Assembly: GCA_964036045.1 (NCBI GenBank)
Contig: OZ038382.1
Coordinates: forward strand, 125,860,556-125,924,555
Reading direction: 5' to 3'
Source: Eutreptiella sp. 'Long Island Sound 2002'
Taxonomy: Eukaryota; Euglenozoa; Euglenophyceae; Eutreptiales; Eutreptiaceae
DNA length: 64,000 nt
Part shown: positions 1-64,000 of the stretch, piece by piece
Numbering within the stretch: the stretch's first letter is position 1
Layout of the letters: each line of letters begins with the position of its first letter
Position numbers and translations under genes: made by a program
The notes under the pieces: model-generated
Told to the model about the DNA's origin: nothing
The model's input: only the letters and a program-made list of their open reading frames with translations
The model's database searches: none

Positions 1-469
1 AGACAAAAGAGTACATGGATTCTTATATAGTTGGATATATGTGAAGGAAATGAGAACCAATGTTTTACATTTATATGGATTCTTATTAACATGTCATTTC
101 ATTGTTTCAGGGATAGATTTTTAGCCTTTGGTGAATTTTAATCCTTTTTGGAAACACCACATTCCGTTGTTTTTTAACAGAAAAATATCTTTGCTTTGTG
201 ACATAATGATGGTTTAAGTTAATAGCTAGCAGCGAGCAAGCCGACCGGTAATCCCTAACCCCACGGGCAATCCTGATATGAAGAAAATGGTTTACAGGTA
301 TGCAATTTACAACTGTTCAATTTCGTTTTGTGTCTGTTCAGTTTGATTAAGAGTAGTGTTTGAATTTTTCTGTCTGTTCTGTGTGTGCAGGGCGACACAG
401 GAAGCAAGTGAAGATGAAGGAAAGTAAGAACAGGAGGGAAGAATATGAAGACAGAAAGAAGGTGACGAA
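1..469 (+). repeat. Left arm of a long inverted repeat (foldback element)
   Basis: The sequence of this arm returns as its reverse complement at 834-1304, at roughly 90-95% identity by eye. Matching blocks include the AGACAAAA start, the CATTCCGTTGTTTTTTAACAG block and the GGCGACACAGGAAGCAAGTGAAG inner end, split here for brevity. The match begins at base 1, so the arm may continue outside the window. No transposase is visible. It could be a foldback or MITE-like transposon or an inverted duplication; a transcript across it would form a long hairpin. Confidence 0.85.
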
Positions 470-833
470 GAAGACGAAGAAGGAGCACAAGAGGAAGGGG
501 CAGAGAAGAGAAGAAAGAAAAGAAAAAGAAAAGAAGACGGGGCCGAGGTCCAAGGTCTGCTTGCCGCTGCTGCTGCTGAAGCTGCCGCTGCCGCCGTGTG
601 TGTTGGATCTTCTGCTGCTTGCTGCTAGCGCTGCTGCTGCTTGCTGCTGGTGGTGCTGCTGCAGCTTGCTGCTGCGGCTGGTGCTGCTGATGCATGCCCA
701 GGGATGGTGCTGCTGCTGCTTGCTGGTGGTGGTGCTACAGCTTGCTGCTGCTGCTGCTGCTGCCTGCTCTGAATGTTATTTGAGTGTTCCCGTGTGCTGC
801 GAGTGTCATTTGCGTGTTCCTGCACCTGTTACT
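470..833. repeat. Loop of the foldback with CTG/CCG trinucleotide repeats
   Basis: The spacer between the two arms is dominated at about 556-765 by imperfect CTG/CTGCTG runs with CCG interruptions. Every frame is therefore low complexity: Leu/Cys/Ala on plus, Gln/Ser/Ala on minus. Open frames in this stretch follow from the repeat and are not evidence for a gene. The flanks (about 470-550) are purine-rich AAG/GAAGA runs. Confidence 0.75.
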
Positions 834-1304
834 TTTTTGTCACCTTCTTTCTGTCTTCATATTCTTCTCTCCTGTTCTTCTTCTCCTTCTTCTTCACTTG
901 CTTCCTGTGTCGCCCTGCACACACAGAACAGACAGAAAAATTCAAACACTACTCTTAATCAAACGGAACAGACACAAAACGAAATTGCACAGTTGTGAAT
1001 TGCATACCTGTACACCATTCTCTTCATATCGGGATTGCCGGTGGGGTTAGGGATTACCGGTCGGCTTGCTCGCTGCTAGCTATTCACTTAAACCATCATT
1101 ATGTCACAAAGCAAAGATATTTTTCTGTTAAAAAACAACGGAATGTAGTGTTTCCAAAAAAGATTAAAATTCACCAAAGGCTAAAAATCTATCCCTGAGA
1201 CAATGAAATGATATCTTAATAAGAATCCAAATAAATGGAAAACATTGGTTCTCATTTTCTTCACATATAGCCCCCTATATAAAAATCCATGTACTATTTT
1301 GTCT
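834..1304 (-). repeat. Right arm of the long inverted repeat
   Basis: This is the reverse complement of bases 1-469. Its outer end is ...CTATTTTGTCT at 1304, after which the CCTGTCGC minisatellite begins. Differences from the left arm are scattered substitutions and short indels, so the element is not brand new. No target-site duplication can be tested because the left outer end lies at the window edge. Confidence 0.85.
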
Positions 1305-1317
1305 CCCTTGTCGTCTT

Positions 1318-1740
1318 CTACAGGCCTGTCGCCTTTTGGTCGCCTTCCTGTCGCCTTCCTGTCGCCTTTTGGTCGCAAAAAGGCACCCTGCTGCTCTCCT
1401 GTCGCTCTGCTGTTGCTCTCCTGTTGCTTTCTCCTGTTGCTTCCCTGTCGCTTCCCTGTCGCCGCTAGCCCTGTTGCCCCCCAGTCGTCTTCCTTTCGCT
1501 TTCCTGTTGCTTATCCTGTCGCTATGTCTTGTTTCCGGTCGCTTCCCTGTCGTCTTGCTGTCTCCATCCTGTCGCCGCCCTGTCGCCCTCCTGTCGCAGC
1601 TCTCCTGTCGCCTTTCTGTAGCCTGCCTGTCGCTTCCTGTCGCTTTCCTGCCGCTTTCCTGTCGTCTTCCTCTTGCCACCCTGTCGTCTTCTCGTTGCTA
1701 CCCTGTCGCCTTCCTGTCGCGCCCTGCCGCATTTCACCGT
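1318..1740 (+). repeat. Degenerate CCTGTCGC minisatellite
   Basis: The motif CCTGTCGC and variants (CCTGTTGC, GGTCGCC, CCTGTCGTC) recur every 8-12 bases for about 420 bases. On the minus strand this reads as a basic Arg/Gly/Asp/Lys/Gln repeat such as GDRKATGRRQ. The minus-strand frame at 1511-1831 runs out of the upstream coiled-coil gene into this array, so part of it may once have been a C-terminal repeat tail. It could equally be a non-coding satellite. Confidence 0.8.
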
Positions 1741-2447
1741 CGCCTGCCTCGCGTGGCCCAAATCTATTACCATGAACACCGTCAACACCAGCTACCACAG
1801 CACCATGTGTGCCACCCAGATTGGCACGCATTCAACCAATCACATTGCCACCTGCACCAACACCTATGTTGCCTGGCATGCAACCAGCAAAAGAATTCAT
1901 GTTCCCTACAACACCCAATCCTGCACCCGCCGCTTGCAAGATGTGTACTTGAGCCTTCAAAGCCTCTATCTCTGCATCAACATTCCTTGGAAAGCAATTG
2001 AGCGCCCATTGATTGCGAAGCCTGCACTTGAATCCTCAAAGACTCAATCTCTGCATCAAAATTCTTTGGAGCCCCGAATGTTGTGCTTGCTGCCTGCAAA
2101 GCTTGCATTTGCTGTTTCAAACGCTGCATCTTTGCAGCACCGTCATTTTCTATCTGCATCTTGTTGATCTCCTTGCGATGCTCCTGTGCTATCTGTGCCC
2201 GTACAGCTGCCATCTCTTCTTGGTGTTTCTTCTCCTGCGGCCTAACCAGGTCATCACCTTGCAATGCATCTTGTAATGGCTTGTCACGGCCAATCTGCTG
2301 AACAGATTCAAAACTAGCCTGCCTTTGATGCCTCAATTCGTCCCCTTGTGCATCAGCATGACATGCACCACGAATTGCATGCTCCATCTGTATCTTGTTC
2401 AGGTCTCTCTGATGCTTCTGTTCCAACTCTGCCCTGAGAGCCAGCAT
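1511..2447 (-). pseudogene. Coiled-coil repeat protein, downstream part (broken frame)
   Basis: No family is recognised. The minus strand encodes charged, heptad-like sequence with internal duplication: two related blocks (KHQRDLNKIQ and EHRKEINKMQ) and two copies of a DAEIE-S/A-L segment, one in the frame ending at 1977 and one just after it in another frame. Below 1977 the second frame runs through a Gly-rich stretch, meets an in-frame TGA at about 1832, and continues into the GDRKATG-like minisatellite. Between 2448 and 2523 a further degraded KHQEAMLA copy is followed at once by a stop. This could be a decayed gene, or exons of an intron-containing gene that I cannot join with confidence. 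Confidence 0.4.
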
Positions 2448-2523
2448 TGCTTCTCGGTTTCTTTTTCTCCTGGTGTGCCAAATCCAGCCCTGCCCGTCAA
2501 GCCAGCATTGCTTCTTGGTGTTT

Positions 2524-3114
2524 TTACTCTTTGTCTGCCAACTCCAGCTCTGCTTGTTCAGCCACTATTGCTTTCTGGTCTTTCTTGCCGTGCTGCCTCA
2601 GCTGCCCAACTTGCTCATCTATCACCACTGCATGTTCCTCTTCACTCTCAGGCCCACTGATATCATTACCTGGACGAGGAAATGGCTCCGGCCAACTTTG
2701 CACATAGGGACCTGAACTCTTTAGCACCCTGCTCATCTGCACAATTTGCTCAAGTGCTTTGAGCAAATCTGGATCGACCTTGGCAGGCTCGCTTGGCCTT
2801 GTGGTCTCCACTGCTCTGAGCAGATTACAATCGACCTTGCCAGTTTTGGCGACATCAGCGATTCGCATGTCTTCTTTGCTGTCGTTGTTGCCCTGGGCAC
2901 GAACAGCCTTCTTGTTCTTTCCGGTGCTTGTGGCCTGTTTGCCCTTCAAACCCCCATCTGTAATTTTTCTCCTGCCTGTTAGGCGCTTGCCATCTCCAGC
3001 CCCATAAGTTGTCATCATGCTCTTGCGTGTGGCTGGCTTGCAAATCCCACTCCCATCAATCCCCTCCGTGCTCCTGGCAGACTTCGTTGCTGGCTTGCCA
3101 GGCTTCTTGGACCC
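2524..3114 (-). CDS. Probable exon of an unknown charged coiled-coil protein
   Basis: The frame is open from 3114 down to a TAA at 2524. It starts directly after a pyrimidine-rich tract ending CTCTACAG (AG at 3115-3116 on minus), a good 3' splice site, so I read it as an internal exon and do not take the Met at 3018 as the start. The product begins with basic KPAT-S repeats (KPATKS, KPATRKS). It continues with a Lys-rich stretch, a helical segment near VDPDLLKALEQIVQMSRVL, an acidic segment, and a Gln/Glu helix at the end. No catalytic motif is visible. It lies upstream of and in the same orientation as the broken coiled-coil part at 1511-2447 and is probably the same gene. Confidence 0.45.
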   Translation of the reverse strand, partial: GSKKPGKPATKSARSTEGIDGSGICKPATRKSMMTTYGAGDGKRLTGRRKITDGGLKGKQATSTGKNKKAVRAQGNNDSKEDMRIADVAKTGKVDCNLLRAVETTRPSEPAKVDPDLLKALEQIVQMSRVLKSSGPYVQSWPEPFPRPGNDISGPESEEEHAVVIDEQVGQLRQHGKKDQKAIVAEQAELELADKE

Positions 3115-3275
3115 CTGTAGAGCGAAAAAGGGAAATACATTGCATTGATGGTCAGGGAAACATCAAGGCAGAGAAAGTGGACCGGCAAGGCAGAGAAGGT
3201 GGACCGGGAAGGAGGGAAGAGAGGGGAGGGTGTGGGGTCATCTAAAATTCACCAAATGCACCCGATGGACTATTA

Positions 3276-3550
3276 GTCTGTATTGCTTGTCTGCAACTGT
3301 CTGCAAGGTTTGTCTGCATGTTTTTCTGCAAACGTCGTCTGCAATGTTTACCAGCAATGTCTGTTTGCAAAGATTGTCTGCAATATTTGTCGGCAATGCT
3401 TGTCTGCAATGTTTGTCTGCACTATTTGTTCGCAATGTTTGTCTGCAACGTCTGTCTACAATGTTTGTCTGCAATGCTCCTGTCAAACGGCTGCTTGCAA
3501 TATTTGACTGCAACCTTATCTGCAATGTTTATCTGAAACCTCTGCCGACA
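3276..3550 (+). repeat. 13-bp tandem repeat GTCTGCAATGTTT
   Basis: About 18-20 imperfect copies of GTCTGCAATGTTT lie head to tail, with variants such as GTCGGCAATGCTT and GTCTACAATGTTT. A 13-base period shifts frame at each unit, which explains why all six frames look partly open with Cys/Leu/Val or Arg/Gln/Thr composition. I take no coding claim from it. It lies between two minus-strand genes. Confidence 0.85.
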
Positions 3551-3784
3551 ATGTGAATGCAGAAATGTAGAAATACAAACATGCATTTGTGAAGAAAACA
3601 TCAAACCAGCAACTGACAATGAAAAAGAGAGGGGCGGGTGGCGTGCGGGGGCAAGAGGGGCTGTTTGAATGATCCAGAATTTGAGGCAATGCACCCTACA
3701 GATTGTGTCACAAACCTCAGCAAAATGCACCCTACAGATTGCGCCACAGGCCCCAACAAAACGTTAATAGCCCATTATGAAACT
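3551..3784. repeat. Intergenic stretch with a 36-bp duplicated unit
   Basis: Two adjacent copies of a 36-bp unit beginning AATGCACCCTACAGATTG lie at 3688-3723 and 3724-3759. The rest of the interval holds nothing I can assign. It lies just past the stop codon of the OTU gene, so it is probably that gene's 3' flank. Confidence 0.6.
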
Positions 3785-6235
3785 CTAAGGCCAAAAACAT
3801 TCGGAAAAACAAACCTTTGTGCACACCATGGGTGCAAGGGTTGTCAATGTCCCGCCGAAGCGCAGCAATAGATAAATCCGATCTTCCATTCTACAAATGT
3901 CAATCACCCTATCCATGCGCGATGGCATCGTTAGCATGTCCGACACTTTCAATCCGAATGATTGCTGGCGCATCCCATCCACTTGGCACCAAATTTTCAA
4001 AACTCCATGGACCGGGAACATGGGCACCATAATGGTTATGCCCTCTGCAGACTCATGCCACGTTTCTGGCTCTTGCGAAATGTCTAGTGGCGGTTGTTGC
4101 ATTATGAATGCTGAAGTAAGTGGCAATTTGCCACACGTCCCCTGTTGTAGCACGTATTTGACAATGATTTTTATCCTTGACATTGCATCCTCCAACCGCG
4201 TGACGTCGTGCAACCTAAGGCCATTGAGGCTCCGTAGCTCCAAGGCATTTTTTCGATGAACTCCTGCTTCTGGAATGGTGTGAACCAAGGTTTGAATCCC
4301 TTCTTGTGGAATATCCCCCAGGCTTGGTGTCACAGCTCCAATAGGAGGGGCACAGATGGGAACGTTAGATTCAACCGCCTGACATTTGGGTACCGCAACG
4401 GGGGGCACTGAGACATTCACATTGCGGGTCTTGCGTGTTGTCGGTATGGTGTGCAGAGTGGCCTGGGCTGGCACAGTGGGCATGGTCAGCTCAATAGTTT
4501 GACATTTGGCTTGCTTGGCTGTGGCAATGGCCCGATTTCTGGGCTGATGAATGGTTGCTTGCTCAGCTGTTGGCATCAATGTCGAATAATGCTGCACATT
4601 CTCAGCCACTGTTTCAAACAGAAAATATGCTCTTCATGTGACGTTTTCATTTCCAATCCAATCCCACAGCCGGTACCCGGAGCGCTCCTTCACATAGATG
4701 CCCACCCTCACGGGCCAATATGTGAAAGAAAACTGGATTTTCAAGTTGCCACCCCAGGTACCGGGGGAACGGAGCCACTGGACATATTGCTGCAAATTAT
4801 CTTGTTGCTCTTGGGCCACAAGCTCGCCAAATGTGAAACACCCAATTAGCAGTTTGGAATATTTCAGCATAGTACTAAAGAGAAGTTTTTTGTAATCGGC
4901 AGTGCTAAGAGGCCCAGAACTGCTATATCACTCGCTGAAAACCCGGGCAAAAGCATGATACAGGCAGTCATTGTTGCTGGGATTTTCCACCACAACAGTG
5001 TCTCTGGGCAAATACGGATGGAACTGGCCAACGTGATTCAAGATGCTGCCAGGGCCACTGTGCTCTCCATCCATGACATCAGCAACTTTCATCTTAACCT
5101 CAGGTCCATCAATGAATTCTGCCTCCTTGATTCGTTCCCCATCACTGCTTTCTTCCTTGCCACTGCCTGCCCCTATCTCCTCTATCTCATCACTTGATGA
5201 CTCCTCCGAACCAGGGATCCTCGCATCTTTCTCCTCATCATCATCACTGCCAACTTCACCCTGATCCTTGTCATTTCCTTCCCCGCCCTCAGCATGGTCC
5301 TCGCTGGCATGTGCGCCCCTCTCTGTGTGGTCCCCTTTTTTGTCACTTGCCGGGATGGATGCATCCGCAATCAGGATGGATGCATCCGCCTTCTCATTTT
5401 CGTCGCTGGCACGTTTGTCCCCACCGTTACGTTCATCCCCACCCGTATGGTCCTCTTTCTCTTCCCCATCCTCCACTTCCGCTTCCTCGTCAACTGCCAT
5501 CCGATCATCTCTGCTCTCATCCTGAGCACCACCACTACCAAATGCCGAAACAGGCATATATTCCACAGGCCGAAAATCAGAAGGGGGGGAGAAGAGGTTT
5601 TTGACCATCACCCCATCCTCCACAGCATCCTCAAAAACTTGGATCATTTCCTGTGATGTAGCAGTTTTGTTGGCGTGCAGCCGCATTGATTTGAGTAGCT
5701 GATACAAACTGGCATTGTTCAGCTGCTGTGCCTTTTCAATGCTGTTGACCACCACATCAGCCACTTTGGTCGGGTCATTTCCACAAGAATCCCTGTGCTT
5801 GGTGATTTTTTCACCAAGGGACGTCTTGTAAAATCATGGGACCTTTTCTGAAACACTGTTTTTTGCGGTACTTGGGCAGCCGAACTTTTGAATTGGGCAT
5901 GTTACTAGCAGATGCAGATGATGGACGTGCCCTTTTTTCATCAATTTTGCTTTCCTGTGCCCGTTCCTTTTCGGCGATCTCGGGGCATCATCGCTGCCAG
6001 AGTCCCAAAGTTTGCCCTTCCTGTCGCCAACCACATGCCCATCCTCCGCAGCCTTTTCACCTGCACCAGCTGCACCAGCATCAATTGTGTCTTCCTTGTC
6101 CTGTTCCATTCCAACACGTGCACTTGCATCACCCGATCTCTTATGCCTGTTACCAATGCTCCAATCCCAGTCACAATCAGCACCACTATCATCCGCATCA
6201 TCCCCTGATGGGGAGTCAAAGAGACCCGGATCTTC
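3785..6235 (-). pseudogene. OTU-domain cysteine protease (deubiquitinase-like), broken by three in-frame TGA codons
   Basis: Four open stretches (6376-5834, 5764-4928, 4870-4634, 4609-3785) all share one minus-strand frame. They are separated only by TGA codons at 5834-5836, 4928-4930 and 4634-4636. OTU motifs run across two of the stops: the catalytic-Cys box NNDCLYHAF near 4960, the WGGNLKI block near 4760, and the C-terminal His box QHYSTLMP near 4590. In OTU enzymes Cys and His form the active centre that cleaves ubiquitin-like conjugates. The usual Asp three residues before the Cys is Asn here. Upstream lies a long acidic Asp/Glu/Ser-rich region (about 5100-5560); downstream lie ~200 residues of unknown type ending in TAG. 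The 5' end is cut by the LTR at 6236. It is either a pseudogene, a TE-borne OTU gene, or a case of UGA decoding. Confidence 0.65.
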
Positions 6236-8585
6236 TGAAGCCGGTTCGGACCCCCGTGGCCATCCTGGGGTCACTTGGGGTGTGTATCTATGTGCCGGCA
6301 AGCCGCCATTGGCTGATATCATACTCTCCGATCCACCTGACCTAACCTGATGTGATAGTGTGATAGGTATGGCCATTCCGGCTATGAGCGGCCATATTCA
6401 GTACCGAGGCGCCGCCAGCGGAGATTTATATATCAGAATATCAGGAATCAACAGGGTTTTTTTATCATAATGTTTCCGTAATTTTTCCGCCTTTCGTTCT
6501 GATGGTCAATGTATCGGCGACTGTCGGTTGGCTCGCGATTTTGCAGTAACCGATTGGTTAACTGTTATTTCCAGATATTTCGGCGGAAACTCCGATGAAG
6601 GGTCAGATTTCATCTGTAACGGGTTCGTTGCTTCCGCAATTTTCTAAATAAGCACTCGAAATTTTAATCTGAATTTTTCGCGGTGTCGAAATCGGATTTT
6701 CGACTTCGACATCGCCGCACCTGATTTGGTCTTCTTCGAGTGGTCATACTCTTTTCCCTATGCCCGAATCAGGTTTCCCTTATACTTGCCACCCATTTGA
6801 CTTGGAGATATAAGGGAAACAAAAGTGAATCGTGGGACCACTTTGAAGGGCCATATCTACGCGCAAGTGTGAGGAAAGAGAATAGGAAAGGTTGGGTTGC
6901 AAGCGCCTTAGTCTCAACTTAATTTAGAAAGCATCAAACGCCTTCGATGTGTACACATGCCCGGTATAGCAAGGGATAATGGTCAAGAGGGTAGAAAGTG
7001 ATATAGAACTCTTGGACCTTGCAACTGAATATTTTAATGCGACTTTCGAGTGTACCGCATGAGTGTTGGGGTTGCATAGAGACTCCCCTTGGGTTCCCAC
7101 GTATTTTTAACGTGAAGTTATGTCCATGGAGGGGCATGGCATACCATGATGGGAGCCACTTTTGAGGGTATGTGTTATATGCATGGTATGTGCTTCGATA
7201 TGCTCACGCCCATGTTATATATCTTCGTGTGGCCGAGGAGATGGGGAGCCATACGTGACAAGGGCCTTGCCCATGTCCCAATTGTGGAATTCAAAGCGCT
7301 ACACCAAGTCTACCGCGTATGTATTGCTCATGGTATGTTTGGCAAAGAGATCCATGAGTGCACTACCATTTTCATGGGGCATGTAGATATGGGTGGCGAA
7401 GGTATCTCCATGCGCCTGATTGGGGATCCAAGTGGGGGAATTGTTGGTAAATGGTTCCAATCATTTGTGTATTGAACCATGAGCGGATATCATGGGTGAG
7501 CATAGAGATATACTATCATGACAACTTTGTATTTGGACATATTTTCATGTTTTTGACCTCATTTTATGCTCATTTTTGTGTTCTATGTGCTCAACTGGTC
7601 GGCTAACAGTAAAGTGCCTAGAGATTCGTGAACTATGGTATGTTGCTTATATGTTCGCATATGCTTCGGTGTTGTACCTCACCATATGCCGGATCACATG
7701 GTCACTTTGGCTTGGCACACGAGGTCTCACAAAATTAGGTCTCAAACTCATGAGCTGACTTGTGAAGCATGTCATGTACATAACGGGAGGGGTTTCGGAG
7801 GCAATGATGGGATATTCTTGGGCATGGACTCTTGGTCTATATCACCCTTGTATTTTACTTTCCGGTTTGACACATGCACGGAGCATTTGAATATTTGCCG
7901 TATGCATTTTTGAGTATATAATTGAATTTTGGGCATTATGGTGTGATTTGCCTGATTTTGCCATGTTGTGAGGTCATCTTCATGGGGCAGTTCTCCAAGC
8001 CCAATCGACTCCAAGTCTAACCAAGGTTATGTTAGGATAGGGCATGGTCCTGAGTGCCACTCTAGGCCATGACACGCCACCTCCCCTATTGGGCTAGGAT
8101 TTGGAGGCTTGGGAGTGAACACATTTTTGGGGTTTGTGTATTGACTTGTGACACATGGCATTCAGCCATCTCATTTGACCTGGTTCAGGGCCATATGTTG
8201 GTGAGTCAAGGGAAGGTCTTGAGTCCAGGGAATGAGGGGTTTATGGCTGTGAATGTGTAGGTTTACCTCTTTCCGCAACTTTGCTTTATTTGTGTTCATA
8301 TGCCAATTTCAGGGCTTTCCTCTTTGGTGCAATTCTTGTACATGCCCGCCACCGTGGGACGACCGGTGTGCTGAACGGACGCCCGCAGTGTGGATTGGAT
8401 TATTGCTGGATTTGTGGGATCTGGTTGCTGTTCAGGGTTGAAGGAGGATGGTATTTTATTTTCTATATTTTTTTAATTTGGAACCCTGGATTTTGATAAA
8501 TGCAATCGTTGATCAAGAGCAAATCAGCAGGGGTTACAGGCGGAAGGGGCACAGCAGGGGCCGGTCCTGGTAGGGACCTTCTTTA
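6236..8585 (+). repeat. 5' LTR of Gypsy copy 1
   Basis: It begins TGAAGCCGGTTCGG and ends GGGACCTTCTTTA, directly before the PBS. Near-identical sequence lies at 17075-19424, and more diverged copies on minus at 53783-56223 and 60994-63348. Short open frames inside it (for example about 7146-7475, rich in Met/Cys/His) vary between copies and show no domain; I do not treat them as genes. An ATG at 8500 opens a frame that runs out through the PBS into gag. Confidence 0.95.
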
Positions 8586-11500
8586 TGGTAGCAGAGGCTT
8601 ACCTGCTGCCCCTACGTACCGCCGACTCGGGGACTTGGGCCCCTATGAGCCCTGCCCAAGTATCCCCCGGGTGCGTATTGTGGACTCGGTGGAGACCACG
8701 CCGGAGATCGGAGCCATAGAAGAACCGAGACATTCAAGAGCATGGCGAACTCCGGAAGTTGAAGCCCGAAGAGAAGTACGACATTCGGGAAGAGGAGGAC
8801 GTGACATGGAGGACCTGGTCTCCATGTGTGAGCGTCGCTGCCGAAAGGCATGCAACCTCCGCTCCGCCGCGGAGGACTCTGATGAGGCCTGCCATTCAGG
8901 CAGCAGTGGAGGAGGGGCCCGGCGCTACCGGAAGCGCGGGTCACCCAAGCCCGCGGCAGAGGACGCCTGGGCTATGGATACGGACCCCAGCCCGGTCAGG
9001 CTGTGGGACTCCGAGCACTCCGAGGGCTATCGGACAGCCTATGAGCCACCTTCGGAGTCGGAGGAGACAGCCAGACCGCCCACAAGGGCGAATACGGCCC
9101 CCGAGCCCGCCCTGAAGCACGACGCCGAGGGCTTGGAGAGGCCAGCCAGGGCCCGGACGGCACCTGTGCCCCGGCACACGGGACCAGAGACGGACGCCAT
9201 AGGCGATACGCCCATGGGCGATGAGTCTGAGGCGCCGGGAACCGCGGGATGCGCTGGATCAGGCGGAAGGCACGCTGAGTGCCACTGGGAGCACGTGTCC
9301 TTCCTCATGGGAAAGTACCCAAAGATGGGGATGGACGCCATCGTGCATCGACTCGACTGCCTGGACAACGCGAAGGACGGCCTAGAGGAGGACGTCGCCG
9401 GGATCCTGGATGACCAGTCGGCCGCGGAGAAAGACATGGAGGAGCTGCGAGCGGAACGGGACCGGTACCGGGAGAATCTGGAGCTGGCCCTGGAGAAGCA
9501 GCAGCGAGTGGTGGACAGCCTCATCCACCTGGTGGAGGACATGTCGGGACGCCTGAAGAGGCTAGAGGAGCTACAGCCCCTCGCCTCGGGTCCGGAGCTC
9601 CCGGCAAAGCCGGCCGCGGCAGAGCTGGTGGAGCGGGTTAAGACCCTCCGGAGCGCCATGGATAAACCCATGGGCGGCCCTGCAGAGGCACCCTACGCGC
9701 CTCCGCGTGTTGCCCCGGGTGCGCTGCCGTTTGTTCCCATGTTCAGCGAATCCACAATGCTCGGGGAACACACGGCACCGGCTGGGTCCATGCGGGAAGG
9801 GCACGTAACCACGGACCCGAGGAGCCTGACGGTACAGATGTCCCACGCCGCCCAGGATCTACCGCCAACTACAAATACCCATGCAGTTTATGCGGAAGAG
9901 GAGATCCAGAGCCAGACCATGCATGGGCGAACCATGGGAAGCGCCGACGAACATGGTCGAGGCCACCCAGGCGAAAATCTGTGGGTGAAGGACCCCATTA
10001 CGGCGATATGGACAGCCGATGGAGTAAGTCCTGCCCGCATTCCAAACCCCATGGGTTCAGGCCCAACTGGACCGCACTCCATGGAGGAGAGGGATGTACG
10101 GGGAGTGTACTCACACCCCCCGGCCACAGGTGGTATCCGTCTCGGTGGAGTGGTGGCTGGGGACGTCGGAGACGCCATCAGGATTGACGACCTCAGGGGA
10201 ATCAAAATCCCCTACTACGATGGCAACCCCTCCAACCTGGATGACTTTATCCTAGATTGGGAGGACTTTGCCGAGGAGGTCGTCGGTGAGATGCGGGGAG
10301 CGCCGCGGGACAAGTGGGTATGCCGGACATTCCCAGACCGGCTGGCGCAGGACCTGAAGGAGGAGCTGCGGGATCAGATCCGGGAAGGACTGATCCGTAC
10401 GGAGCAGGCCTGCCTCCAGTGGTTGGAGGATGAGGAGCGGGTGGGCGCTCCGAACCAGAAGCTGGAGGACTTGTGGTCCATCCCGCTGCCGCTGAACCGC
10501 GGTGAGTTGCGGGTCCGGGAGTGGAACCGGTATCTGCGGAAGTACCGCAGATGCCTCAAGCTGGTGGAGGACTGGAACGAGGCCAGCGAGATCCGCCACT
10601 TGCTGAAGGACGTGCTCCCCGGCAACTGGAAGAGGAGAGTGGAGGACGAGGAGAAGAAGAGAGCGAAGAAGCGCGTGGCGGTGAGGATCATGGCAGCAGA
10701 AGATACCCATGCGGGTATCATGGAGTTCTTCAGGAGGAACCCGGGCGAGCCCAACCGGATGTTGGGACTGAAGAACGCCGTGTACGTGGAGGTTTTTGGA
10801 GACTCCATGGGGCAAAGGTTGCTGCGCCTCAACAACGTGGAGTGGAGGCGCGGGGAGCCGCTGAGGATGCAGGTCATCTTCGCCCGCATGAGCCTGGACG
10901 AGATCGTGAAGTACATCACGGTGGAGTTGAAGCTCAATGCGAAGAACGAGGCCCATGTGCAGGATCGACTTGGTCATTGACAACCAGGCCACCGAGAAGA
11001 CCGCCATCATCGGGAGATCCAGGAGGACACGGCCAACTCCGCGGAGGATGGTAGTGGAAGTGGCCAAGACCACTGGACCGGGTCCCGGCAGGATCACGAG
11101 GAGGCCCATTTCTTCGTGTTTGTGGCGCACAACGTGAAGAACCATGGGCAGGATCGGTCCAGATGGAGCCAGCTGGGACCCAAGAAGAGCAGAGAGCCAA
11201 GGAGGATCGGGAACGCACCGCTCCCGTTCCGGGAGTACAGATCTCAGCACGACGGGTGCTGGGTCTGTTATGGCAAGGGAAACAACCATGCACACGACCA
11301 CCGTCAGTGCAAGGTGTATGAGGCGGACAAGAATGCCTACTTCGACGCCCATCCCGAGAAGAAGCCCAAGGAGCAGCGGATTTCTGATTGGAAGGCGAAG
11401 GGCAGAGACGGGGGAAAAGGCCAAGGCGAAGGCCAAGGGAAAGGCGGAAGAAGAGGCTATGGTGGTGGACCTGGCCAAGACCGACGAGTGAGGTCGATCG

Positions 11501-11613
11501 AGGAGGTTGCTGAGGACATGTTGAGGACATTGGAGGAACTCAAAGCCCAGCAACGTGGTGGACAAAGTCCTGGCGGATCGCAGCCGGAAGGGGCTGCGGG
11601 AAGCCAAGTCTAG
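8500..11613 (+). pseudogene. gag: gag polyprotein of Gypsy copy 1
   Basis: Gag forms the particle and packages element RNA. The frame opens at an ATG inside the 5' LTR (8500); an alternative first ATG after the PBS is at 8806. Domains in order: a basic/acidic disordered N-terminus; a coiled coil (about 9390-9680, heptads such as EELRAERDRYREN); a capsid-like Retrotrans_gag region from IPYYDGNP to about 10970; and a Cys/His knuckle near 11255-11310 (CWVC...HDHRQC, longer spacing than the usual CX2CX4HX4C). A TGA at 10978-10980 breaks it where copy 2 has a Gly codon. The frame then continues to a TAG at 11611-11613 that copy 2 also has, which I take as the true gag terminator. Confidence 0.85.
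8586..8598 (+). other. Primer binding site (initiator-Met tRNA type)
   Basis: TGGTAGCAGAGGC follows the 5' LTR directly. It differs at few positions from TGGTATCAGAGC, the usual plant PBS complementary to the 3' end of initiator tRNA-Met. Copy 2 has TGGTGGCAGAGGC at the same place. The deviation could be drift or use of a different tRNA. Confidence 0.7.
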
Positions 11614-11655
11614 AGGAGCCCCCACGGGAGTGGGACCTCGGAGGTCTCTCCTCCG
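11611..11655 (+). promoter_or_regulatory. Candidate gag-pol readthrough signal: TAG plus downstream hairpin
   Basis: gag ends with TAG (11611-11613) and pol continues in the same frame with no ATG nearby. A perfect 6-bp stem with a 5-nt loop, CGGAGG-tctct-CCTCCG, lies at 11639-11655, 25 nt after the stop. Copy 2 keeps both the TAG (50811-50813, minus) and the stem (50769-50785) although its loop and neighbouring bases differ. Gammaretroviruses make Gag-Pol by suppressing an in-frame UAG with a 3' RNA structure, so a similar role is plausible here. Confidence 0.5.
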
Positions 11656-12430
11656 GAAATCAGTGGAATCCCAGAGAAAGCGAAGGCACATCAGGTGCCG
11701 AAGAAGGCTCCAGAAGAGCCAAAACCACTGAGTTTCGCCACTCCCAACCCCTGGAGCGCCCTGCCAAGGGAAGTACATGTGGGTACGGGAAATGGCAAGA
11801 AGGAAGGAGCGACCACAGAGAGCCCCGTGGACGGGCAGGACCAACCCAAGATCTACACCATCCGTGACCATACCCTTGAAGTCCTGATGCACCCGGACGT
11901 GCTAGAGTTGCATGCCGTGAGAGTCGTCCATACACCTCATGGCGGCGAGCGGCAGTTGCACTTGAAAGTGCGAGTACGGTGCGGACGAGAGGAGAAGGTG
12001 GTGGATGTGTTGGTGGATACGGGTGCCCAGGTGAGCCTGGTCCGGAGAGGGTTGTTCAAGGAGGAACTCCTGCAGCCCAGCCGGAGACCGGTCCGCCTGA
12101 AGGTTGCCAACAGAGAGATCATGTGTGGGGGCACCCATGAGGCCACTATCAGTATGGAATTCTGGGAACATGAGCGCTTGAACCGCCCTGATCTGGCGAA
12201 GAGAAGCACTCTATCTGGGAACTTCTATGTGGCCGACATTACAGATTGGGATATGATCATGGGGTATGACTTCATGGTGGCAAATGCCATTGGAGCCCTT
12301 CCCCATCGCGCAACACTGGTCCGGGAGGATGATGAATGCCTCACATGGCTGTCCACGGATTATGCATGCGGATCATCCCAATGAAATGCTGAGGAAGAGG
12401 ATCGGATCGTCCGAGCGGTGCAAGCTGTGG
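11614..12430 (+). pseudogene. pol: pol, aspartic protease region of Gypsy copy 1
   Basis: The retroviral-type protease motif VDVLVDTGAQVSLV (about 12001-12043) is followed by a domain ending near GYDFMVANAIG, matching the usual D-T/S-G ... hydrophobic-Gly layout of retropepsins, which act as dimers to cut Gag-Pol. The frame is the same as gag. A TGA at 12382-12384 replaces a Trp codon present in copy 2 (TGG to TGA with an adjacent G to A), so this copy is inactivated here. The first ~80 codons after the gag stop are Pro/Lys-rich linker. Confidence 0.85.
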
Positions 12431-13239
12431 GTGCAAAGTCCAGAGGAGACCGCGGAGGTCAGCTCACGGAGTATGGAATGGCGCCACAGGTGTATGACAG
12501 GATGATCCAGACGCTGGGAGCCGAAGCGCCCGAGACAGACGTCTTCGCTTCCCAGGATGCCCCACTTTTGCGGAAGGGTAGGAGGCATTGGCATCAAGGA
12601 GACTCAGCCTGGCATAGGCATTGGGGTTTGAAGGAGTGGGGACCCATGCATTGGCATGGCTCCCTGGACAATACCAGACGTACGGTGGAGAACATCATCG
12701 CGGATAGGGCGAAGGGGATCCTGGTCATAACCGGCATAGGATCCACCCCATGTCCGCTGGAGGGTCTCAAGTCGACGCTGGACTCCATCACCCTGAACGA
12801 GATGTCATTCGGGCCAGAGGAGGAGTTGTTCATCGACGCCAAGGGTGTATCAATGCCCTCCCTGGGTCAAGCGTGGGGTACCAAGGCTTTCCTGGTGGAT
12901 GGGGCGCAAGCCCAGCCCACGGGTGATGAGGCTTTCATCCGTAGGGTGGAGGCGGTGCCCATGAAGGTCATGTTTGAGCCCAAGGAGGGGACAGATCAGC
13001 CAATTGATGGCATTGACGTCCTGTCCCACGCCGAGATGGACGACGTCGTCAACTACATGCGAGTGGGGATGCACGACCGTGTGGCAGCCAAGAAGAGGCG
13101 GGCCATGGTCACATCTCCGCATTGGTGGGATGACAAGATGTTGGTCACCGGCAAGTACGAGAGGGATGAGTTCGTGGCGAGGGTCATGGATCACATCGCG
13201 GACCAATACGATGGTCCGGTTAGGTCGGACCCACCAACG
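12431..13239 (+). pseudogene. pol: pol, extra domain between protease and RT of Gypsy copy 1
   Basis: About 270 codons separate protease from RT, far more than in typical Gypsy elements. The block around 12535-12760 has the pattern D-V-F-A-S ... W(H)RHWGLKEWGPMHWHGSL ... DRAKGILVITGIGS. This recalls, by pattern only, the DxFA ... NPPW module found after RT-RNase H in some DIRS-like and algal/fungal elements. The rest (GTKAFLVDGAQAQPTGDEAF, then an acidic/His region) I do not recognise. Copy 2 encodes the same block intact (49293-50000 region), so it is a conserved part of this family. A TGA at 13240-13242 replaces a Trp codon of copy 2. Confidence 0.6.
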
Positions 13240-13242
13240 TGA

Positions 13243-14904
13243 AGTTTTCCAAGAGTGGGAACCGGTAGCGACGAGCACCAGCCCGAGGCCGCAAATTTTC
13301 GAAGATTATCGGTGGGAATCGCGACCCACGACGATGAAGACGGCATATCGGACGAGGAGAAGTCGGACTCGGACCCAGAAGAGGCCTATACCGCAGTGCG
13401 GTCGGTTGTATTGATACCGAAGCAAGCGGCTGAAGAGGCTCAGGAGAACCCGAAGGTCGCCGAGCTGAAGGAGAGGCTGATCAATGCCTATCCGCGGCTA
13501 TTCAGTGGCGTCGCCAACAAGAACCGTCCAGATCGTGGGAGGTTTGGCACAGCGAGGATCAAGCTGAAGCCGAACCCCAAGATCTATCGTCATCGGGAGT
13601 ACCAACTTCAGGGCGATCGGGCCGAGGCCAGGAAGAAGCTGTTGGCCGAGTTCATTGAGCGGGGATGGATCGAACCCTCCGACAGTGAGTGGGCCAGCCC
13701 AGCCTTCATCGTGCCCAAGAAGGAGAAGGGCGAGTGGAGATTGGTGGTTGATTACAGAGGTTTGAAAGGGCAGACCGAGCACGACTCGTACTCGCTTCCC
13801 CTGATCGACTCCATCCTCCAAAAACAACAGAAAAAGCGGATCTTCACGGTGTTAGACCTGAAACACGGCTATCACCAGATGCCGCTACACCCGGACTCCA
13901 GGCCCTGCACAGCAATGTCGACGCCGCTGGGGCCCATGCAGTGGAAAGTGGTGCCTATGGGCGCCAAGAATGGCAACGCCGCTTTCCAGCGCATGATGGA
14001 GGACCTACTCGGTCCTGTCCGGGACTGTGCCGACCCCTTCGTGGATGACATCATCATCGGGTCCGGCACGGAGAACATGACTGAGGATGAGCTCATCGAA
14101 GCGCATGAAAAGGATCTGCGCCGAGTGCTCAGCGAGCTGGACAAGCACAACATGGTGTGCAAGCCCACCAAAGCCTCACTCTTCGTGAAGGAAGTGGAGT
14201 TCGCGGGTCACGTGTTTGGTCACGGGCAACGCCGTCCCATGCCTGGGAAACTGGCGTCCCTGCACCACTGGGAGAAGCCCCAGACCATCAGCGAACTCCG
14301 ATCCTTCATGGGGTTCTGCAACTACTATTCGGGCTATGTCCAAATGTATGCAGAACTGTCGGGGCCGCTGCACAAGATTCTGCAAGTGGGCAAGTTCGAT
14401 GGCCGGAAGGGGAGCAAGAAGAAGCTTGTCTGGACCCCTGAGGCTGAGGATGCGTTCAACCGCCTGAAGGAGCGACTCCTGGGGCAGTTGGGGCTGTTCC
14501 TGGTGGATCCGGACAAGGGATTCGTGCTACGGACAGACGCCTCGGACTATGCCGTGGGGGCAGTCCTCGAGCAAGTCCGGGACGACGGGACTCATGTTCC
14601 CGTGGCGTTTTGGAGCAGGATCCTGGCCGAGGGCCAACGCCGAACATGGACCGCGAGGGAGAAGGAGACATACGCCATTGTATGTGCGCTCAGGAAGTGG
14701 TCTGGCCACATCGGACTGCAGCCGGTGGTGGTGTGCACGGACCACCAGTCCCTACAGAGCTGGCACAAGGAGCATGTCGACACCCCCTCAGGACCAGTGG
14801 CTAGGAGGGCCCGATGGCTCGAGACGTTCGCCAAGTTCGACCTCAGCGTCGTGTACGTCCCGGGGAAGGACAACACTGTGGCAGATTGCCTCAGTCGATG
14901 GGCC
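13243..14904 (+). pseudogene. pol: pol, reverse transcriptase and RNase H of Gypsy copy 1
   Basis: This part copies element RNA into DNA. The RT has the Gypsy signature order: WIEPSDSEWASPAFIVPKK, WRLVVDYRGL, FTVLDLKHGYHQM, the catalytic FVDDIIIGS near 14038-14064 (F-V-D-D where most Gypsy elements have Y-L/V-D-D), and the SFMGFCNYY thumb. RNase H follows with FVLRTDASDYAVG, EKETYAIV, TDHQSL and the terminal VPGKDNTVADCLSR. No frameshift occurs across 550 codons. The frame ends at a TAG (14905-14907) where copy 2 has TAC (Tyr), so integrase would not be made from this copy without suppression. Confidence 0.95.
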
Positions 14905-14907
14905 TAG

Positions 14908-16527
14908 CCCGCGGGCAAGGCTTGGATGGACATCTCCAGCCATGGGGACGCCGAGGAAACCGAGGAGGCCAAACGCATCATCGAGATGGAGAAGGCCATG
15001 GAGCAAGAGGGGGTCAAGTGCTTTGTGGTGATGGCAAACCGTACGGACCTGGCCAGGTTCCGGGGTGCCCGCGTCCAAGCTATTCGAGAGAAAACCCTCG
15101 GGCAATGGATGGTGGCCCCTGTAGAGCTAGTCAGGTCGGTGCTGACAGAACACTGGTCGGATGACTATGCGGCATCCGAGCACTGGAGCAAGTACTGGAA
15201 TGCCGTGAGCGCCCCGTCGGACGACGAATGGCCCGAGGGCTTGACCGAGGATGAGGACAAGCTGTTCCTCAAGGACAAGCTGCTGGTGCCCGAGAACCGA
15301 GTGGAGGAGCTCATTGACCATTGGCACAACGCCCAGCTCATGCACCCTGGCCGAAACAAGATGCAGCAGGACCTGGAGTGGCGTTTCAAGTTCCCTCCGG
15401 GGTACTACGCCATCCTTGATAGGTACTGCAGCGACTGTGCCGTGTGTCGGGCCACGAAGAGCCCCAACCACTCCACAGCGGGCAACCCGGTGTACACGGC
15501 TATACCGGAGGCCCCTATGCGGTCCGTGGCCATGGATGTATTCCCCATGCCTGAGGTCACCGTGGAAGGGGAGACCTACGACTGTGTCATCCTGTCGGTG
15601 GACAGGCACAGTGGGTATATCGTGGCGGTCCCTGGCAAGAAGTCCAAGAAGAAGGACAAGAACGACAAGCATGGAGTGGGGCTGCAGGCCAAGACCGTCG
15701 CTAATGCCATGATGAGGCATTGGCTGACGATTTTCGATGTCCCAGCTGTCATCTGCAGCGATCAGGGCAGTCAATTCGTGGGGACGTGGTTCAAGACGAT
15801 GTGCTAGCACATGGGGATTCGGCACGCCAAGACCGTGGCATACCACAGCTGATCAAATGGCCGGGCTGAGGTGGCCGGGCGGCAGATGTTCGAGAAGTTC
15901 CGCCAGCTGCACATCGACGAACCGGGCCGGAATTGGTATAATTTGCTGTGGAGAGTACTCCAAGCGTACCACGACCTTCCGGGACCCACTGGATTATCGC
16001 CCCATCGCATCCTGTTCCTACGGGATCGATTGTCACGCACTCTCCCGTGGTTGAACCATGGCAAAGTGGCCCGAGATGTGGACGCCATGATGGCTGAGGC
16101 GGACGACACGGCGGCCAAGGTGTGCAAGGCACTACAGGACGAGCATGACAAGAGGGCCAAGTACTTCAAGCAGGGAAAAGTCCAGAAGTATGCTCTCCAA
16201 GACACCGTGTGGGTGGAGCGGCACCACAAGGATGTCCTGTCCAGGCATCGGCAGGCATCTTGGTATGTGCCGGGGGTAATCGTTCGGAAGGTCGGGCAGG
16301 ATGTGTATGCGGTTCCTGTGGGGGATAACAAGATCCTGGATGGCGACCATACCCAGCTTCGTCCCCGAGCACCAGACCCCAGCGGACGTCCCGTCACCTT
16401 CCAGTTCACGGCCGGCGATGTGGACTCGGACGACGAGGGTGAGGACGACGACTTCACCGCTGAGATGATCCTGGCGGACAAGCCGGACCCGGGGACGCCT
16501 GGGGGGAGGCTTTTTAACGTCTGTTAG
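14908..16527 (+). pseudogene. pol: pol, integrase of Gypsy copy 1
   Basis: This part inserts the cDNA. After an ~140-codon acidic region comes the HHCC zinc domain (HWHNAQLMH ... CSDCAVC, about 15319-15448). The catalytic core follows with Asp in SVAMDVF (near 15534), Asp in CSDQGSQF (near 15760) and Glu in NGRAEV (near 15867). The C-terminal domain (WYVPGVIVRKVGQDVYAV) resembles the GPY/F module; no chromodomain follows. Two stops break the core: TAG 15805-15807 (Lys in copy 2) and TGA 15850-15852 (Arg in copy 2). The tail is acidic (DSDDEGEDDDF) and the final stop is TAG at 16525-16527. Confidence 0.92.
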
Positions 16528-17063
16528 AAGGGATTCACCGCATCCAGGGATTCGTGGGAGCCTCCGAGCAGTTTTGTGCCGAGGTAAACCACGGTCTGGA
16601 TGGACTACCTGAAGAAAAAGAATATTTCTTTGGATGTCAAGGACGTGTTGGTCCATTTGGTTGCTGCTGTAGCACCGTAATGGATCCCCTTTGGCATTTT
16701 GTTTGTTTCTGTGATTGAGGAGACGGGTGAGGGCGTTCATCCGGGGATTTTCCGGCCTTGATTGGCCATATACCCCCTTCACTCGATCTCCACATATATA
16801 TTTCATTGTGGTATACTTATTTAGGTCGACCGACGACGTTTCTCTATCTTTGATCCCCTTGGTCCATGTTGTAGATCAAGAGGAGACCAGATATGGCGTA
16901 GGGCACCGATTATCAGTGTCCTCACCCCTCCCTTGGGGCATGGGGGACGCCTACGACGTGTGTGGGGCCTCCATGTGTCCTTGGGACATGGAGGGGGGGG
17001 GTTGGAGCCCATTGGGGTCCTCCCGTCCTCTATTTAATGGCTTCCGAGCGGTAACAACGCTCT
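16528..17063 (+). other. 3' untranslated region of Gypsy copy 1
   Basis: This stretch runs between the end of pol and the PPT. It is colinear with the reverse complement of 63360-63893 in copy 3, so it belongs to the element. No gene is visible in it. It includes a G-rich run at 16990-16998. Confidence 0.8.
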
Positions 17064-17074
17064 GAGAAGGGGGG
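17064..17074 (+). other. Polypurine tract of Gypsy copy 1
   Basis: GAGAAGGGGGG lies directly before the TGAAG start of the 3' LTR. Copy 3 has the same tract at 63349-63359 on minus. This position and composition fit the plus-strand primer of reverse transcription and fix the LTR start. Confidence 0.9.
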
Positions 17075-19424
17075 TGAAGCCGGTTCGGACCCCCGTGGCC
17101 ATCTTGGGGTCACTTGGGGTGTGTATCTATGTGCCGGCAAGCCGCCATTGGCTGATATCATACTCTCCCATCCACCTGACCTAACCTGATGTGATAGTGT
17201 GATAGGTTTGGCCATTCCGGCTATGAGCGGCCATATTCAGTACCGAGGCGCCGCCAGCGGAGATTTATATATCAGAATATCAGGAATCAACGGTGTTCTT
17301 TTTTTATAATGTTTCCGTAATTTTTCCGCCTTTCGTTCTGATGGTCAATGTATCGGCGACTGTCAGTTGGCTCGCGATTTTGCGGTAACCGATTGGTTAA
17401 CTGTTATTTCCAGATATTTTGGCGGAAACTCCGATGAAGGGTCAGATTTCATCTGTAAAGGGTTCGTTGCTTCCGCAATTTTCTAAATAAGCACTCGAAA
17501 TTTTAATCTGAATTTTTCGCGATGTCGAAATCGGATTTTCGACTTCGACATCGCCGCACTTGATTTGGTCTTCTTCGAGTGGTCATAATCCTTTCCCTAT
17601 GCCCGAATCAGGTTTCCCTTTTACTTGCCACCCATTTGACTTGGAGATATAAGGGAAACAAAAGTGAATCGTGGGACCACTTTGAAGGGCCATATCTACG
17701 CGCGAGTGTGAGGAAAGAGAATAATGAAGGTTGGGTTGCAAGCGCCCCAGTGTCAACTTAATTGAGAAAGCATCAAACGCCTTCGGTGTGTACACATGCC
17801 CGGTAGAGCAAGGGATAATGGTCAAGAGGGTAGAAAGTGATATATAACTCTTGGACCTCGCAACCGAACATTTTATTGCGACTTTCGAGTGTACCGCATG
17901 AGTGTTGGGGTTGCATAGAGACCCCCCTTTGGGTTCCCACGTATTTTTAACGTGACGTTATGTCCATGGAGGGGCATGGCATACCATGGTGGGAGCCACT
18001 TTTGAGGGTATGTGTTATATGCATGGTATGTGCTTCGATATGCTCACGCCCATGTTATATATCTTCGTGTGGCCGAGGAGATGGGGAGCCACACGTGACA
18101 AGGGCTTTGCCCATGTCCCAATTGTGGAATTCAAAGCGCTAGACCAAGTCTACCGCGTATGTATTGCTCATGGTATGTTTGGCAAAGAGATCCATGAGTG
18201 CACTCCCATTTTCATGGGGCATGAAGATATGGGTGGCGAAGGTATCTCCATGCGCTCGATTGGGGATCCAAGTGGGGGAATTGTTCGTGAATGGTTCTAA
18301 TCATTTGTGTATTGAACCATGAGCGGATATCATGGGTGAGCATAGACATATACTATCATGACAACTTTGTATTTGGACATATTTTCATGTTTTTGACCTC
18401 ATTTTATGCTCATTTTTGTGTTCTATGTGCTCAACTGGTCGGCTAACAGTAAAGTGCCTAGAGATCCGTGAGGTATGGTATGTTGCTCATATGTTCGCAT
18501 ATGCTTCGGTGTTGTACCTCACCATATGCCGGATCACATGGTCACTTTGGCTTGGCACACGAGGTCTCACAAAATCAGGTCTCAAACTCATGGGCTGACT
18601 TGTGAAGCATGTCATGTACATAGCGGGAGGGGTTTCGGAGGCAATGATGGCATATTCTTGGGCATGGACTCTTGGTCTATATCACCCTTGTATATTACTC
18701 TCCGGTTTGACACATGCATGGAGCATTTGAATATTTGCCGTATGCATTTTTGAGTATATAATTGAATTTTGGGCATTATGGTGTGATTTGCCTGATTTTG
18801 CCATGTTGTGAGGTCATCTTCATGGGGCAGTTCTCCAAGCCCAATCGACTCCAAGTCCAACCAAGGTTATGTCAGGGTAGGGCATGGTCCTGAGTGCCAC
18901 TTTAAGCCATGACACGCCACCTCCCCTATTGGGCTAGGACTTAGAGGCTTTGGAATGAACACATTTTTGGGGTTTGTGTATTGACTTGTGACACATGGCA
19001 TTCAGCCATCTCATTTGACCTGGTTCAGGGCAATATGTTGGTGAGTCAAGGGAAGGTCTTGAGTCCAGGGAATGAGGGGTTTATGGCTGTGAATGTGTAG
19101 GTTTACCTCTTTCCCCAACTTTGCTTTATTTGTGTTCATATGCCAATTTCAGGGCTTTCCTCTTTGGTGCATTTCTTGTACATGCCCGCCACCGTGGGAC
19201 GACCGGTGTGCTGAACGGAAGCCCGCAGTGTGGATTGGATTATTGCTGGATTTGTGGGATCTGGTTGCTGTTCAGGGTTGAAGGAGGATTGTATTTTATT
19301 TTCTATATTTTTGGATTTGGAACCCTGGATTTTGATAAATGCAATCGTTGATCAGGAGCAAATCGGCAGGGGTTACAGGCGGAAGGGGCACAGCAGGGGC
19401 CGGTCCTGGTAGGGACCTTCTTTA
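17075..19424 (+). repeat. 3' LTR of Gypsy copy 1
   Basis: It is the same length as the 5' LTR (2350 bp), with scattered substitutions and a compensating small indel near 17290-17310. It ends GGGACCTTCTTTA and is followed by AAAATTCTGAAGG of the flank. Confidence 0.95.
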
Positions 19425-20167
19425 AAAATTCTGAAGGAGCGTCTAGCCGCCTTAGACGCGTCCGATCATGTGTTGCAAGCAGCCGCGTGTGGAGTGGACA
19501 ACAAAACTGAAGATTCCCGAATCCTTCGAGGGCTACACGTTCCGTGCCAGCGTGTACGAAGTATGGGTGCTCCCGACCATGGTCCACAGTTACAGCGCGC
19601 GGTGAAGAAAGGTGCACAAGACCAGCATCGGTGCTGCACGGAAGCCATGATGCGTCGGAGGGGACAACGTCGAAGCAGGCCATCGTTCAACCTTCGAGGT
19701 CTCAGCGAGAGTCGCCAAGTAACGTTGGAGAAGCCCGTCCTCGCGGCCGGCAACCTGGCTAAGCTCTTAGGAGGGGCGTGAAGCGGCATCGGTAACGATC
19801 CCCGCGTTTGCATTTCTGTAGCAGAGCTTAGCGTCGCGAAGGCTTCTGGCGCATAGCGCGAAGTTCACGCAAATGACGCAAATGACGTAACTTTGCATCA
19901 GGAGAGTGACAGAAGGCAGCCATTAGCTGCCATTACGTGTTTTTATTTGGCATTTTTTTTATAAAGTTAAATTCTGTAGCTTAATATATGCGATTTGCGT
20001 CGTGTATGTTAATTCTGTTTGTTACGGAATCTGTTTGTCGTTGACGTTCAGGTTTGTGTCATATGGGAGGACCGTCAAAGGTTCTCAGAATTATTTGTAG
20101 GCCAACACTGGCCTGAACGCCGCATCCCTCGTCCTGGGGCAGCATGCCAGGGCATCGTGGACGCAGA

Positions 20168-20285
20168 GTAAGCCCTCGTTGAGGGCCAAAGGTGTGGAAT
20201 ACGCCGGTGGCGCTCAGCATCGTGGCAAGAGCGCCCTCGTTGAGGGCCTACGGCTACTGGCCTATGGCGCTCAGCATCGTGGAAG
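20168..20285 (+). repeat. Two ~60-bp repeats containing a GCCCTC-GTT-GAGGGC palindrome
   Basis: Each copy contains GCCCTCGTTGAGGGC, a perfect 6-bp stem with a 3-nt loop, followed by a variable stretch and (G)GCGCTCAGCATCGTGG. A partial third copy of the CATCGTGG end lies just upstream at about 20153. Function unknown. Confidence 0.6.
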
Positions 20286-20466
20286 CTGAAAATTGGAAGG
20301 TCTCAGCCTATGATGGATTCACTGAAAGAAACCCTCGATACAGGTTAGACCTCCTGTGGATTTCGTGCGCTGCGTTTGCTATTGGGTGCCAGCAAGGCTT
20401 TGACGATCCAAGGGTTTGTATCTTTGCATGAGCAGCAGGATATTTTATTATTAAAATCAATCTGTG

Positions 20467-20625
20467 GTCAGCTTTTCTCACGTGAAAGCAAGGCAGGACC
20501 AAGCGTGCGGCGGCAAAGTATGCAGGAATACCAAGGGATCAGCATCTTGTTTTTCTCACGTCAAAGCAAAGCAAGGGATCAGCATTATGTTTTTCTCAAG
20601 TCAAAGCAAAGCAAGTGTGGCCAAG
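20467..20625 (+). repeat. ~50-bp tandem repeat with TTTTTCTCACGTCAAAGCA
   Basis: Three imperfect copies of a unit running from TTTTCTCACGTGAAAGCAAG through AAGGGATCAGCAT lie in tandem. No coding or structural role is visible. Confidence 0.6.
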
Positions 20626-20966
20626 ACAAGCTGGATAGCAAAATGGTAGACAAATCAGTGGATCAAGAAAGAGAAAATCAGTGCAAGGCAGAGATTTGCA
20701 AGATCAAAGAAACAAGTTCAGCGCAGTGTCCCGTGGGTCTCAAGGGTCGAAGGCCTCACGCTCCGCGAGGCCCCACGGTACCGCTTCACTTCAGACAGAA
20801 TTACAGTTTCCTGTGGAAGAATTTGAACACCTGGTACTGGCAACGGTGGCAGCACATCTTTGAGCCTGTGCTTCATCACCTCTGAATTTCCATACAACAT
20901 TCTTACAACATCACCATACATCTTTCCAACACGGCCACACCAAGCTGTATGGCAGAGAAAATTGTC

Positions 20967-21044
20967 TCCGGCGTCCTCGGGTCTGGCTTGTCCATCAGGA
21001 TCTTCTCGGCGATAAAGTCGTCGTCCTCACCCTCGTCATCAGAG
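20967..21044 (-). pseudogene. pol: Detached C-terminal end of Gypsy pol (acidic tail)
   Basis: On minus this reads SDDEGEDDDFIAEKILMDKP and on to a DPRTP motif. It is the counterpart of the acidic integrase tail DSDDEGEDDDFTAEMI in copy 1 (near 16420-16500) and of the same region in copy 3 at 63905-64000. Homology starts abruptly at 20967 and ends at 21044, where the (TAGG)n tail of the giant insertion starts. Copy 2, in the same orientation, breaks off at exactly this codon at 45992. I infer that both pieces were one pol gene, split by the 24.9-kb insertion. Confidence 0.7.
21030..21044. repeat. Target-site duplication, left copy
   Basis: CCCTCGTCATCAGAG at this position matches CCCTCGTCGTCAGAG at 45992-46006 in 14 of 15 bases. 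The left copy continues outward into pol tail sequence and the right copy into the body of copy 2, as expected for a duplication made on insertion. Confidence 0.65.
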
Positions 21045-21057
21045 TAGGTAGGTAGGT
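21045..21057 (-). repeat. 3'-terminal tetranucleotide tail (ACCT)n of the giant LINE
   Basis: TAGGTAGGTAGGT on plus is ACCTACCTACCTA on minus. It sits exactly at the junction with the target-site duplication. Short microsatellite tails in place of poly(A) are known for several LINE clades. Confidence 0.6.
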
Positions 21058-23009
21058 GCACTCGGTCGTGGGGAGGCGCCCCATGGTTCCCCCTGGCGTC
21101 GCCCCTGTGACGAACAGGAAGAGGCTTCGCGCGTGAAGAGGGGAGGCGGCTTACTTCCCGCTAGACCTGACTGTTGGCCCCCAACAAAGCGGCCCCGGGC
21201 TACGCCGGGAGGGCTGATCGCCGCCAGCGTGACATGCTTGTCTCGCCGGGAGGGTGTGCCCCCGTGCTTGCGCACGTCCCCTCCTTTGGGCGGAACCCTA
21301 GGGGTTCACCGGACTTCCTGGCGTATCCCGTTCCCAAGGCGTGCATGCACGTTCTTGGTACCAGGGTTCTGAGGCGCTTGGGTGTCGCACGCTCCGCCTC
21401 GAGTCCCAAAGCAGCGCAGGCCTTAGGATGCAGCCTTACCCCCGGTCTCCGGATCTCGTTTGGCCGGGTCACCTGCATGGCACGGGCTGCCTCAGTGCCC
21501 GGGCTGTGGGCACTGGGTTTCCTACTGTCGTGTGGCGTTTGTGTTTGGGTCCGGTTGCCGGTTGGGTGCGGGTTTTGTTTACCCCGCCAGTCCTGGCTGG
21601 GGTCTTGGGTGGGTGTGTTTGGGCACGGTTTGTGGTGTTGTCCCTCTAGTGTCGGCTGTTTGTGGTGTTCGTGGTTGGGCTTCGGTTTTGGCCTGCTTTT
21701 GGGACGTGTGTGGTTTCGTGGGCGCCCCGCTTGCCCCCCGCCGTTTCCGGTTCCGGCGCGCGGTGTGGGCGTGTGTGCTGGGCCTGGGTCTCGCCTGTGC
21801 CCAGCCCTTCTTGGCTGGGTTGTCGGGGTGTGTTTTTTTTTTTCGCTTTGGTGTTTTCTTTTCTTTTTTTTTTTTTTGGCTTTGTGGTCCCTGTCCCTCC
21901 ATCCCCTTTCTTTCGGGCTGGGCTGGTGGCTCTCTGTTTGTTTTTTTTTCTATTTTCCGTGTCCCTTTTCCCCGTGGTCCGCTGTTACTGGCTTGGTGTT
22001 GCCGGTTTTGGGTGGGTGGTCCCCCTGTGCCTCTGTGGGGGTCCCTTTTTTTTTTTTTCGTTGCCGTCCGGGGGGGGCTTGGCCGCCTGTGGTAGTGTTG
22101 GCGGGCGGTTTGGCGGCTGTGGGCTGTTTTCGTGCCTTTTCCCCTTCCCCCCTCCTTTTTTTTTTTGGGGGGGGGGGGGCTTGCCTGTTCCTCCCTCTGC
22201 CTGCCCTGGGCTGGCGCACGCACTGGCCTGCATTCAGTGTTGTCTTCCGGGCTGCTGTCTTCAGTTGCGTTCTGTGTGGTCACGTTCCGGCCCCATGGGT
22301 CGGGTGGGCTTTGTACACGGTGGGCTCGGCGCCTTTTCTTGCTGGGTTAGGTCCTGGCTCTGCCGGCTGGGCGGCTGCGCCAGGCGGCTGCTTGTAGTTT
22401 TGGGTTAGGGGGCTGGGGCTGTTGGTGTCCTTACCCCTCTGCGGTGCCGGCTGTAATCCTCTGGGTGGTCCGTCACCGTTGTCGCCTGGCGCGCTGTGGC
22501 CCCGTGTGTGGCTTGCGGTGCTGGTGTGTGGCGTGGTGGCGCGGCGCCTTCCTGGGTGTGCGGTGGCTGGCTTCGGTTAGTCCCTCAGGTTAGGGTCAGT
22601 TGTGTCGTGCTGTGCCGCTCTGTGCCGCGTCGCGTTGCGTCGTGCTGTGGTGCGTTGCTCTGTGGCGCGCTGTGGTGGGGTGTGCCGTGGTCTCGCGTGG
22701 TGCCGCGGTGGGTCAGTGGAGGTCAGCCTGGCCTGTGTGGGTCGGGTAGGTCTTCGGGAAGTCCTGCTGAATAATCACGGTGTCCTTGGGGCGTGCACGC
22801 TGACTCTCACCCATGGACTCAATCTTCACCGGGCCCCGCTGACAGGCAGGCGTACTCGGGGTGTAGGAAGACGTTCCTTCTCCAAGGCAGACAAACAGAA
22901 ATCAGGAGTCGGACGGTGGAGGTGGCTTCCGAACGCTGTTTGAGTGGCGAAAGGCTTGCACTGCAGCTCGGCTGCGCTGGCAGGGACATGAGGGTCCGGG
23001 TCGGTGCCG
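21058..23009 (-). other. 3' region of the giant LINE, no gene recognised
   Basis: About 21058-21500 is mixed-composition sequence; 21500-22740 is extremely G/T-rich on plus with long T runs (21840-21880, 22045-22060, 22155-22170). The long plus-strand frames here (for example 21174-22397) are Gly/Cys/Phe/Val low-complexity products of that bias and have no domain. About 22770-22870 on minus contains a short stretch of normal-looking coding sequence (PVKIESMGESQ ... DTVIIQQDFPK), possibly part of the same captured gene as the phosphofructokinase fragment next to it. Confidence 0.5.
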
Positions 23010-23392
23010 CCGGGAGATGAGCTCATACTTCAGGGTCAGGGGGATGTCCATATCTCCGGTGCTGAACTGCAGGGGTCCGGGGCACCGGTAGTAATCTTGG
23101 CTCTTCCAGTCGTCACGGCGCTCGGAGATGGCCTTGAAGGGGGCACCGTCCAGCAGCACCAAGGCCTTCGCGATCGATCACAGCCTTTCACTTCCCCTTG
23201 CGGCGCTCGAAATTCATAATGGACGGGATCGGCGTGCCGCCGCAGTGCCATTCCTCCACTGGACGCAACAGGTTGGTGACGGACGCCCTCACGGAGGCCA
23301 GCTGAGATCAAGCCCCCGGCCGTCAATCCAAGTGCATTGCAGTACTCTGCGTCAAACCGCGACGGTAACACAGCCCGGCCCTTATAGCCCAT
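23010..23392 (-). pseudogene. Captured C-terminal fragment of PPi-dependent phosphofructokinase (PFP)
   Basis: PFP reversibly phosphorylates fructose 6-phosphate with pyrophosphate in the plant cytosol. Four blocks in order match its C-terminal part: GYKGRAVLPSRFDAEYCNAL, VTNLLRPVEEWHCGGTPIP with NFERRKGK, LVLLDGAPFKAISERRDDW, and YYRCPGPLQF with DIPLTLKYELISR. They lie in shifting frames: shifts fall near 23300 and near 23175, and a TGA follows the RRKGK block. The fragment is therefore dead. It has no intron between blocks and lacks the G/T bias of its surroundings, which suggests a processed copy carried by, or inserted in, the LINE 3' region. Family assignment rests on recalled motif order, not on a search. 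Confidence 0.6.
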
Positions 23393-23907
23393 GGTGTGGT
23401 CGCGTGACGGTCCGTGGGGTTGCCCTCCCTGGGGGCCTGTGCCTTGGTCCCGTGTCCTCTGGGGGTCCGTAGCCGTGGGTGCCGCGGCCGTGGTTTCGTC
23501 CTCTTCCGGTGCCTGGTTGGGGTCGTCGCCTGGTGGTGAGGGCGTGGTGGTGCGCCGTGCGGCGGCGTTCCCTGCGGCTTCCTCTGTGGGTGTGGCCCGT
23601 ACTCCCCGTGTAGGTGTGCCCTCCGTTCTCCGTGTGGTTTTCCGGTGGCCGGTGGGCGCGCGCTGGTGTGTCCCTTATGGCGTCCGATGTTTGCTTCGGT
23701 GGTGTGTGTTGGGGTGTTTGGTGGGGCTGGGGCGGCGTTGGTCTCCCCGTTGTGGTGTGCCCTTCCTGGGTGTGGGTCGTGGTGCCCGCCGTGGTGCTTT
23801 TGTCCTCCGTGTCTTGGTCCCCGTTCCCGCCCCGTCCTGGTTCTTGGGTGGTTTCCTGCCCCCATGTGGTGTCGCTGCCGGCGCCCTGTCCCTGCGTGTG
23901 ACTGCCC
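23393..23907 (-). other. Region between the PFP fragment and the RS-domain ORF
   Basis: This is Pro/Arg/His/Gly-rich low-complexity sequence in every minus frame, downstream of the TGA that ends the RS-domain ORF at 23908. I see no domain. It is probably 3' untranslated sequence. Confidence 0.5.
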
Positions 23908-26349
23908 TCACTTGGGGCCCTTCCGTGCCCTCTTGTCTGTGTGCTCCTTGGTGCCCCTTGCCCTTCCCTTGCCCTTGTCCTGCCCCTTCCTGGTGTGGTG
24001 GTGGCGGGAGGGGCGGGGTGGGGAGGGGGCGCCGGTGGCCCAGGCTTGGGGGTGGGTGGCCTGGAGCCACTGGCGGAGGGCTTGGGGGGTGTAGGGGGGG
24101 CGGGGGCCCTGGACCGCATCGCGGAGGAGGGCCTCCCATGCCGCTTGCGGCATGATGGCCTCCGGGGCGGCCTCGTTGGGGTTTGCGGGGGTGCGGGTGC
24201 GCACCTCCTCGAAGGTATGCACCATGTGCACCCCTTCGTGCCTTCCCGCTCCCCCGGCCCATTTCACCCAGCGGCGGAGCTCCTGCAGAGCGGGGGGAGA
24301 CCACCAGGCGAGGTAGGCGGGGGCCCGGGGGGGGGAGGGGTCCGTGTCCGGGGTCCTGGAGCGGCGGGGGGAAGACGTGGACCTGCGGTGGTGGCGGGGG
24401 TGGCGGTGCCTGGGGGAGCGGGAGCGGCGGCGGCGGGGGCTGGGGGTGGAGGACGGGTACGGGCGGAGGGGGGAGCGGGAGGGGGAGGTGGACATGGGGC
24501 GGCGGTGGCGCGCTCGGTGGCGTCCGGGGGAGCGGGAGTGGTGGTGGCGGCGGCTGGGGGTGGTGGATGGGTACGGGTGGCGGGGGGAACGGGGAGCCCG
24601 GCGGGGCGTGTGGGGGGAGGGGGAGGTGGACGTGGGGCGGCGGGGGGAGCGGGAGTGGTGGTGGCGGAGGCTGGGTGGCCGGTGGGGGGAGGGGGAGGGG
24701 GACATGTTGCGGCGGTGGCGCTCGTGGTGGCGCCCGGGGGAGCGGGAGCGACGGGAGCGGGGTCCCTGGGGGTCGTGGTGGTATCTGGGGGAGTGGGAGC
24801 GGCGCGAGTGGGTGGTTGAGGCGCGGTGGGAGTGTGGGCGCCGTGGGCGAGTGTGTCGTGCGGGGGGGGGGCGGGAGCGCCGCCGTTTGCGGGACCGGCC
24901 CCCGTCGCTCGAGTCGGGCCAGTCCAGAAGCGTCGGCGGCCTCTGGGGGGCCTCGCGCGGTGCCGCTTGGGGAGGGAGGTCCCCCGTCGTCCTTGGGGCC
25001 CCTTCGGCCATCGGATGGTGGCCGGGGGGGTACGGGGCCCCGCGCGGTGCCGCCTGGGGGGGGAGGTCCCCCGTTGTCCATGGGGCCCCTTCGGCCATCG
25101 GATGGTGGCCGCGGGGGTACGGCTGGTATGGGGGTGGTGGCTGGTACGGGGGGGGTGGGTATGCGGGCGGGGCGCTCGGTGGCTGCCATCCTGTCCGCTG
25201 GTGCTGTTCGTGTACGGGGGGTTGTGGCCCGGTGGGGTAGGGCTGTGGGCAGTGGTAGTGGTGGGGGTGGTGTTGGTAGTGGTGGTGGTGGGGCCGCTGG
25301 TGGTGGTGGTGTGTGTAGTGGTGGGGTTGGTGTTGTGGGTATGGCCCATGGAGTCCTTGTGGGTTTTCCAGTCCCCCTTGTGGGGGTGGGGGGTTGGCCA
25401 TCGTGGGCAGTCCCCGGGGCTGCACTATGTGGTGGGCATGGGGGAAGGGTTGGGGGCCGGGCTTGACGGTGACGATGGTTGAGGGGTCCCACGTCCCTGG
25501 GTCGGTTTGGCCGGCGGTGGTGGTGGTTTGTGGGGGATGGATGACGGGGCGCTTGGTGACGGGGATGCCGACGAGGGTCTGGACGGGGTTCAGCTGGGTG
25601 GCCGTCTCCGCGGTGGTGGTGGGTGCCGGCGGGAGGGGGGGGCGGGTTGCGGTGGGCGGGGGGTCCTGGCTTGGGCGAGGGCCCGGGCGGGGGTAGTGTC
25701 GGGTGGTTTTGTGTCGTTGCGTATGCGGTGTTGTGTGTGCTCGCGTGGGCGCCGGCTTGGGTTTGGGGTTGGGTTTGGGGGTGGGGTCCGGTTTTGGTTT
25801 GGGGTCGGGTCTGGGGTTGGGGTCCGGTTCCAGGTTGAGGAGTACCTCTGTTCGGAGGTGTGAGGGCGTCGATGTCGGGTCGGGGGTCGTCCCGGTGGGT
25901 TGCCGGGGTGCCTGAGTCGCCTGTGTGGGGGTTGGGGGGCCGGTGCGTGCGGCCGCGGCTTTGGCTTTCGCCGTGGCCTTGAGGATGAGTTTGGCGGGGA
26001 GGGGGGGGTCGGAGGATGAGGTGGAGGAGGTGGAGGAGGCTGAGGACGAGGAGGAGGTGGTGGACGCGGGTTGGGCTGTGATGCGGGCGGGCTTGCGGGC
26101 GGCGGCTTCTGCTGCGGCCACGGCGGGGAGGATGGAGGGCATGTCCCCGGGTTGTAGGTTGGGGGCGGGCGGCTGGGGGGGCCCGGTCGTGACCTGGCGG
26201 CCCGGCGGGCCGATCTGGTCGGCAGCGGCGGGGGAGGGAGGCGCGGGGCTGCGGCCTTCTCGCTCTGGGCTCGGCTGGGCCGGGTCCTGCAATGTGCGAG
26301 GTCGTGTGGGTTGGTGTCCGCGGGGGGGAACAGTTCGCGTGGGCTGCAT
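23908..26349 (-). CDS. LINE ORF3, distal part: Ser/Pro-rich protein with an RS (SR-protein-like) domain
   Basis: The 813-codon frame is in the same phase as the ORF3 start at 27990. It runs through a Ser-rich stretch (TTSSSSSASSTSSTSSS, near 26030), Pro/Lys repeats (PDPKPKPDPTPKP, near 25800), a His-rich segment (about 25250-25340) and a duplicated HHPMAEGAP...TTGDLPPQAAPR unit (about 24960-25100). An RS domain follows at about 24330-24905, dense in RSRSPRR, SRSPGRH and RRSRSPR. A compact C-terminal region (AYLAWWSPPALQELRRWVKW ... AAWEALLRDA) and a basic Lys/Arg tail end at TGA. RS domains bind RNA and other SR proteins in splicing factors. A role in element RNA handling is inference only. 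The phosphoacceptor-rich composition is far from simple low complexity. Confidence 0.5.
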   Translation of the reverse strand: MQPTRTVPPRGHQPTRPRTLQDPAQPSPEREGRSPAPPSPAAADQIGPPGRQVTTGPPQPPAPNLQPGDMPSILPAVAAAEAAARKPARITAQPASTTSSSSSASSTSSTSSSDPPLPAKLILKATAKAKAAAARTGPPTPTQATQAPRQPTGTTPDPTSTPSHLRTEVLLNLEPDPNPRPDPKPKPDPTPKPNPKPKPAPTRAHTTPHTQRHKTTRHYPRPGPRPSQDPPPTATRPPLPPAPTTTAETATQLNPVQTLVGIPVTKRPVIHPPQTTTTAGQTDPGTWDPSTIVTVKPGPQPFPHAHHIVQPRGLPTMANPPPPQGGLENPQGLHGPYPQHQPHHYTHHHHQRPHHHHYQHHPHHYHCPQPYPTGPQPPVHEQHQRTGWQPPSAPPAYPPPPYQPPPPYQPYPRGHHPMAEGAPWTTGDLPPQAAPRGAPYPPGHHPMAEGAPRTTGDLPPQAAPREAPQRPPTLLDWPDSSDGGRSRKRRRSRPPPARHTRPRRPHSHRASTTHSRRSHSPRYHHDPQGPRSRRSRSPGRHHERHRRNMSPSPSPHRPPSLRHHHSRSPRRPTSTSPSPHTPRRAPRSPRHPYPSTTPSRRHHHSRSPGRHRARHRRPMSTSPSRSPLRPYPSSTPSPRRRRSRSPRHRHPRHHRRSTSSPRRSRTPDTDPSPPRAPAYLAWWSPPALQELRRWVKWAGGAGRHEGVHMVHTFEEVRTRTPANPNEAAPEAIMPQAAWEALLRDAVQGPRPPYTPQALRQWLQATHPQAWATGAPSPPRPSRHHHTRKGQDKGKGRARGTKEHTDKRARKGPK

Positions 26350-27990
26350 TCAGGGGCCGGGGGGAATGGGCCTGGGTCCTCTGGGGTGTGTGTGGGGGGC
26401 GTGGGCGGGCCACTGGGTGGGGTGGGCGTGCCGCGGGGCGCGGGGCTCCCCTTGGCGGGTGTGTGTGGGTTGTCGAGTGTGGGGGGCGGTGAAGGGTGGC
26501 CGGCGGGCGGGTGTGTGGCGGGCGTGTGCTGGTGTTCGGGCGGTCGGGGGAGGCCCGTGTCGCGGGGCCCGGGGGTGCGCGCGCTGGTGGGCGTGTGTGG
26601 GTCTCCGGTTGAGCAGCGAGAGGGGGGGGGCATGGGCGGGGGTTGTGCGGGGGGGTGTGCTGTGCCGGTGTATGTGTCCGTTTGCCGCGCGCTTGCGTGG
26701 GCAGTTGTAGGCCGGGCGGTTTGGAGGAGAAGCTTGCCGTCTTCTGCTGCCGCGGCAAGGATTTCGCAGACGAGCTTTCGTATCTGGTGGACCTCTTGGT
26801 CAGTGGTGGGAAGGAGGCATGCTAGCTTTGGGCTAAGACCCGCGCGGTTGAGGACCCTCCCGATGGCGTGGTACCCGCAGGTGAGGGACTGTTGCGGTCT
26901 GGGGGGGGGGTTTGGTCGTGTGTCCGGGCCTGCCTCGACTTGTGTGTGGGCGGTGGGGATGGCCCAAACCCAGGGCACGGTCCCCGTGGGTGGCCAGTGG
27001 CGCTGGATCCAGTGGGTTAGGCAGAGCATGGCCAATCCCAGGTGGTAGCCCGCCTTCCCTGAGGTTCTTTGGGCCAGGGCGCGGGCTGGGGGCGTGTCCC
27101 CTGGCTGGAAGACACCCCTGAGGATCCTGTGCTGGGTGGTGGGGTCCCCCACTGCCCCTGGTGGGGCGGTCTCCGGGGCGTACATGGTGTCTGTCCCCTG
27201 GATGATCCATTGCTGGCCGGGGGACGTAGCCGTAGCGGCTATCACGTAGTAGTGGCCGCGCTCGAGGACTGTAACCCAGACCTCCGGTGGGGGGTGGCCA
27301 CTGTCTGTAGGTGTGGGGGGGGAGGTCGTCGTCCGGGGTGCGGAGGCCGGCGGCGCGGAGGGCGGTGTCGCGGTTGGGCGCGGTGGCCTGTTCCCACTGC
27401 TCCGGGTGGTTCGGGTCCCCTGGGTGGTCCGTCTCTGCTTGGGCCCGCCGTAGGCGTACGGTCCCTCGACGCGTGACGTTGCTGCCGGTGTCGTGCGTCA
27501 GGGCCTGGCCCCACTCGATGGGGGGGATCCAGATGGGCTGGCCCCGGGTGTGTTTGCGGGCTCGCCAGAGCACGAGGTCCACTATGGTCTCGTGGAGGCC
27601 GCTGCCTGGGGTGGTTAGGTCCCGGAGGGCTTTGACGGTGAGCTTGGTCCAGTCCTCTTGTAGGCGGTACCAGCCCAGGGGGGTGGCCGGGGCCCTGTCT
27701 TGGAGGGTCGCTCGGAGGAGGTCAGGGTCGCGGATGGTGGCCGGTGTGAGGGGGGGGTGCTCCGGGTCCGGGGGGGGTGGGCTGGATGGGCTGCCGGGGT
27801 CTTGCGTGTCTACGTCGATGTATGGTTGGCCCTGGCTGGGCTCGGCCGGACTGGGCGGTGCCGGGTGGCTTCTTGGGTGCGAGACGGGTCTCGGGGCGCT
27901 GTGGTGGTGCCTTGGAGACCTGTGGATGGAGACGGGGGGCGCGTGCGGGGCGTGGAGCGGGTTAGTGGACGTCTGGGTCATGCACGGCAT
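26350..27990 (-). pseudogene. LINE ORF3, proximal part: C48/Ulp1-like cysteine protease
   Basis: ORF3 starts with ATG at 27990, overlapping the RT ORF stop (27962-27964) by 29 bases. After a Pro/His-rich leader, 27350-27800 gives a Ulp1-like N-terminal half (GSGLHETIVDLVLWRARK, WIPPIEWGQAL). The frame then shifts near 27280. The new frame has VLERGHYYVIAATA with the candidate catalytic His (near 27255), and later PQQSLTCGYHAIGRV with the candidate catalytic Cys (near 26880) in the Q-x(4,5)-C-G setting of C48 peptidases. These cleave SUMO-like tails in host enzymes. A Pro-rich linker follows and a second shift near 26350-26400 restores the first frame. The assignment is by motif order; the catalytic Asp is not certain. 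Confidence 0.45.
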
Positions 27991-30900
27991 GGTAATGGAT
28001 GAGACGCTGCATGTGTTCCCTGGCGGCGGGGTCGGTGAGTTGTTCCGCGTGTGTTAGCAGGAGGTGTTTGCGGTGTACCATTTGGGCCGCTGCTCTGCGG
28101 ACCGCTTCTAGCTGGAGGTGTGCTGCTGCCTCCATGGGGCTTTCCGTGTGTTTGGTGAGGTGTCGGTGCAGGGCCTGTGTCACTGCCCCTCTCATGGTGG
28201 CTTCTTTGATCAGGGGGTCCCGGAAGAGGTGTTCGGTGGCCTGATGTGCGTGGCTGTGGGTTGGCCATCCTTCGTGTTGTCGCAGGGTTTCCGCCGGGGA
28301 CCAGCCCACTAGGATGTCCCTGTCTGTATGGAGGGGACATTTTTTGAAGTGTTCCCAGTCCTCCGGGGTGGTGTGGTCGCATGGGCAGCGGGTGTGTTCG
28401 TCGGGGACGTGGATGTGCTTGCGGGCGAGCCATCTGGCGACCCTGGTGAGGAGTGGCAGCTGCTCCCTGAGGAGCTGGATGCGTCGTTTCTGGAGGTGGG
28501 CTGGGACGTTTGCTGGGCGGAGCGCTGAGTGGTAGAGGGGGACTTGCAGTTTGTCCTGGAGCTCCTGGATGTGCGCCCGGCTGTCTGCGTCGCCGAGAAC
28601 GCGGGCGAGATGTTGGATGGGGTTGGGGTAGTGGTACGCTCTGTCGTGGGAGGAATAGGGGGCGTCCTCTGGTACCCAGTCCGGGGTCTGATGGGGCTCG
28701 GGTACAGGGGGCACGTGTTGGAGGTGTGTGTGGTTGCGGCCGAGGTCTGGGATCTGGAGGGCTGGTAGGTGTGTTGTGCGCTGGTGTACTGCCTGGTTGT
28801 CGACCTTACCATTTCCGTATTGGTGCCTGTGGGACTCTTGTTTCACGATGTGGAGCTGGACGTAGGGGGGAAGGCTGCGTAGGGCTTTCCAGAGTAGCAG
28901 TGCCTGGGTGCCGAGGCTCGTCGCGGTTGCTTTGTGAAGTGGTTGCCTTGCTATGCGGAGGAGCAGGTGTGTGTCGACAGTGGCGTCTACCACGAACCAG
29001 ACCCGGACGATGTGCGGGGAGTGGGCGGGTAGGTGGGCCGCGACCTCGGTGATGGCGTCGGCCATGGCCCCTAGCTCCCCGTGGGAAGAGGCCCCATAGG
29101 TGGTGTGGCCCGTGTGGTGGTCCATGTGGTAGTGTCCCCCGATGTGGGTTAGCTGCAGGGTGGCCCCCCCGGTGATGGGCGTGAGGGAGGATTCGCCTGA
29201 GGCGTCGGTGAAGAAGAGCCGGTCCGCCGGTGATGGTTGTGGGAGGCGGCATGGGTTCATGGGCAGGTAGGCGTATATGGCAAGGCCCGTGGCGAGGTGG
29301 GCTACTGGGGTTGTGGGCTGCAGGATGGGGGTGGCGTACACCCCTATTCCTTTGGAGATGATGTGCTTCGCTTGGGGGGACAGGGCTATCAGTCCCTGCT
29401 CCGGCTGTCCTTGTGTGAGGTAGGAGTAGATGTAGTGGAGGATGTAGGCTGTGTCGGGGTTTAGGTCGTGGCATTTGAGGGTTTGTGTTTGGTGCTCCGG
29501 TGTGTGGCAGGAGTGGTGGAGTGGATAGTAGGGGTGCTCGTGCTTGCCTGTTCTGCCTGGCTCGTACATGCTGTAACGGATGGCGACCCCTGCCGGGTCG
29601 GGGCGGGGGCATGTCGGTGTAGTGGTGAAGAGCCATTTGGGCGCGTGGTCGGGGTTCCATGCTACCGTGGGGTTAGTGTCGGTGCGGTGAAACCATGGGG
29701 CTATCCATGCGTAGGCCTGTGGTGGTAGGTGGGTTGTGGGGTGGGTGTGGTGGCGTGCTATGAGGTGTAGTACGGGCCATGGTGTGGTTGGTGCCTCGGG
29801 GTCACAGGCCCAACATGTGCGTGGCATGCTCTGGGAATCTTGGGGGACCTTTGGCAGGTCTCGGGCGGTCATGTGGTGCTTCGGTATGCGCCATTTTGCC
29901 CCGTGGTGGATGACGGTGGTCTGCGTGGGTTTGGCTTCGTTCGGGGCCAGTAGCAGGGTTAGTGGTGGGACTGGGCCCGTTACCGGGGGGACGGGTTCGT
30001 GTTTCGATCCGGTGGGTGCGTAGGGCGGTGTCGCTGGGATGGGTCGCGGGTGTTGTTTTGTGAATTCTCGGTAGGCTGTGCGCATGTCTTTGCTGCCCGG
30101 TAGAGTGTGTCCCGCTGCTCGTGCCGTCTGCGTGAGGTACTGGTGGAAGAGGCGGTATTGTGGCCATTCGGGAAGCTGTAGAAAGGGGGTGTGGTGTGCC
30201 CCGCTGTGGTGCAGGACTCGCATTTGGGAGAGGGTGACGTATACTACGGTGATGGAGGCCCCGACAAAGTCTATGGTGTGGATGGTGCCCTTGGGGTGAT
30301 GGTGGAGGTCCCCGCAGAGGACCGCTAGTGGCCCTTTCTCTGGGCACGTGTGGTTGGTGAGTATGGCGTGGTGTGGGGATGGTAGGAGAAGTTGCAGGTG
30401 GTTCCATAGGCGCGTGTTCATGTTGGTGGGCATGCCCGTCTGGTGGAGTACCCAGCGCGGGCATGTGTTGCGGGCCCGTTGTGCGGCTTGGAGGCGGATG
30501 GCGGTGACCTCGCGTACCTCCGGTGAGTGGTTGTGGGTCATGCGGTGAAGGAGGAGGGCGGTGTGTCTGGTATAGGCTGCTTTCACCTCGTCCCCTATGG
30601 CGTCTCCATAGTGGGGCCATGCCGCTCGGATGGCGCGGGTGGGTATGGAGGTGGGCCAGCCCCCGTGTGCTGCCCATGCCTTGGTCACGGCGCGTGTGGC
30701 CGGCTGGAGGGCGGTGGTGGGGTGTGTCAGGTGGAGTGCTTGGAAGCCTATGAAGGCGTTCAAGACCCCGGTGAGGTAGTACGCCAAGCTCTGGTGGGAC
30801 AGGGAGAGGGCCTTGGTGGTCGGGGACGCATATCTGGGGAGATGGGCGAGGTGCGACTGCAACTTGGGAGGGAGGGTGGCGTCCTCAGGGTTGGCGGCCT

Positions 30901-33275
30901 GGACTACCCCCAGGTGGGTGGTGGTCGTCACGACGTGCATGGGGGGCCCTTGTGGCCCTAGGGTGGGAGGTGTGGCAGACCCCTTGATCATGGCCACTGA
31001 CTTTGTGGGGTGGACGATGAGGTTGTTGTGGGAGAGGTAGGAGACGGTCACGTCCAGTAAGTCGTTGGCCTGTTGGGTGACCGTTGCTCCGGGGTCCGGG
31101 GCATGGGGGTCGTGTGGGGTGTGCGCGACGGTGAGGTTGGTGTCGTCCGCGAAGCCGACCAGGGGGGAGAGGAGGGGGTAGGGTGCGTAGGCCGGGTAGT
31201 CCTGCTCGATTGCGAGGGCCAGGGGGAGCGTCCCTAGAAGGTACAGGAAGGGGCCCTCTGCTCCCCCTTGGGGGACCCCGCTGCCTGGCTCCAGGAAGGG
31301 GGTGAGGCCTGCCCCTGTGCGGACCGTGTATTTGCGGGTGCGGATGTAGTCGGAGGTGAAGTTGTAGAAGGGGAGGCCTAGGCGCTTCCACACCGCTTCT
31401 AGTAGGAGCCAGGGGGTGTTCGGGAAGGCTCCCTTGACGTCGAGGGAGGCGATGATGAGGTCCACCGGGTCCATGTCCGCGATGGTGTCCTGGAGGAAGA
31501 TGGCCTCGTGTGGGGAGCGGCCTGGGATGGCCCCCCAGGAGGCTCGCTGGTATGTGGGGGTCCAGGTGGGGGCGGAGGCGGCGCAGGAGGATGGTCCAGA
31601 CGATTTTGACCTCCGTGACCGCACAGACTATGGGGCGCCAGTTGTCCGGGTTTGCCCAGTCCCCTTTTTTGTAGAGGGGGCGGACAACGTTTGCCCAGTC
31701 TGGTGGCAGGGGGGTCCGCCCCGTGACGATGTCCCAGAGGCGGTGGGCGAGGACGCGGAGGAGGTGGGCGGGGAGGTGGTAGTATGCCTCTGCAGGGAGG
31801 CCGTCGTAGCCTGGGGTTTTGTGTTGCCGGAGACTGTGGATGGCCTTCCGGACTTCGTGGATGGTGAAGGGGCGTTTTTCCAGGTGCCTCCTCTGGGCGT
31901 GGTTCAAGACCCGAGGGAGGCGGTCGATTTTGGCCTGGGTGTCTGGGTCCAGTGTGTCTTGGGTGGGGGTGTGTTGCCGGAGGAAGCTGTCTTGGGTGGC
32001 TTGGAGCACTGTGGCTGGGTCGTTGGTGAGGGAGCCGTCCTCCTGCCGGACCGTGGTGATGGTGCGGTGGCCGGTATCGGTCATGGCGTCGTTGAGGTGG
32101 CGGATGGCCTTGTAGGGGAGTTCATGTTGCGCATACCGTTCGTGTTCCTGGGCGATGCGCTGTTGCCTGTGGATGTGCCACCGCTGCAGGTCCGCCCTGA
32201 TTTGGGCTATCCGTGTCCTGCAGTGGTGTATCTGGCGGCGGGTTTGGGGGGTGTCGGTGTGGAGGAGGGTCGCCAGTTGTTGCTTCGCATGCCAGAGGTC
32301 ATGGAGCATGTCCCCCAGGGCTGTGGGTGGTTGGTCGTCGTCTGTGTGGGGTTGTTGCTGGAAGCCGCAGGCGACGGCGGCCGTGCGCATGGCTGTGAGT
32401 AGGTCGGTGGGGTCTGGTTGGATGCGCCGGGCGCGGTCTATGGCCCTGTGATATTGGGACCAGGCATGCTTGTCATGCAGCGGGGGCATCTTCAGGGGGG
32501 GTGGTAGGCCTTGGTCCGCATCTTCTGGGGGGCTGGGGGGAAGGTTGGGGATGGTGAGGCGGATGTGCAGGGGGCTATGGCCCGTGGGTCCCAGCGGGAG
32601 GGGTCCATATCGGGCCTCCGCTCGGATGATGGTGGTGGGGTCGCCATAGCATACGTCGATGCGGGATGGGGCGGCATCCGTTTGGTGGGGGAAGTGGGAT
32701 GGTTGGCCTTCGAGGCTGGCCGTCAGGTCCACGAGCCCCAGCATTTCGATGGTGTCGCGGACTGCTTGGTCCTGGGGTGTGGCCTGTCCCCCTCGGTCCG
32801 CTGGGGTGGGGGCGGCGTTCATGTCGCCGATGATGACTGTGGGGGCGAGCATGGCCATTTGGCGGTATGCCTCGGCCAGGGCTTGGAGGAAGGGTTCCGT
32901 GGCTTCGCCGAAGGGGACGTGGGTGTTGATGACGTTGAGTTGCCATCCGTCCCCGACGACCTCATAGACACCTAGCCTCCCTGGGACGCTGAGGTGGTGG
33001 ACGAGGTGGACGTGGATGCCGGTTTGGGCGTATAGGGGGGTCCCCTTGTGCCAGTAGCATTTGTACGCTTTCTGGTCCGGGGTATATATGGGGGTGGTCT
33101 CTGGGGGGTCGTCGCGCTGTAGGCCTTGTTCCTGGAAGGTGAGGAGGTGGGGGACCCACCCCGGCCCCTGTGTCATCAGGAGCTCTTGGAGGGCGGTTGT
33201 GGCGTCCTTGGAGTATGTGACGGCCGGGTGGTTGAGGTCGAGGAGGTTGACGGTGGCCTCGGTGGGGGCGGGCCG
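27962..33275 (-). pseudogene. LINE ORF2: APE endonuclease, reverse transcriptase, RNase H
   Basis: The APE endonuclease nicks target DNA: an N-terminal VNLLDLNHPAV (near 33260), LLTFQEQG (catalytic Glu, near 33130), NTHVPFG, VIIGDMNAAP (near 32830), SRIDVCY (near 32660) and GPTGHSPLH (near 32575). RT blocks are KTPGYDGLPAEAY, WRPI, SLDVKGAFPN, GVPQGGAEGPFL and the catalytic GFADDTNL (near 31145). RNase H has FFTDASGESS (near 29210), HGELGAMADAI, VDATVD and GNGKVDNQA. A C-terminal zinc knuckle CPC...H...C (28335-28390) and a helical tail follow. One frameshift lies in a C6 run (31531-31536) inside RT. Ends TAA 27962-27964. RNase H with APE places it among I/Tad/L1-plant type clades. Confidence 0.88.
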
Positions 33276-33680
33276 GGGCTGTGGAGGCTTGTGCCCTCGG
33301 CCCTTGCCCCGTCAGGGAGGGGGACTGGGGCTTGGGGACTTTTTGCCGGTTCGTGGGCGTTTGGGTGGGCGCGGCGGGGGGAGGCCTTGGCTCCACTCCG
33401 GGGGGAGCTCCCCAGTGTATTTGGTGCCTGTGTGGGCCTTGTTCTCTTCGGTGCGGAGCCGGATGAGGTGGGCGTTGGTGAGTTCCAGGGTGTCGCCGAG
33501 TGGTTTGTCCGGGGCGCTGCTGCCTTGGTCTAGCTCCTTTTGGCGGTGCCAGATCACCCGGACTTGTGGCCCCCCGTTGTCCCCCGGTCCCTTGAGGCGG
33601 TACTGGATCGTGCCCTCACACCAGATCCAGTCGCCTGTGTGGTCGTTGCGGAAGGGCTGTTGGACCTTCGCAACTTTTTT
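33276..33680 (-). pseudogene. LINE linker domain between ORF1 and the endonuclease
   Basis: This frame is in phase with the endonuclease and separated from it only by an in-frame TGA (33312-33314, followed by CGG). It encodes a compact-looking segment (DHTGDWIWCEGTIQYRLKG, then VRVIWHRQKEL, LTNAHLIRLRTEE) followed by a basic Pro/Lys tail. I do not recognise the domain. Upstream it joins ORF1 by a one-base shift in an A6 run (33677-33682 as T6 on plus). Confidence 0.45.
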
Positions 33681-36186
33681 CGAACCCTGGGTACGCTTCG
33701 GGCGGGGGCTGTGCTGGTGGCGGGAGGGAGGATGATGAGGATGCCTGGTCCGGGTGGGGCGGTGGTACTGGTGGGAGGGAGGATGACGAGGATGCTTGGT
33801 CCGGGTGGGGCGGTGGTATTGGTGGGAGGGAGGATGACGAGGATGCTTGGTCTGGGTTCGCGGGGGATCGGGAGGTCGCTGCTTTTCCGGCTTGGCTGGG
33901 GGCGGGTGCGCCCCTTTGTCGTCTCGTTCGCTTGGATGGGACTGGAGGTAGCGGGGCATGGGGTTTGAAGAAGGGGTGCGTTGCTTGCTGGTCTGGATCC
34001 CTCAGTGGGGGTTCTGCCGGTGTTTGCATTTTCGCTTTCGCGTGGCTGCGTATGATGTCGGCGAGCTTGCGCACGGTCTCCGGGGGATCTGTTGGCCATG
34101 GCAGTGCGGCGGGGCTGTCGTCAAAGGGGTGGTGTAGGTGGTAGTTCCTCATGGTCTTGGCCTGCATGACCCAGGCCTCTGTGGGTTCCGGTGTGTCCGG
34201 GCCGTTGGGGGAGCCTTGAGCCCAGTAGAGTGCTGTGTGGAGGGCTTCCCAGGGGGCGCCTTTGCGGCCTGTGAGGGTGGTGGCTTGGAGGAGTCGCTGC
34301 TGGCCCCGTGGGGGGTCTTCCAGGTCCATTTGCGGGGTATAGGCCTGGGCCGCCATGAGGACTCCGTGTGCCCAGTGGAGGACCCACCATTGGGTGTCCG
34401 CCTTGAGGATGTGGATGGCGGGTTGTCGGGGGGGGGTGTCGAGGGTGTCCCACGATGCGATGGCTAGTGGTATCCTGGAGGGGTGGAGGTGTGGGGGGGC
34501 CTTGCGGCTTAGGAGTTGATCGATGTGGAAGGGGGTGACGGGATCTTTGGGGCCTTGGGGCGGTGGGGGCATTGCTTGGATGGTTGTGGGGTACCAGTGG
34601 CGTTCGTGGGCGGCGAGGGTGTACAGCGCGGCGGTGATGATGTGGTGGGCTTGCCCCTCCAGGACGATGTGGCGCTCCGTGCCGAAGTCATTTGGTAGGT
34701 GGGCTGCGGGGTGGAGAGTGATGTGGGCCAGGGCGCGTTGGTGGGCCCTTTTTCCCCCGTCTGGGGCCTGTGTCCGTTTGTCCCCCGGGATGTGTTGGTG
34801 TTGGTGTTTTGGTGGGGGTGGTCCCAGGGCGAGGGATTCTACACCGTGGAGGGGGATGGCGTGTTCCCTGGACCTGTTGGGCAGGATGTATATGCCCGGG
34901 TCTCCCGGTACGGTGCCCAGGTACATGTTGCCCGTGATGGTGGGGGCGGGCAGCAGTTGGCGCAGGGGCGAGGTGCATGGGGTGGAGCAGGGCGGGTCAT
35001 GGTGCTCACACCGGGGGTGGTCGATGCCGTACGGGGTGACGTGTACGGCGAAGGGTCCAACGGCGCGTTGGAGTTTGTGGGGTTGGATGTTGTGGAGGCG
35101 CGCCACCGCCCGGGTGTGGGAGCGCCCTTCGCTGATCCACACGGCGTCTGCCCGCGACACCGCTGGGTTCAGGCAGTCCGTGGTGATGCCTGTGATCGTG
35201 CGGTTGTGGGTGGTATCTGATACCCTGGCGGGGGGGGCGCCGATGCGGGGGATGGTGTGGTCGTCGTGGAGGGTGCGGGCCTTGCGCCTCGCTTCGTGTC
35301 GGTGCTGGGCCTCCTGGGCGTGGGTGTGCACACCCGTGTGTTTGGGCTTCTTGTTGGGGCGGTCCGCTGTGTGGAAGGGGGTGGGCCAGGAGGGGGCTTG
35401 GTGGAGGGTGGGGTGTGGGAGGTCCCCCCGTGTTGCCCATGTGTACAGGGTGGTCGCGGCGGCCCCTTCTGCCTGTATGGTGTATCGCTCGTCGTGTCGG
35501 CGACGGGTGACGAGGACGTTGGGGGCCGTCAGCTCATACACCTGTGTGGTGTGGGGGAGGTGGCGGGTGACGGTGATCTTGGCGGCGTCGTTCTTGCGAG
35601 TGGTGGTGTGGGGGATGATGTAGTGGGTCGCCCATTCATCCTGGGGGGTGTATTCCGTCGGGTCTAGCTTGAGCGGGGGGTGAAGCGGCTTCGGTGCTGG
35701 GGGTTTATCTTGGCCCTTCGCGTGGGGCGCCACTTTGGTTTCGACCAGGTATCGTGGGCCCCAGGTTTCCGGGGCCCCTACCTGTGTGGCTGCCGCTGCT
35801 GCGGCTTGGAGGAGGGCGGTGGTGTTGGTGTCTAGAGGGGGGGCCTCCGGTTGGGGGGTGAGGGTGTCATGGTCTTGGTATGCCCACCAAATTGTGTAGC
35901 CTCGTTGGGTGTTGCGGTGCGGGGTTTGGGTCTGGGCTTGCGGGATGGATGAGGCGGTCTTGATGTCCTCCGCTGCTTGTGGGTTTATGGGTGTGGCGTA
36001 CGCCCATACTCCCGGGGCGTGTATGCCGTGTGGCGCTTGGCCTACTCCTCGCATCGGTTGTAGGGTGTGGTGGGTGCGTGTGAGCCCCAGGTGTTCTTGG
36101 AGGAGGTCCCCTCGGATGTCCTCCCATCGTTGCTGCCAGGTGTGTGTGTGGTCATTGGGGGCGGGGTAGGTGATGACGATGGCCTG
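33616..36186 (-). CDS. LINE ORF1, second part (unknown function)
   Basis: About 857 codons are open after the TAG at 36187-36189, in the same frame as the ORF1 part upstream. No nucleic-acid-binding motif of a standard ORF1 (CCHC knuckles, RRM, esterase) is evident. One short Cys/His cluster (DHPRCEHHDPPCSTPC, near 35000) could bind a metal. The middle shows normal globular composition, for example YLVETKVAPHAKGQDKP and HIVLEGQAHHIITAALYTLA. The C-terminus carries three tandem HPDQASSSSSLPPxPPP units (about 33740-33860). The frame ends at 33616, but the coding sense passes by a one-base shift into the linker domain above. Confidence 0.55.
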   Translation of the reverse strand, partial: QAIVITYPAPNDHTHTWQQRWEDIRGDLLQEHLGLTRTHHTLQPMRGVGQAPHGIHAPGVWAYATPINPQAAEDIKTASSIPQAQTQTPHRNTQRGYTIWWAYQDHDTLTPQPEAPPLDTNTTALLQAAAAAATQVGAPETWGPRYLVETKVAPHAKGQDKPPAPKPLHPPLKLDPTEYTPQDEWATHYIIPHTTTRKNDAAKITVTRHLPHTTQVYELTAPNVLVTRRRHDERYTIQAEGAAATTLYTWATRGDLPHPTLHQAPSWPTPFHTADRPNKKPKHTGVHTHAQEAQHRHEARRKARTLHDDHTIPRIGAPPARVSDTTHNRTITGITTDCLNPAVSRADAVWISEGRSHTRAVARLHNIQPHKLQRAVGPFAVHVTPYGIDHPRCEHHDPPCSTPCTSPLRQLLPAPTITGNMYLGTVPGDPGIYILPNRSREHAIPLHGVESLALGPPPPKHQHQHIPGDKRTQAPDGGKRAHQRALAHITLHPAAHLPNDFGTERHIVLEGQAHHIITAALYTLAAHERHWYPTTIQAMPPPPQGPKDPVTPFHIDQLLSRKAPPHLHPSRIPLAIASWDTLDTPPRQPAIHILKADTQWWVLHWAHGVLMAAQAYTPQMDLEDPPRGQQRLLQATTLTGRKGAPWEALHTALYWAQGSPNGPDTPEPTEAWVMQAKTMRNYHLHHPFDDSPAALPWPTDPPETVRKLADIIRSHAKAKMQTPAEPPLRDPDQQATHPFFKPHAPLPPVPSKRTRRQRGAPAPSQAGKAATSRSPANPDQASSSSSLPPIPPPHPDQASSSSSLPPVPPPHPDQASSSSSLPPPAQPPPEAYPGFEKSCEGPTALPQRPHRRLDLV

Positions 36187-37221
36187 CTAAGGGGTGGGGC
36201 CTGGATGCACCGTCATAGGTGCCGACGATGCTTGCGGGGGTATGTGGACGGCGTGGGCGGGGGCTGCTGTTACGGGGTCTCCTTCCGTGGGTGTGATCGT
36301 GGCATCGCCTTGGACGGTGAGGAGGAGGTGGTGGCGGTCCGTCGGTAGTGCCCAGGTGGTGGTGGGCTCTGTGATCGAGTGGAGGCGGATGGCTTGGAGG
36401 CCCGGTGTGATTTCGTCCCACCGGAGTGTGCCGTTGTGGACCGCCCATTCCCGCGGCAGGTCTCGAAACCCGTTTCGGTCTGGGGTGGTGCGGTGTTGTG
36501 GGGGGAGCTCCATTGTGGTGATGGGGTGGGTGAGGGGCTCTGTGCGGGGTTGGTCTTGTGTGGTTGATGGTGATGATGCCTGGGGCATCTCTTCGTCCAG
36601 TTGCTGGGGGGCTTTCGCTTCCTTGAGCTCTGCACTGATGGTGGCGAAGACATCTGGGAGGGTGGGGGAGGCGGGGGGGTGGGGTGCCGGATCGTCCCAG
36701 GTGATTTGGTATTCCTCCGGGTTCTCGGGGCTTTGCTGTACGGTGATGGTGGCTGTGGCGTCGTCTTCAGGTGTCCATCGGTGTGGATTGTGGTCGAGGG
36801 GGTGGAGGGTGACGGTGTGGCGGTGTTTCCAGCTGTGGAACGCTAGGAGGGCGTGGAGGCCGTATCTGGTGTCCCCGGGCGGGCGGGGGTAGGTTTCGGC
36901 TGCTGCCTCCAGGAAGGCGTCCGCGGTGCCTTTCCAGGTGTCGTCCCAGAGAAGGTCTTCCTCTGTGCCCCACTCGTTGTCGTACCTTTTCTCCTGCTTC
37001 CATCCCTGAAGGGTCGTGTGGTCTTCAGGGAGGTCCCGTTGGACGGACTGGTAGTACTGCTCGGCGTTCATGGGGGCTAGGGTGCTGGCCAGCGTGGTGT
37101 AGATGTCCTTTGGGGGGGGGGGCGGTCGGGGCGTGGCGGCGCGGCCGGGGTCGGGCTCCTCTCGCTGGTGTTCCGCGTTCCGGTCTGCGGTGGACGCGGG
37201 GGATGTGGAGCGTGGTGGCAT
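36187..37221 (-). pseudogene. LINE ORF1, first part, ending at an in-frame TAG
   Basis: A 344-codon frame starts at ATG 37221; the frame is open further upstream to at least ~37,500, so the real start may be earlier. It encodes acidic, Trp-rich sequence (KDIYTTLASTLAPMNAEQYY, WKQEKRYDNEWGTEEDLLWDD) of unknown family. Its last ~50 residues (LLLTVQGDATITPTEGDPV ... AVHIPPQAS) have the spacing of a small cupin-like beta domain, which is only a suggestion. TAG at 36187-36189 is followed by CAG and by ~857 further open codons in the same frame, so ORF1 is either nonsense-mutated or read through. Confidence 0.5.
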
Positions 37222-37499
37222 GGGGTGGTCGGGCTCTTGCGGTTCCGTGGGTTGCTGATGGGCTTGTGGGCGCGGGGCCGTGGCTGCCAGTAGGTGTCGG
37301 ATGGCCGGGAGGATGTCGAAGTCGTCTTCCCAGCAGTAGGCTGGAGCGCACGCCCTGTCAGGGGAAGCGGGGGGGGGCGTGTTGCGGAGCGGTGAACGAC
37401 AGGGTGGGCGACGAGTGCGGGTGGTGGCGTGCTCGCTCTGCCGTTCTGTTTCCCGCGGGCCCTGACCTTGGGGGTGGTGGTGTTGGTGATGTTGGTGGT

Positions 37500-40400
37500 G
37501 AGGGTGGTGTGGGCGCCAGAGTGGATAATTGTGTCGGTGGCGGCGCTGTTGGCGAGGGTGGTATGGGCGTTAGAGTAGATGAAGCTGGTGCTGGGCTATG
37601 GTTGATGGTGGTTAGCTGGCGGGTCAGCTGTCGTCGCTGTCGTCGTCGCCGGTGGTGTTGGTGTCTCTGATGACGAGGTGATGGTCGGTGAGCATGGCGT
37701 GGGTGACGTATGGGCGTATGTGGTGTTGTCGGCGGTAACGTTTGTGGGCCGGATGTGGCGGTGGTGGCGAGGGTGCTGTAGTTGACAGGTGGTGTGGCCC
37801 ACGTCACCTCCGGTGGTGGAGGTGTGATGGGTGCCGTGGTGGTGTCGGCGATGGTGGGGTGCCGCGGGTGGTGTATTGGTTGTAGGTGGTGGAGATGTTC
37901 CTGGTTTGTGGGTAGTCCCTGTCCGGGTGTGGTGGTGTTGGTGGTGTCGGTGCTCGTTGAGGCCGTTGGCGACGCCGGGGGTTCCTGGTCTCGCGTGGGG
38001 TGGTGGTGGCGGTGGTGAGCGTAGGCGGTGCCATGGGCGGTGGTGCCATTGACGGCTCGGCCGGGCGTGCTGGTGCCGGTTTCGGGTGTAAGTGTGGTTC
38101 GGGGTGCGGCATTGGTTGGTGGCTTTGACGGCGGGTGGCGTGACTGGTGGGTGGCAGCGGTAGGGGGGTGTCGGTTGTTGGTGAGTCTGTCGTTGTCGGT
38201 GTTCCGGTTGGTGCCGGTGACGGTGTCGCTGGCCTTGCAGATGGTGGAGGGGACTCGTACCCTGGGGTCGCCGTGGCGTTCGGTCGACGGTGGTGCTTCC
38301 GGTGGTGTTCGTGTGAGTTGGCCGGGAGTGGTGTCGGCGTTGCTCTGGCTGGTGCCGTGCGTGCGGGCTGTGTGATTTTTGCGTCCGGGGTCGCTGGCGT
38401 TGGTGAAGGTGGTGTGTTGGGGGTCGGCGCCGGTGGTGGCGGTCCGATGGTGAGGGTGCCGGGGACGTTTGGTGGGTCCGCGCTGTTGGGCCTTCTCCTC
38501 GCCATTCCTGGCGGAGGGTGCTGGCGGTGGTGTCGCTGGTGGCGAGGGTGTGGTGGTGTTGCTGTGGTGTTTTGTGCTGCTTGGGTGGGTGGTGGGGACC
38601 CCTGGTTGATGTTGACGTTACTCCGGGTGATTTCGATGCGGTGGGTGTGATGGCGTGTGGCGTTGTTGTTTCTACCCTTGGTTGGGGGCCTGGTGGGCGG
38701 CGCTGGTGGCGTTTGTTCGCCAGCCGTGGTGGCGTCCTTGGTGTTGTCGTCGATGGGGGCGCCCTAGGTGTTACTCTGTGCCGGGGTTGTGATGGTGGTG
38801 TTAGGGGTGTTGTGGGTGACGGTACCTCGGTTCGTCGTTGGTGGGGTTGGCGGTGGTGTGTCTCGCGGTGGTCCGGTGGCGTGGGTGTTTTTGGCGTTGG
38901 TGCCGGGTGGCCTGTGTGCTGGTGTTCGGTGGTTCCGGGCGTGCCATTCGTGGCTGGTGTTTGGCCGGTCTGTGGTCCTGGTGGTGTCGGCTGTCCGTGG
39001 GTCCGTAGTGACAGGTGTTGCTGCGGTTGCGGTTTAGGGTGACCTTGCTGCGGTTGGGTGGTGGTGTCGCCGTGTTGCCGCTGTCGGTGGTGCCGGTGTT
39101 GGCGTTGGTGGGGTTGCCGCCGGGGGAGCTGTGTGTGTTGGCGTTGTAGGGTGTTGTAAGTGCTGCCCTGGCGGTGTTCTGACGGCGGAGGGGGGACCTC
39201 GCCACTCCTGGCGGAGGTTCCCATGTGCGTCGTTGGCTGGTGGGTTGGCCTTGGCCCCCTCGGTGTCCTTGCTGCCGATGGTGTCTCACCGGGATGCGCG
39301 ATGGGGGATGCTCCGGGTTGCTGTCGGTGAGGTCGCACTGCCGGTGGCGCTGTCGGTGATGCCGGTGGTGAGGTCGTTGCGGGCGTTGCCATGGTTCACG
39401 GTGTCTCTGATGTTGTTGATGCTGCTGGTGGTTGGTGTGGGTCTGTGTGTGGGTTGTCAGTGGCTGCTGCTGGTGCTGGTGGTGGTTCTGGGTGCGGGCC
39501 GGTGGGTGGTGCGGTTGGAACGCCTTGGGTGTAACTTGGCCGCTGGGTGGTTTCGTGTGTTGGTCCGTTGTTGGTTCCGGGCGTCTCCGTTGGTGAGGGT
39601 GTTGTGGTGTTCGGTTTGGGTGTTGGCGGCGGTGCAGGTGTGGGTGTCGCAGTTCCTGGCCCTGGGTCTGGGAGTGGCTGTTTGGGTGTTGCTGGGTGTG
39701 GGCGTTCGCCTCTCCTGGCTGAGGGCTCGGTGGCGTTCGTTCGCCAGCCGTGCTGGCGTCCTTGGTGACGCCGTTGGTGGGGTTGCCCTAGGTGGCGGGG
39801 CCGTGGTGGTGGTGTTGGGGGCGTTGTAGGTGATGGCACCTCGGCCCGTCGTTGGTGGGGTTGGTGGTGGTGTGGATAGTGCCGTGGGTGTTGGTGGCGT
39901 TGGTGTTTCCGAAGGCGTGGGTGCCTTATGTGTTACTTGGTGGTTGGCGTGTGTCGTGGTGGTCTGTTGGCGTGGGTGTTGTTGGTGTTGGTGCTGGGCG
40001 CGGCCTGTGTTTGGGTGGTCGGCGGTTCCGGGCGTGCCACTCGTGGCTGGCCGTCGCGGTGTTGGTGACGGTGCTGGCAAGGGCGCCGCCGGTGGAGCTG
40101 TGGCCGATGTGGGCGCTGCGGGTGTTGCCCTGGTGGATGGTGGTGTTCTGACGGCGGGGGTGGGACCTCGCCACTTCTGGTGGAGGTACCCATGGGTGTC
40201 GCTGGCCTGTGTGTTAGCTCCCTTGGTGTTGTTGATGCCGATGGTGTTGTACCGGGCGGTGTTGCTGTGGCGGTTGCCGTTGACGCTCTGGTTTGTCGGT
40301 GCTGAGGCCGTACTGCCGGTGTCGGTGTCGGTGATGCCGGTGGTGAGGTCGTTGTGGGCGTCGCTATGGTTCTCGGCGTCTCGGACGCTGCTGATGCTGG

Positions 40401-40700
40401 TGGTGGTTGGCGTGGGTCTGTGTGTGGGTGGTCAGCGGCTTGCGTTCAGGGCGGTGGTCGGTTTCTGTGGCTCTGTCTGGGGGGGTGTGCAGTAGGCGGT
40501 GTGGTCTGCTGGTGCTGCTGTTGGTGTAGGTGGCGTAGGCGTTGCTCTCGGTGGTGTCGTGGGTGAGGGTGGTGTTGGCGGCGCCGGTGGTGTGGGTGTC
40601 GCCGGGGATTGCATGGTGGTCCCGGGCGCGTGCCCTCGCTTCCCCTGGCCGGGGCTTGGTGGTTTGTTGGCTCACCGGCTGTGGTGGTTTCGGTGTCCTC
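37500..40700 (-). repeat. ~1-kb tandem repeats in the LINE 5' region
   Basis: Blocks recur about 930-1030 bp apart. TTCGCCAGCCGTGGTGGCGTC at 38712 returns at 39738, with a weaker copy near 40672; CCTCGCCACTCCTGGCGGAGG at about 39197 returns as a variant at 40165. Between anchors the plus strand is a degenerate GGTGTTGGTG sea. Minus-strand frames (for example 37596-39392) are Thr/Pro/His low complexity. No domain is visible; coding status is unresolved. Confidence 0.55.
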
Positions 40701-42439
40701 CGGTGGTAGAGGTTGCTGGTGGCGACGCTGATGGTGGGGTGTTGCCGGCGATGGTGTGCTTGATGCCGTTGGCTTGGGTGATGTAGGTGCTGGAACCGGC
40801 GGTGGCATGCGTAGGTTTCGTAGGCGTTGGTGCCGGCGGTGACGGTGTTGGTGAGGGTGTTGTGCTGGCTGGATTTTTGGAGGTGTTGGTGTTTCCGATG
40901 GCGTGGATGCCGGTGGCGGTGGTTCTGGGTGCGAGCCGGTGGGGGACCAGATCGGCTGGGTGCGGTCGTTGGTCAGTGTTGGGTGGCTTTTTGTGTTGGT
41001 TTGTTGTTCGTGAGGGTGTCCCATGTCCTAGTGTTTTGGTGGGTGCTGGGGTCGCTGGTGTTGCCGATGGTGCCTCTGCTGGTTTCGGGTGTGTCCGCCG
41101 GTGAGGGTGTCGTGGCGTCCGGTTTGGGCGTTGGTGGCGGTGCTGGTGTGGGTGTCGTAGTGCCCGGTCCTGGTGTTGGGCGTGGCCGTTCGGGTGTTAC
41201 TGGGTGTGGCTGTTCGCCACTCCTGGCTGCGGGCTTGGTGGGTCCTCCTTTGCGTCCTAGCGGTTTCTGGCGGCCCTGCAGCCCCCCTGTCGGGGCGGGG
41301 TTGCTGGGTTCCTGTTGTTTGGGTTTGTGTGTGTTGCGTGTGTGGTGCGGGCGGCGCCTGCGCTTTGGTGCGTGGTGTGCGCTTGTGGGGCTCGTGTCGG
41401 TGGCGGTTGTGGGGGTGTGTGTTGTGTGCACGCTCGGGCGTGTGTGCGGTGTGCTGGTGGTGCGTTTGGGTGCCTGTCCTCGCCTTTGCGGGCGTGGTTT
41501 GGCGGCCCTGTTTGGTGTGGGGGCTGTGTGTCGTGCCCCCCCCCTGTCTCGGCTGTGTGGTTCCCCGCCCCCCTTGGCTGGGGTCTGTTGGTGGTGTGTC
41601 CCCTTGCTGTCCCCTTTGCGTGCCCTCCTCCTTCTGTCTCTTTTCCGTGTCGCTTGGGGCGGTGTCGTGCCCGGGCCTTCCCGGCTGTGGTGTGTGGGGG
41701 GGGGTCCTTGTCGCCGGCTCGGGTCCCTTCCCCTGGTGTTTCCCCGTGGGGGGGCCGTTGCTTGCACTCCCCGTCAGGGTGTAACTCTGTTGTACGGATG
41801 CCGTCCATGGACCTGTTCCGTAGCCAGGTACTCCAGCCGTTCCCCACACCGGGGTCGGGTACACTGTGGGTCGCTGGGGAGTCCTTGCGGGACAGGCGCG
41901 TCTCTTGCCTGCCCCGATGGACGGTGTGCCCTACCCGCAGCCCCTCGCTGGGCCCGAACCGCAGTACGTGCCGTGGGGAGTGCTCTTGGTCAGGCCCATT
42001 GGTCATGCCCCCAGGCCGGTGCCACCGCGGGCCGCTGACCAACGGTCCTGGGCGTATCCCACCTTATTGCGTGTGCTCAGGTGGGGCCGATACGGTCACC
42101 GGGGGGGCCCCCAAACCCCTGAGGTTGGGTCCCTCGCCTGCGCCCCCCGTGGGCCCTTTTCGTCCCGCCCCCCTTTTCTCTGTGCGGTTTGCGGTGGTTG
42201 GTGTCCCGTCTCTCCAGGGTGGGGTGGTGGTGGTGGGGGGGGGGGGGTTTCGCTGTTCCTGGCTGTGTTGCTTGCGGGCGTGTCGCCCCCTCCTCTGGTC
42301 GTGGTTCGCCGCCGGTGTGTGTGTGTGTTGCGCGGTGCGTGCGCGCGTGGTGTCTGTGTTGGTGTGTGGTGCGTGGTTTGTGGTGTGTGGTGTGCGGTGG
42401 TGGTGTGTTGGTGGGGTTGTGGCGGGTGTGTGGTGTGGT
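40701..42439 (-). other. LINE 5' region between the two repeat arrays
   Basis: This is mostly G/T-rich plus-strand sequence like its neighbours, with minus frames rich in Thr/Pro/Arg/Gly. An exception is about 41780-42110, which has balanced composition and an unbiased minus frame (VLRFGPSEGLRVGHTVHRG and neighbours). I cannot assign that island; it could be a captured fragment or a regulatory module. Confidence 0.4.
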
Positions 42440-44225
42440 TGGTCCCTCTCCACTCCTGGCGGAGGTTCCTGTGTGCTACTCCCCGCAAATCCTGGCTGGG
42501 TTTCGCTGCCTGTGGTGTTGTGCGGCTCCCCGCCACTCCTGGCTGGGGTTCCGCCGCCGGCAGTGGCGTGTGGTGTGTGGTGTGTGGTGTGTGGTGTATG
42601 GTGAGCGGTGGCGGTGTGTTGGTGGGGTTGTGGCTGGTGTGTGGTGCGGTTGATCCCTCGCCACTCCTGGCAGAGGTTCCCGTGTGCTACTCCCCGCCAC
42701 TCCTGGTTGGGTTTCGCTGCCGGTGGTGGTGGGCGGTCCTCGCCACTCCTGGCTGAGGTCTCCGGGCGGCGGTGGTGTGTGGTGGGGTTGTGGCTGGTGT
42801 GTGGTGTGTTTGGTCCCTCGCCACTCCTGGCGGAGGTTCCTGTGTGCTACTCCCCGCCACTCCTGGCTGGGTTTCGCTGCCTGTGGTGGTGTGCGGTTCC
42901 CCGCCACTCCTGGCTGGGGCCTGCCGGCGGCGGTGGTGCGTGGCGTGTGGTGTGTGGTGTGTGGTGTGTGGTGTGCGGCGGTGGTGTGTTGGTGGGGTTG
43001 TGGCTGTGGTTGGTCCCTCGCCACTCCTGGCGGAGGTTCCTGTGTTCTACTCCCCGCCACTCCTGGCTGGGTTTCGATGCCGGTGGCGGTGGGCGGTCCT
43101 CGCCACTCCTGGCTGAGGGCCCTGGGCGCGGTTCCCCGCCACTCCTGGCTGGGGTTCGCTGGCGGCGGCAGTGTGTGGTTCGGTTGTGGTTGGTGTGTGG
43201 TGTGGTTGGTCCCTCGCCACTCCTGGCGGAGTTTCCTGTGTGCTACTCCCCGCCACTCCTGGCTGGGTTTCGCTGCCGGTGGTGGTGTGCGGTTTCCCGC
43301 CACTCCTGGCTGGGGCCTGCTGGCGGTGGTGGTGCGTGGTGTGTGGTGTGTGGTGTGCGGCGGTGTCCTGGTTGGTGTGTGGTGTGGTTGGTCCCTCGCC
43401 ACTCCTGGCGGAGGTTCCTGTGTGCTACTCCCCGCCACTCCTGGCTGGGTTTCGCTGCCGGTGGTGTTGGGCGGTCCCCGCCACTCCTGGCTGGGGTTCG
43501 CTGGCGGCGGTGGTGTGTGGTGTGTGGCGGTGGTGTGTTGGTGGTTGGTCCCTCGCCACTCCTGGCGGAGGTTCCTGTGTGCTACTCCCCGCCACTCCTG
43601 GCTGGGTTTCGCTGCTGGTGGTGGTGGGCGGTCCTCGCCACTCCTGGCTGGGGTCCGTTGGAGGCGGTGTGTGGCGTGGTCGGTCCCTCGCCACTCCTGG
43701 CGGAGGTTCCTGCGTGCTACTCCCCGCCACTCCTGGCTGGGTTTCGGTGCCGGTGGTGGTGTGTGGTCCCCCGCCTCTCCTGGTTGGGGTCCGCTGGCGG
43801 CGGTGGTGTGTGGTGTGTAGTGTGTGGTGTGTGGTGTGTGGTGTGTGGTGTGTGGTGTGCGCTGGTGGTGTGCTGGTGGGGTTGCGGCTGGTGTGTGGTG
43901 TGGTTGGTTCCTCGCCACTCCCGGCGGAGGTTCCTGTGTGCTACTCCCCGCCACTCCTGGCTGGGTTTCGCTGCCAGCGGTGGTGGGCGTTCCTCGCCAC
44001 TCCTGGCGGAGGGTCCCGGGCGCGGTTCCCCGCCACTCCTGTCTGGGTTTCGCTGTCGGCGGTGGTGTGTGGTGTGCGGTGTGTGGTGTGTGGCGTGTGG
44101 CATGCGGCGGTGGCGTGTGTGGTGGGTTTGTGGCTGGTGTGGTTGGTCCCTCGCCACTCCTGGCGGAGGTTCCTGTGTGCTACTCCCCGCCACTCCTGGC
44201 TGGGTTTCGCTGCCGGTGGTGGTGT
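42440..44225 (-). repeat. ~190-bp monomer array with CCACTCCTGGC core
   Basis: Ten monomers start with TCCCTCGCCACTCCTGGCGG at about 42443, 42653, 42813, 43013, 43211, 43391, 43549, 43683, 43909 and 44147, a spacing of 130-240 bp. Each contains two or three further CCGCCACTCCTGGCTGGG boxes and a variable (GTGGTGTGT)n stretch that explains the length differences. The box also appears singly at about 38500, 39197, 40165 and 41215. Position upstream of ORF1 recalls promoter monomer arrays of rodent L1 elements. Confidence 0.75.
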
Positions 44226-45991
44226 GGTGTGGTGGTGCGGTGGGTGTGTCTTTTGGGTGCCCTTCCCCTTGGCCTTGGTGTGTGTGTGTGCGCTGTGTGG
44301 CCCTTTGTGTTGGTGTGGGTGGCGTGGGGGGGGGGGGGGTCGCGCTCGGTGTGGCTGTCGTGCGTGCGCGTGTGTGTGCTCGCGGTGTGTGGTTGGTGGG
44401 GTGGGGTGTGTCATACCTTGGCTGGTTCTCGTCGTCGGTCGTCGGCATGTTTCAAAAGGCAGAAGAAGACGTCCTGTAGATGCGTAGCAGAGATGCGTGG
44501 CATGTGTGATGCGTAGCACGTACCTTTCCTTTCGTCCCATCATGTTTTCTTCCCCTGTTGAGAAAGAGCGTGCGCAGGTCCTTTTTGTTTTTTTTTTTTG
44601 CGTGTTGTGTTTTGTGTCTCCTCCCTCGTGTTTTTTTTTTTTTTTTCTCGCTGCGTCTTCGATAACATACCTCTCGGCATTGCGTTTCCCCTATAGAGAG
44701 GGCGTGGAAGGCGGTTTCGTGTTTTTTTTTTTTCAACATACTTGTTGTACCTTGTGCCGCTTCTTGTTGCCGTCCCCTATAGAGAAAGCGTGTGTTTGTT
44801 TGTGGGTGGGGCGGGGGTGGGGTTGCATACCATGACTTTCCTTTGTCTCGTCTCCGTCTTCGTGCATCTTGCGGCTTTGTGTGCGTTTGTGTTTTCGTCC
44901 CCTTGGCGCCTTCCCTCGCATTTTTAACATACTTGTTCGTCATACCTCCATACCATTGTTTCCCCGTGGTACGTGGTCATTCCCTATAGCGGGAGTGTGT
45001 GTGTGTTTGCGGGCGGGGCGGTGTGGGGTTCATACCTTGTTTTTCCTTGCTCTTGTCTCCGTCTTCTCGCTCCTTGCGGTCTTGTTTATGTGTGTGCGTG
45101 TGTGCGTGGTCCGTCCCTTTGGCGCCCTCCCTCGTATTGTTAACATACTTGCTCGCCATACCGTTGTTTCCTCGTGGTTGGTGGGCTTCGCTTGTTCGCC
45201 TTTTCATTGTTTCCCCTTTGTCCGTGGCCGCCCCATACCTTTTGCGCTTTTGTGGATAATTTTTTTCTTTTCGTGTATCTCGCGGCGGTCGGGGCCTATG
45301 GAGGAAGAAATATGGGGGATATATGGTTGTGGTTTGTGTTTGCGGGCGTGTCTTTTGACGTGCGTGGCGGTTCGTCGTTCTTTTTTGCGTGCAGTGTTGT
45401 CCCTTGGCGCCCTCCTTCGCAACATACTTGGTTTTCTCATCCACGTATGTGTAGCGGTGGATACGATATGTAGGACGCATGGGGCCGTAACATACTTGGT
45501 TGTCATACCTCGTTTTCCCGTGGTCCGTGGTCGCGTCTCTTTTGTTTGTGGTTTGGTGTTTCTCTTTTTGTTGCGTTTCCTTCTCTCTTTTTTTTTTTTT
45601 TTGACGCGCACATGTCGCCTAGCTCCTATGGCACGCACTTTGCTAGGTGGCTCGGCGCTCGCTTTGTTCTTGTCTTCGTCGTCGTGGCTCGCTTGTTTTT
45701 GGTGTTCGCCTCTTTTCTTCTTCTTTGTTGGTGGAGCGCGCACAAGTCCCTAGCGCCTAGGACACGCACTTTGCTAGGTGTTTTGGAGCATGCAACGTTC
45801 AGGTTCTTCGCCGTCGCGACTTTATTGTTCGTCTTTGTTTTGTGAGTGTCCTAAATTTTTCGACCTCGCCAAACAGCAGCGTAAAATTTTTTGGGGGGTT
45901 TCTGAGGTCGGAAAAAACGATTTTTCGCTTTATTTTTGCTGGCGGTGCGTCGTTTTCTTAGTTTTGTATTATTCTTCTGTCATCGGATCAT
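44226..45991 (-). other. A-rich 5' leader of the giant LINE with ~205-bp tandem repeats
   Basis: On minus this part is A-rich with many poly(A) runs (T runs on plus at 44590, 44632, 44722, 45590). Two adjacent ~205-bp copies, about 44778-44983 and 44984-45170, share the order CCCTATAG, GTGTGTGTTTG, GGGGTT(G)CATACC, TCTCCGTCTTC, GGCGCC(C/T)TCCCTCG, TTAACATACTTG. Partial copies lie at 44690 and 45400-45530. The outer end CATCGGATCAT abuts the target-site duplication. No gene is recognised. As the presumed RNA 5' end it may hold the promoter. Confidence 0.5.
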
Positions 45992-46006
45992 CCCTCGTCG
46001 TCAGAG
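45992..46006. repeat. Target-site duplication, right copy
   Basis: CCCTCGTCGTCAGAG matches 21030-21044 except for one G/A difference. It is coding sequence (acidic DSDDEG tail) of Gypsy copy 2 pol, so the insertion hit the last ~40 codons of pol. Confidence 0.65.
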
Positions 46007-47606
46007 TCCAGATCTCCGGCTGTGAACTCGAAGGTGACGGGACGTCCGCTGGGGTCTGGTGCTCGGGGACGAAGCTGGGTATGGTTGCGGTCCAGGATCT
46101 TGTTATCCCCCACACGCACCGCATACACATCCTGCCCGACCTTCCGAACAATCACCCCCGGCACATACCAAGACGCCTGCCGATGCCTGGACAGGACATC
46201 CTTGTGGTGCCGCTCCACCCATACGGTGTCTCTGAGAGCATATTTCTGGACTTCTCCCTGCTTGAAGTACTTGACCCTCTCCTCATGCTGGTCCTGAAGT
46301 GCTTTGCATACCTTGGCCATCATGTCGTCAGCCTCAGACATCATAGCATTTGCCTTCCGGGCTACCTTGCCATGGTTCAACCACGGGAGAGTGTGTGACA
46401 CTTGATCCCGTAGGAACAGGATACGATGGGGCGACAGTCCAGTGGGCCCCGGAAGGTCGTGGTACGCCTGGAGTACTCTCCACAGCAAATTATACCAATT
46501 CCGGCCCGGTTCGTCAATGTGCAGCTGGCGGAACCTTTCGAACATCTGCCGCCCGGCCACCTCAGCCCGGCCATTCAACCGGCTGTGGTACGCCACGGTC
46601 TTGGCGTGCCGAATTCCCATGTGCTTGCACATTGTCTTGAACCACGTCCCCACGAATTGACTGCCCTGATCGCTGCAGATGACAGCTGGGACATCAAAAA
46701 TCGTCAGCCAATGCCTGATCATGGCATTAGCGACGGTCTTGGCCTGCAGACCCAGTCCATGCTTGTCGTTCTTGTCCTTCTTCTTGGACTTCTTGCCAGG
46801 GACCGCCACGATATACCCGCTGTTCCTATCCACCGCCAGGATGACACAGTCGTAGGTCTCTGCTTCCACGGTGACCTCAGGCATGGCGAATACATCCATG
46901 GCCACGGACAGCATAGGGGCCTCCGGTATAGCCCTATACACCGGGTTGCCCGCTGTGGAATGGTTGGGGCTTTTCGTGGCCCGACACACGGCGCAGTCGC
47001 TGCAGTACTTGTCCAGGCTGGCGTAGTACCCCGTGGGAACTTGAAGCGCCACTCCAGGTCCTGCTGCATCTTATCCCGACCAGGATGCATGAGCTGGGCG
47101 TTGTGCCAGTGGTCAATGAGTTCCTCCATTTGGTTCTCAGGGACCAATAGCTTGTCCTTGAGGAAAAATTTATCCCCATCCTCGGTCAAGCCCTCAGGCC
47201 ATTCGTCGTCCGACGGGGCGCTCACGGCATTCCAGTACCTGCTCCAGTGTTCAGATGCCGCATAGTCATCCGACCAGTCTTCTGTCAGCACCGACCTGAC
47301 TAGCTCTACGGGGGCCACCATCCATTGCTCGAGGGTTTCCTCTTGAATAGCTTGGACTCGGGCGCCCCAGAACTTGGCCAGGTCTGTACTGTTTGCCATC
47401 ACCACAAAGCACTTGACCCCTTCTTGCTCCCTGGCCTTCTCCATCTCGATGATGCGCTTGGTCTCCTTGGTCTCCTCGGCGTCCCCATGGCCGGATATGT
47501 CCATCCATGCTTCCCCAGCGGGGTAGGCCCATCGACTGAGGCAATCCGCCACAGTGTTGTCCTTCCCCGGGACGTATACGACGCTGAGGTCGAACTTGGC
47601 GAACAT
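45992..47606 (-). pseudogene. pol: pol, integrase of Gypsy copy 2
   Basis: The catalytic core is intact in one frame (47052-45992): SVAMDVFAMPEV, CSDQGSQFVGTWF and LNGRAEVAGRQMF supply the D, D and E. The C-terminal GPY/F-like WYVPGVIVRKVG follows. The zinc region (HWHNAQLMHPGR ... CSDCAVC) lies upstream across a frameshift near 47040. Unlike copy 1, Lys and Arg codons stand where copy 1 has TAG and TGA. The acidic tail ends at the LINE junction. Confidence 0.9.
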
Positions 47607-49262
47607 CTCATGCCATCAGGCCCCCCTTGCCGCCGGTTCCGGGGGGGTGTCGACGTGCTCCTTGTGCAAGCTCTGTAACGACTGATGGTCCGTACAAACC
47701 ACCACCGGTTGTAGTCCGATGTGGCCAGACCACTTCCTGAGCGCACAAACAATGGCGTACGTCTCCTTCTACCTCGCGGTCCAGGTTCGACGTTGGCCCA
47801 CAGCCAGGATCCGGCTCCAAAATACCACAGGTACGTGCGACCCGTCGTCCCAGACCTGCTTGGGGACTGCCCCTACAGCATAGTCCGAGGCGTCCGTCCG
47901 AAGCACGAATCCCTTGTTTGGGTCCACCAGGAATGGCCCCAGCTGCCCAAGGAGTCGCTCCTTCGGGCGGCTGAACGCATCTTCGGCCTCAGGGGTCCAT
48001 GCAAACCTCTTCCTGCTCCCCTTCCGGCCATCAAACTTGCCTACCTGCAGCATCTTGTGCAGCAGGCCTGATAGTTCCGCATACATCCGTACATAGCCCG
48101 AATAGCAGTTGCAGAACCCCATGAAGGATCGGAGTTCGCTGATGGTCTGGGGCTTCTCCCAGTGGTGCAGGGAAGCAGCTTCCCAGGCATGGGACAGCGT
48201 TGCCCGTGACCAACCACATTCCCCGGAAACTCCACTTCCCTCACGAAGAGTGAGGCTTTGGTGAGCTTGCACACCATGTTGTGCTTGTCCAGCTCGCTGA
48301 GCACGGGGCGCAGATCCTTCTCATGCGCTTCGATGAGCTCGTCCTCAGTCATGTCTTCCGTGCCGGACCCGATGATGATGTCATCCACAAAGGGGTCAGC
48401 ACAGTCCCGGACAGCACCGAGTAGGTCCTCCATCATGCGCTGGAAAGCGGCGTTGCCATTCTTGGCGCCCATAGGCACCACTTTCCACTGCAGGGGCCCC
48501 AGCGGCGTCGACATCGCTGTGCAGGGCCTGGAGTCTGGGTGTAGCAGCATCTGGTGATAGCCGTGTTTCAGGTCTAACGCCGTGAAGATCCACATTTTTT
48601 CTTGTTTTTGGAGGATGGTGTCGATCAGGGGAAGCGAGTACGAGTCGTGCTCGGTTTGCTCGTTCAAACCCCTGTAATCAACCACCAACCTTCACTCGCC
48701 CTTCTCTTTCTTGGGCACGATACAGGCTGGGCTGGCCCACTCACTGTCGGAGGGTTCGATCCACCCCCGCTCAATAACCTCAGCCAACCACTTCTTCATG
48801 GCCTCGGCCAGATCGCCCTGAAGTTGGTACTCCCAATGACGATAGATCTTGGGGTTCGGCTTGAGCTTGATCCTCGCTGTGCCAAACCTCCCACAATCTG
48901 GAGGGTTCTTGTTGGCGACGCCACTGAATAGCCGAGGATAGGCATTTATCAGCCTCTCCTTCAGCTCGGCGACCTTCGGGTTCTCCTGGGCCTCTTCAGC
49001 CGCTTGCTTCGGTATCGATACAATCGACCGCACTGCGGTATAGGCCTCTTCTGGGTCCGAGTCAGACTTCTCCTCGTCCGATATGCCGTCTTCATCGTCG
49101 TGGGGCACGCTTCCCACCAATAATCTTCGGAAATTTGCGGCATCGGCCTGGTTCTTGTCGCTACCGGCCCCCATTCTTGGAAAATCCCACGTCGTCGGGT
49201 CCGACCCAACCAGACCATCATATTGGTCCGCGATGTGATCCATAGCCCTCGCCACGAACTAA
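47607..49262 (-). pseudogene. pol: pol, reverse transcriptase and RNase H of Gypsy copy 2
   Basis: RT motifs are present (RGWIEPSDSEWASPACIVPKK, VVDYRGL, FTALDLKHGYHQM, FVDDIIIGS, SFMGFCNCYSGY). A nonsense change lies near 48690 and frameshifts near 48200 and 47770 split the frame, which continues into RNase H (LRTDASDYAVGAV; TDHQSLQ; VPGKDNTVADCLSR). The order and spacing match copy 1, and the FVDD variant is conserved. Confidence 0.88.
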
Positions 49263-50810
49263 TCTTTCTCGTACTTGCCGGTGATGGTCTTGTCATCCCA
49301 CCGATGCGAATGTGACCATGGCTTGCCCCTTCTTGGCTACCACACGGTCATGCATCCCCATCCGCATGTAGTTGACGACGTGGTCGATCTCGGCGTGGGA
49401 CAGGATGTCAATGCCATCGATTGGCTGATCCGTCCCCTCCTTGGGCTCAAACATGACCCGCATGGGCACCGCATGAACTCTACGGATGAATGCTTCATCA
49501 CCCGTGGGCTGGGCTTGCGCCCCATCCACCAGAAAAGCCTTGGTACCCCAAGCTTGACCCGGGGAGGGCATTGATAAACCCTTGGCGTCGATGAACAACT
49601 CCTCCTCTGGCCCGAATGACATCTCGTTCGGGGTGATGAAATCCAGCGTCGATTTGAGACCTTCTGGCGGACATGGGGTGGATCCTATGCCGGTTATGAC
49701 CAGGATCCCCTTTGCCCTATCCGCGACGATCTTCTCCACCGTACGTCTGGTGTTTCCCAGGGAGCCATGCCAATACATGGGCCCCCACTCCTTCAAACCC
49801 CAGTGCCTGTGCCAGGCTGAGTCTCCTCGATGCCAATGCCTCCTACACTTCCTCAAAAGTGGGGCATCCGGGGAAGCGAAGACGTCCGTCTCGGGCGCTT
49901 CGGCTCCCAGCGTCCGAATCATCCTGGCATACACCTGCGGCGCCATTCCATACTCCGTGAGCTGAACTCCGCGGTCTCTTCTGGACCCGGCACCCACAGC
50001 TTGCACCGCTTGGGCGATCCGATCCTCTTCCTCAGCGTCCCATTGGGATGATCCGCATGCATAGTCCGTGGACAGCCATGTAAGGCATTTATCATCCTCC
50101 CGGACCAGCGTTGCACGATGGGGAAGGGCTCCAATGGCGTTTCCCACCATTAAGTCATACCCGATGATCATATCCCAATCTATAATGTCGGCCACATAGG
50201 AGTTCCCGGATAGAGTGCTTCTCTTCGCCAAATCTGGGCGGTTCAAGCGCTCATGCTCCCAGAATTCCATACTGATAGTGGCCTCATGGGTGCCACCACC
50301 CATAATCTCTCCATTGGCCACCTTCAGGCGTACCGGTCTACGGCTGGGCTGCAGGGATTCCTCCTTGAACAACCCTCTCCGAACCAGGCTCACCTGGGCA
50401 CCCGTATCCACCAAAACATCCACCACCAACTCCTCTTGTCCGCACCGTACACGCACCTTCAAGTGCAACTGCTGCTCGTCACCCTGCAGTGTATGGACGA
50501 CTCTCACGGCATGCAACTCTAGCACGTCCGGTTGCATCAGGACTTCAAGGGTACAGTCACGGATGGTGTAGATCCTGGGCTGGTCCTGCCCGTCCACGAG
50601 GCTCTCCGTGGTCGCTCCTTCTTTCTTGCCACGTCCCTTGCCAACATACACTTCCCTTGGCAGGGCGCTCCAGGGGTTGGGAGTGACGAAGCTCAGTGGT
50701 TTTGGCTCTTCTGGAGCCTGCGTCGGCACCTGATGTGCCTTCGCTTTCTCCAGGAGTCCACTGATTTTCGGAGGAGAGGCCTCCGGGGTCCCGCCCCCGT
50801 GGGGGCTCCT
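49263..50810 (-). pseudogene. pol: pol, protease and extra domain of Gypsy copy 2
   Basis: A 478-codon open frame (50729-49293) holds the protease motif VDVLVDTGAQVSLV (near 50410) and the uninterrupted extra domain (DVFASPDAPLL ... HWGLKEWGPMYWHGSL ... DRAKGILVITGIGS) that copy 1 shares. Two Trp codons here are TGA in copy 1. The frame is continuous with gag except for the shared TAG (50811-50813). A frameshift near 49290 precedes RT. Confidence 0.85.
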
Positions 50811-53800
50811 CTAGACGTGGCCTGCTCCCTCCTGCTGCGATCTGCCCAGACTTTGTCCACCACGTTGCTGGGCTTTGAGTTCCTCTAACGTCCTCAACAT
50901 GTCCTCAGCAACCTCCTTGATCGACCTCACGCGGCGGTCTGGGCCGGGTCCTCCACCATAGCCTTTTCATTTGCCTTTCCCTTGGCCCTTTCTTTGGCCT
51001 TTTCCACCATCTCCGCCCCTTGCCTTCCAATCGGCAAGTCGTTGCTCCTTGGGCTTCTTGTCGGGATGGGTGGCGAAGTAGGCCTTCTTGTCAACCTCAT
51101 ATATTTTGCAATGCCGGTGGTCATGTGCATGGTTGTTCCCCTTGCCGTAGCAGACCCAGCAACCGTCGTGCTGTGATCTGTACTCGTGGAACGAGAGCGG
51201 CGGGTTCCCGATCCTCCGCCAGTCCTTGCGGTTCTTGTTGAACCTTGCGTCCAGGCGGTTCCACCTGGACCTGTCCTGCCCATGCTCCTTCATATTTTGC
51301 GCTACGAACGCAAAGAAGTGGGGTTCTTCGTGATTCTCTTGGGTGGTCGCGGTCCAGAGATCTTGGCCGCTTTCACTTCCTTCCTCCACGGTGCCGACCG
51401 TGTCCTCCTTGACCTCTCGGTGTTGGCGATCCTCCCGATGACCTCGATGTCCATGGCCCTGTTGATCCTGCACGTGGGCCTCGTTCTTGGCGTTGAGCTT
51501 CAGCTCCACCGTGATGTACTTCACGATCTCGTTCAGGCTCATGCCGGCGAGGATGACCTGCATCCTCAGCGGCTCTCCGCGCCTCCATTCTGCGTTGTTG
51601 AGGTGCATCAGCCTTTGCCCCATGGTGTCGCCGAATACCTCCACATAGACGGCGTTCTTCAACCCCAACATTCGGCTGGGCTCGCCGAGGTTTCGCCAGA
51701 AAAACTCCATTATTCCGGCGTGGCTGTCCTCCGATGCCTTGATCCGTACGGCAACGCGCTTCTTTGCTCTCTTCTTCTCCTCGTCCTCCACCTTCTTCTT
51801 CCAGTGGCCGGGGAGGACGTCCTTGAGCAGGTGTCGGATCTTGCTGGACTCATTCCAGTCCTCCACCAGCTTGAGGCTTCTTCGGTACTTGCGGATGTAC
51901 CGATTCCATTCCCGGACCCTCAACTCCCCGCACTCCAGCGGCAGCGGAATGGACCACAAATCCTCCAACTTCTGGTTGGGGGCGTCAACTCGCTCCTCGT
52001 ACTCCAGCCACTGGAGGGGGGCCTGCTCTGTCTGGTTCAATCCCTCGCGGATCTGATCCCTGAGCTCCTCCTTCAGGTCCTGCGCCAGCCTTTGTGGGAA
52101 TGTCCGACATACCCACTTGTCCCTTGGCGCTCCCTTCATCTCGCCGACGACCTCCTCGGCAAAGTCCTCCCAATCCAGGATGAAGTCATCCAGGTTGGAG
52201 GGGTTGCCATCATAGTAGGGGATTTTGATTCCCCTGAGGTCGTCAATCCTGATGGCGTCTCCGACGTCTGCAGCCACCACTCCACCGAGACGGATACCAC
52301 CTGTGGCCAGGGGGTGTGAGTACACTCCCCGTACATCCCTCTCATCCATGGAGTGCGGTCCAGTTGGGCCTGAACCCATGGGGCTTGGGATGCGGGAAGG
52401 ACTTGCTCCACCGGCTGTCCATATCCCCGTAATGGGGTCCTTCACCCACAGGTTTCCGCCTGGATGGCCTCGACCATGTCCGTCGGCGCTTCCTTTGGTT
52501 CGCCCCTGCATGGTCTGGATCTCCTCTTCCGCATAAACTGCATGGGCAGTCGTAGCGGTCGGTGGATCCTGGGCGGCATGGGACATCTGTACCGTCAGGC
52601 TCCTCAGGTCCGTGGTTGCGTGCTCTTCCCGCATGGACCCAGCCCGTGCCGTATGCTCCCCGAGCATTATGGAATCGCTGAACATGGGAACAAACGGCAG
52701 CGCATCCGGGTCAACACGCGGAGGCGCGTAAGGTGCCTCCGCAGGGCCGCCCATGGGTTTCTCCATGGCGCTCCTGAGGGTCTTAACCCGCTCCACCAGC
52801 TCTGCCGTTGCCGGCCTTGCCGGGAGCTCCGGACCCAAGGCGAGGGCTTGTAACTCCTCTAGCCTTTTCAGGCGTCCCGACATGTCCTCCAGCAGGTGGA
52901 GGAGGCTGTCCACCACTCGCTGCTGCTTCCGCAGGGCCATCTCCAGCTTCTCCTGGTACCGGTCCTGCTCCGCTCGCAGCTCCGCCATGTCTCTCTCCGC
53001 TTCCGACTGGTCATCCAGGATCCCCGCAATGTCCTCTTCTAGGCCGTCCTTCTGGTTGTCCAGGCGGTCGAGGTGCTGCACGATGGCGTCCATCCCCATC
53101 TTTGGGTACTTGCCGATGAGGAACGATACCTGCTCGCAGTGGCACTCAACGTGCTTTCCACCTGATCCGGCGCATCCCACGGTTCTCGGCGCCTCAGACT
53201 CCTCCGCCATGGGTGTGTCGCCCATGTTATCCCGCTTTGGCTCCGTGTGCCAGGCGGCAGGCGCCGTTCTGGCTCTGGTAGGCCTCTCCGACGCCTCGGC
53301 GTCATGCTCCAGGCTCGGAGGCCGTGTGCGCCCTTGTGGGGGGTCTGGCCATCTCCTCTGATTGCCAAGGGAAAGCGGTCCGATAGCCATCGGAATGCCC
53401 CTCGGAATCTGCAGCTGACCACAGCCTGACCAGGCTGGGATCCGTCTCCATCGCCCTGGCTTCCGCCGCGGGTTTCGGGGACCCGCGCTTCCGGTAACGC
53501 CGGGCCCTGCCGTTGCTGCCAGTCTCCTCCAACTCCTCCGCAGCGGAGCGGAGATTGCAAGCCTTGCGGCATTGCCTTTCACACATGGAGGCCAGGTCCT
53601 CCATGTCTAGCCCATGTCCTACAAGGGCTCTCCGTCCTGAGCATCTTCGCTCTTCTCGGGCTTCCAAGTCCGGCGTCGACTCCACGGACTCCACGATCTG
53701 CACCCGGGGCGTCCTTGGGCAGGGCTCATGAGGGCCCAAGTCCCCGGTGCGGCGGTAGGGGGCAGGTAAGCCTCTGCCACCATAAAGAAGGTCCCTACCA

Positions 53801-53904
53801 GGATCGGCCCCTGCTGTACCCCTTCCACCATTTCCTGTCACTCCTATGGTCTTGCTTCTCACCAGGTTCTGCATGATCCTGCCCAATCCTGCACAATTTC
53901 CCAT
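50811..53904 (-). pseudogene. gag: gag of Gypsy copy 2
   Basis: The layout is the same as in copy 1. An ATG inside the LTR (the MQNLVRSK start near 53871) is followed by a frame through the PBS, a coiled coil (about 52830-53090), a capsid-like region beginning IKIPYYDGNPSNL (near 52215) and the Cys/His knuckle CWVC...HDHRHC (near 51115-51170). A frameshift near 53310 and a TGA near 50967 break it. The terminal TAG at 50811-50813 and the following AGG AGC CCC CAC context match copy 1 exactly, and the downstream hairpin (50769-50785) is kept. Confidence 0.85.
53770..53782 (-). other. Primer binding site of Gypsy copy 2
   Basis: TGGTGGCAGAGGC on minus directly follows the LTR end CTTTA, at the position and with nearly the sequence of the copy 1 site. 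Confidence 0.65.
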
Positions 53905-56223
53905 AAAGAATAGTAAAATATGGCTCCTTCACACAAATCCTGTTCCCTTGCAATAACCAACTCCCAAGTACAATAGCTCAAATCTAAATAATCCACACTG
54001 AGGGCTTCCAAGGGTGTTTGAGGTCCCGCGTTGACACTCAACAACTCCTTTCAACACGCCGGTCGTCTCACGGTGCACACAGAGACACGGGCGTTGGGCA
54101 TGTACATAGAATTGCACCAATAGAATAATGCAAAAGCCCTGAAATTGGCATATGAACACCAATCAAGCAAAATTGGGGAAAGAGGTAAACATACACAGTC
54201 ACAGCCATAGACACCTCATTCCCTGGACTTAAGACCTTCCCTTGACTCACCAACATATTGCCCTGAACCAGGTCAAATAACATGACTAAATGCCATGTGC
54301 CAAACGTCACTACACAAACCCCAAAAATGTGTTCATTCCCCAGTCTCTAAATCCTAGCCCAATGGGGGAGGTGGCTCGTCATGGCCTAGAGTGCCACTCA
54401 AGACCATACCCTACCCTGACATAACCTTGGTTGGACTTGGAGTCCATTGGTCTTGGAGAATTGCCCCATGCAGATGACCTCACAACATAGCAAAATTAGG
54501 CAAATCACACCATAGTGCCCAAAATTCAATTATATACTCAAAAATGCATACCGCAAATATTCAAATGCTCCATGCATGTGTCAAACCGGAAAGTAATATA
54601 CAAGGGTGATATAGACCCAAAGTCGATGCGCAAGAATATCCCAACCTTGGCTCCCAAACCCCTCCAGATATCTACATGCCATGCTTCACAAGTCAACACA
54701 CCAATTTGAGACCTAATTTTGTGAGGCCTCGTGTGCCACGCCAAAGTGACCACGTGATCCGGCATATGGTGAGGTGCAACACAAAGCATATACCAACATA
54801 TAAGCAACATACCATAGTTCATGGATATCTAGGCACCTTACTGTTAGCCGACCAGTTGAGCACATAAAATACGAAAATGAGCATAAAATGAGGTCAAAAA
54901 CATGCAAATGATGCTAAATTCAAGATAATCACAATAGTATATAACTTCGCGCACCCATGGTATCAACATATGGTTCAAACCACAATCGCTTGGGACCATT
55001 TGCGAACAATCCCCCCACTTGGATCCCCAGATGAACGCATGGAGATGCCTTCGAACCTCCTCACGACACGTACCATGAAAATGGGAAAATTGATAGTGGC
55101 GCTTGTGGGTTGCTCCGGAAGCCTTCCCACATGCACTATATGGGCGGTAGACTTAGTCTAGCGCTATGGAGCACACCATTTGGACATGGGCAAAGCCTTT
55201 GCCACGTGCGACTCCATGCATCTTCCTACAACCAGATATATATAAAATGGGCGTGAGCATAGCGAAGCACATACCATGCATATAACATATACCCTCAAAA
55301 ATGGCTTCCACCATGGTATGTCATGACCCTCCATGGCCATAACTTCACGTTAAAAATACGTAGGAACCCAAAGAAAGTTTCTATGCAACACCAACACTCA
55401 TGCGGTACACTCCAAAGTTGCATTAAAATATCCGGTTCCATGGTCCAAGAGTTATAAATCAATTTCTACCCCTTGACCATTATCCCTTGCTACGCCGGGT
55501 ATGTGTACACATCAAGGGCGTTTGACGCTTTCTAAATTAAGTTGAGACCAAGGTGATTCTAGCCCATATCTCAAAATTCGGATTCCTCGCGGTGAGCTGG
55601 AGATATGATCTTTCGAAGTGGCCTCACGAATCAATTTTATTTCGCCTATATCTCCAAGAAAAAGGAAGGAGACAACAAAAGGAAGGTTGATTTGTGATCG
55701 GGGAATAATGTAGGACCACTGGAAATTCATCATATCCAGTTTGGTGACCTCGAAGTCGAAAATCCGATTCTGAATGTCTGAAAAAATCTGATTGGTTTTG
55801 CGAGTGTATAAAATGAAAATTGCGGAAGCAACGTCCCCTTTTCTGATGAAAATTGACCCTTCATCAGGGTTTCCGCTAAAATATCTGGAAATAACAGTTA
55901 ACCAATCGGTTACCGCAAAATCGCGAGCAAACTGCCAGTCCCCGATACATTGACAATCAGAACGGATAACTGAAAAATTACGGAAACATTATGATAAAAA
56001 AACCCTGTTGATTCCTGATATTTTGATATATAAATCTCAGCCGGCGGCGCCTCGGTATTGAATATGGCCCCTCATAGCTGGAATGGCCAAGCCTATCAGA
56101 CTTTCACATCAGGTTACGTCAGGTGGATGAGAGAGTATGATATCAGCCAATGGCGGCCTGCCGGCCCATAGATACACACCCCAAGTGACCCACAGATGGC
56201 CACAGCGGTCCGAACCGGCTTCA
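53783..56223 (-). repeat. 5' LTR of Gypsy copy 2
   Basis: On minus it begins TGAAGCCGGTTCGGAC (56223 downward) and ends CTTCTTTA. It is about 2441 bp and clearly more diverged from the copy 1 LTRs than those are from each other. The part near 55500-55800 is especially different. Confidence 0.9.
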
Positions 56224-59200
56224 CCAGGAAATGAACCTAGCTTACGCTTGTGGCCAGCAAGTGCTGCAGCCTTTTGGTTCAATACCAATGGCAGTTTGTA
56301 TGCTGTTTACTCCAATCCAGGCCTCCTCGCGTTGATCACACAATCGCTAAAAGTGAATTTGGCGGTTTCCGCTACGGTTAACATTGTTCGAAATTCTGTG
56401 AAAATGACACGTCGCTGGAATGCAGTCACAATGAAGCAGGCTCACACATGTCTTGCAACAGTTGCTTGTGCACTTGTCAAAAATGGAAAGGTTGGTCACG
56501 TTATAATGACCATCTGCAACTGCTACTAACAAACAGGCTTCAAATTCTTGCCTCTGCCCTGAGCATACCACATAAAAGGAAAAGAAATTGCCGACCCGAA
56601 AAAATTGGGCTTTTTTTAAAAAACAGCCCATCACAGACCATCAGCCTTGGTACTTGTGCTCATGTCCATGGAGAGCACAACATCCACAATAGTAAGGCAG
56701 CATCTTGATCCCCCAGGCCCATTCCATGCTCAATTTCCAATGAAACGACATTGTTGTTGAGCATAATGACTGCTTGTATTACGCCTTGGCTCACTATCTC
56801 CAGAATTCGACCCCATGTGCCAGGTTGCACCAGCCAATGCCACCGTGAAATCCAGAAATTAGGCAGTTGACCCCAGCAGGCTCACTGTACCAGCCTGCTC
56901 CACTGCTCAAGCACTACCATCTTTATCTAAATTCCTGATTACCTGGGTTTGGAGAGCACAGGAGCATTTTGCTACACACCTTGTGACAAACCTTCTTCAA
57001 CATGCACAGAACCGTCACAGAGAGCCTGAGTGAATACCATCAAAAGCATCAGATGACACACAACGACTGCGAGGGAGCATTTCGGCAGGCGGGAGACGTG
57101 GCACTAGACGGGAGCTGTCGCACATTGTATAACATGTGCATGACTAACAGTTCTGGACATTTATCATGAAAGACTGAACCAAGAACCTAACGGTGTTCTA
57201 ATATGGAACCGGAAAGATGTCCTTGATTAGTGCCCTATAGATTTTGATGAAATCCTGCAGGTTTTTGATGGTGAAATCCCAAAACCAAAGGAGCAAGTAG
57301 AGCAAGAACAGGATGTGAATCGAATCAATGAATAGTTTGAAATCCAGTGTAACACAGAAGGGCTGCAGATAGACAAAGCAGCTTTACATACAAAGATTCA
57401 ATCACAAATGGATGGTACAAGAGATTTTATGTGAAAACTGGCCTGACTCTAGCCTCCAAGTTAGCATCAAGCACTTCATGTGCACTCTTTTGGATGAAAT
57501 GGAGCTGGTTAGGAATGTGGGGCATAGGAGTTAGGCCAGACACAGATTATGACTTGGCCAAGCAACTGAAATCAGAAACAGTCTAAAGATAGAACCACAA
57601 TAAGTGGTAGAGACAATTGAGTATAGAGGTCTTGGGGTGCGAGACCACTAGGCTTAACCTCGAAGGCCTAAAGCATGAAGTGCCTATTTTATTTCGGTAT
57701 ATTCCTCTAAAGGAAGATACCTCCGCTCAGTTGAGTGGTAGGGGTGAACTTCATGGGGGGCTAGGGTTATAACCCTAGTTACTTTGAGAACGTGTACTAA
57801 AGCTTCAAAAGAGTGATAAAAATACTTAAGTTAGTTTAGCATCAACAGAAGGGTTTTAAGGGGGGCTTGGCCTGGATCAAGCCCTCCAAGAAGGACATGG
57901 CAGTGACTTTTTCTTACTCCCCCCTGGAGTACTAGTTAGCTAAGCTACTAGGACCAAGGAAAAAGGCTCAAATATTCCCAAAATTACCTCTGAAAATGCA
58001 TTAAACTTACCAAAAAACATCGTCATCAGTTCATAGAAGCCTATCACACTGTAGGTACCCTCGAAAAACAGTGTAATGTACCGTGAATGGTGTCCCTGCG
58101 ATGGGGCATTCCTCAAAGGTCGCCGGCGTGCGACGGAGCCTTTTGGTAAAAATTTGGGGGTGATGGGGTTTGAACCCAGGACTCCCTCCCTAGAGCACAT
58201 ATGCTTGCCCACTAGGGTACAGTCGAACGCTCTAATGCGGACGGCTATCGCTGCATAAACAGCACTTTAGTAAACGTCCTGACCAAGGGCAAGGGCGGAA
58301 CAATACTCCCAATGGAGGACACAAATATCCAGGGGCTGAAAAAAATAGAAAATGTAACCAACAGGGAGTGAATCCTGTGGTTTAGCGGAAGGTGTAGCGA
58401 TTTAAAAAGTCAAATCGCTAAAAATCGATGAAATCACACGAGAAGTTGTCATTTTTACACCAAAGCCTAAAGTCGCAGACAAGCGCAACAGAAGCGGACT
58501 TCAAAAGCAGGGTTGCGCAAGCATAAACGGCTCTTGAAAAAGAAGGGATGAGCCATAGTTTTGAAAGTTCTAAGAGAAGTTTTTGCACAGTTGCATGAAA
58601 ATTTTTATAAACTTTAGGGAAAAGTATTCGAACTCAACCCACACCACAGAGCAGGTGGACAACCCACCTCTCAGGTATGCCAGTGTCGTTTCACACGCAT
58701 GCATAGCGTTCGTGTTGTTTGCTTCGTTAAAACGTTAGGGTTGTCAACGCTGTGTTCGTTGGGGGTTCGGGTGCTCCTCTCTCTTGCTCTGCACGGGTCA
58801 AAATAGGAATGAAAGGTATGTGATGCGAATGGAGCGCGCAGTGCGCACGTAGGGTTAGAATATGCGCTGGGCGCGCGATGCATCTGCCTAATTTAGGCAT
58901 TCACACGCTGTGGCGCTTTCCCTGTACTCCAATTCACCGTTGTTCTCTCTTCACAGGTAAGAAAAGAAAGTGCTTGTTCGTGTTTGCGTTGCCGTAGCGC
59001 TAAAGTAGGGTTGCTGAAAACGCTTAGGGTTGTTTTGCGCTGTGCAGTGCGCCACTTTCTCTCCTCTTTCTGCAGGAAACCAGACAAGGAAAGCGTGCAT
59101 GACACACAGTGCATTACTCGCTTACGGTGGTTAATAATTCGCTGTAGGTTTGTTTAAGCGCGTAGGGTTGTTTTGCGCTCGCCTTTTCCTCAGCATTCAC

Positions 59201-60839
59201 ATGATGCGTGGTGAGTAAGGAAGGTAAGCCCAGGGGGGGGGGTCACCTCCTGGTTGAGTCACGCTTGTGATTGGTTATGTCGGGTGAAATTAGGTAAAAA
59301 CAACAGGAAATGGAGGAATTGTGCATACCTGTGCATGCATATGACGCATCAAAGGGTAGGCCACGCGAAGTGCGCACGGTAAACTTTGTTTAGGTTACCC
59401 AGGGGCTCCACCTTACGATCTATAAGAGAACGTGTGGAGTTCCTTAAGCTTCCTTGCTTGATAGGGGCGTTTGTGGACAGCGTATTATAGGGCAGACTGA
59501 GAAGTGTATAACACGTGGAGTCTGTCTTGGTTCCTCCGCTGCAAACGCTCCTGCATCCGCCTTTGTTCTTCAGGTGGGAAGGGTCATTGGTGCAGTCCCA
59601 CGTGGGCAGCGCTAGACTATGCAGCGCGGATCACAAAAAAAAAGGAATAACTGCAACTCAACCAGGAGTGGTGAGTGCAGACTGACTTCATCGCCTTCCA
59701 CGCTGTGCACGCACGCTGAGCACTCTCTCACCCGAAGCCCTGACAGGGAAACGCGTAGTGGCGTCCCTGTTGGGCCACGGCCGCTTAGTGGCGCTTTGTT
59801 CTCTTGCTTTCTCACAGGAGGGTCAGTAGGACCCATGACTCCTTCCACAGCAACACCAAGTAGCGTGTGTAGGTGTTAGGGTCAGCAGGCCTGGCAGGAG
59901 TTGAGTGCAAGTGATGAGGGCTCACCCTGCCTTCGAAGGCCGGTGCTGGCGTTAGTGAGTGTAGTGTAGTTGTGTCTCCTGTCCCGCTTGCTTTTCCACG
60001 TGGGCAGGGGAGTGCGTTAGCTTTTGGCCTCTAGCAAAAAATGGGCGTTTTGTATGCCCTTAGCACACTTGGCCACCCCTCCCCTCTAGTAGGTAGGGCT
60101 TTGCCGTCTTCCCCCAAGGATAGGCGCAAGCACAGAAATTGGGCGCCATAGGAGCGGTACTAGTAACTGACTAGGACCTTCGGTCCGACATCAGCAAAGC
60201 CTGTTGATTCGGGAGCCACGCTGGGGAGAGAAGTGAGACACAGACAGACATACGTAGCATACTTAGGGGTAAGGTAAACCCTATAAGGAAGGGTAGAACC
60301 CCATTGGTCTGGACCAGTCAGAGGTCCTAACTGTGGGTTTGCTTGTCCCCAAGGAGGGAAGGCACACCTTGCCTCATAACACCTTGCTTGTCATTCCCCC
60401 CTGGTGTAGTAAGCCACCGTTCTTCTTTGGCTCCCCAAGTTCATTACATCAGGGCAGTCCCCATGCAACACATGGTCAACAAGGCATACAGTTGCTAGGT
60501 GGCTGAAAGCCTGATAAGCGGCCGCCTGGTGCCCACTGGAAACCATAGGCATGGGACTGCAGGGCACAGCCAGGGTTAGTGCAGTGCTCAGTAAGCAGTG
60601 GTCTGTGAAAAACCAATGGCCTTCGGCCAGGGAGTGGTTGTCACGGAGGCTAGCGGTCCTGTCCTGTGATGCAATGCGGGGCAACTGTGACAACTGCTCT
60701 TACACCCATACACAGGCACGTCTGCACAAGAGTGCTCACTGCACCTGTGAGGTTAGAACACAGTCAGTAGACTGACATAGGGAAATTAATTTCTCTTTTT
60801 ACGCTGGGACAGAGTCTCAGCACAGCTTAGTAGCTGCCC
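56224..60839. other. Low-information region between Gypsy copy 2 and the chromodomain remnant
   Basis: No intact gene is seen. On minus at about 56347-56720 there is Cys-rich, normal-looking coding sequence (LPYYCGCCALHGHEHKY; DKCTSNCCKTC) interrupted by stops. It hints at a decayed zinc-cluster protein such as a transposase but is unassigned. About 58660-59200 contains recurring GTTAGGGTTGT / TTAGGGTTGTTTTGCGCT phrases, probably old duplications. A possible chromovirus PPT and LTR start (minus AGGGGGGAA then TGACAAGC, plus 60386-60402) lies 440 bases past the chromodomain stop. One SINE is listed separately. Confidence 0.4.
58050..58228 (-). mobile_element. tRNA-derived SINE (or tRNA pseudogene)
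   Basis: On minus an A-box-like TAGTGGGCAAGC (58203-58214) is followed 25 bases later by a perfect B box GGTTCAAACCC (58167-58177), the spacing of an internal pol III promoter. Between them lies GTGCTCTAGGGAGGGAGTCCT, as in plant tRNA-derived SINE heads. It does not fold into a full tRNA cloverleaf by eye. The downstream body to ~58050 is unrelated to tRNA. The left limit is a guess. Confidence 0.5.
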
Positions 60840-60993
60840 CTAGTTGTTCTCAACAAGGTAGGAGCGGAAGATGGGGTTGATACTCCCATCTGGTTGTATG
60901 AAGGCTGACATAGGTTCCCAGGTCGCCTCAGATAACCCATAGCCATCCCACAGGGTTAGGAATTTCCAGCCCTGTTTATACTCGTGGCGCGCA
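60840..60993 (-). pseudogene. Chromodomain fragment from a chromovirus-type Gypsy pol
   Basis: The last 51 codons before a TAG at 60840-60842 read RHEYKQGWKFLTLWDGYG then LSEATWEPMSAF and INPIFRSYLVENN. This matches the second half of a chromodomain (W-x-G-Y-x-x-x-x-x-T-W-E-P). Such domains end integrases of chromoviruses and guide insertion to marked chromatin. The N-terminal half is missing because Gypsy copy 3 ends at 60994. Integrases of copies 1 and 2 have no such domain, so this is a different element family. Confidence 0.75.
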
Positions 60994-63348
60994 TAAGGAA
61001 GGTCCCTACCAGGACCGGCCCCCGCTGTGCCCCTTCCGCCTGTTACCCCTGCTGATTTACTCCGGATCAGCGATTGCATTCTTCAAATTCCAGGGTCCAA
61101 AATCCAAAAATATAAAAAGTAAAATCCTCTGTCAACCCTGAACGGCAACCAGATCCCACAAATACAGCAATAACCCAATCCACAATCCAATCCACACTGC
61201 GGGCTTCCGTTCAGCAAACCGGTCGTCCCACGGTGGCGGGCATGTACAAGAATTGCACCAAAGAGGAAAGCCCTGAAATTGACATGTGAACACAATATGA
61301 ACAAATGTGAGGAAGGATAGTAACATACAGAATCACTGCCATGTACCCTTGTTCCTTGGAGTCAAGACCTCCCCTTGACTCATCACTGTGATGCCTTGAA
61401 CCAGGTCCAAGTGCATGGCTAAGTTACATGTGTCACAAGTCACTACATAACCCCTAAAAAGTGTTCATCCCCAAGCCTCTAAATCCTAGCCCAATTGGGG
61501 AGGTGGCATGTCATGGCCTAGAGTGGCACTCAGGACCATGCTATACCCTGACATATACTTAGTTGGACTTGGGGTTGAATGGGCTTGGAGATATGCTCCA
61601 GGAGTTTGAACTCATAACATGCCAAAAAACTGCCAATTCACACCATATTGGCCATATATCAAATATATGCTCAAAATTGAAGTTACCACTTATCCGAAGG
61701 CTCAAAGTATGCATGGAATCGAGGTCTAGTATTCATGGAGGATAGAGACCAAAGGTCATGCCCATGTACATCCCCATCTTACCCTCGAAACCCCTTCGGA
61801 TATGGGCGCCACGCACTGCCCAAGTCAGCCGTTGCTCTTGAGACCAATTGTTGTGATCCTTCGTGCGCCAAGCCAAATGGAGTACGCGATCCGGCATATG
61901 GTGGTGTTCAACTCCAAAGATTCTGCCAACATATGAACAACATACCATGGTTCGACTCTCCATAGGCTTCTTGCTGTTTGCCGACCAGGTAAGTACACAA
62001 AACGCAAAAATGAGCAAAAATTGAGGTCAAAAACATGAAAATATGTGCAAATGCAAAGTTGTCATGATAGTATATCTCTATGCTCACCCATGCTTTCCGC
62101 TCATGGTTCGATACACAAATGACTGGAACCATTTGCGAACAATTCCCCCACTTGAATCCCCAATCGGGCGCATGGAGATACCTTCGCCACTCATATCTAC
62201 ATGCCCCATGAAAATGGGAGTGCACTCATGGATCTCTTTGCCAAACATACCATGAGCAATACATACGCGGTAGACTTAGTCTAGCGCTTTGAATTCCACA
62301 ATTGGGACATGGGCGAGTCCCTTGTCACGTGTGGCTCTCCATCTCTTCGGCCACACGAAGATATATAACATGGGCGTGAGCATATCAAGACATATACTAC
62401 CAATATCACACATAGCCCTTAAATTTAGCTCCCACCATGGTATGCCATGCCCCTCCAAGGTCCTAACTTTGGGTTAAATGGACTTGGGAACCTAAGAAAA
62501 GATGCTATGCAACCGCAAGACTCATGCGCTACACTCGAAAGTCATAATATCAAGTCCGGACACATGGTCATCAAGTTCTAAACAAGTTTCTACCATGTTG
62601 ACCACGATCCTATGATACAACGAGTGTGTGTGACGACTTAAGGCGTTGGACCCTACCAAAAATAAGTTGAGACTAAGGCGCTTGCAACCCAACTTTCCTT
62701 ATTCTCTTTCCTCACACTCGCGCATAGATATGGCCCTTCATTGTGGTCCCACGATTCACTTTTGTTTCCCTTATATCTCCAAGTCAAATGGGTGGCAAGT
62801 ATAAGGGAAACCTGATTTGGGCATAGGGAAAGGAGTATGACCACTTGAAGAAGACCAATTCAAGTGCGGCGATGTCGAAGTCGAAAATCTGATTTCGACA
62901 TCGCGAAAAATTCAGATTAAAATTTCGAGTGCATATTCAGAAAATTGCGGAAGCAACCAACCCTTTACTGATGTAATCTGACCCTTCATCGGGGTTTCCG
63001 CCAAAATATCTGGAAATAACAGTTAACCAATCGGTTACCGCAAATTCGCGAGCCAACTGACAGTCGCCGATACATTGACCATCAGAACGGAAGGCGGAAA
63101 AATTACGGAAACATTATGATAAAAAAACCCTGTTGATTCCTGATATTCTGATATATAAATCTCCGCTGGCGGCGCCTCGGTACTGAATATGGCCGCTCAT
63201 AGCCAAAATGGCCAAACCTATCACACTATCACATCAGGTTAGGTCAGGTGGATGGGAGAGTATGGTATCAGCCAATGGCGGCTTGCCGGCATATAGATAC
63301 ACACCCCAAGTGACCCAAAGATGGCCACGGGGGTCCGAACCGGCTTCA
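60994..63348 (-). repeat. 3' LTR of Gypsy copy 3
   Basis: It begins TGAAGCCGG (63348 downward) after the PPT and ends CCTTCCTTA at 60994. It is about 2355 bp and colinear with the copy 1 LTRs. Its last 86 bases again carry the ATG-initiated frame MQSLIRSKSAGVTGG, here running on into the chromodomain fragment. Confidence 0.92.
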
Positions 63349-63359
63349 CCCCCCTTCTC
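63349..63359 (-). other. Polypurine tract of Gypsy copy 3
   Basis: GAGAAGGGGGG on minus lies immediately before the LTR start, identical to copy 1. Confidence 0.88.
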
Positions 63360-63893
63360 AGAGGGTTGTTACCGCTTGGAAGCCATTGAAGAGAGGACGG
63401 GAGGACCCCAATGGGCTCCAACCCCCCCCCCATGTCCCAAGGACACATGGAGGCCCCAGACACGTGGTAGGCGTTCCCCACGCCCCAAGGGAGGGGTGAG
63501 GACACTGATAATCGGTGCCCTACGCCATATCCGGTCTCCTCTTGATCTACAACATGGACCAAGGGGATCAAAGATAGGGAAACGTCGTCAGTCGACCTAA
63601 ATAAGTATACCACAATGAAATATATATGTGGAGATCGAGTGAAGGGGGTGTATGGCCAATCAAGGCCCAAAAATCCCCGGATGAACGCCCTCACCCGTCT
63701 CCGAAGCACAAAAACAAACAAAAATGCCAAGGGGGATCCATTACGGTGCTACAGCAGCAACCAAATGGACCAACACGTCCTTGACATCCAAAGAAATGTT
63801 CTTTTTCTTCAGGTAGTCCATCCAGACCGTGGTGTACCTCGGCACAAAACTGCTCGGAGGCTCCCACAAATCCCTGGATGCGGTGAATCCCTT

Positions 63894-64000
63894 CTAACGG
63901 ACTTTATAAAGCCTCCCCCCAGGCGTCCCCGGGTCCGGCTTGTCCGCGAGGACTTCCTCGGCGGTGAAGTCGTCGTCCTCACCCTCGTCGTCCGAGTCCA
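63894..64000 (-). CDS. pol: pol C-terminal end of Gypsy copy 3 (partial)
   Basis: The frame enters from the window edge as DSDDEGEDDDFTAEEVLADK and ends PDPGTPGGRLYKVR then TAG at 63894-63896. It is the acidic tail of integrase, near identical to copy 1 and without stops in the visible part. The downstream 3' UTR matches copy 1. Confidence 0.88.
   Translation of the reverse strand, partial: DSDDEGEDDDFTAEEVLADKPDPGTPGGRLYKVR

Follow-up and report, generated by a model that had tools for sequence, protein, structure and literature searches.

LINEs are usually 4–8 kb in length, and to our knowledge a length of about 25 kb is well beyond that of any known LINE. Larger sizes have been described for other retroelements, namely the Terminons, giant Penelope-like elements of bdelloid rotifers that reach up to 40 kb and carry extra ORFs, and the giant Gypsy LTR retrotransposons Ogre and Burro, which are 25 kb or larger, while the traditional limit for LINEs is quoted near 10 kb (available part of PMC6431247). 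No giant LINE is named in the available part of a review on giant transposons published in 2019, and none was found in a search of the open-access (PMC) literature.

In the 64,000-nucleotide stretch of euglenid DNA analysed here (the window), a single non-LTR retrotransposon of ~25 kb was located at positions 21044–45991 of the minus strand, its 5' end being at the high coordinate. This insertion very probably represents a 25-kb euglenid LINE that is mobile through a cycle of RNA copying with readthrough of a UGA codon. It resembles APE-type LINEs (L1- and I-like) in its ORF1-ORF2 order, APE-RT arrangement, CCHC motif (read by eye), target-site duplications, simple 3' tail and lack of LTRs, but differs from them in its length of about 25 kb rather than 4–8 kb, its U-poor 5' region of ~8.7 kb, its third ORF and an ORF2 that continues the reading frame of ORF1 past UGA-CGG and a hairpin. 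Like the Terminons, it is a giant retroelement with extra ORFs; however, Terminons are endonuclease-deficient, Penelope-like and telomeric (available part of PMC6431247), whereas the euglenid element is associated with an APE domain (detected in a sister family), has a reverse transcriptase best matched by L1 ORF2 and is inserted, with duplications, at dispersed places within chromosomes. Ogre and Burro share its size class but possess LTRs and are Gypsy-like, neither of which applies here. The features of the insertion are as follows:

21044–45991, minus strand: whole insertion, a giant non-LTR retrotransposon copy (duplications, common ends, other copies)
45992–46005, minus strand: target-site duplication, 5' copy TCTGACGACGAGGG (flank comparison, shuffles)
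45980–45991, minus strand: 12 nt separating the duplication from the start of homology at the 5' end (end comparison)
37222–45979, minus strand: 5' region, about 8.7 kb, T-poor, with tandem repeats (composition, substitutions)
33312–37221, minus strand: ORF1 (translation; stop and frameshift in the window copy)
33312–33314, minus strand: stop codon of ORF1 (UGA), with CGG after it, in frame with ORF2 (copy and genome comparison)
33265–33310, minus strand: hairpin directly after the UGA, with an upper stem beginning 8 nt past the stop (folding energy)
27962–33311, minus strand: ORF2, with AP endonuclease, reverse transcriptase, putative RNase H motifs and a C-terminal CCHC motif (profiles, motifs)
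24267–27990, minus strand: ORF3, proline-rich, overlapping the end of ORF2 (translation; broken in the window copy)
21044–21058, minus strand: 3' (CTAC)n tail (sequence reading)
21030–21043, minus strand: target-site duplication, 3' copy TCTGATGACGAGGG (flank comparison, shuffles)

Both ends of the element were shown to recur in DNA searches of the genome, in which the best 40 places were scored (27 in one search) and in which first-look candidate numbers do not equate to copy counts. Window positions 45977–45981 marked the stop of 36 of the 39 other scored 5'-end matches, and positions 21038–21046 the start of 38 of the 39 other scored 3'-end matches. The part homologous to other copies spans 21044–45979, and in 21 of the 22 other copies examined the 15-mer GTCGCGCGATCGCAG (one mismatch allowed) takes the place of positions 45980–45991. 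A (CTAC)n tail was present in the window copy as well as in c15a, c15b, c1, C3, C7, C17 and C6. No LTR or terminal inverted repeat was identified, the first and last 2.5 kb having no more in common than two internal pieces (90 and 40 nt). Six other copies that were read are 98.2–98.7% identical to the window copy over the aligned parts, with common ends where these were read, and family 1 copies are dispersed on other chromosomes, many of them near-identical. Uninterrupted copies measure 24.8–25.2 kb, outside the usual LINE size (c15a, 25.17 kb; c1, 24.78 kb), and c15b, at 24.96 kb plus one nested insertion of 2.68 kb, is otherwise complete.

The insertion is flanked by a 14-nt duplication, TCTGA[T/C]GACGAGGG, with one mismatch that may be a later mutation; shuffling the 60-nt flank 5,000 times never gave an anchored match of that length. 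Among the eight copies tested, five carry a duplication that none of 60 shuffles equalled (window, 14 nt; c15a, 11; c15b, 18; c1, 10; C3, 14), indicative of a variable duplication length of 10–18 nt, and three lack a convincing one, with shuffles performing as well in 51/60 (C7), 8/60 (C17) and 6/60 (C6) cases. Joining the flanks restores the Gypsy frame around the insertion, and in all of the 40 places scored the joined flanks matched without a break across the junction. The left Gypsy piece measures 74 bp, duplication included; its shortness reflects the loss of similarity between the surrounding Gypsy sequence and other copies ~60 bp past the duplication.

These results largely uphold an earlier note on this DNA, which had proposed one giant non-LTR retrotransposon with coding on one strand and a (CTAC)n tail at its boundary: minus-strand coding was seen, the tail was found at 21044, and the proposed outer limits proved right to within 1 bp. 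The near-perfect repeat at both ends was likewise recovered, although as 14 nt with one mismatch instead of 15 bp with 14 matching, and the left pol piece, put at 78 bp, was shorter than stated. The note had proposed a search for other copies with common limits and differing duplications as a check; the copies read agree on both counts except for the three without a convincing duplication, and neither copies with other limits nor a join of unrelated repeats, named there as outcomes against a single element, was encountered.

Coding capacity was assessed across copies, as the window copy is damaged. ORF1 encodes about 1,302 aa in P0071, a relative free of damage, and its predicted fold has a mean pLDDT of 36. 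ORF2, frameshifted in the window, extends over 1,782 aa from stop to stop in copy c15b, and its CCHC motif was read by eye. With P0001 as a query (98% identity to ORF2 of the window), the reverse transcriptase matched Pfam RVT_1 (E=1.1e-15), and L1 ORF2 was the best solved-structure match (E=2.1e-13). The endonuclease was detected ahead of the reverse transcriptase in P0013 of the sister family (PF03372, E=1.2e-06); the window's own family gave no endonuclease Pfam match, though it aligned with P0013 through the endonuclease region. FTDASG, HGEL, VVDATVD and GNGKVDNQA were read by eye in ORF2 and are taken by us to be RNase H motifs, for which Pfam and PDB profiles returned no match. Thus, of the APE-RT-RNase H order previously proposed, the reverse transcriptase is confirmed by profile and APE by that of the sister family, while RNase H stays a motif reading. 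ORF3 has a predicted fold with a mean pLDDT of 33, and its c1 version had no PDB sequence match. A C48-like cysteine protease read by eye at its start was dropped, as profile, sequence and fold tests gave no support; in the window's two ORF3 pieces no protease Pfam profile was found, the sole match being weak and unrelated (E=0.09).

A second family (family 2) exhibits 49–51% protein identity to that of the window (family 1), and its copies are 98–99% alike with mostly intact frames. Its layout is the same over at least 17.6 kb, being collinear over ORF1-ORF2 and preceded by its own T-poor 5' region. The family 2 copy that was followed is interrupted 611 bp after ORF2, before its 3' end; the region downstream was rejected as an ORF3 relative, since the similarity looks like low complexity.

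The junction between ORF1 and ORF2 has the layout of viral type II readthrough, in which UGA-CGG is followed by a stem-loop starting around 8 nt after the stop, as in alphaviruses, tobraviruses and coltiviruses (available part of PMC3542737). Unlike in these viruses, the signal sits here between LINE ORF1 and ORF2, and readthrough is predicted from the sequence. UGA is kept in all six family 1 copies that contain the region, with TGA-CGG in five and TGA-CGA in the sixth, and TGA-CGG occurs in 6/6 family 2 loci. A genome pattern search, whose fixed neighbouring bases left out copies mutated there, found 1,808 junctions, with TGA in 95 of the 100 that head the list; the reversed control pattern yielded five in all. 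In a ranking of 2,884 codon-stepped 50-nt windows by stability, the hairpin came first in family 1 and 37th in family 2, where z-scores are modest (−1.05 for 150 nt, −1.64 for 100 nt), and copy c1 has a weaker hairpin with CGA after the stop.

It is unlikely, though a serious alternative, that ORF2 of a genuine giant LINE is translated through reinitiation or an internal start instead. Reinitiation is used by other LINEs, and the stem, being identical in both families, offers no covariation in favour of readthrough. However, the first ORF2 AUG lies 45–47 codons inside, and in both families the frame from UGA to AUG is open and the Asn-containing motif, presumably the endonuclease's first, is upstream of that AUG; together with the fit of UGA-CGG and hairpin to the viral signal and the prevalence of UGA at the listed junctions, this argues for readthrough.

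With UGA readthrough as the preferred reading, we infer the following cycle. A U-poor RNA of ~25 kb would be transcribed from near the fixed 5' end, and ORF1 protein would be translated from it. Some ribosomes would pass UGA-CGG and the hairpin, producing an ORF1-ORF2 fusion with endonuclease and reverse transcriptase, which would nick the target and presumably prime on the (CUAC)n 3' end. The whole RNA would then be copied by target-primed reverse transcription, leaving duplications of 10–18 bp.

Copies c15a and c15b bear on the copying step. They share 15 exclusive substitutions spanning 45206 to 26612 (18.6 kb), while any other pair shares at most two, and both carry, as 5' flank, 31 nt that are native to c15a, beyond which no further flank similarity was found between them; a single round of copying of one ~25-kb RNA would be expected to produce this pattern. 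Overall distance fails to single out the pair (1.06%, against 1.06% and 1.04% for c17). That a real 25-kb unit spread as DNA, the LINE being a passenger of segmental duplication, a rolling circle or some unknown transposase, is accordingly very improbable, and this reading was rejected on these marks and flank, the duplications and the absent terminal repeats. LINE copies are often 5'-truncated and many copies here have a complete 5' end, but the 5'-end probe selects such copies, and the 3' simple repeat, the variable-length duplications and a 5' flank carried over without a 3' flank fit target-primed reverse transcription.

That an ordinary 6–7 kb LINE merely adjoins or is nested with unrelated repeats, as usual LINE lengths and the confinement of recognised domains to ORF2 might suggest, is scarcely credible given several independent copies with both outer ends in common, spacings constant over three independent match lists, the contiguous target and the collinear family 2, and such a join is refuted by the full-length copies unless all are misassemblies. 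The constant spacings link the best-40 lists for the 5' end, reverse transcriptase region and 3' end; among the best 40 reverse transcriptase matches, 13 (window included) have the 3' end 9.44–9.50 kb away. The insertion is a single mobile unit with fixed ends, target-site duplications and a contiguous empty target; marks across most of the length of one pair of copies, a second family of the same layout and a conserved stop and hairpin were likewise shown.

On balance, we consider it probable that these families form a clade of giant euglenid LINEs, at least one of them recently active, whose U-poor RNAs of ~20–25 kb are copied end to end in single target-primed events and whose endonuclease-reverse transcriptase is made only as a readthrough ORF1-ORF2 fusion; U-depletion along the entire transcript may aid the escape of so long an RNA from premature processing or folding. 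The copies imply that ~25 kb was copied in full, and, if so, reverse transcriptase processivity and RNP packaging set no cap near 10 kb. The element further makes stop-codon readthrough by a LINE amenable to testing and provides natural templates for a reverse transcriptase of high processivity. A possible reason for a hidden mass of LINEs in a euglenid genome is also suggested, as long, repetitive elements of odd composition may easily be filed as unclassified repeats.

Sense-strand composition indicates a U-poor RNA in both families. In the 5' region of the window copy, T accounts for 9% of the first 2 kb and 4–5% from ~2 to 8 kb, and tandem repeats lie at about 42314–44227. Copy-to-copy substitutions, the counts of which are inflated because the window's private substitutions were entered once per copy compared, revealed no coding signal in this region. 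The 3' region, where no ORF was placed, is also uneven over codon positions (55/27/35, p 0.005), so that third-position counts alone are weak evidence. In addition, one metagenomic relative (P0040) was found, and a pattern search of the host genome, that of a euglenid, returned 3,283 exact spliced-leader cores.

The segment 21045-45991 had been proposed to represent a single LINE of ~25 kb, which was borne out by its minus-strand ORFs, its tail, its end repeats and the common ends of other copies. The (CTAC)n tail was found at the expected boundary, at window position 21044, and the boundary duplication was indeed near-identical at both ends, with a length of 14 nt instead of the 15 nt suggested in the earlier note. 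Shuffling of the 60-nt flank produced no anchored match as long as this duplication (0/5,000 shuffles). The window, which maps to contig C5 of the 2.28-Gb assembly, also exhibits a sharp shift of base composition and skew across 21-46 kb. The corresponding features are as follows:

8500-16527, plus strand: Gypsy-like element with gag/pol frames, flanking the LINE
21030-21043: 14-nt target-site duplication
21044-45991, minus strand: LINE insertion, with its 5' end at the high coordinate
45992-46005: second occurrence of the duplication
45992-53606, minus strand: Gypsy-like element with gag/pol frames, flanking the LINE in the opposite orientation to the first

Other copies with the same limits, the check proposed in the earlier note, were identified at both ends. 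Of 39 other scored matches to a 5'-end probe, 36 end at window 45977-45981 and three end short, while two extra short rows in opposite orientation each lie beside one of these 39 copies. Similarly, 38/39 other scored matches to a 3'-end probe begin at window 21038-21046, the remaining one beginning at 21027. Among the 40 places scored with an RT probe (window included), 13 have a listed 3' end at 9.44-9.50 kb and six a listed 5' end at 14.28 kb (±500 bp). The match lists contain seven 5'-3' pairs, four of which span 24.8-25.2 kb (window, C1, C7 and C3); the other three are longer, one being copy c15b with its known insertion. As the best 40 places were scored for each probe, missing pair partners say little.

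Six copies from the 5'-end probe matches were retrieved as 30-kb stretches. Two of these are complete (c15a, 25,174 bp; c1, 24,780 bp), c15b is whole apart from one nested insertion of 2.68 kb (at window-equivalent 33950), and the others were read in part, i.e. to window-equivalent 26033 (c17), 28386 (c4, crossing an insertion) and 36779 (c6). All six display 98.2-98.7% identity to the window copy at aligned sites and, nested insertions aside, length changes of >20 bp occurred only within the tandem-repeat zone, except for a single gap of 182 bp in c17.

Except for a piece shared by c15a and c15b, the flanks examined are unlike between copies. Among eight copies with both ends, five (window, c15a, c15b, c1 and C3) possess duplications better than all 60 shuffles, that of C6 is weak (6/60 shuffles equally good), and comparison of both ends revealed no duplication for C17 (8/60 as good) or C7 (51/60). 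The sequence GTCGCGCGATCGCAG was present at the 5' end of 21 of 22 other copies with at most one mismatch; the exception, C3, has its 5' end cut ~97 bp short, and the window copy carries 12 different nucleotides at this position. The insertion target is a Gypsy element (an LTR element), whose frame is restored on joining the flanks. The joined flanks match contiguously, through the join, in all 40 scored places (95-97%). All 40 matches finish at query position 212-224 of 320, ~60 bp beyond the join, indicating that the window's Gypsy copy was broken there by something else. This second break, where similarity to the 40 other scored Gypsy copies ends, lies near window 20970, beside the LINE insertion.

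Copies c15a and c15b have 15 exclusive substitutions in common, from window position 45206 to 26612 (tandem repeats excluded), compared with two at most for every other copy pair outside tandem repeats. Overall, c15a and c15b differ by 1.06%, which does not place them closer to each other than to c17 (1.06 and 1.04%), since both also carry many private changes. Furthermore, they have 31 nt of 5' flank in common, with no further similarity within the flanks compared; these 31 nt contain sequence duplicated around c15a and therefore belong to the c15a locus. Copy c15b has its own 18-nt duplication farther out and a different 3' flank. The simplest account would be that c15b derives from one RNA, begun slightly upstream of c15a and reverse-transcribed full-length.

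ORF1 has a length of ~1,302 aa in P0071, a relative without damage, and matched no Pfam family. ORF2, 1,782 aa from stop to stop in c15b, encodes an RT that matches Pfam RVT_1, with L1 ORF2 as best solved match; a PF03372 match to the endonuclease was obtained in the sister family (family 2) only. What we take to be RNase H and CCHC motifs, assigned by eye, received no support in profile searches. ORF3 begins before ORF2 has ended. The window copy is broken by a stop and frameshifts. Copy-to-copy substitutions favoured the third codon position in the RT part of ORF2 (38/40/90), its endonuclease part (19/12/27, p 0.05) and ORF1 (75/83/115), with mixed figures for ORF3 (3/10/13, then 33/30/22), no third-position excess in the 5' T-poor region (141/147/127) and an uneven distribution also in the 3' region without assigned ORF (55/27/35, p 0.005); as window-specific changes entered these counts repeatedly, weight is placed on the RT figure only.

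In all six family 1 copies covering the site, and in all six family 2 loci, ORF1 ends with TGA and ORF2 follows directly in frame. The stop is directly followed by CGG in 11 of the 12 and by CGA in c1. The first AUG lies 45-47 codons downstream of the stop, preceded by the motif with the N-terminal Asn of the endonuclease. RNA folding predicted a hairpin after the stop with an identical stem of 5 bp plus 6 bp in both families (weaker in c1), the upper stem beginning 8 nt past the stop. Its stability ranks first in family 1 and 37th in family 2 among 2,884 codon-stepped windows, with z-scores of -2.42 for the window and -1.64 or -1.05, depending on length, for family 2. A junction pattern with fixed neighbouring bases and a free stop position has 1,808 exact copies in the genome (reversed control, five in all); among the first 100 listed, the stop position holds TGA in 95 and another codon in five. 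According to passages of PMC3542737, viral type II readthrough is defined by a UGA with CGG or CUA directly after it; in most cases there is also a structure on the 3' side, frequently a stem-loop beginning around 8 nt past the stop. Putative readthrough of the UGA is the best explanation for the ORF1-ORF2 layout, and probably the correct one.

Sense-strand T accounts for 4-13% per 2-kb step along the window element (21044-45979), with a minimum of 4-5% at 2-8 kb. Since low T makes chance open frames common, ORF length in the 5' region is no evidence of coding. At fourfold sites, T and C represent 3 and 54%, respectively, in the ORFs of both LINE families; the corresponding values for three measured Gypsy ORFs are 11-12 and 32-35%. 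Sense-strand T depletion was also observed in the fetched stretches L050, L054 and L055, and is weaker in Gypsy ORFs.

Family 2 is marked by protein P0013 (49-51% identity) and is, judging from its sequences, the younger family. All 27 scored genomic matches to P0013 show 99-100% identity with a 1,774-aa frame, 25 being stop-free and two containing one stop. Its ORF1 is homologous to that of family 1 (38% identity). Along the DNA, collinear segments match the window element at 65-76%; five of them fall within ORF1-ORF2, and another, 71 bp long, lies farther upstream. The 5' T-poor region of the copy followed begins at C20:5526624, a start common to 38 of 39 other scored copies (98-99%), the last starting 2 bp in; many other scored copies have a further repeat unit upstream of this type of start. 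This region (L055 from 9125) opens with repeat units with a period of about 166, similar to the promoter monomers carried by some LINEs. The copy followed comprises 17.6 kb in all, a lower bound as it stops before the family's 3' end, and is interrupted 611 bp beyond ORF2. The interruption lies at C20:5544234 (L050), with opposite-strand Gypsy-like frames a few kb on. Across three other loci, similarity persists throughout the 1.5 kb compared past ORF2.

By the features tested, the element is a LINE, set apart from known LINEs by its size, layout and probable decoding. Passages of a giant-transposon review (PMC6431247) place traditional limits around 10 kb, and those on retroelements >20 kb discuss LTR elements and Penelope-like Terminons, in contrast to the LINE described here, and include no giant LINE; none was found in searches of the open-access PMC literature either. 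For the Euglena gracilis genome, a passage of PMC11252322 attributes 1.49% to LINEs and 32.7% to unclassified repeats.

Exact matches to the euglenid spliced-leader core number 3,283 in the genome (reversed control, 0), with none in 56 fetched loci examined; a longer form is quoted for the euglenid Eutreptiella in the abstract of PMC3621762. Many of these cores may stem from retrocopied trans-spliced mRNAs or from SL RNA genes scattered in the genome. Among the occurrences listed, cores on C1 are dispersed (e.g. C1:29492-29515). Finally, P0040, an ORF2 relative (48-51% identity over the aligned part), is encoded on a 3.3-kb JGI metagenome contig, and the clade may therefore extend beyond this host.
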